The notes under the pieces are model-generated. The model was not told the origin of the DNA. It searched no databases and saw nothing but the letters and a program-made list of their open reading frames with translations. Shown in pieces: positions 1-64,000 of a stretch of 64,000 nt of DNA (within the stretch, counting starts at the first letter, position 1; every line of letters begins with the position of its first letter). Position numbers and translations under genes: made by a program. Source of the DNA: Obelidium mucronatum (lineage: Eukaryota > Chytridiomycota > Chytridiomycetes > Chytridiales > Chytriomycetaceae); assembly GCA_025765595.1 (NCBI GenBank), contig JAIVFH010000028.1, positions 276,047 through 340,046 on the forward strand, read 5' to 3'.

Positions 1-3000
1 AACGAGGCCACCCAAGCCATCACTGGACTGTCAATTACATGCACTGGAGTATCTGCCCAAACCAACGCGATCCTCACAAGCGACATTGACACAAAACTGT
101 CGCTTTCAGTTCCGCTCTCCAACGGAGCTGCCGTTTTCCCGTCATTTACCCTCCTCAAAGGGGAAACTAAAACCGGCGGCACCCAAACACTCACAGTGAC
201 AATTAATGGAGTAGCCGCCCTCACGGGGAAAACCTATCTCATCCCACAGCAGATTGACATTGGTTTCTTGGCCAACTTTGATGTGCCGTCTGGGTGGATG
301 GATCACAGTTTTCAAGCACTTGTGTTTTCCTATGTTCTGAACCAGGAAAAGTTTTTGCTAAACACTCAAATCAAGGTTGATGTGAAACCGTCGAATTGTT
401 CAGTTACTATCTCAGCGGCCAGTACGTTTGCTATTCTTTCTAACCCGGATGTTTTGGCTATTTGGGGTCCTGATTGTAGTGGTACTGCCATGGTTGATTC
501 ACCAGTTGGGTTTCTTATATTTTACTTTTGTTATACTGCCTCTTATGTTTCTTCTTATGTCGTAAAATTTCTCTCAATAATTAATTAGATGGCTGCAGCC
601 TTTGGTGTTCCCGTTGTTAGTGGAACCAACGGAAACCCGACTCTATCTGACAAATCCGTTTATAAAATGTATATGAGAACAATTACAAACAACAATGGAG
701 AAAATCTATTCCTCCTATCCATGATTCAATATTACGGTTGGAAGTATGTCAACATCATCACCTTCGACTACCTCCCATTCGGCGACTTCATGTACGCTGC
801 ATTGAGTCAGCTTAATGTGACAGTTGTAGGTTAACTTGATTTTGCCCTCTGGAAAGCTGGATTACACCAGTGAATTGCAACAAATCTTGAAATCGAAAAC
901 CTGCAGTTATTCTGACAAACATTTACAATAACGATGCTCTCACATCTGACAACTTGTACAAGTCGGCTCTGCCCTTGGGAATGTTTGATAAGCCGTATGT
1001 CTGGCTGTAAGTTTCCTTAGATTTCATGGTTTTAAAGTTCGATAATGTTTAACATCATCATATTCCAGATTTGCAAATCCGTCTGGTGACGATTTCCAGA
1101 GTACCAGCATTATTCCTGACACCAAAAAAGCGGGCCATATTTATTTCGCTAGAACTCCACCTCCAACAAACATGCCATGGAGAGAAAAGGTTGCAGCATT
1201 GGTTAACAATGATACATGGGTGTCAGCCATGTATGGCCCTGCATACTTGACACGAACTAAACCAGTTGTAGCGAATAACCTGGATCAATTTGGCTTGTGG
1301 AATATGAATGCATATCTAACAATTATTGTTCGTATCTCCCCTCCGTTTTAGCTTCATTTTTTTGATGACTCATGACTACGCTTCATTATCTCCTCCCAGA
1401 CCTGCCCTTCGCAACCTTATCTATGTCAAACAAGTTGACTTTGATGGAATGGGGTTATACCAAGAAATGCGAAAAATCGACATTATTGGAATGGAGGGCC
1501 CCTTAGCTTTCGACGCTAACGGCGATGGTTACAATGTTCCCGCGGCCGGTATCATGTGGGTAGCCAAAAAGGGTTGGACCACGATGGGAGACATTCTCCC
1601 CGTCACAACATCCGCCTTCTTGCAATACACACCAATAAACAAGAACCTCGTCTGGCCCGGAAACAGTACGCAGCCGCCCACTGGTTTAATCTGTGACCAT
1701 GAATGTGGTCATGGTGCTTGTACTCGACCTGGTACTTGTATCTGTGAGCCTGGATGGGTTCAAGACAAGACTCTGTTTTTGTCGGGTGGACCTGATTGTA
1801 CCATTGCAATCTGTAAGGCCTGTCAAAATGGACAGTGTGTTTCACCAAACGTTTGCCAGTGTAACCCCAACTGGATTGGCTCCGACTGCAGTATTCTATC
1901 GTTGCCCATGCAGCAAACCAGTTTCAGCTCACCTGACCAGGTTGGATCTCAAGTCGTTGCGATTGTAAACCTGGTTATCCTGGGCCTCACTATTATCTCC
2001 GCCATCTTCCTCACAATCAACCGCAACAACAAGCAATTCAGAAGTTTGGATATCTCCTTCACTGGTATCCAATTGATTGGAATCATTATCGGACACGTCG
2101 GCCTCATATTTTCAACCGCTGGTCCAACGGATATAAACTGCAGTCTACGCTTGTTCCTTTTTGTCGGGAGGCATGATTCTCCAAATGACTGCCTTGCTTC
2201 TGAAAACCTACAGATTCTACACAATCTTTGACAGCACAAACCCAAGCGCCAAAGGAAACCTCCAATTCTGGAAACTAGGGCTCGTGATTGCAATCTTTTT
2301 CTTTATCACCATGATCATGTGTATTGTGTGGGCTGCAGGGGACCAGCCATACTACACTGTGTTAAAGAACGTGGACGGAATCAACTTTTACGGAGCCTGC
2401 AAGAGCTTGAGCAACGGTGCGGGTTACGCTGCTGTTGTTATCCTTGGACTTCTTTTCGGGTTCGTGTCGTCAGTCATGATTGTCTTGTCTGCAGTTGAGT
2501 CAAAACATTCCCAAAGAGTATGCTGACAATAAGCTTGTCCTTCGATACGCTATTTGCACCATTTTCTTTTCTATTGTCATGGTGGTTGTGCAGTTCCAGA
2601 ACTTTAATGAGGTTACAAAGACTATTATTGTCAATGCAGTTGGGATCCTGAATCTGCAGGCTGGTCATTATATCTTGGTTGTTCCCAGATATTTGAAGGC
2701 TGCAAAGAAAATGTCTGTGGGTAGTAGTCAGACTTCTTCCTCTAATCAAGGGGAGGATACTGCCGAAAGCGGGGCTGGGTTCAGTCCTGTCTCCAAATCG
2801 ACTTCGGATATGGTTTTGCTGCAAGTTTGTCACTTGAAGCCTGGTCTTTTGTCGAGATGGGTCAAGAAGATGGGAATGTATGACCGCAGAAACAATATTC
2901 TTATGGTTCAAGCCGCCTCCAGCGAAACTCAACCCCACACGCCTATGGATGCCTTTTTGCTCAACGTTAGTCACTCGAAAATTGTGGACGTTGATATTCC

Positions 3001-3160
3001 CACGTCTGGCGTTTTGGGAAGTTTTAGCATTGAATGTGGCAACATTTTGCATCAGTTCCAATTGGCTGGAACTGGTGATGAGAAAGTCATCCAGGACTTT
3101 GCTGGTCTTCTCAAGTCTTTGAAGAATTCATCATTCACTCAATCCAGTATGGCCAAATAG
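1..3160 (+). CDS. Class C GPCR-like receptor with ANF-type ectodomain and EGF-like modules (5' partial)
   Basis: The reading frame is open from base 1, so the start lies outside the window. Exons encode a periplasmic-binding type I (ANF-receptor-like) ectodomain, for example the part starting AAFGVPVVSGTNGN at 592. Two EGF-like cysteine modules follow (about 1690-1895: CDHECGHGACTRPGTCICEP, then CQNGQCVSPNVCQCNPNWIG). Then come seven hydrophobic segments (about 1950-2700) with the class C signature LLLKTYRFYTIF after TM3 and IPKEYADNK before TM6, and a cytosolic tail ending at TAG 3158-3160. Introns at about 493/505-588, 1009-1069 and 1330-1401 have GT-AG ends. The frame shifts by one base near 835-905, near 2160 (T5 run) and near 2470-2510; these may be sequence errors or decay. 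The fold resembles GABA-B-like receptors of early-diverging fungi. The ligand is unknown. Confidence 0.82.
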
Positions 3161-3205
3161 ATGTTCAATTATTTTGGCTTTAATCATTTGAAATAAACAC
3201 ATTCT

Positions 3206-5011
3206 TCATAAAACGGACACATGTCTAAATGATAATCCACGAAACAGTAAGGCATCCCGCTGAGTGTCCACCATCAGTGCCTTCTCCTTTCGCGCGAGCT
3301 CGACCTTGTCAAAAACGAACGGTTGGTCTTCAAGTTCCGCATCTGAATCCGTTCCTTGTGCTGGAGTGCCAGTTCCTCTCTTTCGCTTCCCTAAGGAGCC
3401 TGCCGATTTCTTTTCAACTCTTGTTTTCGTAGACGCTTTTGCGCCACTTTTGGAAGTTTTTCCAGTGTTGGAGCGAGTTCGTTTTGCGGCAGGCAGCTCT
3501 TCTTCGTCAATACTCTCGTCTGCTTTGTTGTCTTCATCTCCATTCTCATCATCATCGCCGCCATCATCTTCATCCTCGTCATCATCATCACTATCCGACT
3601 CTGCAGTTTTGGATACAACAGCTGCTTTCTTGATTGATGCTTCTGATTTCTGAAAGTAAGTTGCAATGTTTCCATTGCGCATTTTTTCGGCTGGATCATC
3701 GTCAGGCCTAAAGCAGGAGGAGTATAAGAGAAGAAAGGATACAAGACGAGACTTCGCTTATTTGTGTACCATGTCACTTGAGCACAACTCCTCTCCAGCA
3801 TTTTGGCACATGTGGACCAAGAGAACCGAATCATGTCGGGGAATCCGAAAATGGGATCGATATTCTGTTTGAGCCACTTTTTGGTATTTGGGTCTGACAA
3901 TAATTTTTTCAGATCAACTTGAGAAGCTCGGAAATGACTTATTACCTCCAGGATATCCAGATCCGAAAACTCTTGTAAACGGCTTGTCAGAAACGCCTGC
4001 TTCAGAAAAGATCCAGTTTTTCATGACGCAGTCACGAATCACCTTGATATGAAAGTCGGCATTCAATAACATGATCTATATTGAAGCAACCACCGCCTTC
4101 GGCAGTATGATTCCTCCCTTGCTAATAGAAAACATCGACTACTGCGGAAGAAGCAAAGAAATGACCGCCTGCGGCGGTGGGTTCGCAAAAAACAAAACCC
4201 AACCTTTGCAAAAATACTAGCAGCAGAAACAATAGGAAACTTTGAGTCAGCCTTTGTAGTGACAGTGATACTAATACCAGGAAAATGTCTCTCAAGAACT
4301 TCCTGGTATGGTTTTTCTTTCCCAACTGTATCGACATAAATCTCAGTCACATTGACGCCCTTTTTTAGAGTATCGCGTATCAACGCGATAGTAGTATCGT
4401 ATGCTTGCTGATTCAAGTTGTATTTCGTCCTGCATGATTTCACCGTATGCCAATGACTGTCAGAAGGGATTGGACTACTACAACCGCACACACCTCCTCA
4501 GCATCCCCTCTGAAATATCGCGTGGACTGATTGCCGTAACGGCAAAGCCGATCCAGTCCTTGTATTCCGTAGTCATCATTTTCACAAACAGGGCTTCTCT
4601 GTCCTGCTCCGTCAGCTTCTTCGAGTCGTCGACGCCAATGCCCTTGACGAGCGCCTTCTTTACCAGCGGCGCGAATGCGCACGCGTAGACCATCGGGCCT
4701 GTTTGTTGCTTCTGTTATGACTCATCGCGACTCATCGCTGACTCACCCAGCACCGGGCCGCGGCCGGCCTCGTCGACGCCGAGCACAAACGGCGCGGCGG
4801 CGGCGAGTTCGTCCGCGCGCGGCATGCCGGCGTCCAGCGAGTGGTGCGTCCACGAGGCCCCGGCGTCGACTGCGACACGCCGTTCGCTAGGCCCAATCGT
4901 TGCTTCGTCCGAGGCAGAGAGGCGCAGCGGACACTCGGGCAGCCCAGCGACAAGCGCCAGGACGCGTGCTTCGCTGGATGGTTCGGGCGGTGGTTGTTCG
5001 AGTTCGGACAT
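3206..5011 (-). CDS. RNASEH2A: Ribonuclease H2 catalytic subunit A
   Basis: Removes ribonucleotides from DNA and RNA from RNA/DNA hybrids in the nucleus. At least six exons read in order on the minus strand. Exon 1 (start ATG 5011-5009) holds [13 protein letters not shown]. The next exons give [15 protein letters not shown], then [20 protein letters not shown] and [15 protein letters not shown], then [17 protein letters not shown], then [10 protein letters not shown] and [14 protein letters not shown], then [15 protein letters not shown]. The catalytic D/E of the DEAGRGP block and the aspartates of VDDSKK and YVDT are present. Splice phases fit at every junction (for example 4203/4042). The C-terminus carries [11 protein letters not shown], matching the conserved YF motif near the end of animal RNASEH2A, followed by a long acidic then Lys-rich tail that is longer than in the human protein. 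The 4043-4203 intron holds two GNA hairpins. No subunit B or C is seen nearby. Confidence 0.93.
4092..4178 (-). repeat. Two intronic GNA-loop palindromes in RNASEH2A
   Basis: Palindromes at 4092-4106 (ACCGCC TTC GGCAGT, one mismatch) and 4164-4178 (ACCGCC TGC GGCGGT) lie inside the 161-nt intron 4203-4043. On the transcript strand the loops read GAA and GCA. They belong to the same family as the arrays at 25.1, 30.1, 42.3 and 44.0 kb. Confidence 0.85.
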
Positions 5012-5204
5012 GAAATTGCAAAATAATGAGAATAATAAATAAATAGAGAAAAACAGGAAGAAAGGAAGAGGCACGCGCTTTTCGGTACTTTATATTGCGT
5101 GGCGTGCGAAACAATGTCCACGAAACAATAGCTGGACATTGTTGCACAGAAAAAAGCATATTTGCCTTCACTCGCAACTCTGGAAAAAGCCTATCGAAAC
5201 AGGA

Positions 5205-8200
5205 ATGGGCGGCAAAAACCAAGATGCGGAATCCGCAGTTTCAAAATTGAAAGACTTGTTGCTGGGCGAAACTACAAATACCATGCCTTTCGCTGTCCGC
5301 TTCAAGATTCTCATTTCAGCAATCGTCCCAATTACTTCAATTATAGTTGTTGCTGGACTCTTGTCCACCGCCGTCAATGAATCCTCTCCCAACAAGGGCG
5401 AACATGGCCTTCAACTACCGCGACTACTTGTCAATGGATCAGGAAGCTCAATGATGGCCAACACTTATTGGCGCTCAATGGCCGTGTTTTCTTCGTACCT
5501 CCAATTACAGCAATCGCCCTTTGAACTGGATGCTTCGTTTTTGGCTGCCGGTAGTGGTGCCGGAAGGTCCGACTTTTTTAATGCCTTTGGTCTTTTTGGT
5601 GCAACTGATTCGGATGTATCTGCATCCGATTTGAAATTCTTTCTTCCTGATACGAATAATGAAGGGTCTGATTCTGGATATAGCAGCGCCACTAATGTGA
5701 CGACATTTGTTGATTCGAGAGCTCCCGCTCATTTGGGCATCATGTTGTTGCCTACTGTTGCTGGTGCTCTTGCAATTGTTCATAACCTTCCGGGATTGCC
5801 TGATGGAAGGTGGGTCGACTTTACCGCTGTGGTGGTGTTCTATCACCAACATATTTGCGTTTTTGCGGGCTTTCTTACCCGCCAAAGTTATGCCATTAGA
5901 CAATACATTCTAAACACATTTCATACATTAGCCAACTCGCCCTAAATGCAACCGTACTGGGTGATATATTTTGTGGCGCGATCGAGTATTGGAACTCATC
6001 AGCAATCCAAGCCTTGAACCCAGGCCTTCCTTTACCAGCAGCCCAAATAAAACTAATTGGCCGAGGAGATTCAAGCGGAAGTACACAAATCTTTACAAGT
6101 TACTTATCGAAATACTCGACCAAATTTCAAAAAGCGGTCGGCGCTACTAGTCTCCCTAAATGGCCATCGTCCGTGATTCTCGGGAACACTGCCAGTGAAC
6201 TGATATACGTTTCTTCAAATATCAAGTACTCACTCACCTATGTGCCAATGGAAGCGGTTTCGCAGGCGAAATCGCTGGGGCAGACACCTCAAATTACGCG
6301 TTTGTATAATTCTTTGCAAGAATTAACGATGCCGGACTCTCTTGAATCGGTCATCAATGCAATGCAGGCTGCGGCGCTTAAATCGCCATTTAGTCGACAT
6401 GGGTATTTAGATATTTTTGATATTCAAGAAGCCCATGCATATCCAATTGCGTTGATGTCCTTCATCTTGATTCGAGAAAACTATTTTTACTTTTCTCCTG
6501 GCTCCCAATATGATTGCGACCGAATTAAAGCCATGGTTAACTTTTGGTACTTTTTGGTGAGATTTTTTTAGGTTCACTTACAATTCTATTTGAAACTCAA
6601 AGCTTATACAACATACTAGTTTACAGACACATATGTGATTAACGAGAATTTAAACCAAGGATGGGTTTCCGTCTCTGGAGATCTCTTGAAAGATAATTTA
6701 AAGCGTCTTGCGTTAGTCACTTGTAATCGAAAGAATATCATGGACGATTTGAACACTGATTTCGAGAGAAAGGCATTTTATGCAAAGAGTAATTTAACGT
6801 TTCTTTTTTTCCGGTATTTATTTTGTACTTTTTGGTTGATTCTGTCTGCACAGGAAAAAAGTACTATAATTGGGACTACTCAATCAAATTTTGGGATAAC
6901 CCATCGAAATTCACTACATCGCAAGTGGGATCATCCATGTACTTGATTTACTACGCATCTCTTATTCTCTGTAACGTGATCCCCTTTGCATTGAACATGT
7001 ATCAGTACCACAACAAGGGCGACAATAGTAGCCACTCCAAAAGCGCAATCCGCGCCAGCTTAAGTATTCGAAGCGACTCGGTTGTGGTAAAGAGCGTATT
7101 ATGCGACCCAGTAACGGGAGAAGACATCAGCAACGAAAACGATGAAAACGACGACGACACCAAAGAGGAAAAAGCGGCCAAAAGAGCCGGGAAACTGAAA
7201 TTTACGTTCCAAAACCGATTGGCGATTATAACACAATACGTGACATGCTTTCAAATCCTGTATCTCTGTCTGAGCAAATCGATTGTGATTCAGCATGATA
7301 GTATTTATTTGGATGTGATTTCGTATTTGGGAATTATTCCGGATTGGTATCCGTATTATGTTTTTTTGCTTATAATGGTGGTATTGTGGTTGGGGTGTAT
7401 GCTGTACGCGACGTATATTTACGGCGTTTTGGAGACTTATTATCCAAGGAAATTGCTTACAATGACGCATTTTCATGCGTTTCTTGCGGATTTTCTTCCA
7501 GTAAGGCAGAAATTCCTTTATTTCACTCTTCTTTTGATACTTTTTCGTGTATTAGAACTACGCTGTTCTCATGTACAGCCCAAGTGTAGAAATGTTATCC
7601 AAAGTATTTGATTGTCGATTGTCAACACATGAATGGATATTCCACAATAGCTTGGATGACATTTGCTTTGTAGGTCCACATTGGACAATGTCAGTGTTGT
7701 CCCTTGTGTTGGTGTGTTTGTTTACGAATTCTGTGGTTCGGTATAGCAAGATCTTGAAGGTTTGGAGTATCTCATCTATTTTTTTTGCCTGTTTAATCCC
7801 GTCCTCTCGCCATACAGCTGCTTCGAAAACATTTCGATTTTAAGGATAAAGAGTGGTGTATTTACTTGGACTCTGTCTCGAAAACATTTATTCTCATATT
7901 GTATTTCAATATTGGAAACAAGGAGTTTCTTCAGACAACCACTGCTTTACTCGCGATTCTCGCCTTGTGCTCGCTCATTGGAAAGCCAAATGACATATTC
8001 TGGTACAACTACTTTCGTGGTGGGATGTACGCCTATTCTGCTGTGATTTGCGCAGTTATTTTGGCCATTGAATTGAAAACGAGTATTTCGGATTATCCTG
8101 GGCGGGAATCTATTGGTGCTACAATTGGTTTTGCTGTTCTATTGGGAACGAGTTTGTTGTCTGTGGTCACGTACTTGTTTATTGCCAGTCAGTATAAATT

Positions 8201-9230
8201 GGGAATGAGTCGAAAGGAGTTGAAGAGAAAGGAAGAGGAGCTGAAGAAGTTTTTCGCAGCTTTTGGGTAACGCTTTTTTTTTAATTTTCGAACAAAAAGA
8301 TTGTAACAGGGGAAATCACAGAGATGAGGAATCACAGGAGGCTGAATCGGCTATGGTTTCTGAACAACAGCAACATCAACAACTTGAACTGGGCGGTGGG
8401 TCTGTCTTGTCAAGCAGAATGAATTCCAGTCACATGAACAGTCAAAGTCTTGCGACTTTTGAACCGGGGCAGTTTTCATCTGTATGTTTTTTTCAGAGCA
8501 CGTCTCCTTTCTTCTGTGAAGTTTGTTGATGAATCTCGTGTATTGCAAAATAGACGCAATGGCGGCAATTTGACTCAATGATTCAAGCAGCCAAGAAGAT
8601 TGACTTGCTGAAAAAGGAAGAATACAAATTCATCAAGCTGGCAATCAAATATGAAGGTAAAATGAATTTGATAAATTGACCTCGCCAGCTCCAATTGAAT
8701 GGGAACAAAAAAAATTGACAGACCCGATAATTCCTCTAATATTCTCACGCTCCGGAAGAAACCTGAATCGTTTCGTTGATCATTTGAAATTGAAAGTGTA
8801 TCAGGTTTTGGCAAAAGACAACACGATTCAATCGACGTGGTCGAAACCAGCTCATCCCCTTGTGGGTAGGCAGATTATAAATAACCCTACCGAACGCGGT
8901 CCGAGTCATCTGACTCCCTTGGTCAACCATACCATCACTCATAGTTCCCTGCATTCATCGACTCCATCTTCGCGGCCATCACAACACCGCACTTCTCATT
9001 CGCAATCTCAGCACGTTATATCTCATCTTCATTCAATCAAGCGCTTATCAATGGAACCAGTGGAGTCCCGAATTTCGCAAGGAGTTCATTCTGCCCCATG
9101 GACACCAGCTTCACCAAGTCGACCCATTGCAAGATGGTTCAAACAACCCGGGATTGGGACCTCAGAACCAGCGATTGCGACCAGATCATGGACCATCATT
9201 GTCGACGCGTCATTCGCGCCGCGTTTCTGA
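5205..9230 (+). CDS. PstS-like phosphate-binding ectodomain fused to multi-pass membrane domain, copy 1
   Basis: Start ATG 5205 opens a short cytosolic N-terminus and one TM helix (FKILISAIVPITSIIVVAG). About 370 residues that match bacterial PstS follow: GSGSSMMANTYWRS, LLPTVAGALAIVHNLPGL, TVLGDIFCGAIEYWN, ALNPGLPLPAAQIKLIGRGD and SSGSTQIFTSYLSKYS. The last corresponds to the anion-binding R-x-D-x-S-G-[ST]-T loop. Exons are about 5205-5810, 5933-6556, 6627-6788, 6855-7500, 7557-7759 and onward. Roughly seven more TM helices occur between 6940 and 8200, with the signature YSPSVEMLSKVFDC before TM5. A charged segment KEMKRKEEELKKFFAAFG-like and a conserved tail (DPIIPLIFSRSG) end at about 9230. 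The cellular role is unknown; a phosphate or anion sensor at the plasma membrane is an inference. Tandem with copy 2. Confidence 0.85.
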
Positions 9231-9536
9231 AAACTTGGGCGCGATTGGTGAAACTGATTCAAAGCTCGGTGAAGATTCTTGAATACAATTTATAGTAAAC
9301 AAATATAATGCTGCAAAGAATTATAAGCTACATTTTGGTATTTGCTTGGTTGGCAGATGGGTGCAGGATTTTCGCAAAAGTTCCCATTGTTTGTGAAGTC
9401 ACAAATAACAAGGCACGCGCGTCACATCCCTGCACATATTCCCAGCCACAATGGGATTCTTTGTCAGGGAGTTACAACAAAAAACGCGTCATCTATCGTC
9501 AGGGTTCAGTCTGCAGCTGCATCGGCATCAGTCAAT
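9231..9536. other. Intergenic spacer between tandem receptor copies
   Basis: About 300 bases between the stop of copy 1 and the ATG of copy 2. An open frame reaches upstream from 9342 into copy 2, but only the part from ATG 9537 resembles the paralogues. No other gene or strong regulatory motif is recognised. Confidence 0.5.
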
Positions 9537-12500
9537 ATGGGCAGATTGAGTGAAAAAAGCTCCACGATATCAAAACTTCGAGACGCCATCGTTGGAGATG
9601 ATACAAGTGGTTTGCCATTCTACCTCAGATTCAAGATTGCTTCAGCCGCGGCTGTTCCCCTTGCGATAATTGCAGCAATATGCAGCCTTCTGTCGAGCTA
9701 CATCAACGAGTCGTCGCCAAGCAAGGGAGAGCACACTCTTCTACCGCACCTCCTAGTGAACGGATCGGGCAGCTCGATGATGGCCAACACGTACTGGCGG
9801 TCGCTGGCGTCCTTCTCGGCCTACCTCCAGCAGCAACAGTCCCCGTATGTGTTGGATTCCTCGTTTCTTGCAGCGGGAAGTGGTGTTGGCCGCTCTGATT
9901 TCTTTAACGCGTTTGGTCTCTTTGGGGCAACTGATTCCGATGTTTCAGCATCGGATTTGAAATACTTTTTGCCCGACGACGGCTCGGGGTATTCCAATGT
10001 TACTAAATACATTGATCCGAGGGCGCCGGCGCATTTGGGTGCGCTGCTGTTCCCGACGATGGCGGGCGCTCTGGCTGTTATCCATAATGTGCCATGGATT
10101 GCCAGACTGGAAGGTGTGACTCATAATTATTTGTTTACTTGTTGGTTTTGCGTTATTAACCAATTTATCAACAGCCAATTGATTCTGAATGGCTACTGTA
10201 CTGGGCGATATGTTCTGTGGGGCTATCGCATGGTGGAATGCGACAGCAATCCAAGAGTTGAATCCAGGCCTTCCCCTGCCGGCCGCGCAAATCAAACTGA
10301 TTGGACGTGGAGACTCGAGTGGAAGTACTCAGATATTCACTAGTTATTTGGCAAAGTACTCAAGCAAGTTTAAATCCCTCGTGGGTGCTTCAAGTTTACC
10401 CAAATGGCCGTCCTCCACAATTCTTGGCAACACTGCCAGTGAATTAATTTATGTCTCCTCCAACATCAAGTATTCTCTGACATATGCTCCGATGGAAGCG
10501 GTTTCCCAAGCAAAGAGTATTGGTCAAAATCCTCAAATTGCCAGCCTATATAATTCAAAGCGGAAAATAACGGCTCCTGGCGATATGCAATCGATTATTT
10601 CAGCGATGGATACTGCCGCTTTGGAGGCTCCATTCAGTCGTCACAGCTATCTGAATATTTATGATATTGCTGCAGTTGATGCTTATCCAATTGCACTCAT
10701 GTCTTTCATACTAATTCGAGAAAATTACTTCTACTTTTCTCCGGGCTCCCAATACGAATGCGATCGAATTAAGGCGATGGTGTATTTTTGGTACTTTCTG
10801 GTATGAAAAACAAAAACACCTACAACTTGTATTTTGACTCTTTCTTTCCAATTATTCTTTAAGTTTACGGACGCTTCTATTGTGAAAGATAATTTAGCTC
10901 AGGGTTGGGTGCCCGTTACAGGAGACATGTTGAATGATAACATGAAGCTTTTGGAACTAGTTACTTGCAACCGAAAGAGCATAATGCAGGATTTAAACAC
11001 TGATTTTCAGCGGAAGGAATATTATGCCAACAGTTAAGCCTACGAGGCCAACCTCCGTAAAGAAATCACTAATTAAAAAATAGGAACCAAATATTATGAA
11101 TGGGATTTCGCAATCAAAATTTGGGAGAATGAATCAAAGTTTAAGACTAGTCTCGTGGGCTCTTCGCTGTACTTCTTGTATTATGGCGTTCTCATTCTCG
11201 CAAATGTAATTCCCTTTGCTCTGAATATGTTGAAATACCATTCAAAAGGAGAAGATTACAAACAAAAGAGTCTTCGATTAAGCACTGGTATAAAAAACGA
11301 TTCTGTGCTTGTGAACAGCAGAGGTGAAAACGCAGATGACGATGAGGACGAGGAGGAAAAAGAAGAAAAAGCAGCAAAGAAAGAAGGAAAAGTCAAATTT
11401 ACCAGCCAAAACCAGCTGGCAATAGTAACTCAGTTTGTAACGTGTTTCCAAATCATATATCTATGTCTGAACAAGTCAATTGTGATTCGTTCGAACGCTT
11501 ACGTGGATGCAATTTCATATTTGGGATTACTACCAGACTTTTATTGGTATTATGTTTTGCTGTTGGCGATGGTGATGCTCTGGTTAGCGTGTATAATCTA
11601 CACAACGTTTCTTTATGGTCTGCTCGAAACGTATTATCCTCGGAAACTTATCAACATGACGCACTTTCACTCATTCTTGGCTGACTTTTTGCCAAATTTT
11701 GCGGTTGTCATGTATAGTCCCAGTGTCGAAATGTTGTCTAAAGTTTTTGATTGCCGCTTATCGAGTCACGAATGGGTTTTTCGGAACAGCCTCGAGGACA
11801 CATGCTATACAGGACGGCACTGGATGCTTTCTGTACTTTCTATTATTTTAGTATGTAGCTTCACAAACTCAGTTGTGCGGTATAGCAAGATTTTAAAGGT
11901 ACGCAAGCTGACAACTTGATGCGTGAAATGTTTATTTAATTTATGTTCTGTTCAGTACCTTCGAAAAAACTTCGATTTCAAAGACAAGGAATGGTGCATC
12001 TACTTGGATTCAGTGTCCAAGACATTGATTCTGATTTTGTATTTCAACATAAGCAACCAAGAATTCCTTGCCACAACAACTGGCATTGCTCTTTGTTTTG
12101 GCTCTTTGTTCGCTAATTGGCAAACCGAATGAAGTTTTCTGGTACAACTACTTTCGGGGTGGGATATATGCGTACTCGGCATTGATTTGTGCCACGTTAT
12201 TGGGCTTTGAGGCAACGATAAAACAGTCAGAGTACCAGAAGCGAGTGTTAATAGGAGACAACTTCACTTTGACAGTGCTGGTGGTCACTTGCGCTGCTTC
12301 TTTGTGCTCATATGCATATATTGCCGGACGGTTCAAGTTGGGAATGAGTGAAAAAGAGATGCGAAAGAAAGAGGAGGAGTTAAAAAAGTTCTTCGCAGCA
12401 TTTGGGTATATCTCTACTTATAATGGTCTTTTTTTATGGCTAATTGCAATTCATAGAGATGAAGATGTGCGAGATGGAGGTGATGGGATTCCAGAGATAC

Positions 12501-13394
12501 ATCCCACTGTTGAGAGCAAAATAGACGGACTCGCTCCCCCCTGCAATGTCCAATGCAGTGATTCAATCAAGCTCTAGCAGTAGCTCAAATAATCTGCGTC
12601 ATATTAGCAGTCTTGGTCATTTTGAGTCCAATCATTTTTCGGCGGTTAGCTTCGATGTCTTTATAAACAGACATTGAAACAACTTATTTAATCAGGCACA
12701 ATGGAAGCAATTCGAAAGCATGATATTACTCGCCAAGAAAATTGATATCATCACGAAAGAGGAGTACAAGTTTGTTAAGCTAGGCCATTAAGTATGAGGG
12801 TAGGATTACTCCTGGTTTCAATCACATCGGTTTTAAAAACCAGCAACAGATCCGATCATCCCCATCATATTTACGCGTTCAGGAAAGAATCTTCATCGAT
12901 TCGTTGATCAATTGAAGCTTAAAGTTTACCTTGTCCTGGCGAAAGACGCAAGTACGCCAACAGCTTGGTCTTCACGCCAAACAAATCACGTTGTTACAAG
13001 CCAAGTTCACATGAATAGTGGACAGATTCATCTTTCAGAGACGACACCAAAGCAGTCATCAACGGTTTTGCCAAAACGACCTTCTCAAAGGGGAGTTTCC
13101 AAAGCTGGGTCTCAAAGACCAAGTTCGGCAATTTCCTTGACCAAGAAAACGGCAGATTTTCGTGATTCCATAGATAGAAAGCAAAAGAGCGACATGGGAC
13201 TGATAGGTCATCACGAGTTATTTCTTGAGTTGCCGGCAAGAGAGGAAATGGCAAACGATGCAAATGAACATTTATCGTCATTACGATCAGACGCGTTACA
13301 AGCGTCAGCTATTCCAGCGTCCACTTGGCGTGACTCTCACTTAGACGCCATCGGGGAAGCATTGAGTCCCATTGAGGATGTCGAGAAAGAATGA
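9537..13394 (+). CDS. PstS-like/multi-TM receptor, copy 2
   Basis: Same architecture as copy 1. ATG 9537 (MGRLSEKSSTISKLRD), one TM (about 9630-9690), a PstS-like domain in two exons split at about 10110/10174 (TVLGDMFCGAIAWWN, IGRGDSSGSTQIFTSYL), a short exon starting near 10864 (QGWVPVTGDMLNDN), a 7-helix membrane part (11150-12400), a Glu/Lys stretch ending KKFFAAFG at 12405, and a C-terminal tail (DPIIPIIFTRSGKNLHRF, 12850-12910) ending at TGA 13392-13394. Single-base frame shifts occur near 10090 (an extra base compared with copy 3 in the VHNVPGLP stretch) and near 12070. DNA from about 9677 to 10340, including the first intron, is almost identical to copy 3, which suggests gene conversion. 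The product is inferred to be a cell-surface receptor. Confidence 0.84.
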
Positions 13395-13420
13395 AAGAAT
13401 AAAGTTATAATAAATCACAA

Positions 13421-14382
13421 TCATTTATCGCGTAAATCAAATCCAACACCGGCACCGACACTATAATCCAAATGCAAATATAATCCATAACCATCATCCA
13501 GCAATTTTCTTGGTACATCAACCCCAGCGATTTCTACACCACTGCTCAAGTCCACCAAACAAACCCGTTTAGCAAATGCAGATCCATCTAAGCACATTGT
13601 ATGGAATTCTCCGTTCTCTCCGCATAAATCCACTTCAATATGATGCTTGTTTGGCTTCCCTGCAGTTATCCCTTGAACAATTAATCCCGCCTTGACTTGT
13701 TCATTATGCTGTTTTAGGATCGAAATCGTGCTTTCGTCCAGAAATCTTCCAATCAGCTGCTCAGCAATATTTTGAGGGACGTGAGCCAAAGAAATCAAAG
13801 TGATCATTGGTTTAAGTTTATACAGTTGAAACTGCGAGAGGAGAGTATCGCGATGAATTCCAAATAATGGACTAAATATTCTGAGGCCAGTCGGATAGGC
13901 AGCTTTACCCATGAAATTGTGCTAACGTGTGTGTTATTTTCGGGAGCAAGACATGACCAGCATATAACTTACGGCGACATCTTCGATATCTCCTGTAACT
14001 AAAGCAGAAACTTTATCTTCAACGTAGAATCGTTTCATATAATTCCTATAGCATTCCAGGTACGATGGTTCATTTGAAATAGTGAGAGTTTCACTGGGAA
14101 ACCCCAACGCTGCGGCCTGGACTTTGATGAATGCATTCGGATGAGCCAGCGACGTTATTGGAAAGAAGGTGATGAGCCTTTTGATTGTGATGTGGGGCAT
14201 GGTGAATTTGATGAGGTGGAAAGCAAGGATGGAGTCTTTGCCGCCTGATCCAAATGTGAGTTAAACACACACATCGCAGGCACGTAAAAGATGCGTTTTC
14301 AACCAGTAAAAGAGATGTGAACGTTCGTTGGGGTCTCGATCGCTGTCAAACAGGGCAATCCCACTTCGTTGAGGTCCTGCAT
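13421..14382 (-). CDS. DPH6: Dph6-like ATP-binding PP-loop (diphthine-ammonia ligase family) protein
   Basis: Three exons. Exon 1 runs 14382-14304 (MQDLNEVGLPCL...). A 58-nt intron with a TTTAAC branch-like site follows. Exon 2, from 14245, reconstitutes the PP-loop TGGKDSILAFHL and contains SALVTGDIEDVA. A GTAAGT intron follows. Exon 3 carries YPTGLRIFSPLFGIHRDTLL and runs to the stop at 13423-13421. PP-loop G-G-K-D-S and the later PL-x-G-x-x-R-x-x-L-L block are typical of the ATP_bind_4/Dph6 family, which amidates diphthine on elongation factor 2. The first glycine-rich position is T rather than S. At about 280 aa this is the short, single-domain form. The last 100 residues are less conserved, so a paralogue with another substrate cannot be excluded. 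Confidence 0.75.
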
Positions 14383-14690
14383 TTTGGAAAAATGGAAAAA
14401 GAGAAATGGTGTGGCTACCAGCTTCTTGGTATTGTACTCATTCTGTGTTTTGGTACTTGCAGCTCATGGACCTGGTTTCTTGGGCCAGTGTCTTTCATGC
14501 AATTCACTCCCTATTCCTGTTGGAAACTTAATCTCCAATGCGGATTATAGAACAACGTCTTCGGATGATGGTTTACAGAAGGACCTCGAACCTTCCAGCT
14601 AAATCGAGCCACGTGAAAGTTTGAGTCGCCGTGTGTCGAGGTGACTTTGCCACAGTTTGAAATGTAAGGTTCAACTCCTTACAAAACGAG

Positions 14691-14699
14691 CATAAAAGG
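14691..14699 (+). promoter_or_regulatory. TATA-like box of small-protein gene
   Basis: CATAAAAGG, 61 bases upstream of ATG 14760. The same element sits 52-66 bases upstream of the start codon in five other members of the family. The 14630-14700 stretch is also conserved upstream of the copies at 35.8 and 53.4 kb. Confidence 0.6.
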
Positions 14700-14759
14700 A
14701 AGTGACGCTTGCACAGTTTTCCTTCATCAAATCAAACAACAACAACCAAAATAGTCAGA

Positions 14760-14930
14760 ATGTTCTCTCCCAGCGTAGTCGCCTCCATGGTTCCCAAGGA
14801 CCACGTCTTTGTCCCAAAGAACGGCCAAGAAGTGTTCGGCCTTCCAGTTCCACGAACAAACACCAACGACTCGACAAGCTCAAAAAATAGCATCGAGTCA
14901 TTCAAGGCTTCCTGTGAAAAATCTCTTTAA
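14760..14930 (+). CDS. Small SPSVVAS-family protein (type B), frameshifted C-terminus
   Basis: A 56-aa ORF beginning MFSPSVVASMVPKDHVFVPK, then GQEVFGLPVPRTNTNDSTSS. It belongs to a family of short proteins present at least eight times in this window and not recognised by me from any known family. It has no signal peptide, no cysteine framework and no TM. The B-type copy at 53.2 kb ends SFKASVKNLFK. This copy has one extra C near 14908, which changes the end to CEKSL. Surrounding DNA on both sides is shared with the copies at 35.7 and 53.3 kb, so it is a recent duplicate. Function unknown. Confidence 0.6.
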   Translation: MFSPSVVASMVPKDHVFVPKNGQEVFGLPVPRTNTNDSTSSKNSIESFKASCEKSL

Positions 14931-15170
14931 ATAGTCACTCATTGTGGACACACATCCAATGAGCACTTGTTTGATATTCTTCTCCTGCATTGATTTAAGC
15001 CTATATAGCATATGCATTATTATTATATAAATACCAAAAAATAAAGCTATATAGAAAATATGACAACCTTATATATATCTATTTCGTTTAAATTTATTAC
15101 TATTCGTTATTGATGTGGCACCACTTCTATTTGTTATTTGTTTGTGAAGTGGATAATTCCTTTGAAAATA

Positions 15171-16055
15171 ATGTCGTCAGAAAACCAAGAAATCGACACG
15201 TTGGATTCCCTTGACTATTTCACTCTTTTGGATGGTTCAGTGATATCTTTTCTAACCTGCGACTCACTCGATGGCCCTGTTGTATCGAAGGATAGTAAGG
15301 AGCATTTTGACCTTACTGGCCTGTTTGTGTGGGCAGGGGGAAAGCTGATGGCGCTTTACATGCAGAAAAACCCACAGCTGTTCACGGGAAAAAGAGTTGT
15401 TGAGCTGGGAGCGGGTGGTTCGGGACTGCTCGCCGTTCTTGGAGTGAGGATTGGGGTCAAAGCCTGGATAGCTACAGATTGGGGAAGTGACACTGTTCTC
15501 GAACGGTTAAGCGAAAATATTGCTCGAAATGGCGTCGATTCGACGGCAAAGGCTGCTCCTTATCGATGGGGAGATCATGCATTGACAAATATCCTGGCCA
15601 GCAATTCAGCGATAGAAGCCCACGACGGATTCAGCACCACTATTCCTCATCTCCTCAATCTTCTTGTTGCGGCAGATGTTATATACCCATCAATGTCTTC
15701 CATTCAGATCTGCGACCTTTTGACTTCATTTAAAGTGCTCCACAAGTCGCCCGAAACCAACATCAATGAGTTTTATTGCTCTTATATTCATCGAGACTAC
15801 AGTGGCGAAACATTGAAGAGAGTTTTGAATGCAGTTCTCGAGGTTGAAGGATTGATGGTGGACGTTGTTGATTTTGAAGATGATGAGGCAAAGAGACAAG
15901 GAGGCTCCATATTCCGCTTCTGGTTTGGGTCTGAACTGGACACGCGGCAAAAGATGGTTCAGGTTGTTGGGGAAAGGGTCATGCCAAGTATCTGGGAGAA
16001 GAAGGAGCAAATTGCCGAAGAATGGAGCTTTCCATTTCAATACGAGCGAATCTGA
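15171..16055 (+). CDS. METTL21-like (Methyltransf_16) protein lysine methyltransferase
   Basis: Single-exon gene of 294 aa from ATG 15171 to TGA 16055; the upstream in-frame stretch has no ATG. The SAM-binding motif I is VVELGAGGSGLLAVLGVRIG, preceded by a W-x-x-G-x-x-M-A-L-Y segment typical of the family. Motif II is AWIATDWG, and LLVAADVIYPS is the post-I/motif II-like D-V-x-Y block (usual D/AADVIY). Members of this family methylate lysines of translation factors and chaperones (EEF2KMT, VCPKMT, METTL21). The C-terminal 60 residues are extra and polar. The substrate cannot be told from sequence. It is closely followed by GH20 on the same strand, with a separate promoter. Confidence 0.82.
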   Translation: MSSENQEIDTLDSLDYFTLLDGSVISFLTCDSLDGPVVSKDSKEHFDLTGLFVWAGGKLMALYMQKNPQLFTGKRVVELGAGGSGLLAVLGVRIGVKAWIATDWGSDTVLERLSENIARNGVDSTAKAAPYRWGDHALTNILASNSAIEAHDGFSTTIPHLLNLLVAADVIYPSMSSIQICDLLTSFKVLHKSPETNINEFYCSYIHRDYSGETLKRVLNAVLEVEGLMVDVVDFEDDEAKRQGGSIFRFWFGSELDTRQKMVQVVGERVMPSIWEKKEQIAEEWSFPFQYERI

Positions 16056-16113
16056 TGATGATGACGATTGAGTAATTAAATATCTATAATATATATTCGT
16101 TAGTTCTATTTTT

Positions 16114-18202
16114 ATGGTTGAAAAACAGACACTCGATGTCAAGAAGAAGAGGCGCTTCTGCCTTTCAATCATCCTTGGATCGGTTTTGGCCATTGGCGTG
16201 TTGATTGCTCTGATACTTGCATTTGTTGTGTTTCCGCGAGGCTCCAGCCAGTCAATCACCTCTGCTTCTGACACAACATTCAAGCCAACGTCTTCAGCCC
16301 AGCCAGAGCAACAACCCCTTCCTCTTCCTGCTAATGCAACTGTGTCTGCCTCATATTCGGTCCAGCAGTATCTATGGCCAATGCCTCAAACGGTTAGTTC
16401 GTTGGGTGTTTGACAAGTAACTGACGCCATCCCATCAAATAGGTTGGCAACTTCCAATCTGCTTCTCTCTTTCAATCCCTCTTCTTTTATTGTCAAGTCA
16501 TCAAATCTCGAATGCTGGACTAATCGAAAACTGCCCTCAAGCACCTCTTACTCTCTTTGCAGTACTAAGATCGACTGGCAAGGAGACTAAGTATATCTAT
16601 CCCATCTACATACACGTTTCGGCGAACTCTTCAGGTCAAAGAACCAAAGGATCTAGTAGACGCAAATGAAAGCTACACTTTGAATACAACAACTTCAGGA
16701 GCTTTCATTGAGGCCACAAACAAGATTGGTGCGATCTATGCGCTACAAACACTTTCACAGCTTATTACTTCAACCTGGGTCAATTTATCTCGCCAACATC
16801 ACCGATTTTCCCAAATTCCCTTACCGCGGACTCCTTCTTGACACTGCACGAAACTTCTTTCTCCCCACTGATTTGAAGCGCATCTTAGACGGTATGGCGG
16901 CATCAAAGATGAATGTTCTTCACTGGCATCTTTATGATTCCCAGTCGTTTCCTATCGAGTGGAAAGCACATCCTGAAATTCACGTCAACAGTGCTTATCG
17001 TGATGCTTCCGGAAACCTTAAAGTTTACACTGAAAAGATGTGAAAGATATTGTGGATTATGCCTTCCACCTCAATATTCGCGTTATTCCAGAGTTTGAAT
17101 TGCCTGGTCATAATGCTGTTTTTGGCCACGTAGATCCCAGCTATATTGCAGGCTGGAACCACACCCCGTGGGATGAATATTGTGTTCAGCCGCCATGTGG
17201 ACAACTGCTGGTGGATAAACCGAAATTCGACTTGTGGACGAATTGATAACAGATGTTGGTTCTTGGTTCAAGGACCCTGTTATTCATGTGGGACACGATG
17301 AAGTCAGTAATGCACCTTATGGATCTCGTAATGTCCTTGAAATGATGAGATCTTTTGAAACGCAGCTTGTTGCTATCCTGCGAAAGAATGGGAAACAATA
17401 CGCTGGATGGGATGAGATTTCCGATGTACCGTCGTTGTTTCTTTTGTTTACTTATATGACAAGTTTCTCACATGGAAGCGTTTTGATTTAGGTTTATGGG
17501 ATCCAAGATTTAATTCCAAAGAATGCAATTGTGACTGTTTGGCGATCTCCTGGTCTCGATCGCATAAAGGCTTCTGTGGCTGCGGGATTTCAAAATATAG
17601 TCGTGGGTCCGAGCAGCCATTGGTATCTTGATTGTTCTCCAAGTGCGGAATGGTGTTCCCAGCCTTTTGAAAGAGAGAACCCTGCTACATCCTACAACGC
17701 GCCTGGATTCATAACAAGATCTGCTGGACAGTGGCATCGCTGGGAAACCGTGTATGGTTTAGACATTCTTCAGGGAGTTGAGAATCCAGATGTGATCAAA
17801 GGTGGATTCGGCGCTTTGTGGACAGAGACTATCAAGCGGCACAATATCGATCGCTACCTATTTCCTCGATTGAGCGTGATTGGGGAGAGACTGTGGAGCT
17901 ATAACAATGTTGCTTTCGACTCTATTACCACTAGCCAGCGCTTAAATCGATTCCGGTCAAGTTTGGTGAATGAGTGGGGGATTGACGCTGCAGATATTGG
18001 GTACACCGGAAACTCTGAAGGTGTTGTGTATAGACCCGAAATTTGTGATCGCATTTCAAGTCAGGCAGGTTGGCAGCTGGGAACTATTTTGGTCGGCAAT
18101 CCTTCCACTGGAAATACCAACGCGTATTGCCCAATTGCAAATTTATACAATACGAATCAATTAGTGCACCTTGTTCCAGAAAAGGTCAAGCTCGATTTCT
18201 GA
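16114..18202 (+). CDS. Membrane-anchored GH20 beta-N-acetylhexosaminidase
   Basis: Removes terminal GlcNAc/GalNAc, for example from chitin oligomers. ATG 16114 encodes a basic cytosolic start and one TM (FCLSIILGSVLAIGVLIALI), giving a type II anchor; an S/P/Q-rich stalk follows. The GH20b-like part has IGAIYALQTLSQLI. The catalytic domain has DFPKFPYRGLLLDTARNF, MNVLHWHLYDSQSFPIEW, IPEFELPGHN and VGHDEVS, with the D-E catalytic pair kept (the usual G-G-D-E-V reads G-H-D-E-V). The domain ends with WTETI and SVIGERLW. Introns lie at about 16393-16442 and 17452-17491. Frame breaks of one base appear near 16765, at 17038-17043 and at 17225-17232 (A-run), all inside conserved blocks. These are most likely consensus errors, since the downstream motifs are intact. 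Confidence 0.88.
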
Positions 18203-18338
18203 TGGCTTCAGGATTCAATGTTTTAGTTCTAAGAAAATAAAAGTATCTCATCTGAACGAGATTTCAAGGATACAGAGTTCCTTTGTTGGTATTGTTCCAA
18301 AATCGAGGCCAAGGGCTAAATCCTGAAAATCACGTGCA

Positions 18339-19658
18339 ATGGACATTGATGACGTTGACCTACACGTTATAAGAGTGATATTCCGAACTATAGGTCCCAT
18401 CTCTATACTCCTCAATATCGCAGTAATCGGTAGCGTTCTGTCTTTCAAGGGAAAGAGGACTTTGATAGGGGTTATGCAGTCGTTCCTGTCCATATCCGAT
18501 ATCTTTGTTTCAATCACGTTCATGATTGGTTCCAAAATCGCGTCTAATCAGTCCATGTGCACTATTGTGGGTACCATAACAAATTACTCGCTGACCGCCT
18601 CATCGACATGGTCTTTTGTCGTTGGACTACACTGCTATCATACTATTATTTATAATCAAAAACTGGCATCTCGTTATTGGATCTTTTACAACTTGTATGG
18701 ATGGGGGGTTCCATTTCTCACAACCTTGAGTCTATTCATCATCCAGGCGCTTACGAAACGAGGAAACGTCTTTGGAGATGCAACTTATTCTTGCTGGATT
18801 GGCCCCTTGTTTCCTGAACTTCGTTTGGGGATATTCTATGTTCTGTTGTGGCTTCATCATATCGGTATTGTCGGGATGTGCGCACATCTGATTTATGTTA
18901 TTCAAAAGACCAACAAGGACCTGAAAAATAGTTTTGACAACAAGACTGAAGATTCCGGTGTGCAGCTTGGGGAGAATATCATTTGTGCTCCCATTCCTCA
19001 TTTACGAGATATTCCGCCACTGCCACAACGCCCAGCGAGCTATCACGATCCGATATATACACCAAGTATTTTGGATCGATCATCGCATTCCTCAGTGGCC
19101 GTCAAAATGCAACGTCCAGCAAGTCTTTATGATTCGCGCTTTTCGCAAACATCAGCAACAGAATCACCGCAAACAGACTCCAAACGAAACACATTCCAGA
19201 AAAATCAGCATTCGCAATATCAGCAACAATCTCATGCTCATTCAAAATTTCACCATCAAAGTACCTCTATTCAAATCGCGACAACGGCAACCACAGCCTC
19301 AGAATCTCAAACAGGAATAGACTCCCTCTTTCAAGATTACGTAAGAAGAGCCTCACGAAAATCAGTGGCCAGCGTTGCGATCAAATCGAGCCCCGCACTC
19401 ACAGCAATAAATACTCTTGAAAAGTCACGCAACAAGCTCCTCATCAAAACAAGCGTCATTGTTTTTGGGTTTGTGATTTCGTGGATTCCGGCAACTGCAA
19501 AAAGAATTACACTACTGTTGTATTCTTACGAAAGGGTTCCAGGGTGGTTGTCATTGCTGATGGGTGTTGGACTTGCAGTTAACGGGTTTTGGAATTCAGG
19601 TGTGTTTTTCTTGGGAATGTGGTGGGATCATGTTTTCGATCGGAAGGGGAAGGCTTGA
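18339..19658 (+). CDS. cAMP-receptor-like (cAR/Git3-type) G-protein-coupled receptor
   Basis: Intronless 439-aa protein, ATG 18339 to TGA 19658. Five TM helices lie in residues 1-195 (ISILLNIAVIGSVLSF, FLSISDIFVSITFMIGS, YSLTASSTWSFVVGLHCY, YGWGVPFLTTLSLFI, LGIFYVLLWLHHIGIVGMC). The CWI-G-P-x-x-P-E-L-R loop before TM5 is typical of Dictyostelium-type cAMP receptors. A very long third intracellular loop (about residues 200-365) is rich in Ser, Gln and His (QQQSHAHSKFHHQ) and Pro. TM6 (LIKTSVIVFGFVISWIP) and TM7 follow. It probably signals through heterotrimeric G proteins; the ligand is unknown. The 70-base C-terminal tail region overlaps no other gene. Confidence 0.82.
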   Translation: MDIDDVDLHVIRVIFRTIGPISILLNIAVIGSVLSFKGKRTLIGVMQSFLSISDIFVSITFMIGSKIASNQSMCTIVGTITNYSLTASSTWSFVVGLHCYHTIIYNQKLASRYWIFYNLYGWGVPFLTTLSLFIIQALTKRGNVFGDATYSCWIGPLFPELRLGIFYVLLWLHHIGIVGMCAHLIYVIQKTNKDLKNSFDNKTEDSGVQLGENIICAPIPHLRDIPPLPQRPASYHDPIYTPSILDRSSHSSVAVKMQRPASLYDSRFSQTSATESPQTDSKRNTFQKNQHSQYQQQSHAHSKFHHQSTSIQIATTATTASESQTGIDSLFQDYVRRASRKSVASVAIKSSPALTAINTLEKSRNKLLIKTSVIVFGFVISWIPATAKRITLLLYSYERVPGWLSLLMGVGLAVNGFWNSGVFFLGMWWDHVFDRKGKA

Positions 19659-19822
19659 AGAGATCGATAATAATAAAGAAGAAAAACAGGAGACAAACAT
19701 GGACCAATGGTGGAGAACGAAGAGCAGGCAGACTCTCCATTGTTTCTTGGAGCATTTTAGAAGAAGAACTCAGATTTGAGAGTAAACGACAAAAATTGCG
19801 GACTGAACAAAAACTGAAATTG

Positions 19823-20791
19823 ATGATCAGCGCAGAGAATCCCACCGACGGGGCCGACAGAGTTGCTGTTGACGCCAAAGGAACGCAAGTCACAGTCGAT
19901 GTTGTGCTGTCCAAGCTGACAATTGGATACGAAACAACGGTTGCGTCTGATGCAGCTAGGGAGGAAGGCGCTGAGGACACAGGCGGCAGTGCCGATGCCG
20001 CAGTTGGCTGCGTGAAAGGCGCGGATGTTCTGCTTGTGCTTGAGACTGGCGAGTCGCTCTTTGCGCACAGCAAGTATTTGGCGAATAATCCGTACTTCGA
20101 GTCGCACTTCAGCTTTCTTGAATCGAACGCTGCCGCTTCTGCCGCAGCTGCGGCCGTAAAGACTGTCCGCGTCCTTCCTCCCTTTCCCAGTGCTTTCCGT
20201 TCAACCATCGAGCTTATTTACAACTTCAGCGGCAAAACACCCGAGGAGTCCGCAGCTATCGCCTTTGACTCGATCAGCACGAAACAGCTTGTTCCCCTTT
20301 TGAGAAACGCCCAGTTTTTCCAAATGCAACCATTGATTGACGCTTGCACTCGCTTCTTTGTGGCCAATTGGAAACCCATTATTACTCGAGACTATTTCTC
20401 ACCGAAACATCTACCAGAAAACTCACTTTGTCCTTTGCTGGATAAGTTAGTGGAATTAAAAACTCCGGCAAACATCATTTTGGAAGTTCTTGTGTTTTGG
20501 TGCTCAAACGAATCTCGTGAATTTTCTGAAACGGCTCAACCAATTGTTGAAAAGTATCTCAACCTAGAGAAAGTTTCTAGAGAAGCTTGGGAAAACTTGG
20601 CACTCAAAGCGCCGACTGGTTTGAATGTCTGTGTTTCGTCGGTGGGGGTTGTTAAAAACGCGGTAAATTCTGTTGGTTTGGAAGTTAATTGCTCCCGGTG
20701 TGGATGGAAGTCCGTGGCGGCGATTATGAAAAACAATGGGTATTGCTCTGGAGAAATCCACAAAGCCATTCGAAACAGAGCCGGCGAATAA
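19823..20791 (+). CDS. BTB/POZ protein with C-terminal CCCH module, copy 1 (intact)
   Basis: 322 aa, start ATG 19823 chosen because paralogues begin at the same position relative to the domain. A variable N-terminus (about 75 aa) is followed by a BTB/POZ fold: GADVLLVLETGESLFAHSKY, NNPYFESHFSFLES, RVLPPFPSAFRSTIELIYNF. A helical BACK-like stretch follows (LVPLLRNAQFFQMQPLIDAC, FFVANW), then the segment EKYLNLEKVSREAWENLA. The C-terminal module reads C-S-R-C-G-W-K-S-V ... C-x4-H, spacing C-x2-C-x14-C-x4-H. BTB proteins often act as CUL3 ubiquitin-ligase adaptors, but no Kelch or MATH partner domain is present. First of seven paralogues in the window. Confidence 0.8.
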   Translation: MISAENPTDGADRVAVDAKGTQVTVDVVLSKLTIGYETTVASDAAREEGAEDTGGSADAAVGCVKGADVLLVLETGESLFAHSKYLANNPYFESHFSFLESNAAASAAAAAVKTVRVLPPFPSAFRSTIELIYNFSGKTPEESAAIAFDSISTKQLVPLLRNAQFFQMQPLIDACTRFFVANWKPIITRDYFSPKHLPENSLCPLLDKLVELKTPANIILEVLVFWCSNESREFSETAQPIVEKYLNLEKVSREAWENLALKAPTGLNVCVSSVGVVKNAVNSVGLEVNCSRCGWKSVAAIMKNNGYCSGEIHKAIRNRAGE

Positions 20792-20867
20792 TCTTTTATT
20801 TTCGTTTGTTGAGTCGAATGGAGTAAAATCGTTTTTTTTTCAAACCAACCCAGAAACCAACCATGAC

Positions 20868-21527
20868 CATTAAAACGCGGATGTTCTCCTTGTCCTTGAG
20901 ACTGGAGAGTCACTGTTTGCTCATAGCAAATACCTGAAGGACAATCCGTATTTCAAATCTCACTTCAACTTTCTTGGATCCAGTACAGCTACTGAAAGAA
21001 TAAGAACTGTCCGTGTTTTCATAGCCCTCAACTCCATCAGCATGAAGCAATTTGTTCCCCTCTCCAGAAACGCCGAGTTTTTGTTTCTTTCTTTGCGTCC
21101 AATCCGAAAATCATCATTGCTCAAGACTACTTCTCTCCAAAGTAACTCCCAGAAGATTCGCTTTGTATTCTCTTGGACAAATTAGTGGCGGATGAAGCTC
21201 AATCAAGCGTTCTATTCAAGATTATTGTTTATTGGTGCTCCGAGGAATCCAGTGTTTTCGCTAGCACTGCGTATACAATGGTGGAAAAGTATGTAAAGCT
21301 TAAAAAAGGTATCTAGAGATACCTGGGAAGATTTGGCACGCAAAGTTCCCAATGGCTTGAATGTATGTGTCACACCTGTTGGGGTTGTTCGAAGCGCAGT
21401 GAACTCTGTTGGTTTGAAAGTTTATTGTCGGGAATGTGGATGGTTATCAGTTGGGGCTTCCATGAGAAACGCTGCTGGTTGTTATGACTCAGTTCATGAA
21501 GCAATTCAGAACAAGAGTGGCAAATGA
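20868..21527 (+). pseudogene. BTB/POZ paralogue, copy 2 (degenerate)
   Basis: The N-terminus is missing. DNA from about 20875 still encodes DVLLVLETGESLFAHSKYLK, but the segment encoding FPSAFR-to-IAF is deleted near 21020. There are stops and frame changes near 21140 and 21305. The last 64 codons (21333-21527) are intact and keep the zinc-like module Y-C-R-E-C-G-W ... C-Y-D-S-V-H. Best read as a decayed tandem duplicate of copy 1. Confidence 0.75.
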
Positions 21528-21592
21528 GCTTGTGTGTTTGTTATAAAACTTTGAAATCTTTGGAAAAAGTTTTTTCTTTTTTCTTTGAAGCA

Positions 21593-22565
21593 ATGACTGA
21601 AGGAAGAGGAACAAGCTTAACGCCTGCAGCTGTAACCAAACTCGCTTGGCAAGTCGCAATCGATGCCAAGCTCACTATCATATACGAAACTGATTCAACT
21701 CGTGAAGAAGATGCCGATCCTGCAATTGCAAACACGAATGTGGCTTTTCAACTTGGATGTGTCAAAGACGCAGATGTCCTGCTTGTTCTTGAAACTGGCG
21801 AATCTCTCTTTGCCCATAGCAAGTACTTGATGAATAATCCGTACTTTGAGTCTCACTTCAACTTTCTCGAATCAAATGCATCATCTCCTCAGTCTCTTCT
21901 TTCTGCAGCTGGAACTATAAAGACTCTTCGTGTTCTTCCTCCCCTTTCCCAGCGCTTTCCGTTTGACTATTGAGCTCATTTACATCTGCAGCGGCAAAAC
22001 CCTTTTAGAGTCTGGAGGCATCGCGCTTGACTTTATCAGCACGAGGCAATTTGTTCCTCTTTATAGCAATGCCGAATTTTTCCAAATGCAACCATTGATT
22101 GACGCTTGCACTCGCTTCTTTGTACTCAATTGGCCAGCCATTATCAAGCAAGACTATTTCTCGCCAGTGTACATGGCGGAACACTTGCTCTGCACACTTT
22201 TGGACAACATGCAGGACTATTTAGCTTATAGCAGGATGCCACCAGAAACCCTTTTCGAGGTTATTGTCTGTTACTGGCGTTGTGAGGAAGAATTTGATGA
22301 AAAGTTCTCTGAAACTGCTCGTGCAATGGTTGCAAAATATGTCCAACTTGAAAAGGTGTCTCAAGCCACTTGGAATAGACTTGCAAAAACCGCGCCATTT
22401 GGTATGAAGACTTGTATCTTGCCTGCTAGCGGTGTTCAACAGAGGTTTTCTGCCTTGGAAGTTTATTGTTTAAAGTGTAATTGGCAATCGGTTTCGGATG
22501 CCATAAAAAACGATGCTGGGTGTGGTGAACATGTCCATCGATTTCGAACCGCACGCAGTGCGTAA
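21593..22565 (+). CDS. BTB/POZ protein, copy 3 (one frame break)
   Basis: ATG 21593 (MTEGRGTSLTPAAVTK) starts a paralogue of copy 1 with the same BTB core (DADVLLVLETGESLFAHSKY). One extra C in the C-run near 21945 breaks the frame exactly at VLPPFPSAFR; downstream the frame is open to 22565. The C-terminal module is Y-C-L-K-C-N-W ... C-x4-H with preserved spacing. The N-terminal region differs strongly from copy 1 while the core is conserved. The single break may be an assembly error, in which case the gene is functional (about 320 aa). Confidence 0.68.
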
Positions 22566-22712
22566 GTTTTGCTTCACCAAAAAAAAAACGTGGGGACATG
22601 ATTAAAAGCCTGTCTTTTTTATTTCCGCCTGGATCAGAAAACAACAGAATCCCTTATTGCATCAATAAAGCTAATTGTTACTGACTGAGTCACTTCAATA
22701 TCACTTACTGCA

Positions 22713-22907
22713 ATGAACACAATCAACGATTTAAACCTCGCGCAATCACTGGAAAGTATATTAATCTTGAGAACGCGTCCAAAGAAAGGGCTAAATTTGT
22801 GTGTTTCGGCAGTAAGAGTTCTTCAAGTAAACTCTGTTCAAATGGAAGTTTATTGCAAGAAATGTGGATGGAAAGCTGTGGGTATTACAAAGAAAAATGC
22901 TGCTTGA
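22713..22907 (+). pseudogene. BTB-family C-terminal remnant, copy 4
   Basis: Only the last part of a BTB paralogue remains: KGLNLCVSAVRVLQ followed by Y-C-K-K-C-G-W-K-A-V. A TGA at about 22906 interrupts just before the third cysteine position. After the stop the original frame still reads AIHKAI, so the histidine side of the module survives. No BTB core precedes it. Confidence 0.65.
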
Positions 22908-23046
22908 TCTGAGGCAATTCACAAAGCCATCCGAATTCTCAGTAACCCCTTTTCTTGTTTATAAGAATATATGGTCACTTCTGTTTCACTTTTATCAACT
23001 CGAGTTTACCCAAAAGAAATCTATTCTAAAAAAATTGACAAGATCC

Positions 23047-26000
23047 CTAAGCCATACTATAACCACCAAGACTCACCCTGGATTTTCTATCCATACTTGG
23101 CCGCACAGGAGGCCACACGTCTCTATCTTCATCCGAAAGACTCGCACTCGTTTCATCCCGAGCAACGTCGTCAAACTCGTCGTCTTCCTCAAACACTACA
23201 ACCTCCTCAATCTCATCATCGTCGTCACCACCACCGCCGCCATTCCCGGCACCAACTTGATCCCGATTCTGCAACAATGTAACATCATCTCCCGTCAAAT
23301 CCATCAAACTATCCTCAAATTGATCAGCCCCTTCTTCCTCTCCCTCCCCTTCACCACCGCCACCACCAATCGAAACTTCTCCCACATCCGGTAACTCATG
23401 ATAAACACTCTCACCACTTTTCCCTCTTCGTCCTCGCCTCATACTACTAGTTGCACTCGCCACGCTGTTCATTCGACCACGAGAGATGGGCGCAAGTGGC
23501 ACAGTCGCAACAACAGCGCCAGAGGCATCGACTATCAGCGTCGTTTGGACTGTTACCGCCGCCGCTGCTGATTGTGCTGAAGTGGACGCGGATTTCAAAC
23601 TCATTGTGCTTGAACTCTTCAACATGCCTCCTTTCGACGTGCTCCTACCACGACCGCGACCGCCCCCTCCTCCTTCACGCGCGTTTCGGTGTAGAGAGCT
23701 GGATCTACCGCGAGGTCTTTCAGTGACGCTGATGGTGGTGTTTGTTGTTATGGGGGTCTGTTCTTGTTGTTGTTGTTGTGGAGTGTAATGTGTCGTGGCG
23801 GAAGGTTGTAGTTCGGCGTAGGACATTGTTGGGGTAACGGCTTTCGAGACACTGCGTCCACGTTTTCGAAGGTGTTGGGGTGGCAGGTCTGTGTATGGAA
23901 GAATGGCTTCTTCGACTTCTTCTGTCATTATGGTCGCGGTTGGTGTTGCTGCAGTGGTGGTGGTGGTTGTTGTTGTTGGTGTAACTGAGCCAGAAGATCG
24001 TGGAATGAATTGTTGTGGGTCTATGGGAGGGGCGGAAGGAGATGTTGGGTTGATGCATGTGAGGAACGCCATGGGGAGTATTCCTTGGATCTCTGTGGAT
24101 TGATTGACTCCAAGAGGCCCAACCTTTTTTTTTTAAAAAGAGTAATAGAAATTAACTGAAGGGATATTGATGCGTCTCACTTATAATCATAAATGAAAAA
24201 AAAGGACACCCACCATCATCAAAAATCTTTTTGATTCGAATAATGTTTCCAATGGATATCGACAACTCGTCTTTAAACGCAGGTTCGTATCCCTTAATGA
24301 CCACGAAAACATATCCTGGAATTTCCCATCTCTTTCTCCTCCGTGAACTGCCACTTCCAGTCAACCCATGCGCCACACTGCTGACCAAAGAGCCCACAAA
24401 TCGACTTGGCGCACTACTGTCGTCCCATAAGGACTGCGACTTTGCCAATTTAATGATTGGTTTGTGAAGATTGGCAGTGTAATGTTCAGGCGTTGTTGCT
24501 GAGTTGTGGTGGTGGTTATTTCCTACACGAACGGGCGATGAGCTGGAGCGAGAATGTTTCAAGTATTCTGACGCAGCATCCATAGTCTGTGGACTGGACG
24601 ATCTTTTAATATCGGCATTTTGCACAACGCTCCCAGGGATACTATTTGGTGTGGTTGACGAAAAGTGGACTGAAGGAGGAACAACCACAACATCACTTCT
24701 GGCATTATCCAAAGTCGTGACTTTCCGTCTTTTTTGACGCAATAAAAAGAGGGATCCAATAGCGATAAACAGTTCTCGAACACCTTCCAGCACTTGGTGC
24801 ACACGAACGATTCCTTCACTGCCTGCATCCAAATCAGCGACCGGTTTTCCATCCAAAATGCAATCATCGCGATAATCAATAAGGACGCGACGAAGGACGC
24901 GTGTCAAGAGGGGCCAGACAATTCCCAATTCAATGATTGTTGTATAAGTGCGGAGTGTTCTGACAATGACAATGGGCCATTGAAGTGGGTTGACGATATT
25001 GAGAATGATTCGAGGTACCAACGGTGGTTTTGGTGGCACAATTGGTTTGGATGATTGGAACTTGTGCAGTTCTGTGATTGGTATGAAATGAATGGTTTAA
25101 GTATATGGTAACAAAAAATACAAAGCCTGCGGCTGGGAAGCGAAATGTAAAAAAAAGAATACACAGCCTGCGGCTGTCAGATGATTCCACCAACGGTGGA
25201 CATGAAATGAAAAAAAAGAATACACAGCCTACGGCTGTGAGATGATCAAAAAAAAAGAAACGAAATTAAAAAAAAAGAATACACAGCCTACGGCTGTGAC
25301 AGACAGCCAACGGCTGTGACAGACAGCCAACGGCTGTGAGATAAACAGACATACAAACACACCATTAGAACCCGAATCCAAAAGCCACAATTCCTTCCCA
25401 AACAACAAATCGGCAGGAAAATTATAACACTTTATGCCAACTTTCAGAACAAGATCCCGATCGGCCGCATGATTGAGAAGAAAAGTGACAGGAGTGGTAC
25501 TAGAAGAAGCAGCAGTTGTAGTAGTAGTAGTATTTGTAGATGGATTGAATACTTGTAACTGTTGCATGACGAAGAAAGGTTAGCAACACCAAGCCCATAG
25601 TGACACTAAAACACAGTATACAACCTTCAAGTAATCTTCATGAGGAATAGGATGCGACATCGACTTGAGCCCATTCGCCAAATTTGCCCGATCTAGTAGA
25701 CGTCTTGTGTGAAGCGAAAGACACCATACGCAACAACATCATGTTTCAAGCAGCCCCAAGGGACCCCCGAGAGACTACAAGGAGACGATCAAGTAACAAA
25801 TGTTGGATCAGCATGTGGGACGAATACAGGCGGCATGATCAGACAGAGACAGAGACAGAGAGGAGAGTGAGACACACACCTGTTGATGTGCACCAGCAGG
25901 GCTTCTTCGGCCAGCGGGGCCTGCGAGATGGAGACCTTTGCCCTGAGACTCGGCTCTGCGTGCTGCGGAAACAGCGACAGGGCGACGACGAGCACGAGCG

Positions 26001-26322
26001 ACGCGGCCCACCAGCTGAAGCGGATGTTACGTTAGTTTATTGGGCCTAGGCTTCGGACACTCGCAACGCACCGGTCGAGCAGCTGGGCGTACAGCGCGCT
26101 GCTGCCAGCGCCAGGGCGGGCGCGCACGGGCCCCGCGACGACCGTCACCAGCCACGCCACCGTCGCCGCGAGCGCCAGCAGCGCGCGGTCGCTGACGAGC
26201 ACCGAGTGCGCCGCTACGCCGACCGCCGCCAGCGCAGGGAGAACAACGAGCGCGCGGCGCGCCGGCGGCGACGCGGCGGACGCTGACGCCACGGACGAGA
26301 ACGGATTCGGGCGGCGGTCCAT
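23047..26322 (-). CDS. Multi-exon membrane protein with SH3 domain and low-complexity C-terminus
   Basis: I read one gene starting at ATG 26322 (MDRRPNPFSSVASASAASPP). Exon 1 has two hydrophobic helices. Exon 2 (about 26020-25860) has WWAASLVLVVALSLF. Exon 3 gives GCLKHDVVAYGVFRFTQDVY then ANGLKSMSHPIPHEDYLK, with one apparent lost base near 25695. Its splice to LQVFNPST (25555) uses a GCTAAC branch site. The next exons carry KCYNFPADLLFGKELWLLDS, a proline stretch PIVPPKPPLVP, and helices IVNPLQWPIVIVRTLRTY. An SH3 domain (about 24330-24080) has YVFVVIKGYEPAFKDELSIS, DDGWAS and EIQGILPMAFL, with one extra base near 24117. The remaining 300 residues are T/Q/G/E-rich and R-S-rich. I do not recognise the family. 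The 25567 ATG could instead start a shorter gene. Confidence 0.5.
25124..25337 (-). repeat. Array of seven intronic palindromes in SH3-protein gene
   Basis: Palindromes at 25124-25134, 25163-25177, 25186-25200, 25223-25239, 25282-25298, 25303-25317 and 25323-25337. Most have the stem ACAGCC/GGCTGT (one is TCCACC/GGTGGA). On the + strand the triloops are TGC, TGC, AAC, TAC, TAC, AAC, AAC, so the transcript strand shows GCA, GTT, GTA. Each is spaced by A-rich spacers with a recurrent AAAAAAAGAATACAC lead. All lie in one intron of about 280 nt. Confidence 0.85.
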
Positions 26323-26428
26323 CTCTCTTTTTGTTTTATTTCTTTTTCTTTATTTCTTTTTCTTTTAGTTCTTTATTTCTATTGATTCTCTTGATTCTAC
26401 ACACAGACATACACACTCATCGCCAAAG

Positions 26429-27346
26429 TCAATGCCACCAAGCACACTCAGCACACTCCGGCTCGCTGCGCCAGAGGACACAGCCTGCATTCGCCTTGCC
26501 GCCCTCGGGCACGCCGATAAACACGGGCTTCAACTCGGCTGCCGTCTTGGCCTTGGGCTGTGGCGGTGGTGGTGCCACCGTTTCAACCGGTGCCTGGTGG
26601 CACAACTGCCTCTGCCTCCTGCTGTGGTCTCAACAGCGGCTGGCGGCGGTGGGTCGCTTGTGGCCACGGGAATATTAGCTACTGGTACCGGCGCTGGATC
26701 TGTGAAAATTATAAATAAAATAAATAATAAATAAAACCAGAAAAAAAAATGAAATAAATATAATAAATACCAATCAGAGGTCCCGCTCAATCTTCCATAC
26801 GACGAATGGATTCCAAGAGAAACACTAGGATCCGCTGAAGTAACAACCGCCCCACCACTCTTCACCGCCCACATGAAGTTCAATGCTTCTCCAGGTGCAA
26901 CTCCCAACCCCTCCAACGGTCTGGAAAACACTACATTCCAATTCCCAGACGCATCCACTCCAGTTCCACTCAACAACTGTAGCTGGTTTGGATTCGACGG
27001 GTTGAAACTGGCCGTATGGGCTGCCCTGTCTCCATATCGATCGCTAATGACAAACTGACTTCCAGTATTCCACATCATGTGCAACTGCGATTCCCACATG
27101 TTCTTTCCGAATCCAATGCCAACCCATGTCGTTCCTCTATTTTTGGTTTATGCCAATCTTGAGTGAGAGTTTCCAATTTACACATCAACAACTAATATCT
27201 TACGCTGGCGCTGTCACTGTGATCACTGCATGGCCATCAGCAGTTGCTTGCCCATTGAAACTGATTCCTCCTCCCGCCTGGATCAATACTGCATTCACAG
27301 TCGTCGAAAGTAGGGCAACGACCAGTGAGAGAAGTGTCTTGACCAT
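26429..27346 (-). CDS. Secreted DOMON-domain protein with proline-rich tail
   Basis: ATG 27346 opens a clear signal peptide (MVKTLLSLVVALLSTTVNA), then VLIQAGGGISFNGQATADG. An intron (donor GTAAGA, about 27212-27142) joins VTVTAPAG to TTWVGIGFGKNMWESQLHMM. A DOMON/CDH-cytochrome-like beta sandwich follows: FVISDRYGDRAAHTASFNP, WNVVFSRPLEG, LNFMWAVKSGGAV, HSSYGRLSG. The W-x-G-I-G-F-G block and the Met next to WES are typical heme-ligand surroundings. The last exon (from about 26700) encodes a Pro/Ala linker and ends PECAECAWWH at TGA 26431-26429. One or two frame shifts occur in the linker (26580-26640). Likely extracellular or wall-associated, binding heme or sugar; the partner is unknown. 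Confidence 0.72.
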
Positions 27347-27643
27347 TTCTTTCAAGAAAAATTCTAATTGGGCTTTTTTCCTCTTGTCTTTCACTCACTT
27401 ATTATTCAGTCGAATTCATCTACAATCAGTGCCCCACCTTTCCCTCCTATTCCTCTCGCCGAATTATATCCCCGAACACCATACCCCAACCCCGTAACAG
27501 CAACACCCCTCAATTTCCCCTTACCATCAGCACCACCCCCTTCTCCTCCTCCTCCTTCTACATCTGAATCATGGTCTCCATAAAAAGCAGTCCCTTCATC
27601 ACTCTCCCACCCCTCCTCGCCCTCACTACTACTCTCCACAACA

Positions 27644-30600
27644 TCACCCACTGCCACCTCCAAAAACCTCTTCCGCCAACCACGCTTCATAAGTCCTCAT
27701 AAAGTAATCATCCACACCGTCTCCATGAAGTCCAGACTCCACAACGTACCGGTTCTTGGTCTTGAGTGGTGTCGTGTTGAATTCGGGGACAATGCAAATC
27801 ACTCGGGCGTCTTCTTCTTCTTCCTCCTCTTCGCTGTTGTATCCCCGTCCTTCTTCTTGCTGCTCGCCGCTATTTAGTAGCAGCGTTGTTGTTGTTGATG
27901 GAAGTGGTGTCGCTTGTTGTTGGTGGTGGTGGCACTGTTGTGATTGGTTGCATCAACATGGTTTCCAAGTCATCGTTTGGATCAATGGGGTTGTTGCTGT
28001 TGCTGCTATTTGAAAGTAAGTTTGAACTGCTGTTTGTTACAGTTCCAGAAATCGGATCAATGCTAGCGCTACTTTGTTGTTGTTGTTGCTGTTGTGGTTG
28101 TTGCGGCTGTGGTTGCGGTGGCGGGTAGATTTCTGGGTACACGCGATGGTGATAACATGCAATCAAAGACCGTAGGTATTGTTCCTGTGCCTATACAAAA
28201 AAAAATATAGTTCACGTTATTCTTGACAACGTGGACTCAATCTCAATTTTTTTTACCAATGCCTCATCTCCATTCACATCTGAATCCCCCGACAAATACT
28301 CTTCACACAGTTGCGGCCTCAACTGCATATAAATCAAGGTGATCACTTTCATATTACTCGACCGCCACTTCTTGCCCATGAATGGGATCTGGCTCTTTAG
28401 AAGCTTCAAGGCGTATAGTTGGAGCGCTGGGTTGGGTACTTTGATGATTCGTTTCAAGACGGCGCTGGCTTTCCATTGCACTAGGGCCATGATTCGGTGC
28501 GTTTTGCGTTTCGTGATTTTTTGGAGGATTCGGAGGAGATTGATTGTTGTGTAAAAGTTTCGCCATGAGCCTGGGATTGTGGTGGTGGTGGTGGTGGTGG
28601 TGGTGGTGGATGTTGTTGTTGTTGGTGCTTCTGATGGCTTTTCTGGTTTTTAGCTTGGTGGTATCATCACGGTTCAATTGGCTTGCAACGTAAAAGAAGC
28701 TTTTTGTTTTTGGTGAGGATTGGGTCATTCTCTCTGACAAAACAAATTAATCAAGTGGCCTTACTTCAGTTCCTGAGGCTCGTCGCGGTCTTTCAACCAA
28801 GCAGATCCCATTCCACCATGCGATCCACCAGCACCACCACCCCCCACCACCAGCAGCAGCATTGGGATTCAAAGAATCTGACCTTTCGTTATGTTGCAAT
28901 CCAATATTGGCTGTTGTTGTTGTTGCTGTGCCACCGCCACCGCCATTTGTTGAATTGACAGAAGCAGCCATTGCGGCAGCCATTGGATTCTGAAACCAAG
29001 TGCTCAACATTTTCAGAATCAAGATTGCGCAGTTGTTGTCCACAAGTAGTTGGCATAGATATTCAAACTTGAGGATTTCTGTTCAGATACACATCATTAA
29101 AAAAAACATAACGACCCATAGAGAAAACCCAAAAAAGGAAATAAAAAATGAAGACAACAAAAAAATACCATCACACTTGACAGCCTTGAGTAAAAGAAGA
29201 ATGATGGATGAAATCGCTTTCGTCACAACTTCCTTGTGTCTATTCGCGTCGGCGATTTCCTAGTGATTGTCTGCCAGTAGTGGGTGTCGCTGGTTTGCGT
29301 TGATTCTGGCTTCCCAGGTTCCTCCTAGTTCCTATTGTTATTTTCGTTGTTTGGTCAGAATCTCCAGCGAGAATCAAAAAAAAAACAACTTCTTTTACAT
29401 TGCCCAAATTGACAGTAGTACAACAAACGAATCAACATCCCACATGTAACAATTATATTCGGTGACAAGAATCGCTAGATTGAAAGGACACGTCAGAGAC
29501 CCACAATTAAAAAAAGCAGTATATATAAACCGAAAAAAAAAAAAAAACCCACATATAAATCCTCAACACGATCCAACCGCACACTCTCAAACGGTTTCTC
29601 ACCACCACCACCACCACCAGTGCTACTGCTACTCTTGACTCGCGACGCACCTCCAAAGTCATACCCTTCATTCCCACCCCTCTTCTTGACTCCTTCCAGC
29701 TCCACCATTTCTCGCGACATTTGAACTTCACGTAGTCCAATGTACATGTTATCTTGAACGAGTTCTACGGCTTCTTGGATGGCGGTGGGCATGTACCCGT
29801 CCGACACGAGAATCGGTTGAACAATGGATTGCGTCAGTCCGCCCAGGGAGCCGCCGTTCACGAGAGCGCGGCGAGAGATTGTGGACAGTGGGTCGGGGAT
29901 GAGTGGAGTGAGAGGGGATGGCATGAGGGATGTGATTGATGGGGTGTAGTAGGCGGGGTATTTCTGGATTGTGAGGAGGTTGAGGTTGTGTAGGTCTTGA
30001 GGCGTTGATTTGGTGTTGAGTTTGTCTGTTTTTTTTTCGGTGGTGTCCACTGAGCGAAAATGAGAAGAAAAAGAAAAAGAATTACAACGCCTTCGGCGGA
30101 TGTATACCGCCTTCGGCGGTCGCGTACCGCCTACGGCGGTTGTGAACCGCCTTCGGCGGTATATTCCAAAAAGCAACTCACTATTCTTTTTAAAATCTAC
30201 AAAAGGTAAACCTTCTCTCAATCGACCGTCAGCTTTCAACAAAGCCAAACAGTCATCTCCTCCACCCGATGCATCATGTTGAACCCCCAAAGACACAAGC
30301 AACACTTTTTGCAACAACAAAAGCAATTTCTTGACTGGATACGACTTTCGATTTCCTTCTGCCAATAGAGAAACCAAATCAAATAAATCAATGGAAAGAG
30401 GGACAAGTCTGCAAGTGGCCTTGACGTATCCATTATTGTTATTGTTGTTGTTTGCCCCAGAAGAAGAAGAAGCTGGAGTCTTTCCAGTCAAAGACGACGA
30501 CGCATCATAAAGAGGGTAATCATCACACGCGCAAATTCTCATTCGCCAACAGTGTGAAAGAGTCTGGATGAATCATGTTGAATTGCACCAGCAAAAACAA

Positions 30601-31347
30601 GAGACTTAAATAAAGGCCCGTCTCCATATTCGCGAAATCAATTGCCGCTTGTCGCTCGACAGGGTGAAAGCGTGTCGTGCGGCTGTGGCGGGCTGACCAG
30701 GTATTCCAGGGTTGTTGATATGTGTTTGAGTGCTTTGCGGTAGTAGGACAGGGCATCCAAGTGCAGCAGAAGCAGGTTGTTTTCCGTCATGAGACTGATG
30801 TGGTCGTCCGTGGAAGCGTGTGTTGTTGTGAGTCCTGTGTGCCAAGTCAGAAACACTGGCGCCCAAACAAACCCAAACAAGAGACGCACCCTGCGCAAAC
30901 ACAAGCAGGTCCCGCGCCGCCGCCGCCCGCTTCTCCGGGCTCTTCAGCAGCAGGTGTTCGAGCAGCACGGGCAGCGCGCGCGCATCGACGTCCCGCGGCG
31001 GCCAGCGGCGCCACGTCGGCGAGCCCAAAAAACTCGTTGACTTCCGCCGCGAGCGCGTCGCTGTGCGCGTACTCGAAGCCGTACGCCGGCGGCGGCGGCG
31101 GCGCGGGCGCAGTTGTAGTGGCTGTAGTTGGAGCAGTTGAACTAGTTGAACTAGTTGGACCACTCGAAGCCAGCGACGAGGTCCGCTGCGGCACACTTCT
31201 CTCTCTTTCCTTCTCTCTTTCCTTCTCCGTCTCAGCGTCGTCCTTCCAGCCAAGCGCAATCGTCGCTTTGCGTGTCACGGGCGCAGCAGGCGCATTCGAG
31301 AAGGTCGGTGCGCACAGCGGCTTTTTCATGGCTTTGTTTATTAACAT
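27644..31347 (-). CDS. FAR11: STRIPAK complex Far11/STRIP1-2 homologue
   Basis: Scaffold of the striatin-interacting phosphatase and kinase complex. The N-terminal N1221 part (FEYAHSDALAAEVNEFFGL, then LPVLLEHLLLKSPEKRAAAA) is followed by LDALSYYRKALKHI, ERQAAIDFANMETGLYLSLL, SYPVKKLLLLLQKVLLVSLG and YPAYYTPSITSLMPSPLTPL. The C-terminal DUF3402 part shows RHKEVVTKAISSIILLLLK, FEYLCQLLVDNNCAILILK, VPNPALQLYALKLLKSQIPF, KWRSSNMKVITLIYMQLRP, then a Gln/Asn-rich insert. It ends YEAWLAEEVFGGGSG at TGA 27646-27644. Poly-His (28570-28610) and poly-Asn runs interrupt it. A one-base shift lies near 30990. The intron at about 30055-30180 holds four GNA hairpins. ATG 31347 or 31329 could start it; both are in frame. 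Confidence 0.87.
28566..28612 (-). repeat. GGT/GTT trinucleotide run encoding poly-His/Asn
   Basis: A run of GGT/TGG units on the + strand (CAC/CCA on the coding strand), continuing as GTT units. It encodes about ten His followed upstream by Asn residues inside the Far11 coding sequence. An expandable in-frame microsatellite. Confidence 0.8.
30088..30160 (-). repeat. Four intronic GNA-loop palindromes in Far11 gene
   Basis: Palindromes at 30088-30098 (CGCC TTC GGCG), 30106-30120, 30126-30140 (loop TAC) and 30146-30160, the last three with stem ACCGCC/GGCGGT. On the transcript strand the loops are GAA, GAA, GTA, GAA. They are spaced by about 20 nt centre to centre with unrelated spacers. Confidence 0.88.
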
Positions 31348-31364
31348 CGACTATGAATAACATC

Positions 31365-32227
31365 AAGCAGCCGTGATACACAAATTCAAACCAGCGGGCC
31401 CTGTATTCGACAGCATGTACCACGTACTACGTGATACCTCCATCAATTTGACGTATTTCCGAGCAACTTTCTGCTGTATCAGAGAATTCTCTCGATTCAT
31501 GATTGCACCAACGCACAATTATCGTCAAAATGCTGGAAGTTCGAAGTTTCAAATCGACTAGGCAATATGGTCCAACAGAATACAAAGTGAGTGTTCTGGA
31601 AGATCTTTTGGAGAGAAGCTGTCTTTCTTGATAATGCCTTCCCAGTTTATGGCAAAGAATTGCAACACATGCGTCAATCAATTGGTTGCATTTGGAAGAA
31701 CTGGGCGCTTTTCAAAGAGAGGAACAAACTTGCTTGACGCTGAGGGAGTCAAAAGCGATGGCTTTGGACTCGTCAGGGTGTTTGCCACAGAAGTTGTAAA
31801 TGAGTTCAATGATGGTGCGGAAAGCACTGGGGAAGGGAGGAAGAGCCCGCACAGCTCTCACACAACAGGAGCTTGCATTTGTTTCCAGAAAGTTGAAGTG
31901 AGAAGCAAAGTAAGGATTGCTCTTGAGGCACTTGCTGTGGGCGAAGAGCGATTCTCCATTCTCAAGTACAAGCAGAACATCTGCATCTTTAATGCATCCG
32001 ACCTCCAGACTGTCAAGATCACTTGAGTTGTTTAAATCTGATGCGCTTGAATCGGCGTTCTCGTCTTCGTCTCCTGAGACAGACTTCATGGTTGCCTCAT
32101 ATGTAATTATAAGTTTCGATCTTACACCATTGACTGTGACTTGTATCCCACTTGCTTCAACAAGGGCAGCAGCAGTCCCAATTACAGTTTCGTCTTTCTT
32201 GTTGCTTGGGCCATCCGTGCTATTCAT
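31365..32227 (-). pseudogene. BTB/POZ paralogue, copy 5 (broken, C-terminus lost)
   Basis: ATG 32227 (MNSTDGPSNKKDETV) opens a BTB core: DADVLLVLENGESLFAHSKC, NPYFASHFNFLET, RALPPFPSAFRTIIELIYNF. The frame breaks at SVKQ (near 31730, one extra base) and again near 31470. Residual sequence reads on to about 31365 (GPAGLNLCITAA) and then ends against the 5' end of Far11. The CCCH module is absent. Loss of the module plus several breaks favours a true pseudogene. Confidence 0.68.
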
Positions 32228-32413
32228 TTTTGGACTGTAAAAAAAAGTAAAAACTTTTTCCAATCTGCAACCTTCCATCTCCTATTTTTACCAGTTTCAT
32301 ACAAAATAGTTGACCAAATCTTTGATTCTCATTTCTTGATTCTTGAGTTAAAAAACAATTCAAACGCATGGAAAAAAAAATATAAGGACCCTCAACAACT
32401 TGGTTTCCGACTC

Positions 32414-33356
32414 TTACGATTTTCGGCCACCAACTCCACGGCTGCTGCTGCCGCTGCTGCTCGGAACTTCTCCAGCTACTGCGTTTTGAACCACACCAAC
32501 AGGCGTGACACACAGGTTCAAACCCTCTGGCGCATTTCTGGCCATGGCGACCCATATGTTGCGCGTTATGTCGCCAAGTTTGACATATTTAGCAACAATT
32601 GCTTGAGCCGTCTCAGAGAACCCACTCGATTCCTCCTTGGACCAATACACAATTATCGTGAAGCTGTCGTTTGCTGGACGAAACAACTTCACCATATGGT
32701 CCAATAGAATACTAAATGAGTGCTCTGGGAGATGTCTTGGCGAGAAGTTGTCTTGCCGGATAATCAGTTCCCAATTGGTGACAAAGAAACGACGGGAAGC
32801 GTCAATCAATGGTTGCATTTGAAAAAACTGGGCATTTCCAAAAAGAGGAACAAACTGCTTCATACTAATGGAGGCAAAAGCGATAGCTGAGGCGTCGTCG
32901 AGGGGTTTGTCATTGAAGTTGTAAATGAGTTCAACGATTGTGCGGAAAGCACTAGGGAAAGGAGGAAGAACCCGGAGAGTTCTCACACTAGATGCAATTT
33001 CATTCATTTTCCAGAAATTTGAAGTGAGAGGCAAAGTAAGGATTCATCTTCAGGTACTTGCTGTGGGCAAAAAGCGATTCTCCAGTCTCAAGAACAAGGA
33101 GAATATCTGCACCTTTGATGCATCCAACAGCCAACTCAGCACTTTCACTTGAGTTATGAAAGCTTGAGACAGTGACACTTGAATCAGCGTCATCTGCTTC
33201 GTCTCTTGGGCTAGACTTGAAGGTTGTTTCATACGTGATTGTAAGTTTCGACAGTAAACCATCGACTGAGACTTGCATCCCACTTGCTTCACATTGTGCC
33301 ACAGTTGCAGTTACAGCTTCCTCTTTCACGCTGCTTGGGCCTTCTGTGTTGCTCAT
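32414..33356 (-). CDS. BTB/POZ protein, copy 6 (module lost, one frame break)
   Basis: ATG 33356 (MSNTEGPSSVKEEAV). BTB core GADILLVLETGESLFAHSKY, then NPYFASHFKFLENE, where the frame breaks near 33012. It continues as RTLRVLPPFPSAFRTIVELI, SISMKQFVPLFGNAQFFQMQ and the C-terminal helices AKYVKLGDITRNIWVAMA. The protein ends in a Ser/Gly tail (SSSGSSSRGVGGRKS) in place of the cysteine module, so it is a variant form. The single break could be an assembly error. Confidence 0.62.
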
Positions 33357-33574
33357 TCTTGTGGAATTGAAAAAAGCAAAAACTTTTCCGATCTGAAACT
33401 GATTCTACGTTCCATGTGATTCTGATAAATCAGCATATACAACTGATCTCAAGGATAAGCGTATCCACAGCTCTGAGAAATTGCAGGACTGATAATGGAG
33501 TTGGACTTAAGTATAGCCGCACATATGGGGTCTCAACTAGAATCAAATAATTCACGCGTCTCGATGAATTAATT

Positions 33575-34575
33575 TTATTCGTCGTCCTTGGTTTGAAAAG
33601 ATTTATGGACTACTCCAACGCAAGACATTTTGTTTCTCACAATGTCAACAATAGGCGCCAATCCACACCGCTCGCAATAAACTTTCAACCCAAAATAGTT
33701 GATAGTGTTTTGAACAAGAGTATCAGAAGCGACACAAATATTCAACCCATTTGGCGCTCTTCGTCCAAGCCTTGCCCAAGTGGCCCTACTGACGTTTTCA
33801 AGCGCAACATACTTGGCAACTAATGCGCGAGCCGTTTCAGCAAAATCACAGAGGTTCTCGTTCATGCTCCAATAAACAATACTTTTCCAAAAGTTCGCTG
33901 TCCTCAGTGTCTTCTTCCACCAATTTTTCCAAGAGAACGCAGAGCGACATTTCTGAAAGGTACGCAGGTGCGAAATAGGCTTGAACAATGATGTCTGAAG
34001 AATGCTTCATGAAAAAATGAAGGCAGGCGCCAATCAACGGCTGTATTTGAAAAAATTGGGCGTTTTCAAAGAGCGGAACGAATTGCTTGATGCTGATGTA
34101 TTGTAAGGCTTCATCTTCTTCATCCTCAGGGATTTTTTCGTCGCAGTCAATGCTGAAGTTGTAAATGAGTTCAATGATCGAACGGAAGGCGGTTGGAAAG
34201 GGGGGAAGGACCCGGACAGTCTTGATATTCGAATCGGCCGTATTCAAACCCAGAAAGTTGAAATGTGACTCGAAATACGGATTGCTCTTCAAGTACTTGC
34301 TGTGGGCAAAAAGGGACTCGCCAGTGTCGAGGACAAGAAGAACATCCGCATCTTTGACACATCCAACCTTGAAAGCAATGGTCTCTTTGGTAACTGCATC
34401 GTTTCCGCCTGTCTTTGCTTCTTGTAGCAGCGTTCGATGCGGCGTCGTATGTGATTGTCAGCTTTGGCGACTTGCCTTCGATCGCGACTTGCCAGGCGGC
34501 GATGCTTACAATCGACGCTGAAGCTTCGGGCAAAGATTTATCTTCATCTGTTCCCGCTGCTTTTGCTGTGCTCAT
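33575..34575 (-). CDS. BTB/POZ protein, copy 7 (two frame breaks)
   Basis: ATG 34575 (MSTAKAAGTDEDKSL). The frame shifts near 34400 and continues with DADVLLVLDTGESLFAHSKY, SNPYFESHFNFLGL, RVLPPFPTAFRSIIELIYNF, an acidic insert, and QFFQIQPLIGACLHFF. It shifts again near 33890 and ends with VAKYVALENVSRATWARL and the module Y-C-E-R-C-G-L ... C-x4-H, stop 33577-33575. The C-x2-C-x14-C-x4-H spacing is identical to copies 1-3. Either a functional gene with two consensus errors or a young pseudogene. Confidence 0.6.
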
Positions 34576-34953
34576 GGCAAGATGTCTTGTCGACTTTCGA
34601 TTTTTCATATTTGTTTGAATGCGCGTTTGACGCATCATGATCTTGGAAAACTCCCAAGAAGGATGTCTTTTGAGCTGGTCTATCTTGTTTTCTCCATTTT
34701 CTCGTGTTTAAAGATCCCATGGACAACTTATGAGGCTTCACAAATACAAACATCAACAATGTTTACACAATTGCAGCTGAAAAGAAAAGCAAAGAGTATG
34801 CTTTTATACTTAAAGTTTTATTAATTTTGAATCGTCCATTGAATTAGATAGAGAATTAATGCATTCGATGCGTTTTTGTCACGTTTTGTCAAAAACTGCT
34901 TCAGATTTCAACCGTTCGGACCCGACAACATTTCTTTGACTGTCTAAAACCTG
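34576..34953. other. Gene-poor spacer
   Basis: AT-rich sequence between BTB copy 7 and the small-protein cluster. A short frame spelling FVFVKPHKLS on the minus strand faintly resembles the small family but lacks its core. I see nothing else supportable. Confidence 0.4.
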
Positions 34954-35118
34954 TCATTTGAATAGTTTGGCAATTATGGATTTGATTCCACTGGTAGAAG
35001 AAGTGGAGTCATTTGTCTTGGTCCTTGGAACAGAAAGTTGGGTGACTTCTTGACCAGCCTTGGGAATAAAGACGTGGTCCTTTGGGGCCAAGGAAGCAAC
35101 GACACTTGGTGAGAGCAT
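34954..35118 (-). CDS. Small SPSVVAS-family protein (type A)
   Basis: 54 aa: MLSPSVVASLAPKDHVFIPK, then GQEVTQLSVPRTKTNDSTSS and a C-terminal amphipathic end SIIAKLFK. The start was chosen where homology with the paralogue at 52.5 kb begins; upstream in-frame sequence is promoter. The two A-type copies are 54 aa each and differ at few positions. No signal peptide or TM. Function unknown. Only 530 bp from a B-type copy, an arrangement repeated at 52.5-53.4 kb. Confidence 0.7.
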   Translation of the reverse strand: MLSPSVVASLAPKDHVFIPKAGQEVTQLSVPRTKTNDSTSSTSGIKSIIAKLFK

Positions 35119-35180
35119 TTTAAATTCTAAAGGTTTTTTGTTTTGTAAGTACACTTCCCAGATCCGGAAGGGGCCGATGA

Positions 35181-35188
35181 CTTTTATG
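35181..35188 (-). promoter_or_regulatory. TATA-like box of small-protein gene (type A)
   Basis: CATAAAAG on the minus strand, about 63 bases upstream of ATG 35118. Upstream sequence with CACAGTATTGGACTTGAC (35230-35250) is shared with the 52.5-kb copy. Confidence 0.55.
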
Positions 35189-35647
35189 CATTTCCACACC
35201 GTTTTTGAACCTTCAAAGTTTCAGAGTTGTGGTCAAGTCCAATACTGTGACAAATGAAACGTGGCACGTAGAACTCTTTCCCCGAGTTCGATATGGGTGG
35301 TTTCTTTTGATTCACTGCAATCATTTCTCACACGCCGTTCACAGAACAATTCTTCCGGCCATCTTCCAGCTTTTTTTTTGCCTTCATTCAAAGCAGAACC
35401 GATATCATTCTGATTCATCCATCTTCTGCTTTAAATGTTTCAGCATGTTGTTTGTTTGACGAAAGGGTGCCACTCAACAAAATAAGAGACTCATTCACGA
35501 AATACGAAGTTCTTTTAAAATAGATTCTTTATTTTTTTGGTACTTATATAATATGCACAACGCAAGGCTTAAATATCATTATATTGATGCAAGAGAAGGA
35601 TAGATATCAATCAAGTGGCTCATTCGATGTGTATCCACAATGAGTGA

Positions 35648-35822
35648 CTATTTAAAGAGATTTTTCACAGAAGCCTTGAATGACTCGATGCTATTTTTTG
35701 AGCTTGTCGAGTCGTTGGTGTTTGTTCGTGGAACTGGAAGGCCGAAACACGTCTTGGCCGGTCTTGGGGACAAAGACGTGGTCTTTGGGAACCATAGAGG
35801 CGACTACGCTGGGAGAGAACAT
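35648..35822 (-). pseudogene. Small SPSVVAS-family gene (type B) with frameshift
   Basis: ATG 35822 begins MFSPSVVASMVPKDHVFVPK. One extra T near 35746 (GTGTTT versus GTGTT in the other copies) shifts the frame at GQDVF, giving a 43-aa product ending KLKK. Downstream DNA still encodes the normal SIESFKA end in another frame. Nearly identical to the copies at 14.8 and 53.3 kb. The break may be an assembly error. Confidence 0.62.
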
Positions 35823-35883
35823 TCTGACTATTTTGGTTGTTGTTGTTTGCTTTGATGAAGGGAACCTTGTGCAAGAGTCACTT

Positions 35884-35892
35884 CCTTTTATG
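35884..35892 (-). promoter_or_regulatory. TATA-like box of small-protein gene (type B)
   Basis: CATAAAAGG on the minus strand, about 62 bases upstream of ATG 35822, in the same context as at 14.69 and 53.43 kb. Confidence 0.55.
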
Positions 35893-35994
35893 CTTGTTTT
35901 GAAGGAGTTGAACCTTACATTTCAAACTGTGGCAAAGTCACCTCGACACACGGCGACTCAACCTGTCGATTTAACTGGAATCATCGACGCGACC

Positions 35995-36610
35995 AAGTAT
36001 TAAGTATATATTAGCGTTACCCATTTTAGACAAATACTTGCAAGACTTGTGGCTCATCCCAACTGGTGTTGTATAAGATAAGCTCCTTCAATTCGATCCA
36101 AAACGATATTGGTTGCTTTTAAATGCAAATTCGCGACAGCCGTCACTCTTCCATTCGCTTTTATTGGAATAATGTGTAGCCTGCCACAAATTCAAAAAGT
36201 AATCCTCAACATTTATCCAATGAAAACGTTACATCGCTTTTGATCAGTGGATCTATTGTGATTGGTGGGTGGCTCATATGAACCCGCTTTGTCCTATTTT
36301 TCTGTATACTTCAACTTACAGTCCTATATTATTTATCCGATGTGGCCGAAGTTAGATAGACTTATATGCGCTTCGGAAAAAGGTTTACCAGTTTTGACCA
36401 AAACAGGTAGCAGCCAAGGCCATCCGCTTTGACCCGTGTTTTAGAAAAAAAAAAAAAAAAATAGCGGCGCCATCAATCTCAAAACTCAAGAAAGGTGTGC
36501 TTTATGAGATTGGCACAGATTCAGATACGGTATCATAAGAGAAAAGAACAAATAAAATGCTGTCCTTGTTGTGACTGGGCCACGCATCCATGTGAATGTT
36601 CGACTTTTTA
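35995..36610. other. Gene-poor spacer
   Basis: About 600 bases of mixed AT-rich sequence without a supportable ORF. A poly-A run sits near 36447-36463. The block homologous to the 53-kb duplicate ends near 35980. Confidence 0.4.
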
Positions 36611-36616
36611 CAAGCA

Positions 36617-36624
36617 TATAAAAA
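36617..36624 (+). promoter_or_regulatory. TATA box of 83-aa small-protein gene
   Basis: TATAAAAA 52 bases upstream of ATG 36676, on the + strand. Same distance class as in the other family members. Confidence 0.6.
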
Positions 36625-36675
36625 TAACTCCGTCCATTCAAACAACCAAAAAAAAGATTCCACCAAAAAAACCAA

Positions 36676-36927
36676 ATGAGTTCAAACAGCAAATCCCCCA
36701 GCGTTCTTGGAACAATGGCACCAAAGACCCATGCCTTCATTCCACAAAACGGCCAAGATCTCATTGGACTCCCAGTCCCAAGAACAAGCACCAAAGATTC
36801 TACTGCGTCTAAAAGTAGTATCAAGTCCTTCAGGGTGCTTTCTCTTGGTTCGCGTTCCGAGTCGCAAGGATCCAGCCATGGTGGCAATGTCAAGGCCTTC
36901 TTTGGCAAAATATTCAAGAAGGAATAG
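36676..36927 (+). CDS. Small SPSVVAS-family protein, long form
   Basis: 83 aa: MSSNSKSPSVLGTMAPKTHA, FIPQNGQDLIGLPVPRTSTK, DSTASKSSIKSF. It shares the S-P-S-V ... P-K-x-H-x-F-I-P ... L-P-V-P-R-T-x-T-x-D-S-T pattern with the 54-57-aa copies. It has an extra Ser/Gly/His-rich insert before a basic end (KAFFGKIFKKE). The frame is intact and on the opposite strand to its neighbours. Function unknown. Confidence 0.68.
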   Translation: MSSNSKSPSVLGTMAPKTHAFIPQNGQDLIGLPVPRTSTKDSTASKSSIKSFRVLSLGSRSESQGSSHGGNVKAFFGKIFKKE

Positions 36928-37197
36928 ATCGTGCCTGACGTATACATACCCCTTAAATACCACACCCCTTATATTTTCTTTTGGCCCTTATTCATTCTTC
37001 CCACTTCGACACGAACTACAAATAAACTGAACAAAGCAGAATGCTTCAGTGCCAAACTGTGTTACCAGAATCAAAACAACTATATTTTTTTTACTTTCGC
37101 GTGTGACCAAAAAACTTCTACGAGAACAAGGAAAAAATGACAGTAAAGAAGGAAGGAACAGTCTCCTCCCTACTCCGTTTGAAATTTTCAAGGCCTC

Positions 37198-39992
37198 TCA
37201 CTCATTCTTACGCGACAATGAAGCTCTCACTTGCGCATTAACAGTCTCGTACACTGACTTCCCACCAGTCTTGACAGCGTGAGCATGCCCATGCCACATG
37301 TTCTTTGGCTCACGACCCCTCTCCTCCTGCTGGTGCTCCTTCTTCATCCTATCAAACGGCTTGAGAAGATCCTTGGTCCAACCATGCCAGTAATCGACAT
37401 TGGTACGGACTTCGATATCCTTATCATTGTGATCCCTCGCAATAATCAACTTCAAAGTCTCTGTGATTGTCTTGCTTGGGTCCGACGGATCAGGAACATC
37501 ACGTTCCGTAAAGAGGAAATATCTCGATGTGAGTACTGAAGAGTGGGCTTGGAGTTCTTCCCGTTTTGTATGCCAACCCACGTGTTTGAGCAAAAAGTGA
37601 CGTTCTTGGTCGCTTAGTTTCTCGTCCGTGTCAATGATTAGGTATGCAAACTGGATTGCCCAGTATCGTTTTGAGTCTCCTACTACTTCCTTGAAGGTTT
37701 CGACTAGTTTGGCGATGAAGACGTTGATGAAGAAGGACCATGACGACGAATCCGTAGAGAACAAAGAGGAATCCAGTGAATCCAGGGAGTTTGGATTCTC
37801 GCCAGTGTTCACGGTTGGCTTGGGCGTAAATGTAACGAGTTGTCCAGAGTACGGCTCCACCGTAGGTGTTCCAATCGTAAGCGGGGTGGTGTTCGCCTTG
37901 AGTCTCGTATGGAATTTCGTTCATTTGGAGGAAGTAGGCGGCGGCGAAACCGGCGGTCAGAGGAATGTAGAGGGCGAGCCATTGCATCAAGTCTTCAGTT
38001 AGAATCTTCTTGAATACAACAACCAATGGACCGACAGACTTGAATCCTTTGGAGAAGTTGAGTAGATAAACCCAGCCAAGAATTGCAGCGAACGCCAAGA
38101 TGATATTTTCAGTGTCAAGAAGGTAGAACCATCGCTCGTGATCAACCGCTGCGGCGATTGCGAAACGGAAGATTGGGATGGTAAGAACAAGACCGGCAAA
38201 TGACCACTGAATAACGTTCTCCCCAGCACCATAACCGACAAAGTATCCAAGTCCTTGAGTGAAGAACTCCTTGAATTCTCCACCAACAAGAGCAACAACA
38301 CCGAAAACAGAGATTACTTCGAAAACCAAACGCACAATTGGATAACTGTTTCCAGTGTATGCCCCAGAAAAGTACTTGCGACGGTCTTCAAACAGGTACG
38401 GCTGCAAAGCAATGGCCACAGTGAAACACAGAATCAGGAGAACAGTTAAGAGGAAACGCGAAAGGAATCGTTTTCGGGCGTATAAGGCCCACTTGACGTT
38501 CAAGAGAGGCCTCAAACAAGGGGTGGGTGATAATGTCCTTGTCTTCACGGTCTGCTGCAATTTCAATGGCAGACTTGGAAACTCGACTACTGCTGAGCAC
38601 TCTGCCTGTTTTTGGATCGACAACTTCCTTGTGAGGTTGAATTGGGTCAAGATCGTCGATACAAACACGGTAGTGTCGAACGGTTACCAAACTAAAAAAA
38701 AAACGCAATCAGATCAATCTCATAAAACCAAGAACAAAAATTGATAAATTTTCCCCTCACCTCCCACTCGAGCTCCTTGATTGTGTCAATAATGTTGGCG
38801 TGACCTCGAGCAACACCCAATTGGAATGGAGTCAAGTTGTCCTTGTTTCTCGCCTTCATCAAGTCAATGCCAGAATTTCCGTTTTCGAGAGCGACTCTGT
38901 TTCTGTTTTTGATGTAGTTGAAAACTTCAATTTCAAAGTGACCATAGTAGGCCATGATGTGAAGAACGTTGTTTCCTGAAAAAAAAAGAACAAAAGCTCA
39001 GCCACAACAACAATTGAAGAAAAAGATGTATTAAGTCCGAAGGAAGTACAAAGGTACGCACCATAAATGTCAACAGCAGTCAAGTCAGCAGGATCGTGTT
39101 CATTCTCAACCAAGTAACGAAGAATCTTGTTCTTGTGAGTAGAAGCAGCGAATTGAAGAATAGTTTGTCCATAGTACAAACATCCTTGATCTTCGTCCTT
39201 CAAGAATTCAGAACCAGTGACAAGGGGACCAGTTGACTTTAGGCACTATTGTATAAAAAGTTAAAAATTTAATCAAATTTGCAGGGTTCAATAGCAGTTT
39301 TTAGGGATCATCTCAAGCTCAATGCACCCCGACCCTCCAGTTCTAACAACCTAAACTCCTCAAATACAGAAAAAAACCAACACAATAACTTACCCATGTT
39401 CAACAAGATACTTTACAATCTCCACATCCCCAATCTCCGAATTGACAACCGCAATATGCAACGCCGTTTCTCCAAAGTACTTGTGTTTCAAGTAGATTTC
39501 ATTCACAAGCGACGGGAAAGTTTCGACGATCCAAAAGATCATTTCCTTGTGTTTTCTGAGCACTGCAATGTGCAGCAGTGTTTCACCTTCACCGCCACGT
39601 TCGCATTCGCCACGGAAGCCAAGTACTTCGCCGTCGAAAATGAATTGCTGTGTGGCGTACTTCTTGACTGGGGTTTGTTTGTGTAGGAGTGTTTTTGGCA
39701 TGGTTTAGATCACTACACACACTCCCACTCGCCTAGGATCACAATCACCTGTCGGCAGATCGCCGTCAAAAGCGGCTTCCCACATGCCCCCATCGCTAAA
39801 CAGTGCAATCTGGTTTGTGTTGACCAGGAACGTGTTTGAAGAGCCAAACTGTCTGAAGGTTGTTGGGGTCCCTGGCTTGCTCTGCGGCAGTGTCTCTCTG
39901 ACCACTTCGCCGAGCGCAATGCTCTCGGTGGATGCTCGTCCGATGGCGCGGGAGCTCTGGTTGAACTTCCACTGGTTCTGCGGACGGGACAT
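37198..39992 (-). CDS. Ankyrin-repeat TRP-like cation channel, copy 1
   Basis: ATG 39992 (MSRPQNQWKFNQSSRAIGRA). Ankyrin-type repeats lie in exons 39700-39000 and 38950-38760: GETLLHIAVLRKHKEMIFWI, YFGETALHIAVVN, YYGQTILQFAAST, LTPFQLGVARGH. A linker follows (CIDDLDPIQPHK), then KWALYARKRFLSRF and six membrane segments (38440-37730), with the pore-proximal part YDWNTYGGAVLWTTRYIYAQ between TM5 and TM6. The cytosolic tail has the conserved WHGWTKDLLKPFDRMKK. Organisation resembles TRPV-like channels. Single-base frame shifts are seen near 38503 and 37735, both in blocks conserved with copy 2. Probably a plasma-membrane or vacuolar cation channel; gating is unknown. Confidence 0.82.
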
Positions 39993-40162
39993 TTTGTGTT
40001 GGTTTGTGGATCAAATTGGTTGTTTTACAAGTGCGATTGGAAAACCAGAAAAAGTGTCTACTCAGAGTCTTCACAACAAACTACAAAAGAAAACAGAGAA
40101 AGGAAGGAAAAGCAAACTAAAAAAAAACACAACGGTTTAAAAAAAAACAAAAGAGCACTCTT

Positions 40163-43100
40163 CTAACTGTAGTGAGTATCAACATGCTCGTGCTCCTTCA
40201 GCCCCAAGTTATCACCCACCCGCTTTCTCATAACACGGTTAATCTTTTGGTACAAAGTACTGCGGTTAACATCATGAGTCTGACGAATCGGGTGCTTCTT
40301 CCACCACCCAGCGTCCAACTTCTCCTCACCACCAGTCCAAAGCACTCTCAACAAGTCTCTGCTCCATCCATGCCAGTGGTTGCGATCCGTGCGGATTTCG
40401 ATATCTTTTCCGTGAATGTCTTTGGCAACCACGAGTTTCACTGTTTCAGTCTTTGTGCGCTTCTTTTTCGTGATTGGGTCGATAGTGACAGTGTCGCGCT
40501 CTGTAAAGACAAAGTATCGGGATGCAGTGAATTTGTTTTGCTTCTTTTTTGGTGCGGCGGTCTTTTCTGACGCTGTTGTTGTTGGGTCCAGTTCTTGTTC
40601 TCTATCGGCTTCTTCTTGGGTCCAACCCAAGTGTGTCAAAATGTGTTTATGGGTTCGGTCGCTCATGGATTCGTCCATTTCTGTTGTTTTTTGGAATGGA
40701 TGTGTGAGCAAAGCAATTTTTAAGGATACAAGAAGAAGAAGAAGAAGTAGAAACAAAAAAAGTGAACACTCAACGAATAAGCAAAGACGCAAACTGGATT
40801 CTCCAAACTCTCTTGGCATCAGACGCAATAGAAACCAAAGTCTCAGCCAACATGGCAATCAAGACGTTAAAGAGTACAAGAACCGTAACAAAAGCGTACA
40901 ACATGTACAAGAACTCTGTGAATGCAGGAATACGAGCTTCACGGAAGTCTTCGAATTCTTCTTGAGCCACAAAAATGAATCTTTTTTTTTTCGATGAAAA
41001 TTTTTTTTTGGTTAGTTGAATGGCAAGCCACCCAATACGACCAAAAAAAAAACGCACCGAATAGTCCACAAAAGAGCACCAGCAAAGTTGTTCCAATCGT
41101 AGACTGGAGCAGCGCCATTGGCAGACTCGAAAGGAACGTTTTGCATTTGCAAAAAGAGACCACAGGCGAAACCGACAGTCAGAACTGAATACAAGGTCAT
41201 CCAAGCAAAGAAATCTTCAAACATCATGCGTCTGAAAATAAGCAAAAGAGGACCCAATGCTGTTTTTGAAAAGAGTTGAGATGGTTAAATAAAAAACATT
41301 TAAACAAACAAGCTACAATATATATATATATATAATATATATATATACGTACTCTCAAATCCTTTGGCAAATTCAAGAATGTAGAACCATCCCCAGATGG
41401 CACCAAATCCAAAAACAACATTCTCAGCATTCGCAACAATCTCGTACTTGTCATGTCCCAGAATAGCAGCCAGACCCCAGCGCAATACAGGAATCAACCA
41501 AATAAAGACAGCAAACATCCATTGAACAGTGTTTTCAGCCGCACCGTATCCACGAAAGTAACCACCACCTTGAACACGAAGTTCCGCAAATTCAGCACTG
41601 ACAAGAATGATTGTTCCAATGACCGAAGACAGTTCAAAGACACCTCGCAGAATCGGGTGACGGTTTTCATCAGAAATAGAGTAGTTTCTGCGGTCATCCA
41701 ACGAATTGGGTTGCAACGCAATCGTAAAAGTAACGCAAATAACCAAAAAGAAGGTCAACGCCATTCTCCACAGGAACCGACTGCGTCCGTAGAGAGCCCA
41801 CTTGATCTTCAAGAGCGATTCCATCAATGGATGAGAAAGGATTTCCTTGTCTCCGTTTTCAACAGCGATTTCAATTGCGGATTTGGAGAATCGTTCGAGA
41901 GACTTGTTACCGTCCTTGAGCTTCTCGGCAAAGGATTCCGCCTTGTCCGTGTGTGGCTGCAATGGATCCAAATCATCCAGACAGATTCTGTATTGACGCA
42001 CCATACCGAATTCCCAAATGATGTCCTTCATTGCTTCCAAGGCTTTGACGTGGCCTCGAGAGATTCCGAGTTGGTATGCAGTCAAGTGCTCCTTGTTTCT
42101 GGCTTTGGAAATGTCGACTGGGATGGGGATTTTTCCGTTGGAGCGGGACGCGTTGCGGATGTCGATTTCGTTGCGTTTTTTGAGGTAGTTGAAGAGTTTC
42201 ATGTCAAAGTTTCCGTGGTATGCCATGACGTGAAGGACGTTGTTTCCTGTTTGTAGTAAGTATGGGTTGTTTAGAAGGGGTCACCGAAGGTGGAAGATGG
42301 TTTTGTACGAGGTAATTATGTGGCGAATGTGTAAGTAAGAAGAAAAGAAATACACTACCTTCGGTAGTGTTGAACGTGGTGATGGACCGCCTTCGGTGGT
42401 GATATACCGCCTCCGGCGGTGGGACCCGCCTACGGCGGTAAGATCTCGCCTTCGGCAAGCAATACAAAAAAAAAAAAAAAAAGAAATACACCACACCACC
42501 TTCGGTGGTGCTGTACCACCTTCGGTGGTGATGTACCACCTTCGGTGGTAATGTACCACCTTTGGTGGTGATATACCGCCTCCGGCGGTGGGACCCGCCT
42601 ACGGCGGTAAGATCTCGCCGAAGGCGAGCAATACAAAAAAAAAAAAAAACAAACCGTATAAATCCACCAGAGTAACATCAGCACCATTCTCAACCAAATA
42701 CTTTACAGCCTCAAATTTGCCATTTGCGGCAGCAAATTGCAAAATAGTCTGACCATAATACAAGATACCCTTATCTTCATCCTTCAAGAATTCGGTACCA
42801 GAAACGAAAGGTTCATTAATGAGGGCACCATTTTCGACCAAGAGTTTAACCAGAGAGATATCATCCTTGTCATGGTCAGTACCCGCATTGACTACGGCAA
42901 CATGCAAAGCGGTTTCACCGTAGTAACTGTATAGATGGAGAGAGTGTTTCAGTAAGTGTGTGTGATTGAATGAAAATTTTCAAGAAACAAGACACCAAAT
43001 TGGATTGGAAGGAAGCGGACAGATGAACGCAGATACGAAAAAGAGAAAGAAAGAATAAGAAAGAAAGAATAAGAAAGAAAGACTACCGGTGTCGCAAGTA

Positions 43101-43538
43101 CGTCTCGTTGACCAGCGACGGGAAGCGACCCACGATCCAGCGCACCAGGTCGGCGTGCTTGCGCAGAACCGCCAAGTGCAGGATAGTTTCGCCCTCGGCG
43201 CCGCGCTCAAACTCGCCGCGCGTGGCGCCCGGGCTCGACCCGAACGGCTCTTCGGCAAAGCGCCTTAGGGCGTCCAGACTGCCCTCCCACGTGGCCTGCC
43301 ACAGCCCGCCGTCCGCGAAGAGATTGATTTGGTGCCGCGTGTCGCCGCCGCCGGAAACGTTGCTGAGCGACCGCTGCTCGTCGTGCGCGTGCGGCACTGC
43401 GAGGCCCTGCTGCCGGAAGTACGCCAGGTCGCCGTCGCCGTCGCCGTCTTCGTTCGACGCCGCATTCGACCCGCGGTGCTCCCGCTCGACGATGCGGTTG
43501 AAGTTGGCATCGAGCCGCTCCACGTCTTCGCTCGACAT
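40163..43538 (-). CDS. Ankyrin-repeat TRP-like cation channel, copy 2
   Basis: Tandem paralogue of copy 1, ending 170 bp from it. ATG 43538 (MSSEDVERLDANFNRIVERE), a GD repeat from a GTCGCC run, then ankyrin units (GETILHLAVLRKHADLVRWI, YGETALHVAVVNAG, YYGQTILQFAAANGKFEAVK, LTAYQLGISRGH) and CLDDLDPLQPH. KIKWALYGRSRFLWRM and six TM segments follow, then a pore-side block YDWNNFAGALLWTI. After the last TM (YAFVTVLVLFNVLIAML) comes a tail with HWHGWSRDLLRVLW. At least seven introns. One intron of about 400 nt (42245-42650) is filled by GNA hairpins, and another (41283-41350) holds an AT run. No frame break is seen. It reads head-to-head with ARMC2 across 177 bp. Confidence 0.84.
41328..41352. 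repeat. AT dinucleotide microsatellite in channel intron
   Basis: (AT)n run with one interruption inside an intron of channel copy 2. Confidence 0.85.
42282..42628 (-). repeat. Array of about 13 intronic GNA-loop palindromes in channel copy 2
   Basis: Palindromes at 42282-42292, 42352-42370 (8-bp stem ACACTACC/GGTAGTGT), 42386-42400, 42406-42420, 42426-42438, 42446-42457, 42494-42510, 42515-42529, 42534-42550, 42555-42569, 42575-42589, 42595-42607 and 42614-42628. Stems alternate ACCGCC and ACCACC with matching arms. Transcript-strand loops are GAA, GGA or GTA, except AAA at 42555 and the two end elements (42282, 42614), which read TTC. The order CTCGCC-GCCTAC-GCCTCC occurs twice (42406-42457 and 42575-42628), matching the module in ARMC2 intron 1 in inverse orientation. 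Confidence 0.9.
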
Positions 43539-43715
43539 TCGTTTTTTGTTGTTTGTTGTTTGACTTTGTTGTTTCCAGCAAATCTCCACTTTGCACTCGG
43601 ATTCTGGGACAGAGTTCTAATGCATCAATCATGGATCTACCTTGACCATTCAAATCATTTGATTCCTTGACTGCTGAAAAAAATATAGATTAGTTCTGAA
43701 CTGACAATTCTATAA
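43539..43715. promoter_or_regulatory. Shared divergent promoter region, channel copy 2 / ARMC2
   Basis: 177 bases separate the two divergent start codons, so both transcripts must initiate here. No TATA box is obvious. A bidirectional promoter is inferred from geometry only. Confidence 0.5.
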
Positions 43716-46700
43716 ATGAACAGCAACCTCCTCAGTGATCGCACTACTACTACTACAACTAGACACAGTACTTCGAATAATAATAATGATGTCGATGCTG
43801 CTAGAATTCTTTCGAGGAATATCTCACAGATTGTTAGAGCTGGTTGTGTAAAGTCTCATCCATTGGATGGTCAAGTTGTTGTTGCTCATGCCAGAGCTTC
43901 GCTTAAATATCCTACAAGGCCTTTTACTCCTGCCGTTTTTGATTCTTTTGGAGGTGTGTATTTTTTTTTCATCACTGCATTACTGCCGAAGGCAGTGTAT
44001 TCTTTTTTTTTTCTTGATCGCCGAAGGCGAGATCTTACCGCCGTAGGCGGGTCCCACCGCCGGAGGCGGTATATCACCACCGAAGGTGGTACATCACCAC
44101 CGAAGGTGGTGTGGTGTATTTCTTTTTTTTTTTTTTTGTTCTTCTTGCTCGCCGAAGGCGAGATCTTACCGCCGTAGGCGGGTCCCACCGCCGGAGGCGG
44201 TACACATTCTTGTTTACACTACTGCCGAAGGCAGTGTATTCTTCTTTCTTTTCTTGATCGCCGAAGGCGAGATCTTACCGCCGTAGGCGGGTCCCACCGC
44301 CGGAGGCGGTACATATTCTTATTTACACTACTGCCGAAGACAGTTTTTTCGCCTTCATCATCGCCGTAGGCGATATATTCTTTTTCTCTCCTTTTGGTGT
44401 TCGTTTGGTTCGTTTGACAAACACTCAAAGGCCTTAAACAACACTCAACTTGTACATAGCAAGTCCATCAAGAAAACTGCGGCCTTCAATTCCATCAGCT
44501 AGATCTCTACACCCAAGACGGCTGGATCCGCTCAACTTGACCACTATCAACAAAGCTGAATCAACAACAACAACAACTCCAGATCCTCAATCCATCATCT
44601 CCTCCTCCCATGAATCAGAATCAGCAACTGCTACAAGTCCATCACCACCTCATATCCCTATACCAACAACAACCCTTGCAACCCGTCTCTCTCAATACAA
44701 ATCATCCAAAAAGAAAAATACCCCAACAACCACAAACTTTGATTTCCCCGAGTCTGATCTCGCACTCTCAAACACAAACACTTCTCACGATACAGTATCC
44801 CCCTTCACAAAAGACCTGCACACGTTACAACACATTCTCACTTCCTTCACATCCACATTCCATCATCTTCATACAACAGCCCATCTCCCACAAGTTTTAC
44901 AAACTCTCCAAGAAACTTTGACAACAGTCAACTCACTCTTGAAACGGCTTTCATACCTCCGAACAGTCGATCAACCTTCAAATGAATACCCGAAACTCGT
45001 CCTCAAGAAACATCGAGACTCGGTTGTAGAGTCCTTAATGAAGTGGATGACTCTTTCTGAATTGATTTCAGATTTGGATTCTCGCGTGCAGGTGGAATTG
45101 GCTGTGGGTGTATGTGGGTTCGTGATTCGATTGACGAGGGATGATCGAGTGCTTGGGAATGCGTTTAAACTCTTGTTTAAATTGAGTAAAGGTGTGGGGA
45201 ATGATGCGGCTTTTGGACGGAATGGTGTTCTTGGTGAGATTACTGTTTTTTTTTTTTTGTTTTTTTTGTTTTTTTTTTTGAAACTCATTGATAAATTCAA
45301 GATGGAATACTGAGCTATTTGAAGCACTTGACGCTGGACAATCGGCTGCTTATCCCGCATAAATGTGATATGGCCATCTATGCAGTTGCAACGTTTAAAA
45401 ATTTGTCGAGTGGCGGCGGAGAGTTGTCGTTTGAATCTCTTTTGGCAGCTCTGCCTGAGACACCACCAGAAACTGTTCCACTAAACTCTACCAAACAACA
45501 ACCACAACAACACGAAAGCATTGTCATCGTACTGTCCAGAATCATGTGGTTCTTGATGAATGTGAGTGCATGTGGTTTTCTTCACTCATTCATTTATTTT
45601 TTGATACACATAAAGCATCCACTCCCAAGCTCAACAACACCACTGGCAACAAGTCAACCACTTGCTCAGCAAAAACAGCATCGCGTCGCGCAAATCACAC
45701 AACTCATGATCCAAATCACTTCAACAATCCGGAACCTCTTGTCACTGCACCCCACCGAAACACACCAAAGTCTATGTAAAGAGTTTGTTTTTGTCGATGC
45801 TTGGAATGAGACGCAAAATGCACCTGTCGTCGGCAACAAGTCTCTTGAACAGCTGCGACGCGATCATCATCATCGTCAAGAATCAACAGCAATATCACCT
45901 TTACAGATTCTCGTTTCAGCGTTTGACTCGCAGAGATTTGGGTCCACGTGTGGGGAGAGCAAAGAACTGATGCTGAATGTAAGCAGGATTCTGAGTAAAG
46001 CTTCGTTGGATCCGGAATGTTTGCGGGTGCTGCGGTGTTGTAGTGGCGGTGGCGGTGGCAGTGTTGGTAAAGGGGCGACTGGCGGCAACGTGGGAAGTAT
46101 TGATTGGATAATGGATACTGTTTTCCAGTTTCAAAACAAAAAGGTGAGGGGGTTTGTACCTTATCCTATGTTTTTTTTTTTAAACCCAAAGTAAAAATTA
46201 ATCAAAAAAGATTAAACAACAGCCATTACTCCTTCGGCTACTATTTGTCCTCGGGAATATAAGCACACCGCCAACCACAGAAAGCGACCTTGAAAGTAAC
46301 TGCGATTTCGAAGAAGCCGAGTTTCGTTTGTTGAGCGAGTTCCACAAGTACAGCGGTGATCTTGTAGCTCTGTTTTGGAAGTACGGGAAAAAAGTTTTGA
46401 AGTTGCTTCGAAATGAGGCTGGAGAATTGACGAATGTGGGTGCTGGTGGCAGGTATGCTGAGAACGATTCGGGCCTTGATGACAGTGGGAGTAGTAGCGG
46501 AGAAGATGAAGAAAGTAGGATCGAGGCTACGGCAAGGATAAAAAAGAAGCGCTCCAGTTCGAAATCAAATGAAAAGAGTGAAGATTTGGCGGTGGATTGT
46601 GAGGATGTTTTGGTCAAGGTGACAGCTTTAAACAACCTGCTTGACAACCCATGTCTAATCCAACCGTGATCTATCAAACAAAAATAAGATTGTTAGACTG

Positions 46701-47869
46701 ATATCAAACATGTCTGTATATCCACCTACTGGAACGGAGATATCATGCATGATTGAATTGGAGTTGATGCTTGACTTGATTGAACTCGCTGCGTCTCTTC
46801 CCAGCCATGAAGAACTCGTGTTGAATCTGGCAGCAGCGTTGGCCAATTTCACGTTTTATGGAACAGAGGATAATTTCTTGCTTCAGCGGAAAACGGAAGT
46901 TTTAGAATGTGAGTGTAGTGGTTTTGTTGCCCTGCATTTTTCACTTTAAACTAAAAAAAAAAAAAAAAAAAAAAAAAATGATAGTAATGCTACCGCTACT
47001 ACTTCACGAGAACCATGAGCTTGTCGAACAAGCTACCAGAGTCTACTCGAATCTATGTCGACCTCTACCACCATCACAGTCGCAAAGGAAGGAATCTAAC
47101 GTCCCAGAAATACAATCTTGGATGTCTCGACACCGTGGAGGCATTGAACTGCTAACTATCCTGATTGATCATCCGTGTCCACAAGTTGTAACCAATGTTT
47201 GTGGGACATTGATAAATCTATTCAGTGGGGGTGGAGAGAGAGATACCAACAACAGTGGTGCAATATCATGTGGAAAGCAATTAGTTTCATGTGGTGGAGT
47301 CGAAAAGTTGATTGATTTGGTGCAGGATGCAATGGCGGCCAGTGATTTGAGGATTGCTGGGTTGGGATGCAAAGCACTTTTAAACCTGATTTCATTGGAT
47401 GCATCATCATCAGATGGCATGAGAGGAGGGGAATTATGCTTTTTCAAAGAGGAGGAGGAGTTGCGGTTGGGGGTTTTGATGGTCCAGTATCTCGGTAAAG
47501 AATTCTAACCTACTTTCCTACCCCTTTTTTTCGCCAAGTCCTCGAATTCTAACTGGAACAATTTCAGATGTTGTTTCACCACCACTTGTGAATCCGCCTC
47601 CCTTTGTACGGATGCAGAGCCAACAGGACTTGTTTTCGCATTCTCCAGGAGAGAATAAAGAAGAGTGGGATTTGGGAGAATCCCAGGACAAGAAAGACAA
47701 GGAAACACAGCCTGGGGTTTTAAGTCATGAAGAACGCGAGTTTATGGATATTGCTAAACGTGTGTTGTATCTTCTTGGATGTGACAGTGCAGATGGTGAA
47801 GTGGAAACAGAGGAGGATCTTGAATTGGAATCCAGTGGACGGCATCAAAAGAAAGAAGTTGGTGTTTGA
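43716..47869 (+). CDS. ARMC2: ARMC2-like armadillo-repeat axoneme assembly protein
   Basis: ATG 43716 (MNSNLLSDRTTTTTTRHSTS), a low-complexity N-terminus and long intron 1 (about 43955-44440) with hairpin arrays. Armadillo-type helices follow: LAVGVCGFVIRLTRDDRVLG, LIPHKCDMAIYAVATFKNLS, QITQLMIQITSTIRNLLSL, PLLLRLLFVLGNIS. The succession EDVLVK-IVRLISNMSVYPPT (splice at about 46618/46696), EELVLNLAAALANFTFYGTE, VCGTLINLF, CGGVEKLIDLVQDAM and LGCKALLNLIS parallels the C-terminal half of vertebrate ARMC2 block by block. The stop is at 47869. ARMC2 is required for flagellar central-apparatus and radial-spoke assembly, so a zoospore flagellum is implied. Poly-T and poly-A runs mark several introns (45246, 46952). 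The frame is intact throughout. Confidence 0.82.
43982..44374 (+). repeat. Array of about 16 GNA-loop palindromes in ARMC2 intron 1
   Basis: Palindromes at 43982-43996, 44018-44030, 44038-44050, 44056-44070, 44076-44090, 44096-44110, 44148-44162, 44169-44181, 44187-44201, 44221-44235, 44258-44270, 44278-44290, 44296-44310, 44330-44344 (one mismatch) and 44360-44374, plus weak ones. A composite module TCGCC-GAA-GGCGA, GATCTT, CCGCC-GTA-GGCGG, GTCCC, ACCGCC-GGA-GGCGGT recurs three times (44018, 44148, 44258), each led by a T-rich stretch. All loops are GNA on the transcript strand. Confidence 0.92.
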
Positions 47870-48216
47870 CGTGACATTTCTTTTTGTTTTCTTCTATTGA
47901 TTGTGGATGATGGTATAAAGACAGAAAAAAAGCACTCACCATTTTGAGGAGATTTGTGATATGTGTATATTGCTTTTTTCGCGATATCTAATCCCAGTGT
48001 CAAGGTGTATCGCGTTTATAAAATCGTTGCTTGTCGAGAGGAAACACCATGGATCTTGAGAGACGCAGTAAACACTTGGAAGACGAGAAGACGTAGAATT
48101 GAGAAGAATACGATGATGTGTAAAATTAAAATAGAATTGAACAGAAAGTTGTGGAAGAAGGGAGAAAAATTGCAAAGCACACAACCAACAAAAAAAAAAG
48201 TCCAAATTCAACCAAG

Positions 48217-50741
48217 ATGGGCGGTCAAACAATTGCAATCCATGACGACTCTGAAGTAAGATCATCTGAGCACTTTGACTAATAACCATGTATTTAACAT
48301 GACGTACTTTGGAAACTGCTTAGTTCTCAAATTATGTCCGCAGCAGCAAGCTCACAGTAGTTGACTTTACAGCAACATGGTAAAAAACACAAGAAAGCAA
48401 TCGCGTATTTCTCGACCGTTCGTGTGCTAATGGACAGTGTGTGGACAGGTGTGGACCATGCAAGATGGTTGCGCCGCGCTTTGAAGCTCTTGCGGGCCAA
48501 TACCCAGACGTCAACTTCCTGAAAGTGGATGTGGATGAGATGAAGTCTATTGCCAGCGCGCACCAGGTGTCCGCAATGCCCACGTTCATGTTCTTCCAAA
48601 GCGGCGAGAAGCTTGACCAGGTGCGTGTTTCCAGCGCTTAAAGCCGCTTTTCCTGACAAGAAACCGCGCAGGTCGTCGGCGCTGAAATCGCCAAAGTCGA
48701 AGCGCTGACCGCGGCGCTGGCGGTCGACACTGCGGCGCTGACGGCCGACGAACTCAAGGCGCGCGGAAACAAGGAATTCGCGGCGGGAAACCACCCGGCT
48801 GCGATCCGCTTCTTCACGGCGGCGATTGCAAAGGACCCAAGCAACCACGTGCTGTACTCAAACAGGTGGGTTGTGCGGGGCGGCGTGTCTGGCTCTGGCG
48901 TGGTTAACACTGGGCTGCAGATCCGCGTCGTATGCTAGCACGCAAAACTACACCAAGGCGCTGCTCGATGCCGAAGAAACTGTCAAAATTAACCCATCCT
49001 GGGCAAAGGGATACTCACGAAAGGGTGCCGCGTTGCACGGATTGGGCGAGTATGACGAAGCTATTGAGGCATACAAGGCTGGTTTGGAGATTGAGCCTGC
49101 GAATGCCCTTTTGAAAAAGGGGTTGGAAGAGGCTGAAGCTTTGGCCTTGGACCAAAAGAATGCTGGTAGCAAGGATGATGGAGAAGATGTGAACGATATG
49201 GAGAGTGGTAAGTTTCTATTTTTTTTCTTCAGACGAGATCACCAACGCTTTCCTTTTTTTATTTTCACAGGACTGGGCAAGCTCTTTGGTGGTGACGTTT
49301 TTGCCAAGATTGCTCAAAACCCAAAACTCTCCCCCTTGCTTGCTCAGCCAGACTATGTTCAAAAGATTGCCGAAATTCAAAAGAACCCAAGCAACATCAA
49401 CACCTACATGCAAGATCCACGCATCATGAACACCATGTTGGGATTGATGGGATTGGACGCAAAAGCAATGGGACGGGACGAGATGGATGCTCAGATGAAG
49501 GAGGCAGAAGATGATGAGGAAGAGAAGCCAGCGCCAAAACCAACTCCAAAGCCAGCCCAGCAGCAGCAAAAGCAAAAGGCGCCAGAGCCAATGGACGTTG
49601 ATGATAATCTGTCAGAAGAGGAAAAGGAAAAGAAGGCCAAGCGTGCCGCTAGTGACAAGGCAAAGGATGCTGGTAACGCTCTCTACAAAAAGCGTGCATT
49701 TACCGATGCTTTGGCAAAGTACAATGAAGCTTTCGAGTTGGATGAAACCAATATCGCTGTCTTGACCAACAAGTCTGGTTGGTTTTTTCAATGTTTGCAA
49801 ACTTTTCACTTTCACAATTACTAAACTTGAAACCCAGCTGTTTTGTTTGAAATGGGCGACTTTGATGAATGCATCAAGGTCTGTGACGAAGCCGTCGAAA
49901 AGGGACGTGAAATCCGTGCCGATTTCAAGATTATTGCCAAAGCCTTTGGCCGAATGGGTAACGCTTACAGCAAGCTCAACGACCTCAAAAACGCCATCAA
50001 GTACTACGAAAAGTCTCTCTCCGAGCACCGTACTCCAGACGTTCTTACAAAACTCCGTGAAACCGAGAAGCTCCAAAAGGAGGCAGAGAAGGAAGCTTAT
50101 CGCAACCCAGAGCTTGCTGACGCTGCTCGTGAAATCGGAAACGAGTTGTTCAAGAAACATTCTTACGCCGACGCTGTGAAGCACTACACTGAAGCCATCA
50201 AACGTAATGACAAGGACCCGCGTAACTTTTCGAACCGTGCTGCTTGTTACATCAAGTTGATGGCGCTTCCAGAAGCTGATAAAGATTGTGATGAAGCTTT
50301 GAAGATTGACCCCTTGTTTATCAAGGCTTACATTCGTAAAGCATCCATCCTTATTGCCAAGAGGGACTTTACCAAGGCTGTGGACATGTGTAGTGAGGCT
50401 AAGGAGAAGGATGTTGATGGAAAACACCACGCCGAGATTGATGGAATTGTAAGTTGTTCCTTTTTTTCTTTTTGATGAAGTTGCTGATCCTGTGATTACA
50501 GATTATGAAAGCGTATGCTGGTCTTAATGAAGTACAATCTGGTGGTGGTGACCGTGAAGAGATTCTCGCTCGCGCTATGCAAGACCCTGAAGTTCAGAAG
50601 ATTATGGGAGACCCAGTCATGAAAACAATCCTTCAACAAATGCAGGAGGACCCAGCTGCTGCCAGGGACCACATGAAGAACCCGGCAATTGCTGCCAAGA
50701 TTAGGACTTTGATCAATGCAGGAATTATCCAAACGCGTTAA
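48217..50741 (+). CDS. STI1: Thioredoxin-Sti1/Hop fusion co-chaperone
   Basis: Exons: 48217-48255, 48324-48379, 48449-48620, 48672-48866, about 48922-49205, about 49271-49778, and onward to 50741. Residues 1-105 form a thioredoxin: [20 protein letters not shown] (WCGPC reconstituted across the 48379/48449 splice), FLKVDVDEMKSIASAHQVSA, MPTFMFFQSGEKLDQ. The exon 48672-48866 runs without a break from the thioredoxin end (VVGAEIAKVEALTAAL) into TPR1 (LTADELKARGNKEFAAGNHP). TPR1, DP1 (LFGGDVFAKIAQNPKLSPLL), an acidic linker (PEPMDVDDNLSEEEKEKKAK), TPR2A, TPR2B and DP2 (ILARAMQDPEVQKIMGDPVM) complete a normal Hop that couples Hsp70 and Hsp90. Splice phases fit throughout. Confidence 0.92.
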
Positions 50742-50905
50742 AAAGTTCGCGTGATTTCTGCATTTGTGTTTTTTAGTTTCTCTGTTTTATTGAAGCATTA
50801 AAGAAAGGAAATATTTTTGAATGTTCGGAGTTTCAAATTTCGCTGTCAAACACAAAGAATCCCTAACAATCCACTAGTAGGAGCTACTTCTCCCAGCGAC
50901 TTTAA

Positions 50906-51433
50906 ATGAGCAGTCTAGGCTTTACATATACCACCATCTACGCCAACAGCTCGTGCGTTCCGGGCAACGTGTTTCAAATAATGTTTGTCCCTGCAACCAC
51001 ACCATGCGTCCCAATCTCGACTTGCTACAGTGTCGACGCCTCTGGAGGAGCCTGGGTTACCACTGGATGCACGAGTTTGTCAAATATCCGCGCAGTAATC
51101 TCATCTCAGTTTAAGGATGAGCTCTATTTCAGCACAAACACGTACAACACCGTCAACTGCCAAGGCGCTGTATCTGGAGTGAACGCGTTTTCTCTAGATA
51201 AATGCGGACAGACCTCTGCCACTTCTAGTAAAATCAGTTTCGATGGCAATGCACGCACTGGTGGTAACAACAACAAACCAAAGACGGCTATTATATCGAG
51301 TTACAATGACACGGACTGTAGTGGACCCAAACTGTCGACATCACCTGATTTGAATATGGTTTTGGATGGAAATTGTCATTTGGTTGTTGATGGCGGAACG
51401 TCTTCTTATAATGGATTGATTCAGTTTTTTTAA
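50906..51433 (+). CDS. Cysteine-rich hypothetical protein
   Basis: 175 aa, intronless, ATG 50906 (MSSLGFTYTTIYANSSCVPG) to TAA 51433. Eight cysteines are spaced through a Ser/Thr/Asn-rich, beta-type sequence (TTPCVPISTCYSVDASGGAW, TVNCQGAV, KCGQTSATSS, DTDCSGPKLS), as in extracellular disulfide proteins. No hydrophobic signal peptide precedes it, and no in-frame upstream exon with one is evident (50760-50905). I do not recognise the family. Confidence 0.7.
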   Translation: MSSLGFTYTTIYANSSCVPGNVFQIMFVPATTPCVPISTCYSVDASGGAWVTTGCTSLSNIRAVISSQFKDELYFSTNTYNTVNCQGAVSGVNAFSLDKCGQTSATSSKISFDGNARTGGNNNKPKTAIISSYNDTDCSGPKLSTSPDLNMVLDGNCHLVVDGGTSSYNGLIQFF

Positions 51434-51691
51434 AGTGCCAAAGACACCCAAAGGGACCAAACTGATAAATGAATAAAAAAAAGGGACTTTGTGAAGTTTT
51501 ACCAGGTCTGATTTGATCTTCCTGAAGGACGCAATCAGGAACAAGGGTGTATCTGTTGATAAGAAATATTAAATATTCAGGGTTCGAATGAGGCAGGACT
51601 TTACATTTTTATTTTGGCATTATATCCCCGCCAGAAAGAATCTATATTACAACCAAAGGGAGAGAAGGGGGTGTGCTTTGTATTTTTGAAG

Positions 51692-51943
51692 TCATGCAAA
51701 GAACTGATTCACATTGTTTATCATGTTTTTGACTGACTTTGTGATCTTGGAAGCAGAGTTGACGGCAGTGTTGCCACCAGAGTCCCCTTCATCGCTCCTT
51801 AGTCCCCGAGTCGTCTGTTGGCTGATGGTATGAAAAGGGACTCCTGAGCGAGAGGTTTCGTAGGAGGAGGAGTTGTGGTGGATGTTGCTATGCCGCGCTG
51901 GAGCAATGAGAGACATGACAGCTGATGAAGGGGAGGAGCTCAT
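51692..51943 (-). CDS. Distant small SPSVVAS-family protein
   Basis: 83 aa from ATG 51943 (MSSSPSSAVMSLIAPARHSN). An in-frame ATG at 51964 would add seven residues. The start S-P-S-x-A-V-M-S-L-I-A-P matches the S-P-S-V-V-A-S-L-A-P core of its neighbours, and the end (SVKNMINNVNQFF) resembles their amphipathic tail. The middle (SGVPFHTISQQTTRGLRSDE) is unrelated. Function unknown; assignment by core and clustering only. Confidence 0.5.
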   Translation of the reverse strand: MSSSPSSAVMSLIAPARHSNIHHNSSSYETSRSGVPFHTISQQTTRGLRSDEGDSGGNTAVNSASKITKSVKNMINNVNQFFA

Positions 51944-51964
51944 TGGTTTCAAGTGTGTCCGCAT

Positions 51965-52400
51965 TAAGAAGTAATTGTATATAGGTGCTGGTTTGTTGAA
52001 GGGGGGGAAAGGTTATGTGAAGGCTTGCTATTTGAGCTCCTTTTTGTTTGGGTTGGAACCTTGTGAATGCTCTGAAACGACCGACTTCGAACTTTGCTGG
52101 AAATTGTGCCCAATGGTCACGAAATTTTTTTAAGATTAGAACCCGTAATGCTTTTCAACTTAATCTGCAGTACTGAAGACGCCCTATCCTAAAAGGGGAA
52201 AAACGTATTATGTCGATGCATTGATGACCCTTGACGTTTGCCCCTGTCTCTCTTAATTCATCAAACAATTAGTTTTAAGTTCAGTGTTCTGATAAAATGC
52301 ACAAAAGAATAAGACTTTCAGTTTTGAGTGAATAGTAGCGATTAATCATGCATTCATAGAATAAATCATATTTTATTCATCCCACTAAAACAAATGTATT
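51965..52400. other. Gene-poor spacer
   Basis: AT-rich stretch with no supportable ORF or RNA gene. It separates the distant small-protein gene from the duplicated A/B pair. Confidence 0.4.
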
Positions 52401-52534
52401 ATAACCAGAAATTATAATGGAAAGGACTCAATATTATTGCAATACTGAATCCTGATAACACGGAAAGCAATGTTTTTTGTAACCGAAAGGTTGTGTACTG
52501 CACTCTTTCGCAGCCAAACTGGTCATTTTGAATT

Positions 52535-52699
52535 TCATTTGAATAGCTTGGCAATGATATACGTGATTCCGCTGGAGGAAGAAGTGGAGTCATTTGTCTT
52601 GGTCCTTGGAACGGAAAGTTGGGTGACTCCTTGATCTGGTCTGGGAATAAAAACATGGTTCTTTGGAGCGAAGGAAGCAACGACACTTGGGGAAAGCAT
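52535..52699 (-). CDS. Small SPSVVAS-family protein (type A), second copy
   Basis: 54 aa: MLSPSVVASFAPKNHVFIPR, GVTQLSVPRTKTNDSTSSSS, ending YIIAKLFK. Close paralogue of 34954-35118, of equal length. The start is fixed by that homology. A TATA-like box lies 66 bases upstream. Same unknown function. Confidence 0.7.
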   Translation of the reverse strand: MLSPSVVASFAPKNHVFIPRPDQGVTQLSVPRTKTNDSTSSSSGITYIIAKLFK

Positions 52700-52764
52700 T
52701 TTGAAGTTGATTTGAAAGAGACTAAGAGTTCTGAGGGTTGGATATGTAGTCGGTGGTGCGAACC

Positions 52765-52771
52765 ATTTATA
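52765..52771 (-). promoter_or_regulatory. TATA-like box of small-protein gene (type A, second copy)
   Basis: TATAAAT on the minus strand, about 66 bases upstream of ATG 52699. CACAGTATTGGACTTGAC recurs further upstream (about 52815-52830), as at 35.24 kb. Confidence 0.55.
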
Positions 52772-53195
52772 CATTTCCAGGTTTTTTGAACCTGCCGGTT
52801 TCAGAGTTGAGGTCAAGTCCAATACTGTGACGTGGCGCATAGAACTCTTTTCTCGAGCGTGGTTTCTTTTGATTGTTTGGCAGAATCGTGGGGATTTGTG
52901 CCTTTTTTATCCTTCATCATCTGATATCATTACTCCATAACTACAGGCAAGAAAAAGCGTTTCAGTATGGTATTGTTGGATAAAGGGTAACACATCAATA
53001 ATGAACAGATTGACCAGAATAGAGTAACAAATTTAAACGAGATAGGAAGTCAATAGTCATTAATTTTTTAATAAAGCTTTATTTTTTTGGTATTTATATA
53101 ATATGCACAATGCAAGGCTTAAATATCATTATATTGATGCAAGAGAAGGATGGATCAATCAAGTGGCTCGTTGGATGTGTGTCCAAAATGAGCGA

Positions 53196-53369
53196 CTATT
53201 TAAAGAGATTTTTCACAGAAGCCTTGAATGACTCGATGCTATTTTTTGAGCTTGTCGAGTCGTTGGTGTTTGTTCGTGGAACTGGAAGGCCGAACACTTC
53301 TTGGCCGTTCTTGGGGACAAAGACGTGGTCCTTGGGAACCATGGAGGCGACTACGCTGGGAGAGAACAT
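53196..53369 (-). CDS. Small SPSVVAS-family protein (type B), intact copy
   Basis: 57 aa: MFSPSVVASMVPKDHVFVPK, GQEVFGLPVPRTNTNDSTSS, ending ESFKASVKNLFK. This is the only unbroken member of the three near-identical B-type copies, and it defines the normal reading frame for those at 14.76 and 35.65 kb. Upstream it shares 5' untranslated sequence (a CAA-rich stretch) with both. Confidence 0.72.
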   Translation of the reverse strand: MFSPSVVASMVPKDHVFVPKNGQEVFGLPVPRTNTNDSTSSKNSIESFKASVKNLFK

Positions 53370-53429
53370 TCTGACTATTTTGGTTGTTGTTGTTTGTTTT
53401 GATGAGGGTAGTCTGTACAAGAGTCACTT

Positions 53430-53438
53430 CCTTTTATG
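53430..53438 (-). promoter_or_regulatory. TATA-like box of small-protein gene (type B, intact copy)
   Basis: CATAAAAGG on the minus strand, 61 bases upstream of ATG 53369, same as in the two sister copies. Confidence 0.55.
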
Positions 53439-53677
53439 TTTGTTTTGAAGGAGTTGAACCTTACATTTCAAACTGTGGCAAAGTCATGGCAAAGTCACCT
53501 CGACACACGGCAACTCAACCTGTCACGTGATTCGATTGAACTGGAAGATTCGAGGAGCTTCTGTTGCGAATACTGAGTCAGATGTTCGCTGACTCTCGAT
53601 TACCGTTTCACGCGTTTTACTGCAATATTGAAATTGGGTATGATACATCCTTTATTTAACATTGCAGAACCAAAACA

Positions 53678-53857
53678 TCACTCATCAATGAGTTTTACAA
53701 AGTCTCTGGATTTCGGGTGATTTAGTTTCGCTGTAAAGATTCTCTTAAAGGTGTAGACTGATTCTGGAATATGCTGCGGACGTTTCACACCTTTGAGAAA
53801 GTAGACGTGGTTTTTAGGTGCGAGAGAAGCTACTGCGTTTGGGGAATTATGGTGCAT
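53678..53857 (-). CDS. Small SPSVVAS-family protein (divergent)
   Basis: 59 aa from ATG 53857 (MHHNSPNAVASLAPKNHVYF). The core S-P-N-A-V-A-S-L-A-P-K-N-H-V aligns with types A and B. The second half (KRPQHIPESVYTFKRIFTAK) is different, lacking the P-R-T-x-T-N-D-S-T block. The frame is open and probably used; function unknown. Confidence 0.55.
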   Translation of the reverse strand: MHHNSPNAVASLAPKNHVYFLKGVKRPQHIPESVYTFKRIFTAKLNHPKSRDFVKLIDE

Positions 53858-54239
53858 TCGACGTTGGATGGCTAATGGATTGGTTTTTTTTGTTGCTTTT
53901 ATGTGTTCGTCGAAACATGTTGAACTTTGGTTTATTCGCCCCACGAATTTTGGAACACTGTAAACTAACAGCTGCTTTCGCTTTTTGAAGTATCAGATGG
54001 GTGTTTTACTTGATGGTAATGTGCTTTATTGCATGAGGGGATTTTCAAGAAAGAAGTGCAATAATCTCGTCATCCTTTCAGCAACCCGAAGTTTCTTCTG
54101 GAAAAACTTTAATAAGTACTTTACAAGTTTAATTTCACAAGTTTAACAATGTTGAATGCTATTGTACATAGTTTTTATTATCAAGAATACAGAAAGAAAG
54201 CAGTTGAAGGAAGGGAACTGAAAGAGAACCGATCCGACA

Positions 54240-54409
54240 TTACGAGAACAGCTTATCAAGGAATGTTTTGATTGACTTCATGGAGCGAGATGCTGTTGAG
54301 TCATTGGTACTTGATCGTGTGATTGGGATTCCAAAGACCTCGGCACTGTTATTTTGGGCGTGAAGACGTGGTTCTTGTGAGCAAAGGTGGCAATCATGCT
54401 TGGGGACAT
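54240..54409 (-). pseudogene. Small SPSVVAS-family gene with frame break
   Basis: ATG 54409 gives MSPSMIATFAHKNHVFTPK, after which the frame must shift near 54352 (A-run) to read EVFGIPITRSSTNDSTASRS and the basic amphipathic end SIKTFLDKLFS. Both halves match the family. A missing A in the run would explain it, so an assembly error is as likely as inactivation. Confidence 0.55.
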
Positions 54410-54563
54410 TTGCGAAGGAGTATTTCAAGACAAATTATGGAAGCGATTGTGTGGGCGTCGCTGGCTTTAATACTTTTGAATGGTTGCTGCGGGTGGCACA
54501 GCAAGGTGTAAATAACAATTGAACTTTTTATCAAGAGTTCGTTCCGAATACTTAATTTTATTT

Positions 54564-55319
54564 TCAAAGATCAATTGAGAGCATTTTCAACACAGCATAC
54601 ACTTGTCCCCGATGGTGCATTCCGTGATTTACAACGTGAAATAGCACATGCCCCAGATTCTTTTTGTAACTACTTTCCAGTGTCTCATTCAGCCCTTCCA
54701 CGAATTCCTTCCACAAAACAGCCTGCTTTCGAATTGACGCCGCCATCTCCTTGCGATCACTCACGAAGTCTTCCCAGTCGATTTGCTCAGAGTCCTTCGT
54801 TGCGTACATTTCTTCATCAGGCCGCTTCCAATATCGATCAAAGCGGGATACATCCCTTCCCTGCAACCTCTCGTACCAGACAATATCACCAATTAGCATA
54901 TGGTTCAAGGTGCCATGAATAGATCTGAAGCAGAGGCCAGTGTTGGAGTGGTACAGTTCATCGCTGACTTTATCGTCGAGAAGCAGCAATAACGAGTCGT
55001 ATTCAACCATGTTTTGCTGTGCATGTTCAACAAATAGCGCCTTTCCAGTGATCGGCAGCAGGGGTCTGACATACAAAGCATCGAGGGCAAGCGGCTTCAA
55101 ACCAGCAATACTCAGAAATCCAGAGATTTTTCCTCTGAGAGTTGTTGCGGTGTTTGTAGCGTTGAGTTTATTTGACGTATTGGTAAGGGTTCCCAAAGCA
55201 TTAAGCTCTTCCTGAACTAAAATCATCGTCTCCTGCGAAACTTTTCCGGCGTGCGTGGCAAGATGCTCTTTCTGCTTGTGGTTGGCCCAATCGTTGTATC
55301 GAACCAGGAAGTCGTCCAT
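54564..55319 (-). CDS. DinB-family metal-binding protein
   Basis: 251 aa, ATG 55319. The second half matches the bacterial DinB/YfiT-like four-helix family: FVEHAQQNMVEYDSLLLLLD, CFRSIHGTLNHMLIGDIVWY, ERLQGR, and GHVLFHVVNHGMHHRGQVYA. Its histidines (LNHM, and H-x3-H-H-R-G-Q) form the usual metal triad. The N-terminal 95 residues (MDDFLVRYNDWANHKQKEHL) are extra and helical, possibly a separate module. DinB proteins are thought to be metal-dependent thiol or hydrolase-type enzymes, with the substrate often unknown. In fungi the family is patchy. The start is 34 bp downstream of the PstS-like receptor 3 stop, on the same strand. Confidence 0.75.
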   Translation of the reverse strand: MDDFLVRYNDWANHKQKEHLATHAGKVSQETMILVQEELNALGTLTNTSNKLNATNTATTLRGKISGFLSIAGLKPLALDALYVRPLLPITGKALFVEHAQQNMVEYDSLLLLLDDKVSDELYHSNTGLCFRSIHGTLNHMLIGDIVWYERLQGRDVSRFDRYWKRPDEEMYATKDSEQIDWEDFVSDRKEMAASIRKQAVLWKEFVEGLNETLESSYKKNLGHVLFHVVNHGMHHRGQVYAVLKMLSIDL

Positions 55320-55352
55320 ACGTTTATAAAAAATTGTTGACTTTTATTGATT

Positions 55353-58300
55353 TCAAGTTTTCGACACTTTGCCTTGCTGCGAGTGCTGAGAGTTTCTTGA
55401 TTCGTCAGAGATTGAAACAAATCCTCCTCCTCCCCCACGCTGCGAAGATGCCGACAGACGTGCGGGATGCCCATGATCTCCCAAGGAATGATTCATTCCA
55501 AATTTGGGAACTTCGCTCACAACTATATTCTGGTTCGTGTTTCTTGACCAGTTTGCAAAAGAGGTGGAATCTTTCGCAAAAACTTGATAGACTTTAAGCT
55601 TCAGCAGATCTATAAATCGCGGTAAGCTTTTCCCCGATCGCGCAAACAGAAGAGGTATAATGGGATCTACAAAGTGGAAAGAATAGAAGATGTTAAATTT
55701 GCATGATATAAACCATTATCAGGTCTCGCCTTCGCATTTTAAAGCCGCTTTGACAAATTTGTATTCCTCACTTGTGAGCAGGTCTATCTTTTTGGCTTTC
55801 ACTGTCATTGTTTCAAACTTTCTCCATTGCGACTAATGTGACTTCACAATTAGAAATTGAAATCGAGATTTAGAATGTTACCGCCGAGAACATCCAAGTC
55901 TCCAAGTTCCCCACACTGCTGCTCACGACTGAGCTACTTGGAATCATCGAATTGGCAGACGTAAACAGAAAGTCTACCTGGTTGGCGGTAGATTGCTGGG
56001 TGCACTGTGCCATCCCAACCATTGTTGAACTCATATCCTCGTTCCTAATGGGAGCAAACATTGGAAATCAGAACAATGAAGACAAAACATCGAAGAATTA
56101 CCCAAAGGCTGCAAAAAACTGCTTCAGCTCTTCTTCTTTTTCCTTCATTTCTTTTCCACTGAGACCCAACTTGAATGTCCCCACAAAAAGAAAGTAAACG
56201 AGTAGAGATAGCGCACTTGTTATAATCAGAACAGCTAAGCTTAGTTTGGCTGAAATAAATGATTGCTTAAATAATCTGTGGGATCAGTGTTGATTTCAAG
56301 TGCTAACAGGACAGCACAAATGACAGCACAGTATATATAGATTCCGCCACGGAAGTAGTTGTACCAGAAGATCTCATTGGGTTTTCCCAATAAAGAGCAC
56401 AGTGCCAATAGTGAAAGCAACGCAATCAGGGTTGAGAGAAACTCTTTGTTCCCAATGTTAAAGTATAGAATCAGAATCAGCGTTTTTGAAACAGAATCCA
56501 AGTAGATGCACCATTCTTTGTCCTTGAAATCGAACTGTTTGCGTAGAGACTAACATAATTTTCTTAGTCATTATTGCTTTTAATAAGATGTCCCACAAAT
56601 CACTCCACCTTCAACGTTTTACTATATCGCACAACAGAATTTGTGAAGGCACACGACAAGACTAATGAAAGCAACGACATGGTCCAATGTCTGCCAGCAA
56701 AGCATGCTTCTTCGAAACTGTTTTTAAATATCCAATCTTGTGTTGAAAGGCGACAATCAAAAACTTTCGATAAAAGCTCAACGCTTGGACTGTACATGAT
56801 GACAGCATAATTTGGTAGAAAATCGGCCAAGACGGAGTGAAAATATGTCAAGCCAACGAGCTTCCGTGGGTAATACTCCTCGAGAATTGCGTAGAAGTAA
56901 GTTGTATAGAGCATACACACGAGCCACACAAACACCAACACAAGTAGAATGATGTAGTAGGCGTACCAGTCAGGTATCAACCCGAGATATGAAATTACAT
57001 CCATGTACAGATTATCTTGAATCACCACAGATTTGTGAAGACATAGGTAGAGAATTTGGAAACAGGTGACAAATTGGGTAATGATAGCTAACTGGTTTTG
57101 TATGGTGAATTTCACTTTCCCAGCCGTTTTCATCGCCAACTCTTCTTTTTGATCATCGTCATCATCTTCTCCATTCTCGCCCTGCATATTGGTACTCAAA
57201 CGCATGCTCCTTGAGTCAGAAGATTCTTCAAGACCAGTTTGGTTCAATTGTATTTGATAGAAATTGATGCCGAAAGGAATTGCGTTTGCCAGGATTAAAG
57301 CAATATAGTAAATCATATACAAAGAGTATCCAACAGGCGTACTTGATATGTTTGATGTATTATCCCAAAATTTGATTGAATTGTCCCAATCGTACGCCTT
57401 CGATCCTTAAAATGAAAAATGAACAACATAAGCAAACATAACGAAAATTAAGTCAAGAGGCTAATTAGCTCAACTGTTTGCATAAAATTCTTTTCGCTTG
57501 AAGCCCAAATTTAAGTCATCCATAACGTTCTTTCGATTACATGATACCAAGTTTAATGCATACAAGTTGTCATCTACAAGCTTTCCGGTAACAGAAACCC
57601 AACCTTGAGCCAAGTTTTCATTCTTCACTTGCATATTGGTAAACTTAAAACATTTGTTAGAAAACCACTTGTTCAGTGTCGCACATTTTTTGACATCACC
57701 AGAAAGTACCAAAAATACACCATCGCCTTAATTCGATCGCATTCGTATTGGGAGCCCGGAGAAAAGTAGAAGTAATTTTCTCGAATCAAGATAAAAGACA
57801 TCAAGGAGATTGGATACGCTGCCGCGTCGCGGATATCATATATATTTAAGTAGTTGTGGTGATTGAATGGAGCTCCTTCAGCAGCAGCCTTCATTGCTCT
57901 GACAGTAGACTCTGTGTTTGGGATTGTTAAAACCTGCATCGCATTGTATAAAGCTGCAATTTGAGGACTTTGGCCCACAGATCGTGCTTGAAATACACTC
58001 TCCATGGGGGCATATGTGAGGGAGTATTTGATGTTTGAAGAAATGTAGATCAATTCGCCAGCGGAATTTCCCAGGATTGTGGACGATGGCCATTTGGGTA
58101 AACTCGAAGCACCAATAAGTGATTTAAACTTGCTTGAATATTTAACTAGATAGCTTGTGAATATCTGAGTACTTCCACTCGAGTCCCCACGTCCAATCAG
58201 TTTGATTTGCGCGGCCGGCAGGGGAAGGCCTGGATTCAACTCTTGGATTGCTGTCGCATTCCACCATGCGATAGCCCCACAGAACATATCGCCCAGCACA

Positions 58301-58959
58301 GTGCCATTCAGAATCAATTGGCTGTTGATAAATTGGTTAACATAAACAAGCAAAGTAACAAGTAAACAAATAATTATGAGTCACACCTTCCAGTCTGGCA
58401 ATCCAGGAACATTATGGATAACAGCCAGAGCGCCCGCCATCGTTGGGAACAGCAGCGCACCCAAATGCGCCGGGGCTCTCGGATCAATGTATTTAGTAAC
58501 ATTGGAATACCCCGAGCCGTCGTCGGGCAGAAAGTATTTCAAATCCGATGCTGAAACATCGGAATCAGTTGCCCCAAAGAGACCAAACGCGTTAAAGAAA
58601 TCAGAGCGGCCAACACCGCTTCCCGCTGCAAGAAACGAGGAATCCAACACATACGGCGACTGTTGCTGCTGGAGGTAGGCCGAGAAGGACGCCAGCGACC
58701 GCCAGTACGTGTTGGCCATCATCGAGCTGCCCGATCCGTTCACGAGGAGGGGAGGTAGAAGAGTGTGCTCTCCCTTGCTTGGCGACGACTCGTTGATGTA
58801 GCTCGACAGGAGGCTGCATATAACGACCAGTGATGCAACTGGGACAACCATCGACATGGCGATCTTGAAGCGAAGGGTGACAGGCATGTCAGCGGACATG
58901 TTATCCTCCTCAATATCATTTAGCTTTGCTATGACTGGTGTCTTTTGATTGATTCCCAT
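55353..58959 (-). CDS. PstS-like/multi-TM receptor, copy 3
   Basis: ATG 58959 (MGINQKTPVIAKLNDIEEDN). One TM, then the PstS-like domain in exons 58959-58385 and about 58340-57710 (TVLGDMFCGAIAWWN, IGRGDSSGSTQIFTSYLVKY). A short exon follows near 57640 (QGWVSVTGKLVDDN), then the membrane domain in exons 57407-56605 and 56550-56080 (YSPSVELLSKVFDC, LYFNIGNKEFLSTLIALLSL, EEELKQFFAAFG). Cytosolic-tail exons continue to 55353: VGMAQCTQQSTANQVDF, then KKIDLLTSEEYKFVKAAL, DPIIPLLFARSGKSLPRF and a Gly/Ser/His end (GGGGGFVSISDESRNSQH). No frame break is needed. DNA from 58164 to 58825 is nearly identical to copy 2. Confidence 0.85.
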
Positions 58960-59143
58960 CGTTTCGTGAGTATCTAGCTCTTATTTTCCTATGGTGGAGG
59001 GCGGGTTTGAGAACGCGTCAATCTCTCGTTCCAAAACCTGAGTAAATTGTCACAATTGTCTTGGCCGAAAAAATAAGGATGAGACAATTTTCGAATTTGT
59101 ATTATTTATAAATTTAAAGAAAGAAATAATATCAGAGAATATT

Positions 59144-60470
59144 TTACAGGGTGAGGAATTGGATTCGGCGGTTTTCAAATGATACAGCTTCCATTATTCG
59201 GGCAACATCCTCGTCCTTATAGTTGGCGCCAAACACTCTCAATTCCGGGCAATGTCCAAGCACGCTTCCCAAACACCTTATAATACCCGAGATATTTGTT
59301 TTCTTGGAGTCCCCGAACAAGTGCAAGCCAGTCAAGCGCGAAGCGACCGACGAAGGTAGAGGCACCTTATGAAGATCAACCAAAGGAACAGATTGCATAT
59401 GCAAAGAAATATTCAAGGGAAGCAATTGATCGTTAGGGCATAGAATCAAACATTCGTCGAATAATACGAAGAGGAAACGTTTCAATGGCGCGAGATATGT
59501 TCCATAAGCCATCATCAGACATAGAAAAGTGCCTCAATGCTGCTAAAATTTTTCAGACTTCCGTGAACGATAGGTTCCCAGCCCATCATATGGGCAATCG
59601 CCGCAAGGTGGTGTGGTGGGTATTCCAAGTTTGGGTCATCTGAGTAAGTAGGGCCAACAAACGAGAAAGCCAGACTAAGCGATTCTAAATTCGGGCCAAT
59701 TATATCGCCAATGCGAGAGAGATCGAGGCCACCCTCCGGAATTGGTCCTCCAGTGAGAGAGAGTTCCTTCAGAGAGTTTCTCGATGCTTTCAACATCGCA
59801 AGCAGAGAAGTAAGGGTAAAGGAGTTTGCTCCATATGATGTTAAGGACAGGCGAACAAGAAAAGAGCCGAGGGTCATTGATTTTGATATTGAAGTGATTT
59901 GGTCTATTGATTTCGAAGACAACCCAAATAGAACGTTCGTGGAAGGATGCCCAGTAATAGAAAGATTTTCGATGGATTTGAACTTGATTGAAATAAAGTG
60001 AAGTAGACTGGCGTTCGAAGTTGTTGCCCAGCTTTGTAAAAACCAAGTTAGTAAATTCGTTGAAGACGAACCAATCATGAAAATAATAAAAAAAAACTAC
60101 CCCGCATCTATAATAAGAGTCTTCAATCGATCTACTTGTAATCCATTCAATAAGGCGCCAACTGAGTTCGCATCCATGTCCCAACCCCACTTCCCAAAGT
60201 CCAAAAAAGCGTGACGAACGCGCTGCAGCCTTCCGCTCTCCTTCTTCATTAACTTAATAAACTTGGAAGGAATATCTTGGTATCCTCCAATCGTTCGTGT
60301 TGCGGGGATGGGAAGCAAATGATGCCAGCGCAGGTACACCCAGAATGGATGAAGCAGACACGTCCGACGAAATTGACACGATACGGATCCAAAAGTTAAG
60401 AGAGAAGGTCGTTTGAGGCCAAGATATGTACCAGGGGAAATGTTGATGGACGGGTGAAACTTTGATCTGG
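59144..60470 (-). CDS. F-box/LRR-like protein
   Basis: Three exons. The first readable part (about 60460-60105) gives LGLKRPSLLTFGSVSCQFRR and TCLLHPFWVYLRWHHLLPIP, which looks like the second half of an F-box. No ATG is clear, and the start is uncertain. The following exons (about 60078-59515 and 59505-59144) carry leucine-rich units: LGSFLVRLSLTSYGANSFTL, SLKELSLTGGPIPEGG, ANLESLSLAFSFVG-like, SRLTGLHLFGDSKKTNISG, ELRVFGANYKDEDVARIM. F-box/LRR proteins usually choose substrates for SCF ubiquitin ligases. This identity rests on pattern, not on a precise family match. Confidence 0.55.
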
Positions 60471-60888
60471 TTGGTGAAACAAGAACTGAGCCGGAAGAGA
60501 CCCCAAAATGCCTTCGCTCTTTCTTTTCTTTATAAATATGCTGTGGAAACAGTCCCAGGTCGGCCGTTGCTCTCTAGCCAAGTTTCTTGGTTTCCTGCTG
60601 TTGCGGCAAACTGACGACTGTTTGACGGGACATAATCTGGAGGCAGGACGACGTTAGAGACGCGATTCTGGACGACATTTAAACTGATGCCAAACCTGGC
60701 TGGATGTAAAGCAAGATGATAAGCAGAGTCTCAAGTGGGAGTTGGCTAATATGGGACATCCAATAAAAAAATGAAGAAAACCACTATGATTTACGGGAGG
60801 CTGCTGGAGCCATGCGAATTGTTTGCAGTATGAAAGTAACAGTTATATATATATCTAATCACATAATCACAATCGAATAACACAAGTT
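60471..60888. other. Spacer possibly holding the 5' end of the F-box gene
   Basis: A minus-strand ATG at about 60633 gives only MSRQTVVSLPQQQE before a stop. No exon linking it to the F-box is certain. An (AT)n stretch lies near 60845. Nothing else is supportable. Confidence 0.35.
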
Positions 60889-62628
60889 TCACTTCGGAAT
60901 CACACTTCCATCGCATCCATATTCAAACTCATGCCCTTGATGCAGATTTTCCTCGAAACTAAACAAAAGTTCCATGAACGCTTGTAGCACCGAAGTTGTG
61001 TTTGTCAGTTTCCAATCCTGCAATAGGTTCGCGCTCCCTTGTATTTTGGATTCCTCAAAATTCACAGCAGCCACCAGGTTTGGAAAATTGTGAAGAGTTT
61101 CAGAATTCAGCACTTGCTTCCACCAGGCCATTTTAATGTCCACCTCACTCCACTGCGTCACGTCACTTGAATTTCGGTATGCGGGCACGTATGGAGAACC
61201 GGTTTCAGGGAGTAGCATCGGTTTGTTGTGTGATTCAGGTGTACAAAACATATGGTAGAAGTCATGGATTCTCTGATACGCGTCTAAATCCGTGACCAAG
61301 TTGGGAATCCAGCACGCTTTCCACAACAGAACCACTTCCAGTAAGATAGTCTTTGAAGTATGTCGATGGTACTGGGCAGTTCCGGCAATCGGCAAATGGG
61401 TAGTAGTACAGAGACAACGCGACCCAGTCAACCACGTCATCTCCAGGATAAAACGGAGTGTAAGGATCATCAAGTGAATTGATTTCGCCGTCATTGTTTG
61501 TATCCATTGCGATAAAGTTTGGTCCTGAAGTTGGAATGGGTGTTGACCCACCACCAACAAATGGATAGGTTATTCCAATATTCGGGCCCCACACCATTGC
61601 TGTTAAAATTGATAAATATCGGCTCATGCACGCGTAAATGTATGTAACGTACCAGTCATATTGGTGTGCTTCCGAACAAACTCTGTCACTCGTCGGAACA
61701 TTCTTACAAATTCCATCGGTTGATTTCCATACACAAACCAATCCCCTTGAAAGGCGGTTTAGATATTTTGAAGAAAGATCTGAGGGTCTCGTACCATTCA
61801 TTTCTGAACCAAACCGCAACAGAATGGGTGTGCCATAGAAGCTATTTATGCGCGAAAAATCCCGAGCGAGGCGATCTAAAATTTCGTCGGAATACGAGGT
61901 TGGATTGTTTGATGTAGGCATCATTGTGATTTCTAGAATTCCTCCAACTCGACCAACTTCGGATCCAAACCAATTCAGCAGCCCGGCGTCATAGGGCGCT
62001 GTGGCGATGGCATCGAGATCCATAAATGCGTTACTAAAAGGAGAATATAATTATGTAAATTGGACCACAGGAGTCGGACAGAGTTACATACAATATTACG
62101 GGGGTATATCCTTTCATTTTCTGACGAATCATTGACGGTGTTTCATAGCTCCAATCTAAGCTGAATCCGAGAATTATTGAGTTTTTGATTTGCGGCTGAA
62201 CTCGCGCGAAGCCTTTTGAGGCATCGAATTGACATCTGTGGCGGGAAAACATTAGGGAAACATAGTTCAACACGATGCTCATTTTAGAGTTGAATGATAA
62301 AATGTTACCCCAACGCGGGAATTCCAGTGATTGGATCCAATATAGGGACTTGTTTCGTGGGTGAATTGGCAGGTGTCGCGGAGATATGGAGGTTGTAGAT
62401 TTTCCACGAGAAATAGAGTAAACACAACAGTCCGAGGCACAATGCCAGCATTGATTTGATCCAAAACAAGCAGAAGCAAACACGATGTTTAAAGGAGTGC
62501 TCTTGTCTCCGATGGTGCAAATGAATGGAGGAAAGACTCAACGATGAACGTGTTGACTTGCGAGTAGCGACAGCAACCTTCTCTACGCGTCTGATAAGAG
62601 AATCTGACATGCAGCCGTAATCGGACAT
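60889..62628 (-). CDS. Membrane-anchored GH26-like glycoside hydrolase
   Basis: ATG 62628 (MSDYGCMSDSLIRRVEKVAV). A Ser/His/Arg-rich cytosolic part is followed by one TM (LALCLGLLCLLYFSW), giving a type II anchor. The next exons read CQFDASKGFARVQ, SIILGFSLDWSYETPSMIRQ, NAFMDLDAIATAPYDAGLLN, GGILEITMMPTSN. The motif TPILLRFGSEMNGT corresponds to the acid/base Glu of GH26 (normally H-E-M-N), and KPMLLPETGSPYVP to the nucleophile E. Also present are MVWGPNIGI, an EF-hand-like AMDTNNDGEINSLDDP and VDWVALSLYYYPF. The stop is at 60889. It probably acts on mannan or beta-glucan at the cell surface. One frame break lies near 61300. Confidence 0.7.
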
Positions 62629-62639
62629 TGGTTTTAAAA

Positions 62640-63013
62640 ATGCTGAAATGTTGCACCAGCGGTTTCCGGTGTTTTCTGTTTTGTTTTCGGATTGACAAGT
62701 TTGACAGGCGGGGTCTTTCAGTCATCAGAGTCGCCTTTATTCCGATGATAGATACTTTGCAAACTATCTTGCTACTTTTTTCAATGGCCAATACGCCATC
62801 TGCCCACATAATAATCATAGTAAGGCTCCAGTCTTGAGTTACTTCCCAGTCCCAACTTTTCAAGGCGAATGATGCGATGAACCTCATTGCAAGCTTGACC
62901 CTTTGAAGTATATACCATCTTGCGAGTATTGTGTTCGTCGTAATTAGCGCAAGAGTGGTGATACATCCACACGGATTTTTATTTGTTTTGATTGACCTAA
63001 GAATTATCATGAT
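62640..63013. other. Spacer between GH26-like gene and scramblase
   Basis: Open frames exist on the minus strand (for example 62781-62972, MWMYHHSCANYDEHNTRKMV) but match no family and show no splice signals that join them to neighbours. I do not call a gene here. Confidence 0.35.
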
Positions 63014-64000
63014 TTAACTGCTGAACGCGCCCATCATGAGAAACGGCATGATACCGCCTCTAAAAAACATCATTAAGGACGTATAAACCCTGTTCAACAT
63101 CAAGGCACGTACCCATGACCCGAATGACGACTGAAATAGTCAATATCAATGTCAATCGCACATGCCTACCATGAAAATGAATGAGCTTGTGCACGGGGAA
63201 TAGGTTCAAATTCTAATAACCAACCAAAATAACAGCGCGCTCATCCAACGAGATTGGTCTGGATGGAGGAATATTGTCCATATGAATTGCATAGACTCCT
63301 GTATCTGTGAAAATTTCGCGAGCAAACCCAGCAAAATTACGGTTGACTGCCGACAATATACCACCATTTTCATCCTCAATGTGGAAATCCCACGACAGAA
63401 ATGGCGATTCGATGATTCCAAACTGCTTTTGGCCCAGAAATAAATCGTATTTTCGTTTAATCAGGTGCCAGACTTGTTTGACTTCTCCAATCACGTTATC
63501 ATTGGCATCTGAAATCGTAATGGATGAGTTCAGAAACCACTTAATGGGTCTGTCGATCTATGTAGAGACGTAGACAGGGGGATTGAGTTTCTTTGAGAAG
63601 AGCAAACATTCCCACCTTCAAAACCACATTCCCTTGGACATCTAATACAACAGCCTTAAATGCTCTTCTTGTACCCATAACTTGACGGAGAATAGTCCCC
63701 GCAAATGAGGTCTCTTCTTCAGCAATAAACCCGACAGGAACGCCATTAGCATCCTATAAGCAAAACAGAATTCAAGGGATATTCCCTAGAAATAGAAATG
63801 GTCGAGTTTTTACCGTGACAGAATACTTGTTGGCCTGTTCGTAACCAACAAGAACGTTCATCATTTCAATCTGACGCCCAATCATGAGCCCTGTGTGCTG
63901 CAGGACATACGAAGGACCATCATTTGTCCTGCTTGATCACGTCTTCTGGTTTCTCGACTGGTAGAATGATTGAATGTGAGATCTGGGGATGAAGCTCGAT
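63014..64000 (-). CDS. Phospholipid scramblase family protein (5' partial)
   Basis: Reads in from the right edge, so the start is outside. Exons carry MMNVLVGYEQANKYSVT, DANGVPVGFIAEEETSFAGT, ILRQVMGTRRAFKAVVLDVQ, GNVVLK, IDRPIKWFLNSSITISD, then VIGEVKQVWHLIKRKYDLFL and SVNRNFAGF-like AVNRNFAGFAREIFTDTGVY. These are the blocks of the Scramblase (PLSCR/Aim25) domain, including the D-x-x-G-N-x-x-L repeat and the C-terminal G-G-I-M-P-F-L-M-M-G end, stop TAA 63016-63014. Introns lie at about 63551-63618 and 63757-63812, with a last small exon after about 63095. Fungal homologues are mitochondrial or membrane-associated. Localisation here cannot be judged without the N-terminus. Confidence 0.87.

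Follow-up and report, generated by a model that had tools for sequence, protein, structure and literature searches.

Arrays of GNA-triloop hairpins that look like a nuclear family of short polar repeats in predicted introns of Obelidium mucronatum

Hairpin arrays in the window

Here we describe a family of short palindromes found in a 64,000-nt stretch of DNA (hereafter the window) from the chytrid Obelidium mucronatum. Perfect palindromes with a stem of at least 5 bp and a 3-nt loop number 35 in the window when the inner pairs are CC/GG; the same rule gives one with GG/CC, none with GC/GC, four with CG/CG and at most ten with any remaining dinucleotide. Under a looser rule, 40 elements fall into five clusters (4092-4178, 25122-25337, 30086-30160, 42280-42628 and 43856-44374), which bears out the number of about 40 hairpins and their locations as proposed from the letters alone in an earlier, sequence-only reading. 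The same reading held that nearly every loop is GNA on the transcript strand, and this is the case for 33 of the 40; the others are GTT (three), TTC (two), AAA (one) and ATT (one). The ATT element (43857-43869) lies inside a predicted exon and is not counted as a family member. The features are as follows.

4043..4203, minus strand: predicted RNASEH2A intron, 161 nt, two hairpins
4092-4106: hairpin in the RNASEH2A intron, one mismatch, transcript-strand loop GAA
4164-4178: hairpin in the RNASEH2A intron, transcript-strand loop GCA
25072..25362, minus strand: predicted intron of a gene first read as SH3, seven hairpins at 25122-25337 (stems mainly ACAGCC/GGCTGT; loops GTT three times, GCA twice, GTA twice)
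30050..30181, minus strand: predicted Far11/N1221 intron, 132 nt, four hairpins at 30086-30160 with a 20-bp period (loops GAA three times, GTA once)
42247..42654, minus strand: predicted intron of an ankyrin/TRP-like gene, 408 nt, 12 elements at 42280-42628 (loops GAA five times, GTA twice, GGA twice, TTC twice, AAA once)
43954..44459, plus strand: predicted first intron of a gene read as ARMC2, 14 family hairpins at 43982-44374
44003..44140, plus strand: 138-nt query module, a T-tract and four hairpins (TCGCC-GAA, CCGCC-GTA, ACCGCC-GGA and ACCACC-GAA)

Intron location is supported for three of these genes by domain matches that run across the spliced junction: RNase_HII and the solved RNase H2 subunit A for RNASEH2A, the N1221 domain for Far11, and ankyrin repeats for the ankyrin/TRP-like gene. 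The introns of the genes read as SH3 and ARMC2 were called from reading-frame continuity alone, the strand of the former from its reading-frame score alone, and the intron of the latter may end at 44459 or 44555, among other positions; the submitted stretches of both genes gave no Pfam match. The array in the gene read as ARMC2 repeats a module that it has in common with the neighbouring divergent gene. Tandem Repeats Finder (TRF) reports repeats of 20-bp and 109-bp period in the window, within which Rfam gave no match at gathering score.

Abundance and pairing across the assembly

The form ACCGCC-NNN-GGCGGT occurs 2343 times in the 48.3-Mb assembly and the reversed pattern seven times; 2139 of the 2343 have a GNA loop when read on one of their two strands (control, 0). 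The genome-wide excess that the sequence-only reading implied is thus found, with counts far above those of reversed patterns. In a sample of 33 clusters, each read in its majority orientation, the loop is GNA in 288 of 342 CCNNNGG cores and TNC in 17. The family therefore follows the rule for GNA mini-hairpins, namely GNA as the loop and at least two G-C pairs closing it. CGCC-GNNA-GGCG, a pattern that takes in GNRA loops, shows no enrichment (64 copies, control 92). Its members are clustered: 200 kb taken from 20 places contained eight CC/GG triloop palindromes, two of them of the family type. Extrapolation from the 1.1-Mb contig C1, which carries 12 clusters (five being single elements by the search pattern), gives an estimated 520 family loci in the nuclear genome.

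The arms vary together, as had been proposed for the window, and they do so genome-wide. Among the 288 GNA elements, pair 4 is Watson-Crick in 277 (shuffle mean 207, maximum 219) and pair 5 in 257 (shuffle mean 204, maximum 216), and pair 3 is G-C in 270. Across the genome, pair 4 is paired in 2304 of 2401 elements, with 165 fully compensated changes and 97 mismatched, all obtained by subtracting pattern counts. Over pairs 3-5, G-T mismatches are not in significant excess of A-C (21 and 16; p = 0.51). In near-identical duplicates, 70 arm differences set a pair against a mismatch and one is compensated.

Loops also change between recent duplicates: exact flips with near-identical flanks account for four of 101 differing comparisons. 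Flips thus occur yet stay rare, so insertion direction alone is an insufficient explanation of the loop bias. ViennaRNA returned identical energies for ten loops, in RNA mode and in DNA mode (six 7-mers remained unfolded in DNA mode), and the model therefore cannot discriminate GNA from TNC.

Intron placement and folding of the transcript

For the 33 sampled clusters, introns were predicted from sequence with simple gene models. Twenty-nine clusters lie inside predicted introns and four are intergenic or without resolved placement, so that the earlier description of the hairpins as confined to introns is better replaced by an intron bias. The GNA majority is on the transcript strand in 28 of the 29 intronic clusters (sign test p = 1e-7), and the bias extends beyond the window, where 24 intronic clusters comprise 23 sense and one antisense. 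A protein match crosses the spliced junction in 15 introns (14 sense, one antisense). For individual loci, the Ndc80 exon pair has no PDB match, although DUF5595 does span its junction, POLE2 has a PDB match and no Pfam match, and locus L027 has no Pfam match. Of 28 clusters called clearly by an automated frame test, run on both strands, 25 agreed; five further clusters were unclear. Clear exceptions are an intergenic array (L025:2955-3372) and an antisense intronic array in L039; orientation is mixed at C5:630401-631058, C3:724953-725107 and C1:201293.

The arrays begin close to the donor: in 14 introns, counted from the predicted 5' splice site, the first hairpin starts between +9 and +85 nt, and in ten of them between +15 and +26. 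The motif GTRAGT precedes CGCCGNAGGCG at a distance of 5-30 nt in 66 cases (none in the reversed control) and the TNC form in 21 (one in the control), with chance expectations from spacer base composition of about 13 for the GNA form and about 53 for the TNC form. The direction of this donor test matches the prediction, yet several of the matches have a donor in common or may sit inside arrays, and we give it little weight.

These observations bear on a function at the RNA level, in which hairpins would be selected in the pre-mRNA, where they would compact swollen introns, drawing the branch point closer to the 5' splice site, or mask cryptic splice sites, with GNA being the preferred loop in RNA. 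Such a function predicts the sense orientation and the compensated arms as well as a selfish repeat does, and a GAA triloop of GNRA-like form occurs in RNA, for example in an ATP aptamer (excerpted text of PMC12550061). Compared with shuffled sequence (12 shuffles each), folding is much stronger in nine of the 14 array introns (z -4.8 to -15) and moderately stronger in three (z -2.8 to -4.0), but the Hus1 and Ndc80 introns fold no better than shuffled (z 0.0 and -1.0). The donor-to-branch path is 4-19 nt in ten of the 14 and below the shuffled mean in 11, one of which differs by just 1 nt; however, the path is also short in shuffled introns (means 15-33 nt) and is longer than shuffled in the Hus1, arginase and POLE2 introns. 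Since GNNA is unenriched and G-T shows no significant excess, although RNA should tolerate G-U, neither favours selection for RNA stability. The scarcity of compensated changes in near-identical duplicates and the clear array between genes also speak against an RNA-level function. The splicing role suggested by the sequence-only reading stays a proposal: most array introns fold well, but the loop and mismatch counts do not favour it. We consider an RNA-level function unlikely.

Polar units, dispersal and origin

Each unit is polar, consisting of a GNA hairpin and a pyrimidine-rich spacer on the same strand, where T makes up 51% of the spacer and C 23%. In the 33 clusters, hairpins are mostly spaced by 20 nt and less often by 34-36 or 40-45 nt, and they are present throughout the arrays rather than being confined to the ends, as the terminal inverted repeats of a MITE or other TIR transposon would be. 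The 138-nt module has at least 133 matches on at least 31 contigs (identities from 74% to 100%, match lengths of 34-143 nt), a lower bound as 40 of 108 candidates were scored. One match, in inverted orientation, is C28:318422-318688, the array at 42.4-42.6 kb of the window. All 2036 cross-array alignments of at least 50 bits (1017 when each pair is counted once) have the same direction relative to the GNA strand, which argues for an intrinsic direction of the element. Few of the 2036 go beyond an array by more than 12 nt: 184 do so upstream, before the first hairpin, and 151 downstream, after the last. Because the similarity mostly ends at array edges, the host introns look unrelated. An earlier proposal of a mobile GC-cluster-like element with orientation preference is thus upheld in its dispersal and single polarity, from which mobility is a step that we infer.

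Units lie head to tail, as in minisatellites, and the tandem period near 20 bp would suit ordinary minisatellites that arose independently and are palindromic by chance. This is highly improbable, as one core and one loop class recur genome-wide with a single polarity across arrays, and a multi-hairpin module common to at least 31 contigs contradicts it. Equally improbable is an introner-type transposon, in which entire introns, splice sites included, would be copies of one element. Introner elements of Amoebophrya, as described in the excerpted text of PMC7789003, are whole introns with inverted repeats at both ends and direct repeats at the exon borders; they resemble the present family in being intron-dispersed repeats whose inverted repeats are able to form hairpins, and sense orientation in introns is found here too. 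By contrast, the arrays described here consist of small hairpins nested in introns with mostly unrelated ends: similarity mostly stops at array edges, donors and acceptors differ among loci, and no homologous intron ends and splice sites common to all copies are found.

Another possible origin is a strand-specific DNA process. The GNA strand would be the exposed non-template strand during transcription and would form a stable C(GNA)G DNA mini-hairpin that drives repeat expansion, for example by Pol theta-type stem-loop primed synthesis; alternatively, a mini-hairpin on the template strand would block RNA polymerase and so be purged. The near-invariant core, two G-C pairs and GNA, equals the smallest of the extraordinarily stable DNA mini-hairpins, a structure that also shields 3' ends against exonuclease (excerpts of PMC4686876), and the loop is GNA on one of the two strands in 2139 of the 2343 ACCGCC elements. 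Human Pol theta can use two terminal base pairs of a stem-loop as the primer for extension, an activity that may explain repair events with inverted repeats (PMC11292364, in part). However, GNNA mini-hairpins belong to the same stable class (PMC4686876, same excerpts), yet are unenriched here. The G-C constancy of pair 3 indicates that the arms are not arbitrary copies, and a single ancestor therefore accounts for them better than snap-back arising de novo each time. Moreover, recent duplicates carry point mismatches and no fresh perfect arms. Family A polymerase matches occur at three loci, with Pol theta and the mitochondrial enzyme not told apart. On balance a DNA process of this kind is unlikely, slightly more so than an RNA-level function.

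By appearance, the arrays look like a dispersed, intron-swelling nuclear family of short non-coding polar repeats. From sequence comparison we favour, at about an even chance, a selfish hairpin repeat that is copied as DNA and specifies no product itself, with splicing as the filter on where it sits and which way it points. The family would spread as its units are duplicated in tandem and its modules are copied to ectopic sites, and well-paired hairpins would be copied or retained in preference to broken ones. Introns may provide a permissive niche because a short intron can lengthen in one part, between its 5' splice site and its branch point. The direction of an array would be set because the polar unit places pyrimidine tract and hairpins on the transcript, an arrangement that splicing would tolerate, the opposite direction usually being purged. 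Three observations sit less easily with a selfish repeat: loop orientation is kept although exact flips occur, some places mix orientation, and the non-array part, at 141-255 nt in six of the 14 introns, is itself beyond ordinary intron size. More tentatively, and with a probability that we put well below even, the family could be a self-propagating, intron-expanding, non-coding repeat that acts by nucleic-acid structure alone, with transcription direction dictating the strand. The active unit, promoting its own copying, would then be the C(GNA)G mini-hairpin, either in the pre-mRNA or on the non-template strand where this is exposed. Such a family would represent a new way for introns to grow and a mobile hairpin of a new class in nuclear genomes.

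Among the closest known systems are the Allomyces elements, which are double hairpins in structure. These lie in mitochondrial DNA and are regarded as mobile (Paquin et al. 2000, cited in excerpted text of PMC7218506); both cases concern short hairpins of an early-diverging fungus for which mobility is proposed. The present elements differ in being single triloop hairpins that form nuclear arrays within spliceosomal introns and keep to one strand. Their host genes are of nuclear type (RNASEH2A, ARL2, POLE2 and others), and COX1 has no match in the assembly. Palindromic repeats proposed to be mobile in Fusarium, Lobosphaera and Volvox are organellar, and the excerpted part of PMC7218506 describes no spliceosomal-intron strand rule for them. 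Stable DNA mini-hairpins follow the same GNA loop rule and two-G-C-pair minimum, but concern oligonucleotides and aptamers in the excerpts of PMC4686876; the genomic repeat family described here would be a natural setting for that structure.

A literature search, with most subscription journals outside its scope, found no prior report of a genomic repeat family with a GNA core and nothing in print like strand-fixed intronic hairpin arrays. To our knowledge, discussion of short selfish hairpins has centred on organelle genomes, and that of intron growth on the insertion of transposons. Newly described here are the polar unit, the multi-hairpin module on at least 31 contigs and the start of the hairpins near the 5' splice site. 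The family makes the spread of a repeat by structure alone, and its tolerance by splicing, testable questions. A pattern of tandem GNA hairpin pairs also matched eight stretches of prokaryote contigs and none of the viral contigs. In the present assembly, arrays on contigs C19 and C216 carry locally amplified GTAA loops.

Abundance of the hairpin family

In the window, located at C28:276047–340046 of the assembly, palindromes of at least 5 bp around a triloop number 35 with the inner pairs CC/GG and 0–10 with any other inner dinucleotide. A less strict definition finds 40 elements, grouped in five clusters and close in number to the roughly 40 palindromes of the sequence-only reading; GNA loops, read along the transcript strand, occur in 33 of the 40 elements, as that reading had held for nearly all of them. 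The family is not confined to the window. Across the assembly (48.3 Mb, 694 contigs), ACCGCCNNNGGCGGT occurs at 2343 places (7 for the reversed-pattern control), its GNA-loop version at 2139 (control 0), split 1170 to 969 between the two strands, the ACTGCC stem at 99 (control 0), the ACAGCC stem at 66 (control 1) and the CGCCGNAGGCG form at 4265 (control 145). The four-base GNNA loop showed no enrichment across the assembly (64 against 92 for the control). Twenty 10-kb stretches picked irrespective of hairpins held 8 CC/GG triloop palindromes, of which 2 are family-like. On contig C1 (1.116 Mb), places of the CGCCGNAGGCG form make up 12 clusters, split where the gap exceeds 1 kb, with 5 being single elements; extrapolation from C1 alone yields an estimate of roughly 520 family loci genome-wide. 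Nothing comparable was found in the open-access literature searched, most subscription journals being outside its scope. The STIP1/HOP-like exon in the window has its best named relative in the chytrid Rhizoclosmatium globosum (identity 59%, covering 86% of the query). A COX1 search of the whole assembly gave no match, and the assembly thus seems to lack mitochondrial DNA.

Intron placement and strand

We sampled the five window clusters, loci L025–L034 (places on contigs C1–C4, taken in order from the GNA-loop listing) and L035–L047 (13 further places chosen from the GNA-form, ACTGCC and ACAGCC genome listings). The sample comprises 33 clusters, of which L032 and L041 are single hairpins, and 342 CCNNNGG cores; in each cluster's majority orientation the loops are GNA in 288, TNC (GNA on the opposite strand) in 17 and others in 37. 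At C5:630401–631058, which lies outside the sample along with many other listed places, hairpin orientation alternates (+, −, +) in the genome listing.

Placement was scored automatically by joining open frames through GT–AG introns on both strands, with loop orientation unused. For 17 of 18 clusters an early version matched the GNA strand; the final version decided clearly for 28 of 33, and 25 of these 28 agree with the GNA strand (sign test, p = 3e-5). Two of the disagreeing clusters, L038:33 and L047:23, lie at the locus end, without upstream sequence, and adjoining exons place both as sense (GNA on the transcript strand). The third, L025:2955–3372, is a real exception, apparently between two plus-strand genes. 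It is a large array with GNA on the minus strand and an adjacent GAAA-loop copy. The five clusters without a clear call were judged by exon reading, L025:4597 staying undecided; L033:4286 and L041 agree in the final test yet were tallied as undecided.

In the final tally, made partly by eye, 29 of the 33 clusters lie in predicted introns, 28 sense and one antisense (L039, ankyrin gene; p = 1e-7), with uneven support among the 28. The sequence-only reading had limited the hairpins to introns: this holds for these 29, and the remaining four (two in L025, L033:4286 and L041) are intergenic or undecided. The strand bias relative to transcription that it described was upheld.

Support at predicted junctions for the 28 sense clusters
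Domain or structure match spanning the spliced junction, 13 of 28: RNase_HII/RNase H2A, Ank, N1221, Metallophos, GH35, DUF5595, Hus1, PH, SET, Thoc5, Arf/ARL2, Avl9, arginase
One-sided recognised domain or conserved exon, 10 of 28: L030 ClpS; L031 ABC_membrane; L037 WDR75; L046 SRAP; L047 POLE2; L038 AA_permease_2 (twice); L043 second array, Avl9; and, below the cut-off, L034 ANF_receptor (weak, E = 0.009) and L036 GH9
Frame continuity alone, 5 of 28: window SH3, window ARMC2, L027, L028 second, L044

In addition, L047 has a separate intron holding one hairpin, likewise sense, whose junction is crossed by a POLE2 match; junction-spanning support thus covers 15 introns, 14 sense and one antisense (p = 0.001). 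Most spacers of the antisense array (L039:395–692) have none of the T-tracts usual elsewhere in the family, and the element that comes first on the transcript has the sense direction. At L036:648–852, adjoining the glycosyl hydrolase family 9 match, a locus-specific stem (CATGCC/GGCATG) alternates with ACCGCC stems.

Unit structure and spread

Measured between centres, hairpins lie most often 20 nt apart (79 cases); distances of 34–36 and 40–45 nt form additional groups. T makes up 51% and C 23% of the spacers on the GNA strand. Cross-array alignments scoring 50 bits or more number 2036; all share one direction, and most end at array edges. The unit is therefore polar, and the introns that host the arrays look unrelated. 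With scoring of 40 of the 108 candidates, a 138-nt multi-hairpin module from the window ARMC2 intron has at least 133 matches on at least 31 contigs; the neighbouring divergent gene holds an inverted copy, again sense there. We regard minisatellites of independent origin as highly improbable. The best-supported reading, in which our confidence is about even, is a selfish, DNA-copied, polar hairpin repeat filtered by splicing.

Across 14 well-defined introns, the distance from the donor to the start of the first hairpin ranges from +9 to +85 nt (+15 to +26 in ten), and the intron sequence outside the array measures 57–93 nt in eight and 141–255 nt in six. The arrays would have grown within ordinary short introns, in the donor-to-branch-point stretch, a scheme that the eight fit well and the six fit less closely. 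Inspection by eye at L029 and L047 showed ordinary introns of about 60 nt. That the arrays are introners seems very unlikely.

Arm pairing, folding and the loop rule

Among the 288 GNA cores, selected without requiring outer pairs, Watson–Crick pairing exceeds the shuffle maximum at pair 3 (278; shuffle mean 263, maximum 271), pair 4 (277; 207, 219), pair 5 (257; 204, 216) and pair 6 (219; 176, 192), so the arms do vary together as first proposed; a degenerate pattern across the assembly gave 2401 elements with 97 mismatched at pair 4 (2401 minus the three paired types of 2139, 99 and 66) versus 165 compensated changes, related copies inflating both the core and the pair-4 counts. Duplicates with near-identical flanks within one array gave 101 differing and 166 identical comparisons, which are not independent; the 101 include 70 arm differences of pair versus mismatch, 1 compensated change, 49 loop substitutions and 4 exact loop flips. 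These comparisons disfavour a fast arm-to-arm repair mechanism. A strand-specific DNA process is, in our judgement, unlikely.

Folding was compared with 12 shuffles for each of 14 array introns. Nine fold far better than shuffled (z −4.8 to −15) and three moderately better (z −2.8, −4.0 and −4.0); the Ndc80 and Hus1 introns fold no better than their 12 shuffles (z −1.0 and 0.0). The donor-to-branch path is shorter than the mean of the shuffles in 11 of these 14 introns, one of them by just 1 nt, and longer in Hus1, arginase and POLE2. Mismatches at pairs 3–5 are G–T in 21 cases and A–C in 16 (p = 0.51), so RNA-specific wobble tolerance is not clearly visible. An RNA-level function of the hairpins is rather doubtful.

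GNA and TNC loops did not differ under the energy models used. Loops of the form GNA or GNNA, combined with two or more G–C pairs, are reported to make extraordinarily stable DNA mini-hairpins (PMC4686876), and GAA triloops are reported in RNA also (PMC12550061). Stability alone is insufficient for the loop rule because GNNA is hardly used in this assembly; we infer that descent from one ancestral hairpin explains it.

Locally amplified four-base loops, mostly GTAA, sit on the same CGCC stem at C19:229977–230670 and C216:30238–31124. Family A DNA polymerase matches occur in a similar layout at C10:377877–378653, C414:8117–8906 and C454:5962–6741, which may represent a duplicated gene, a mobile element or assembly duplicates.
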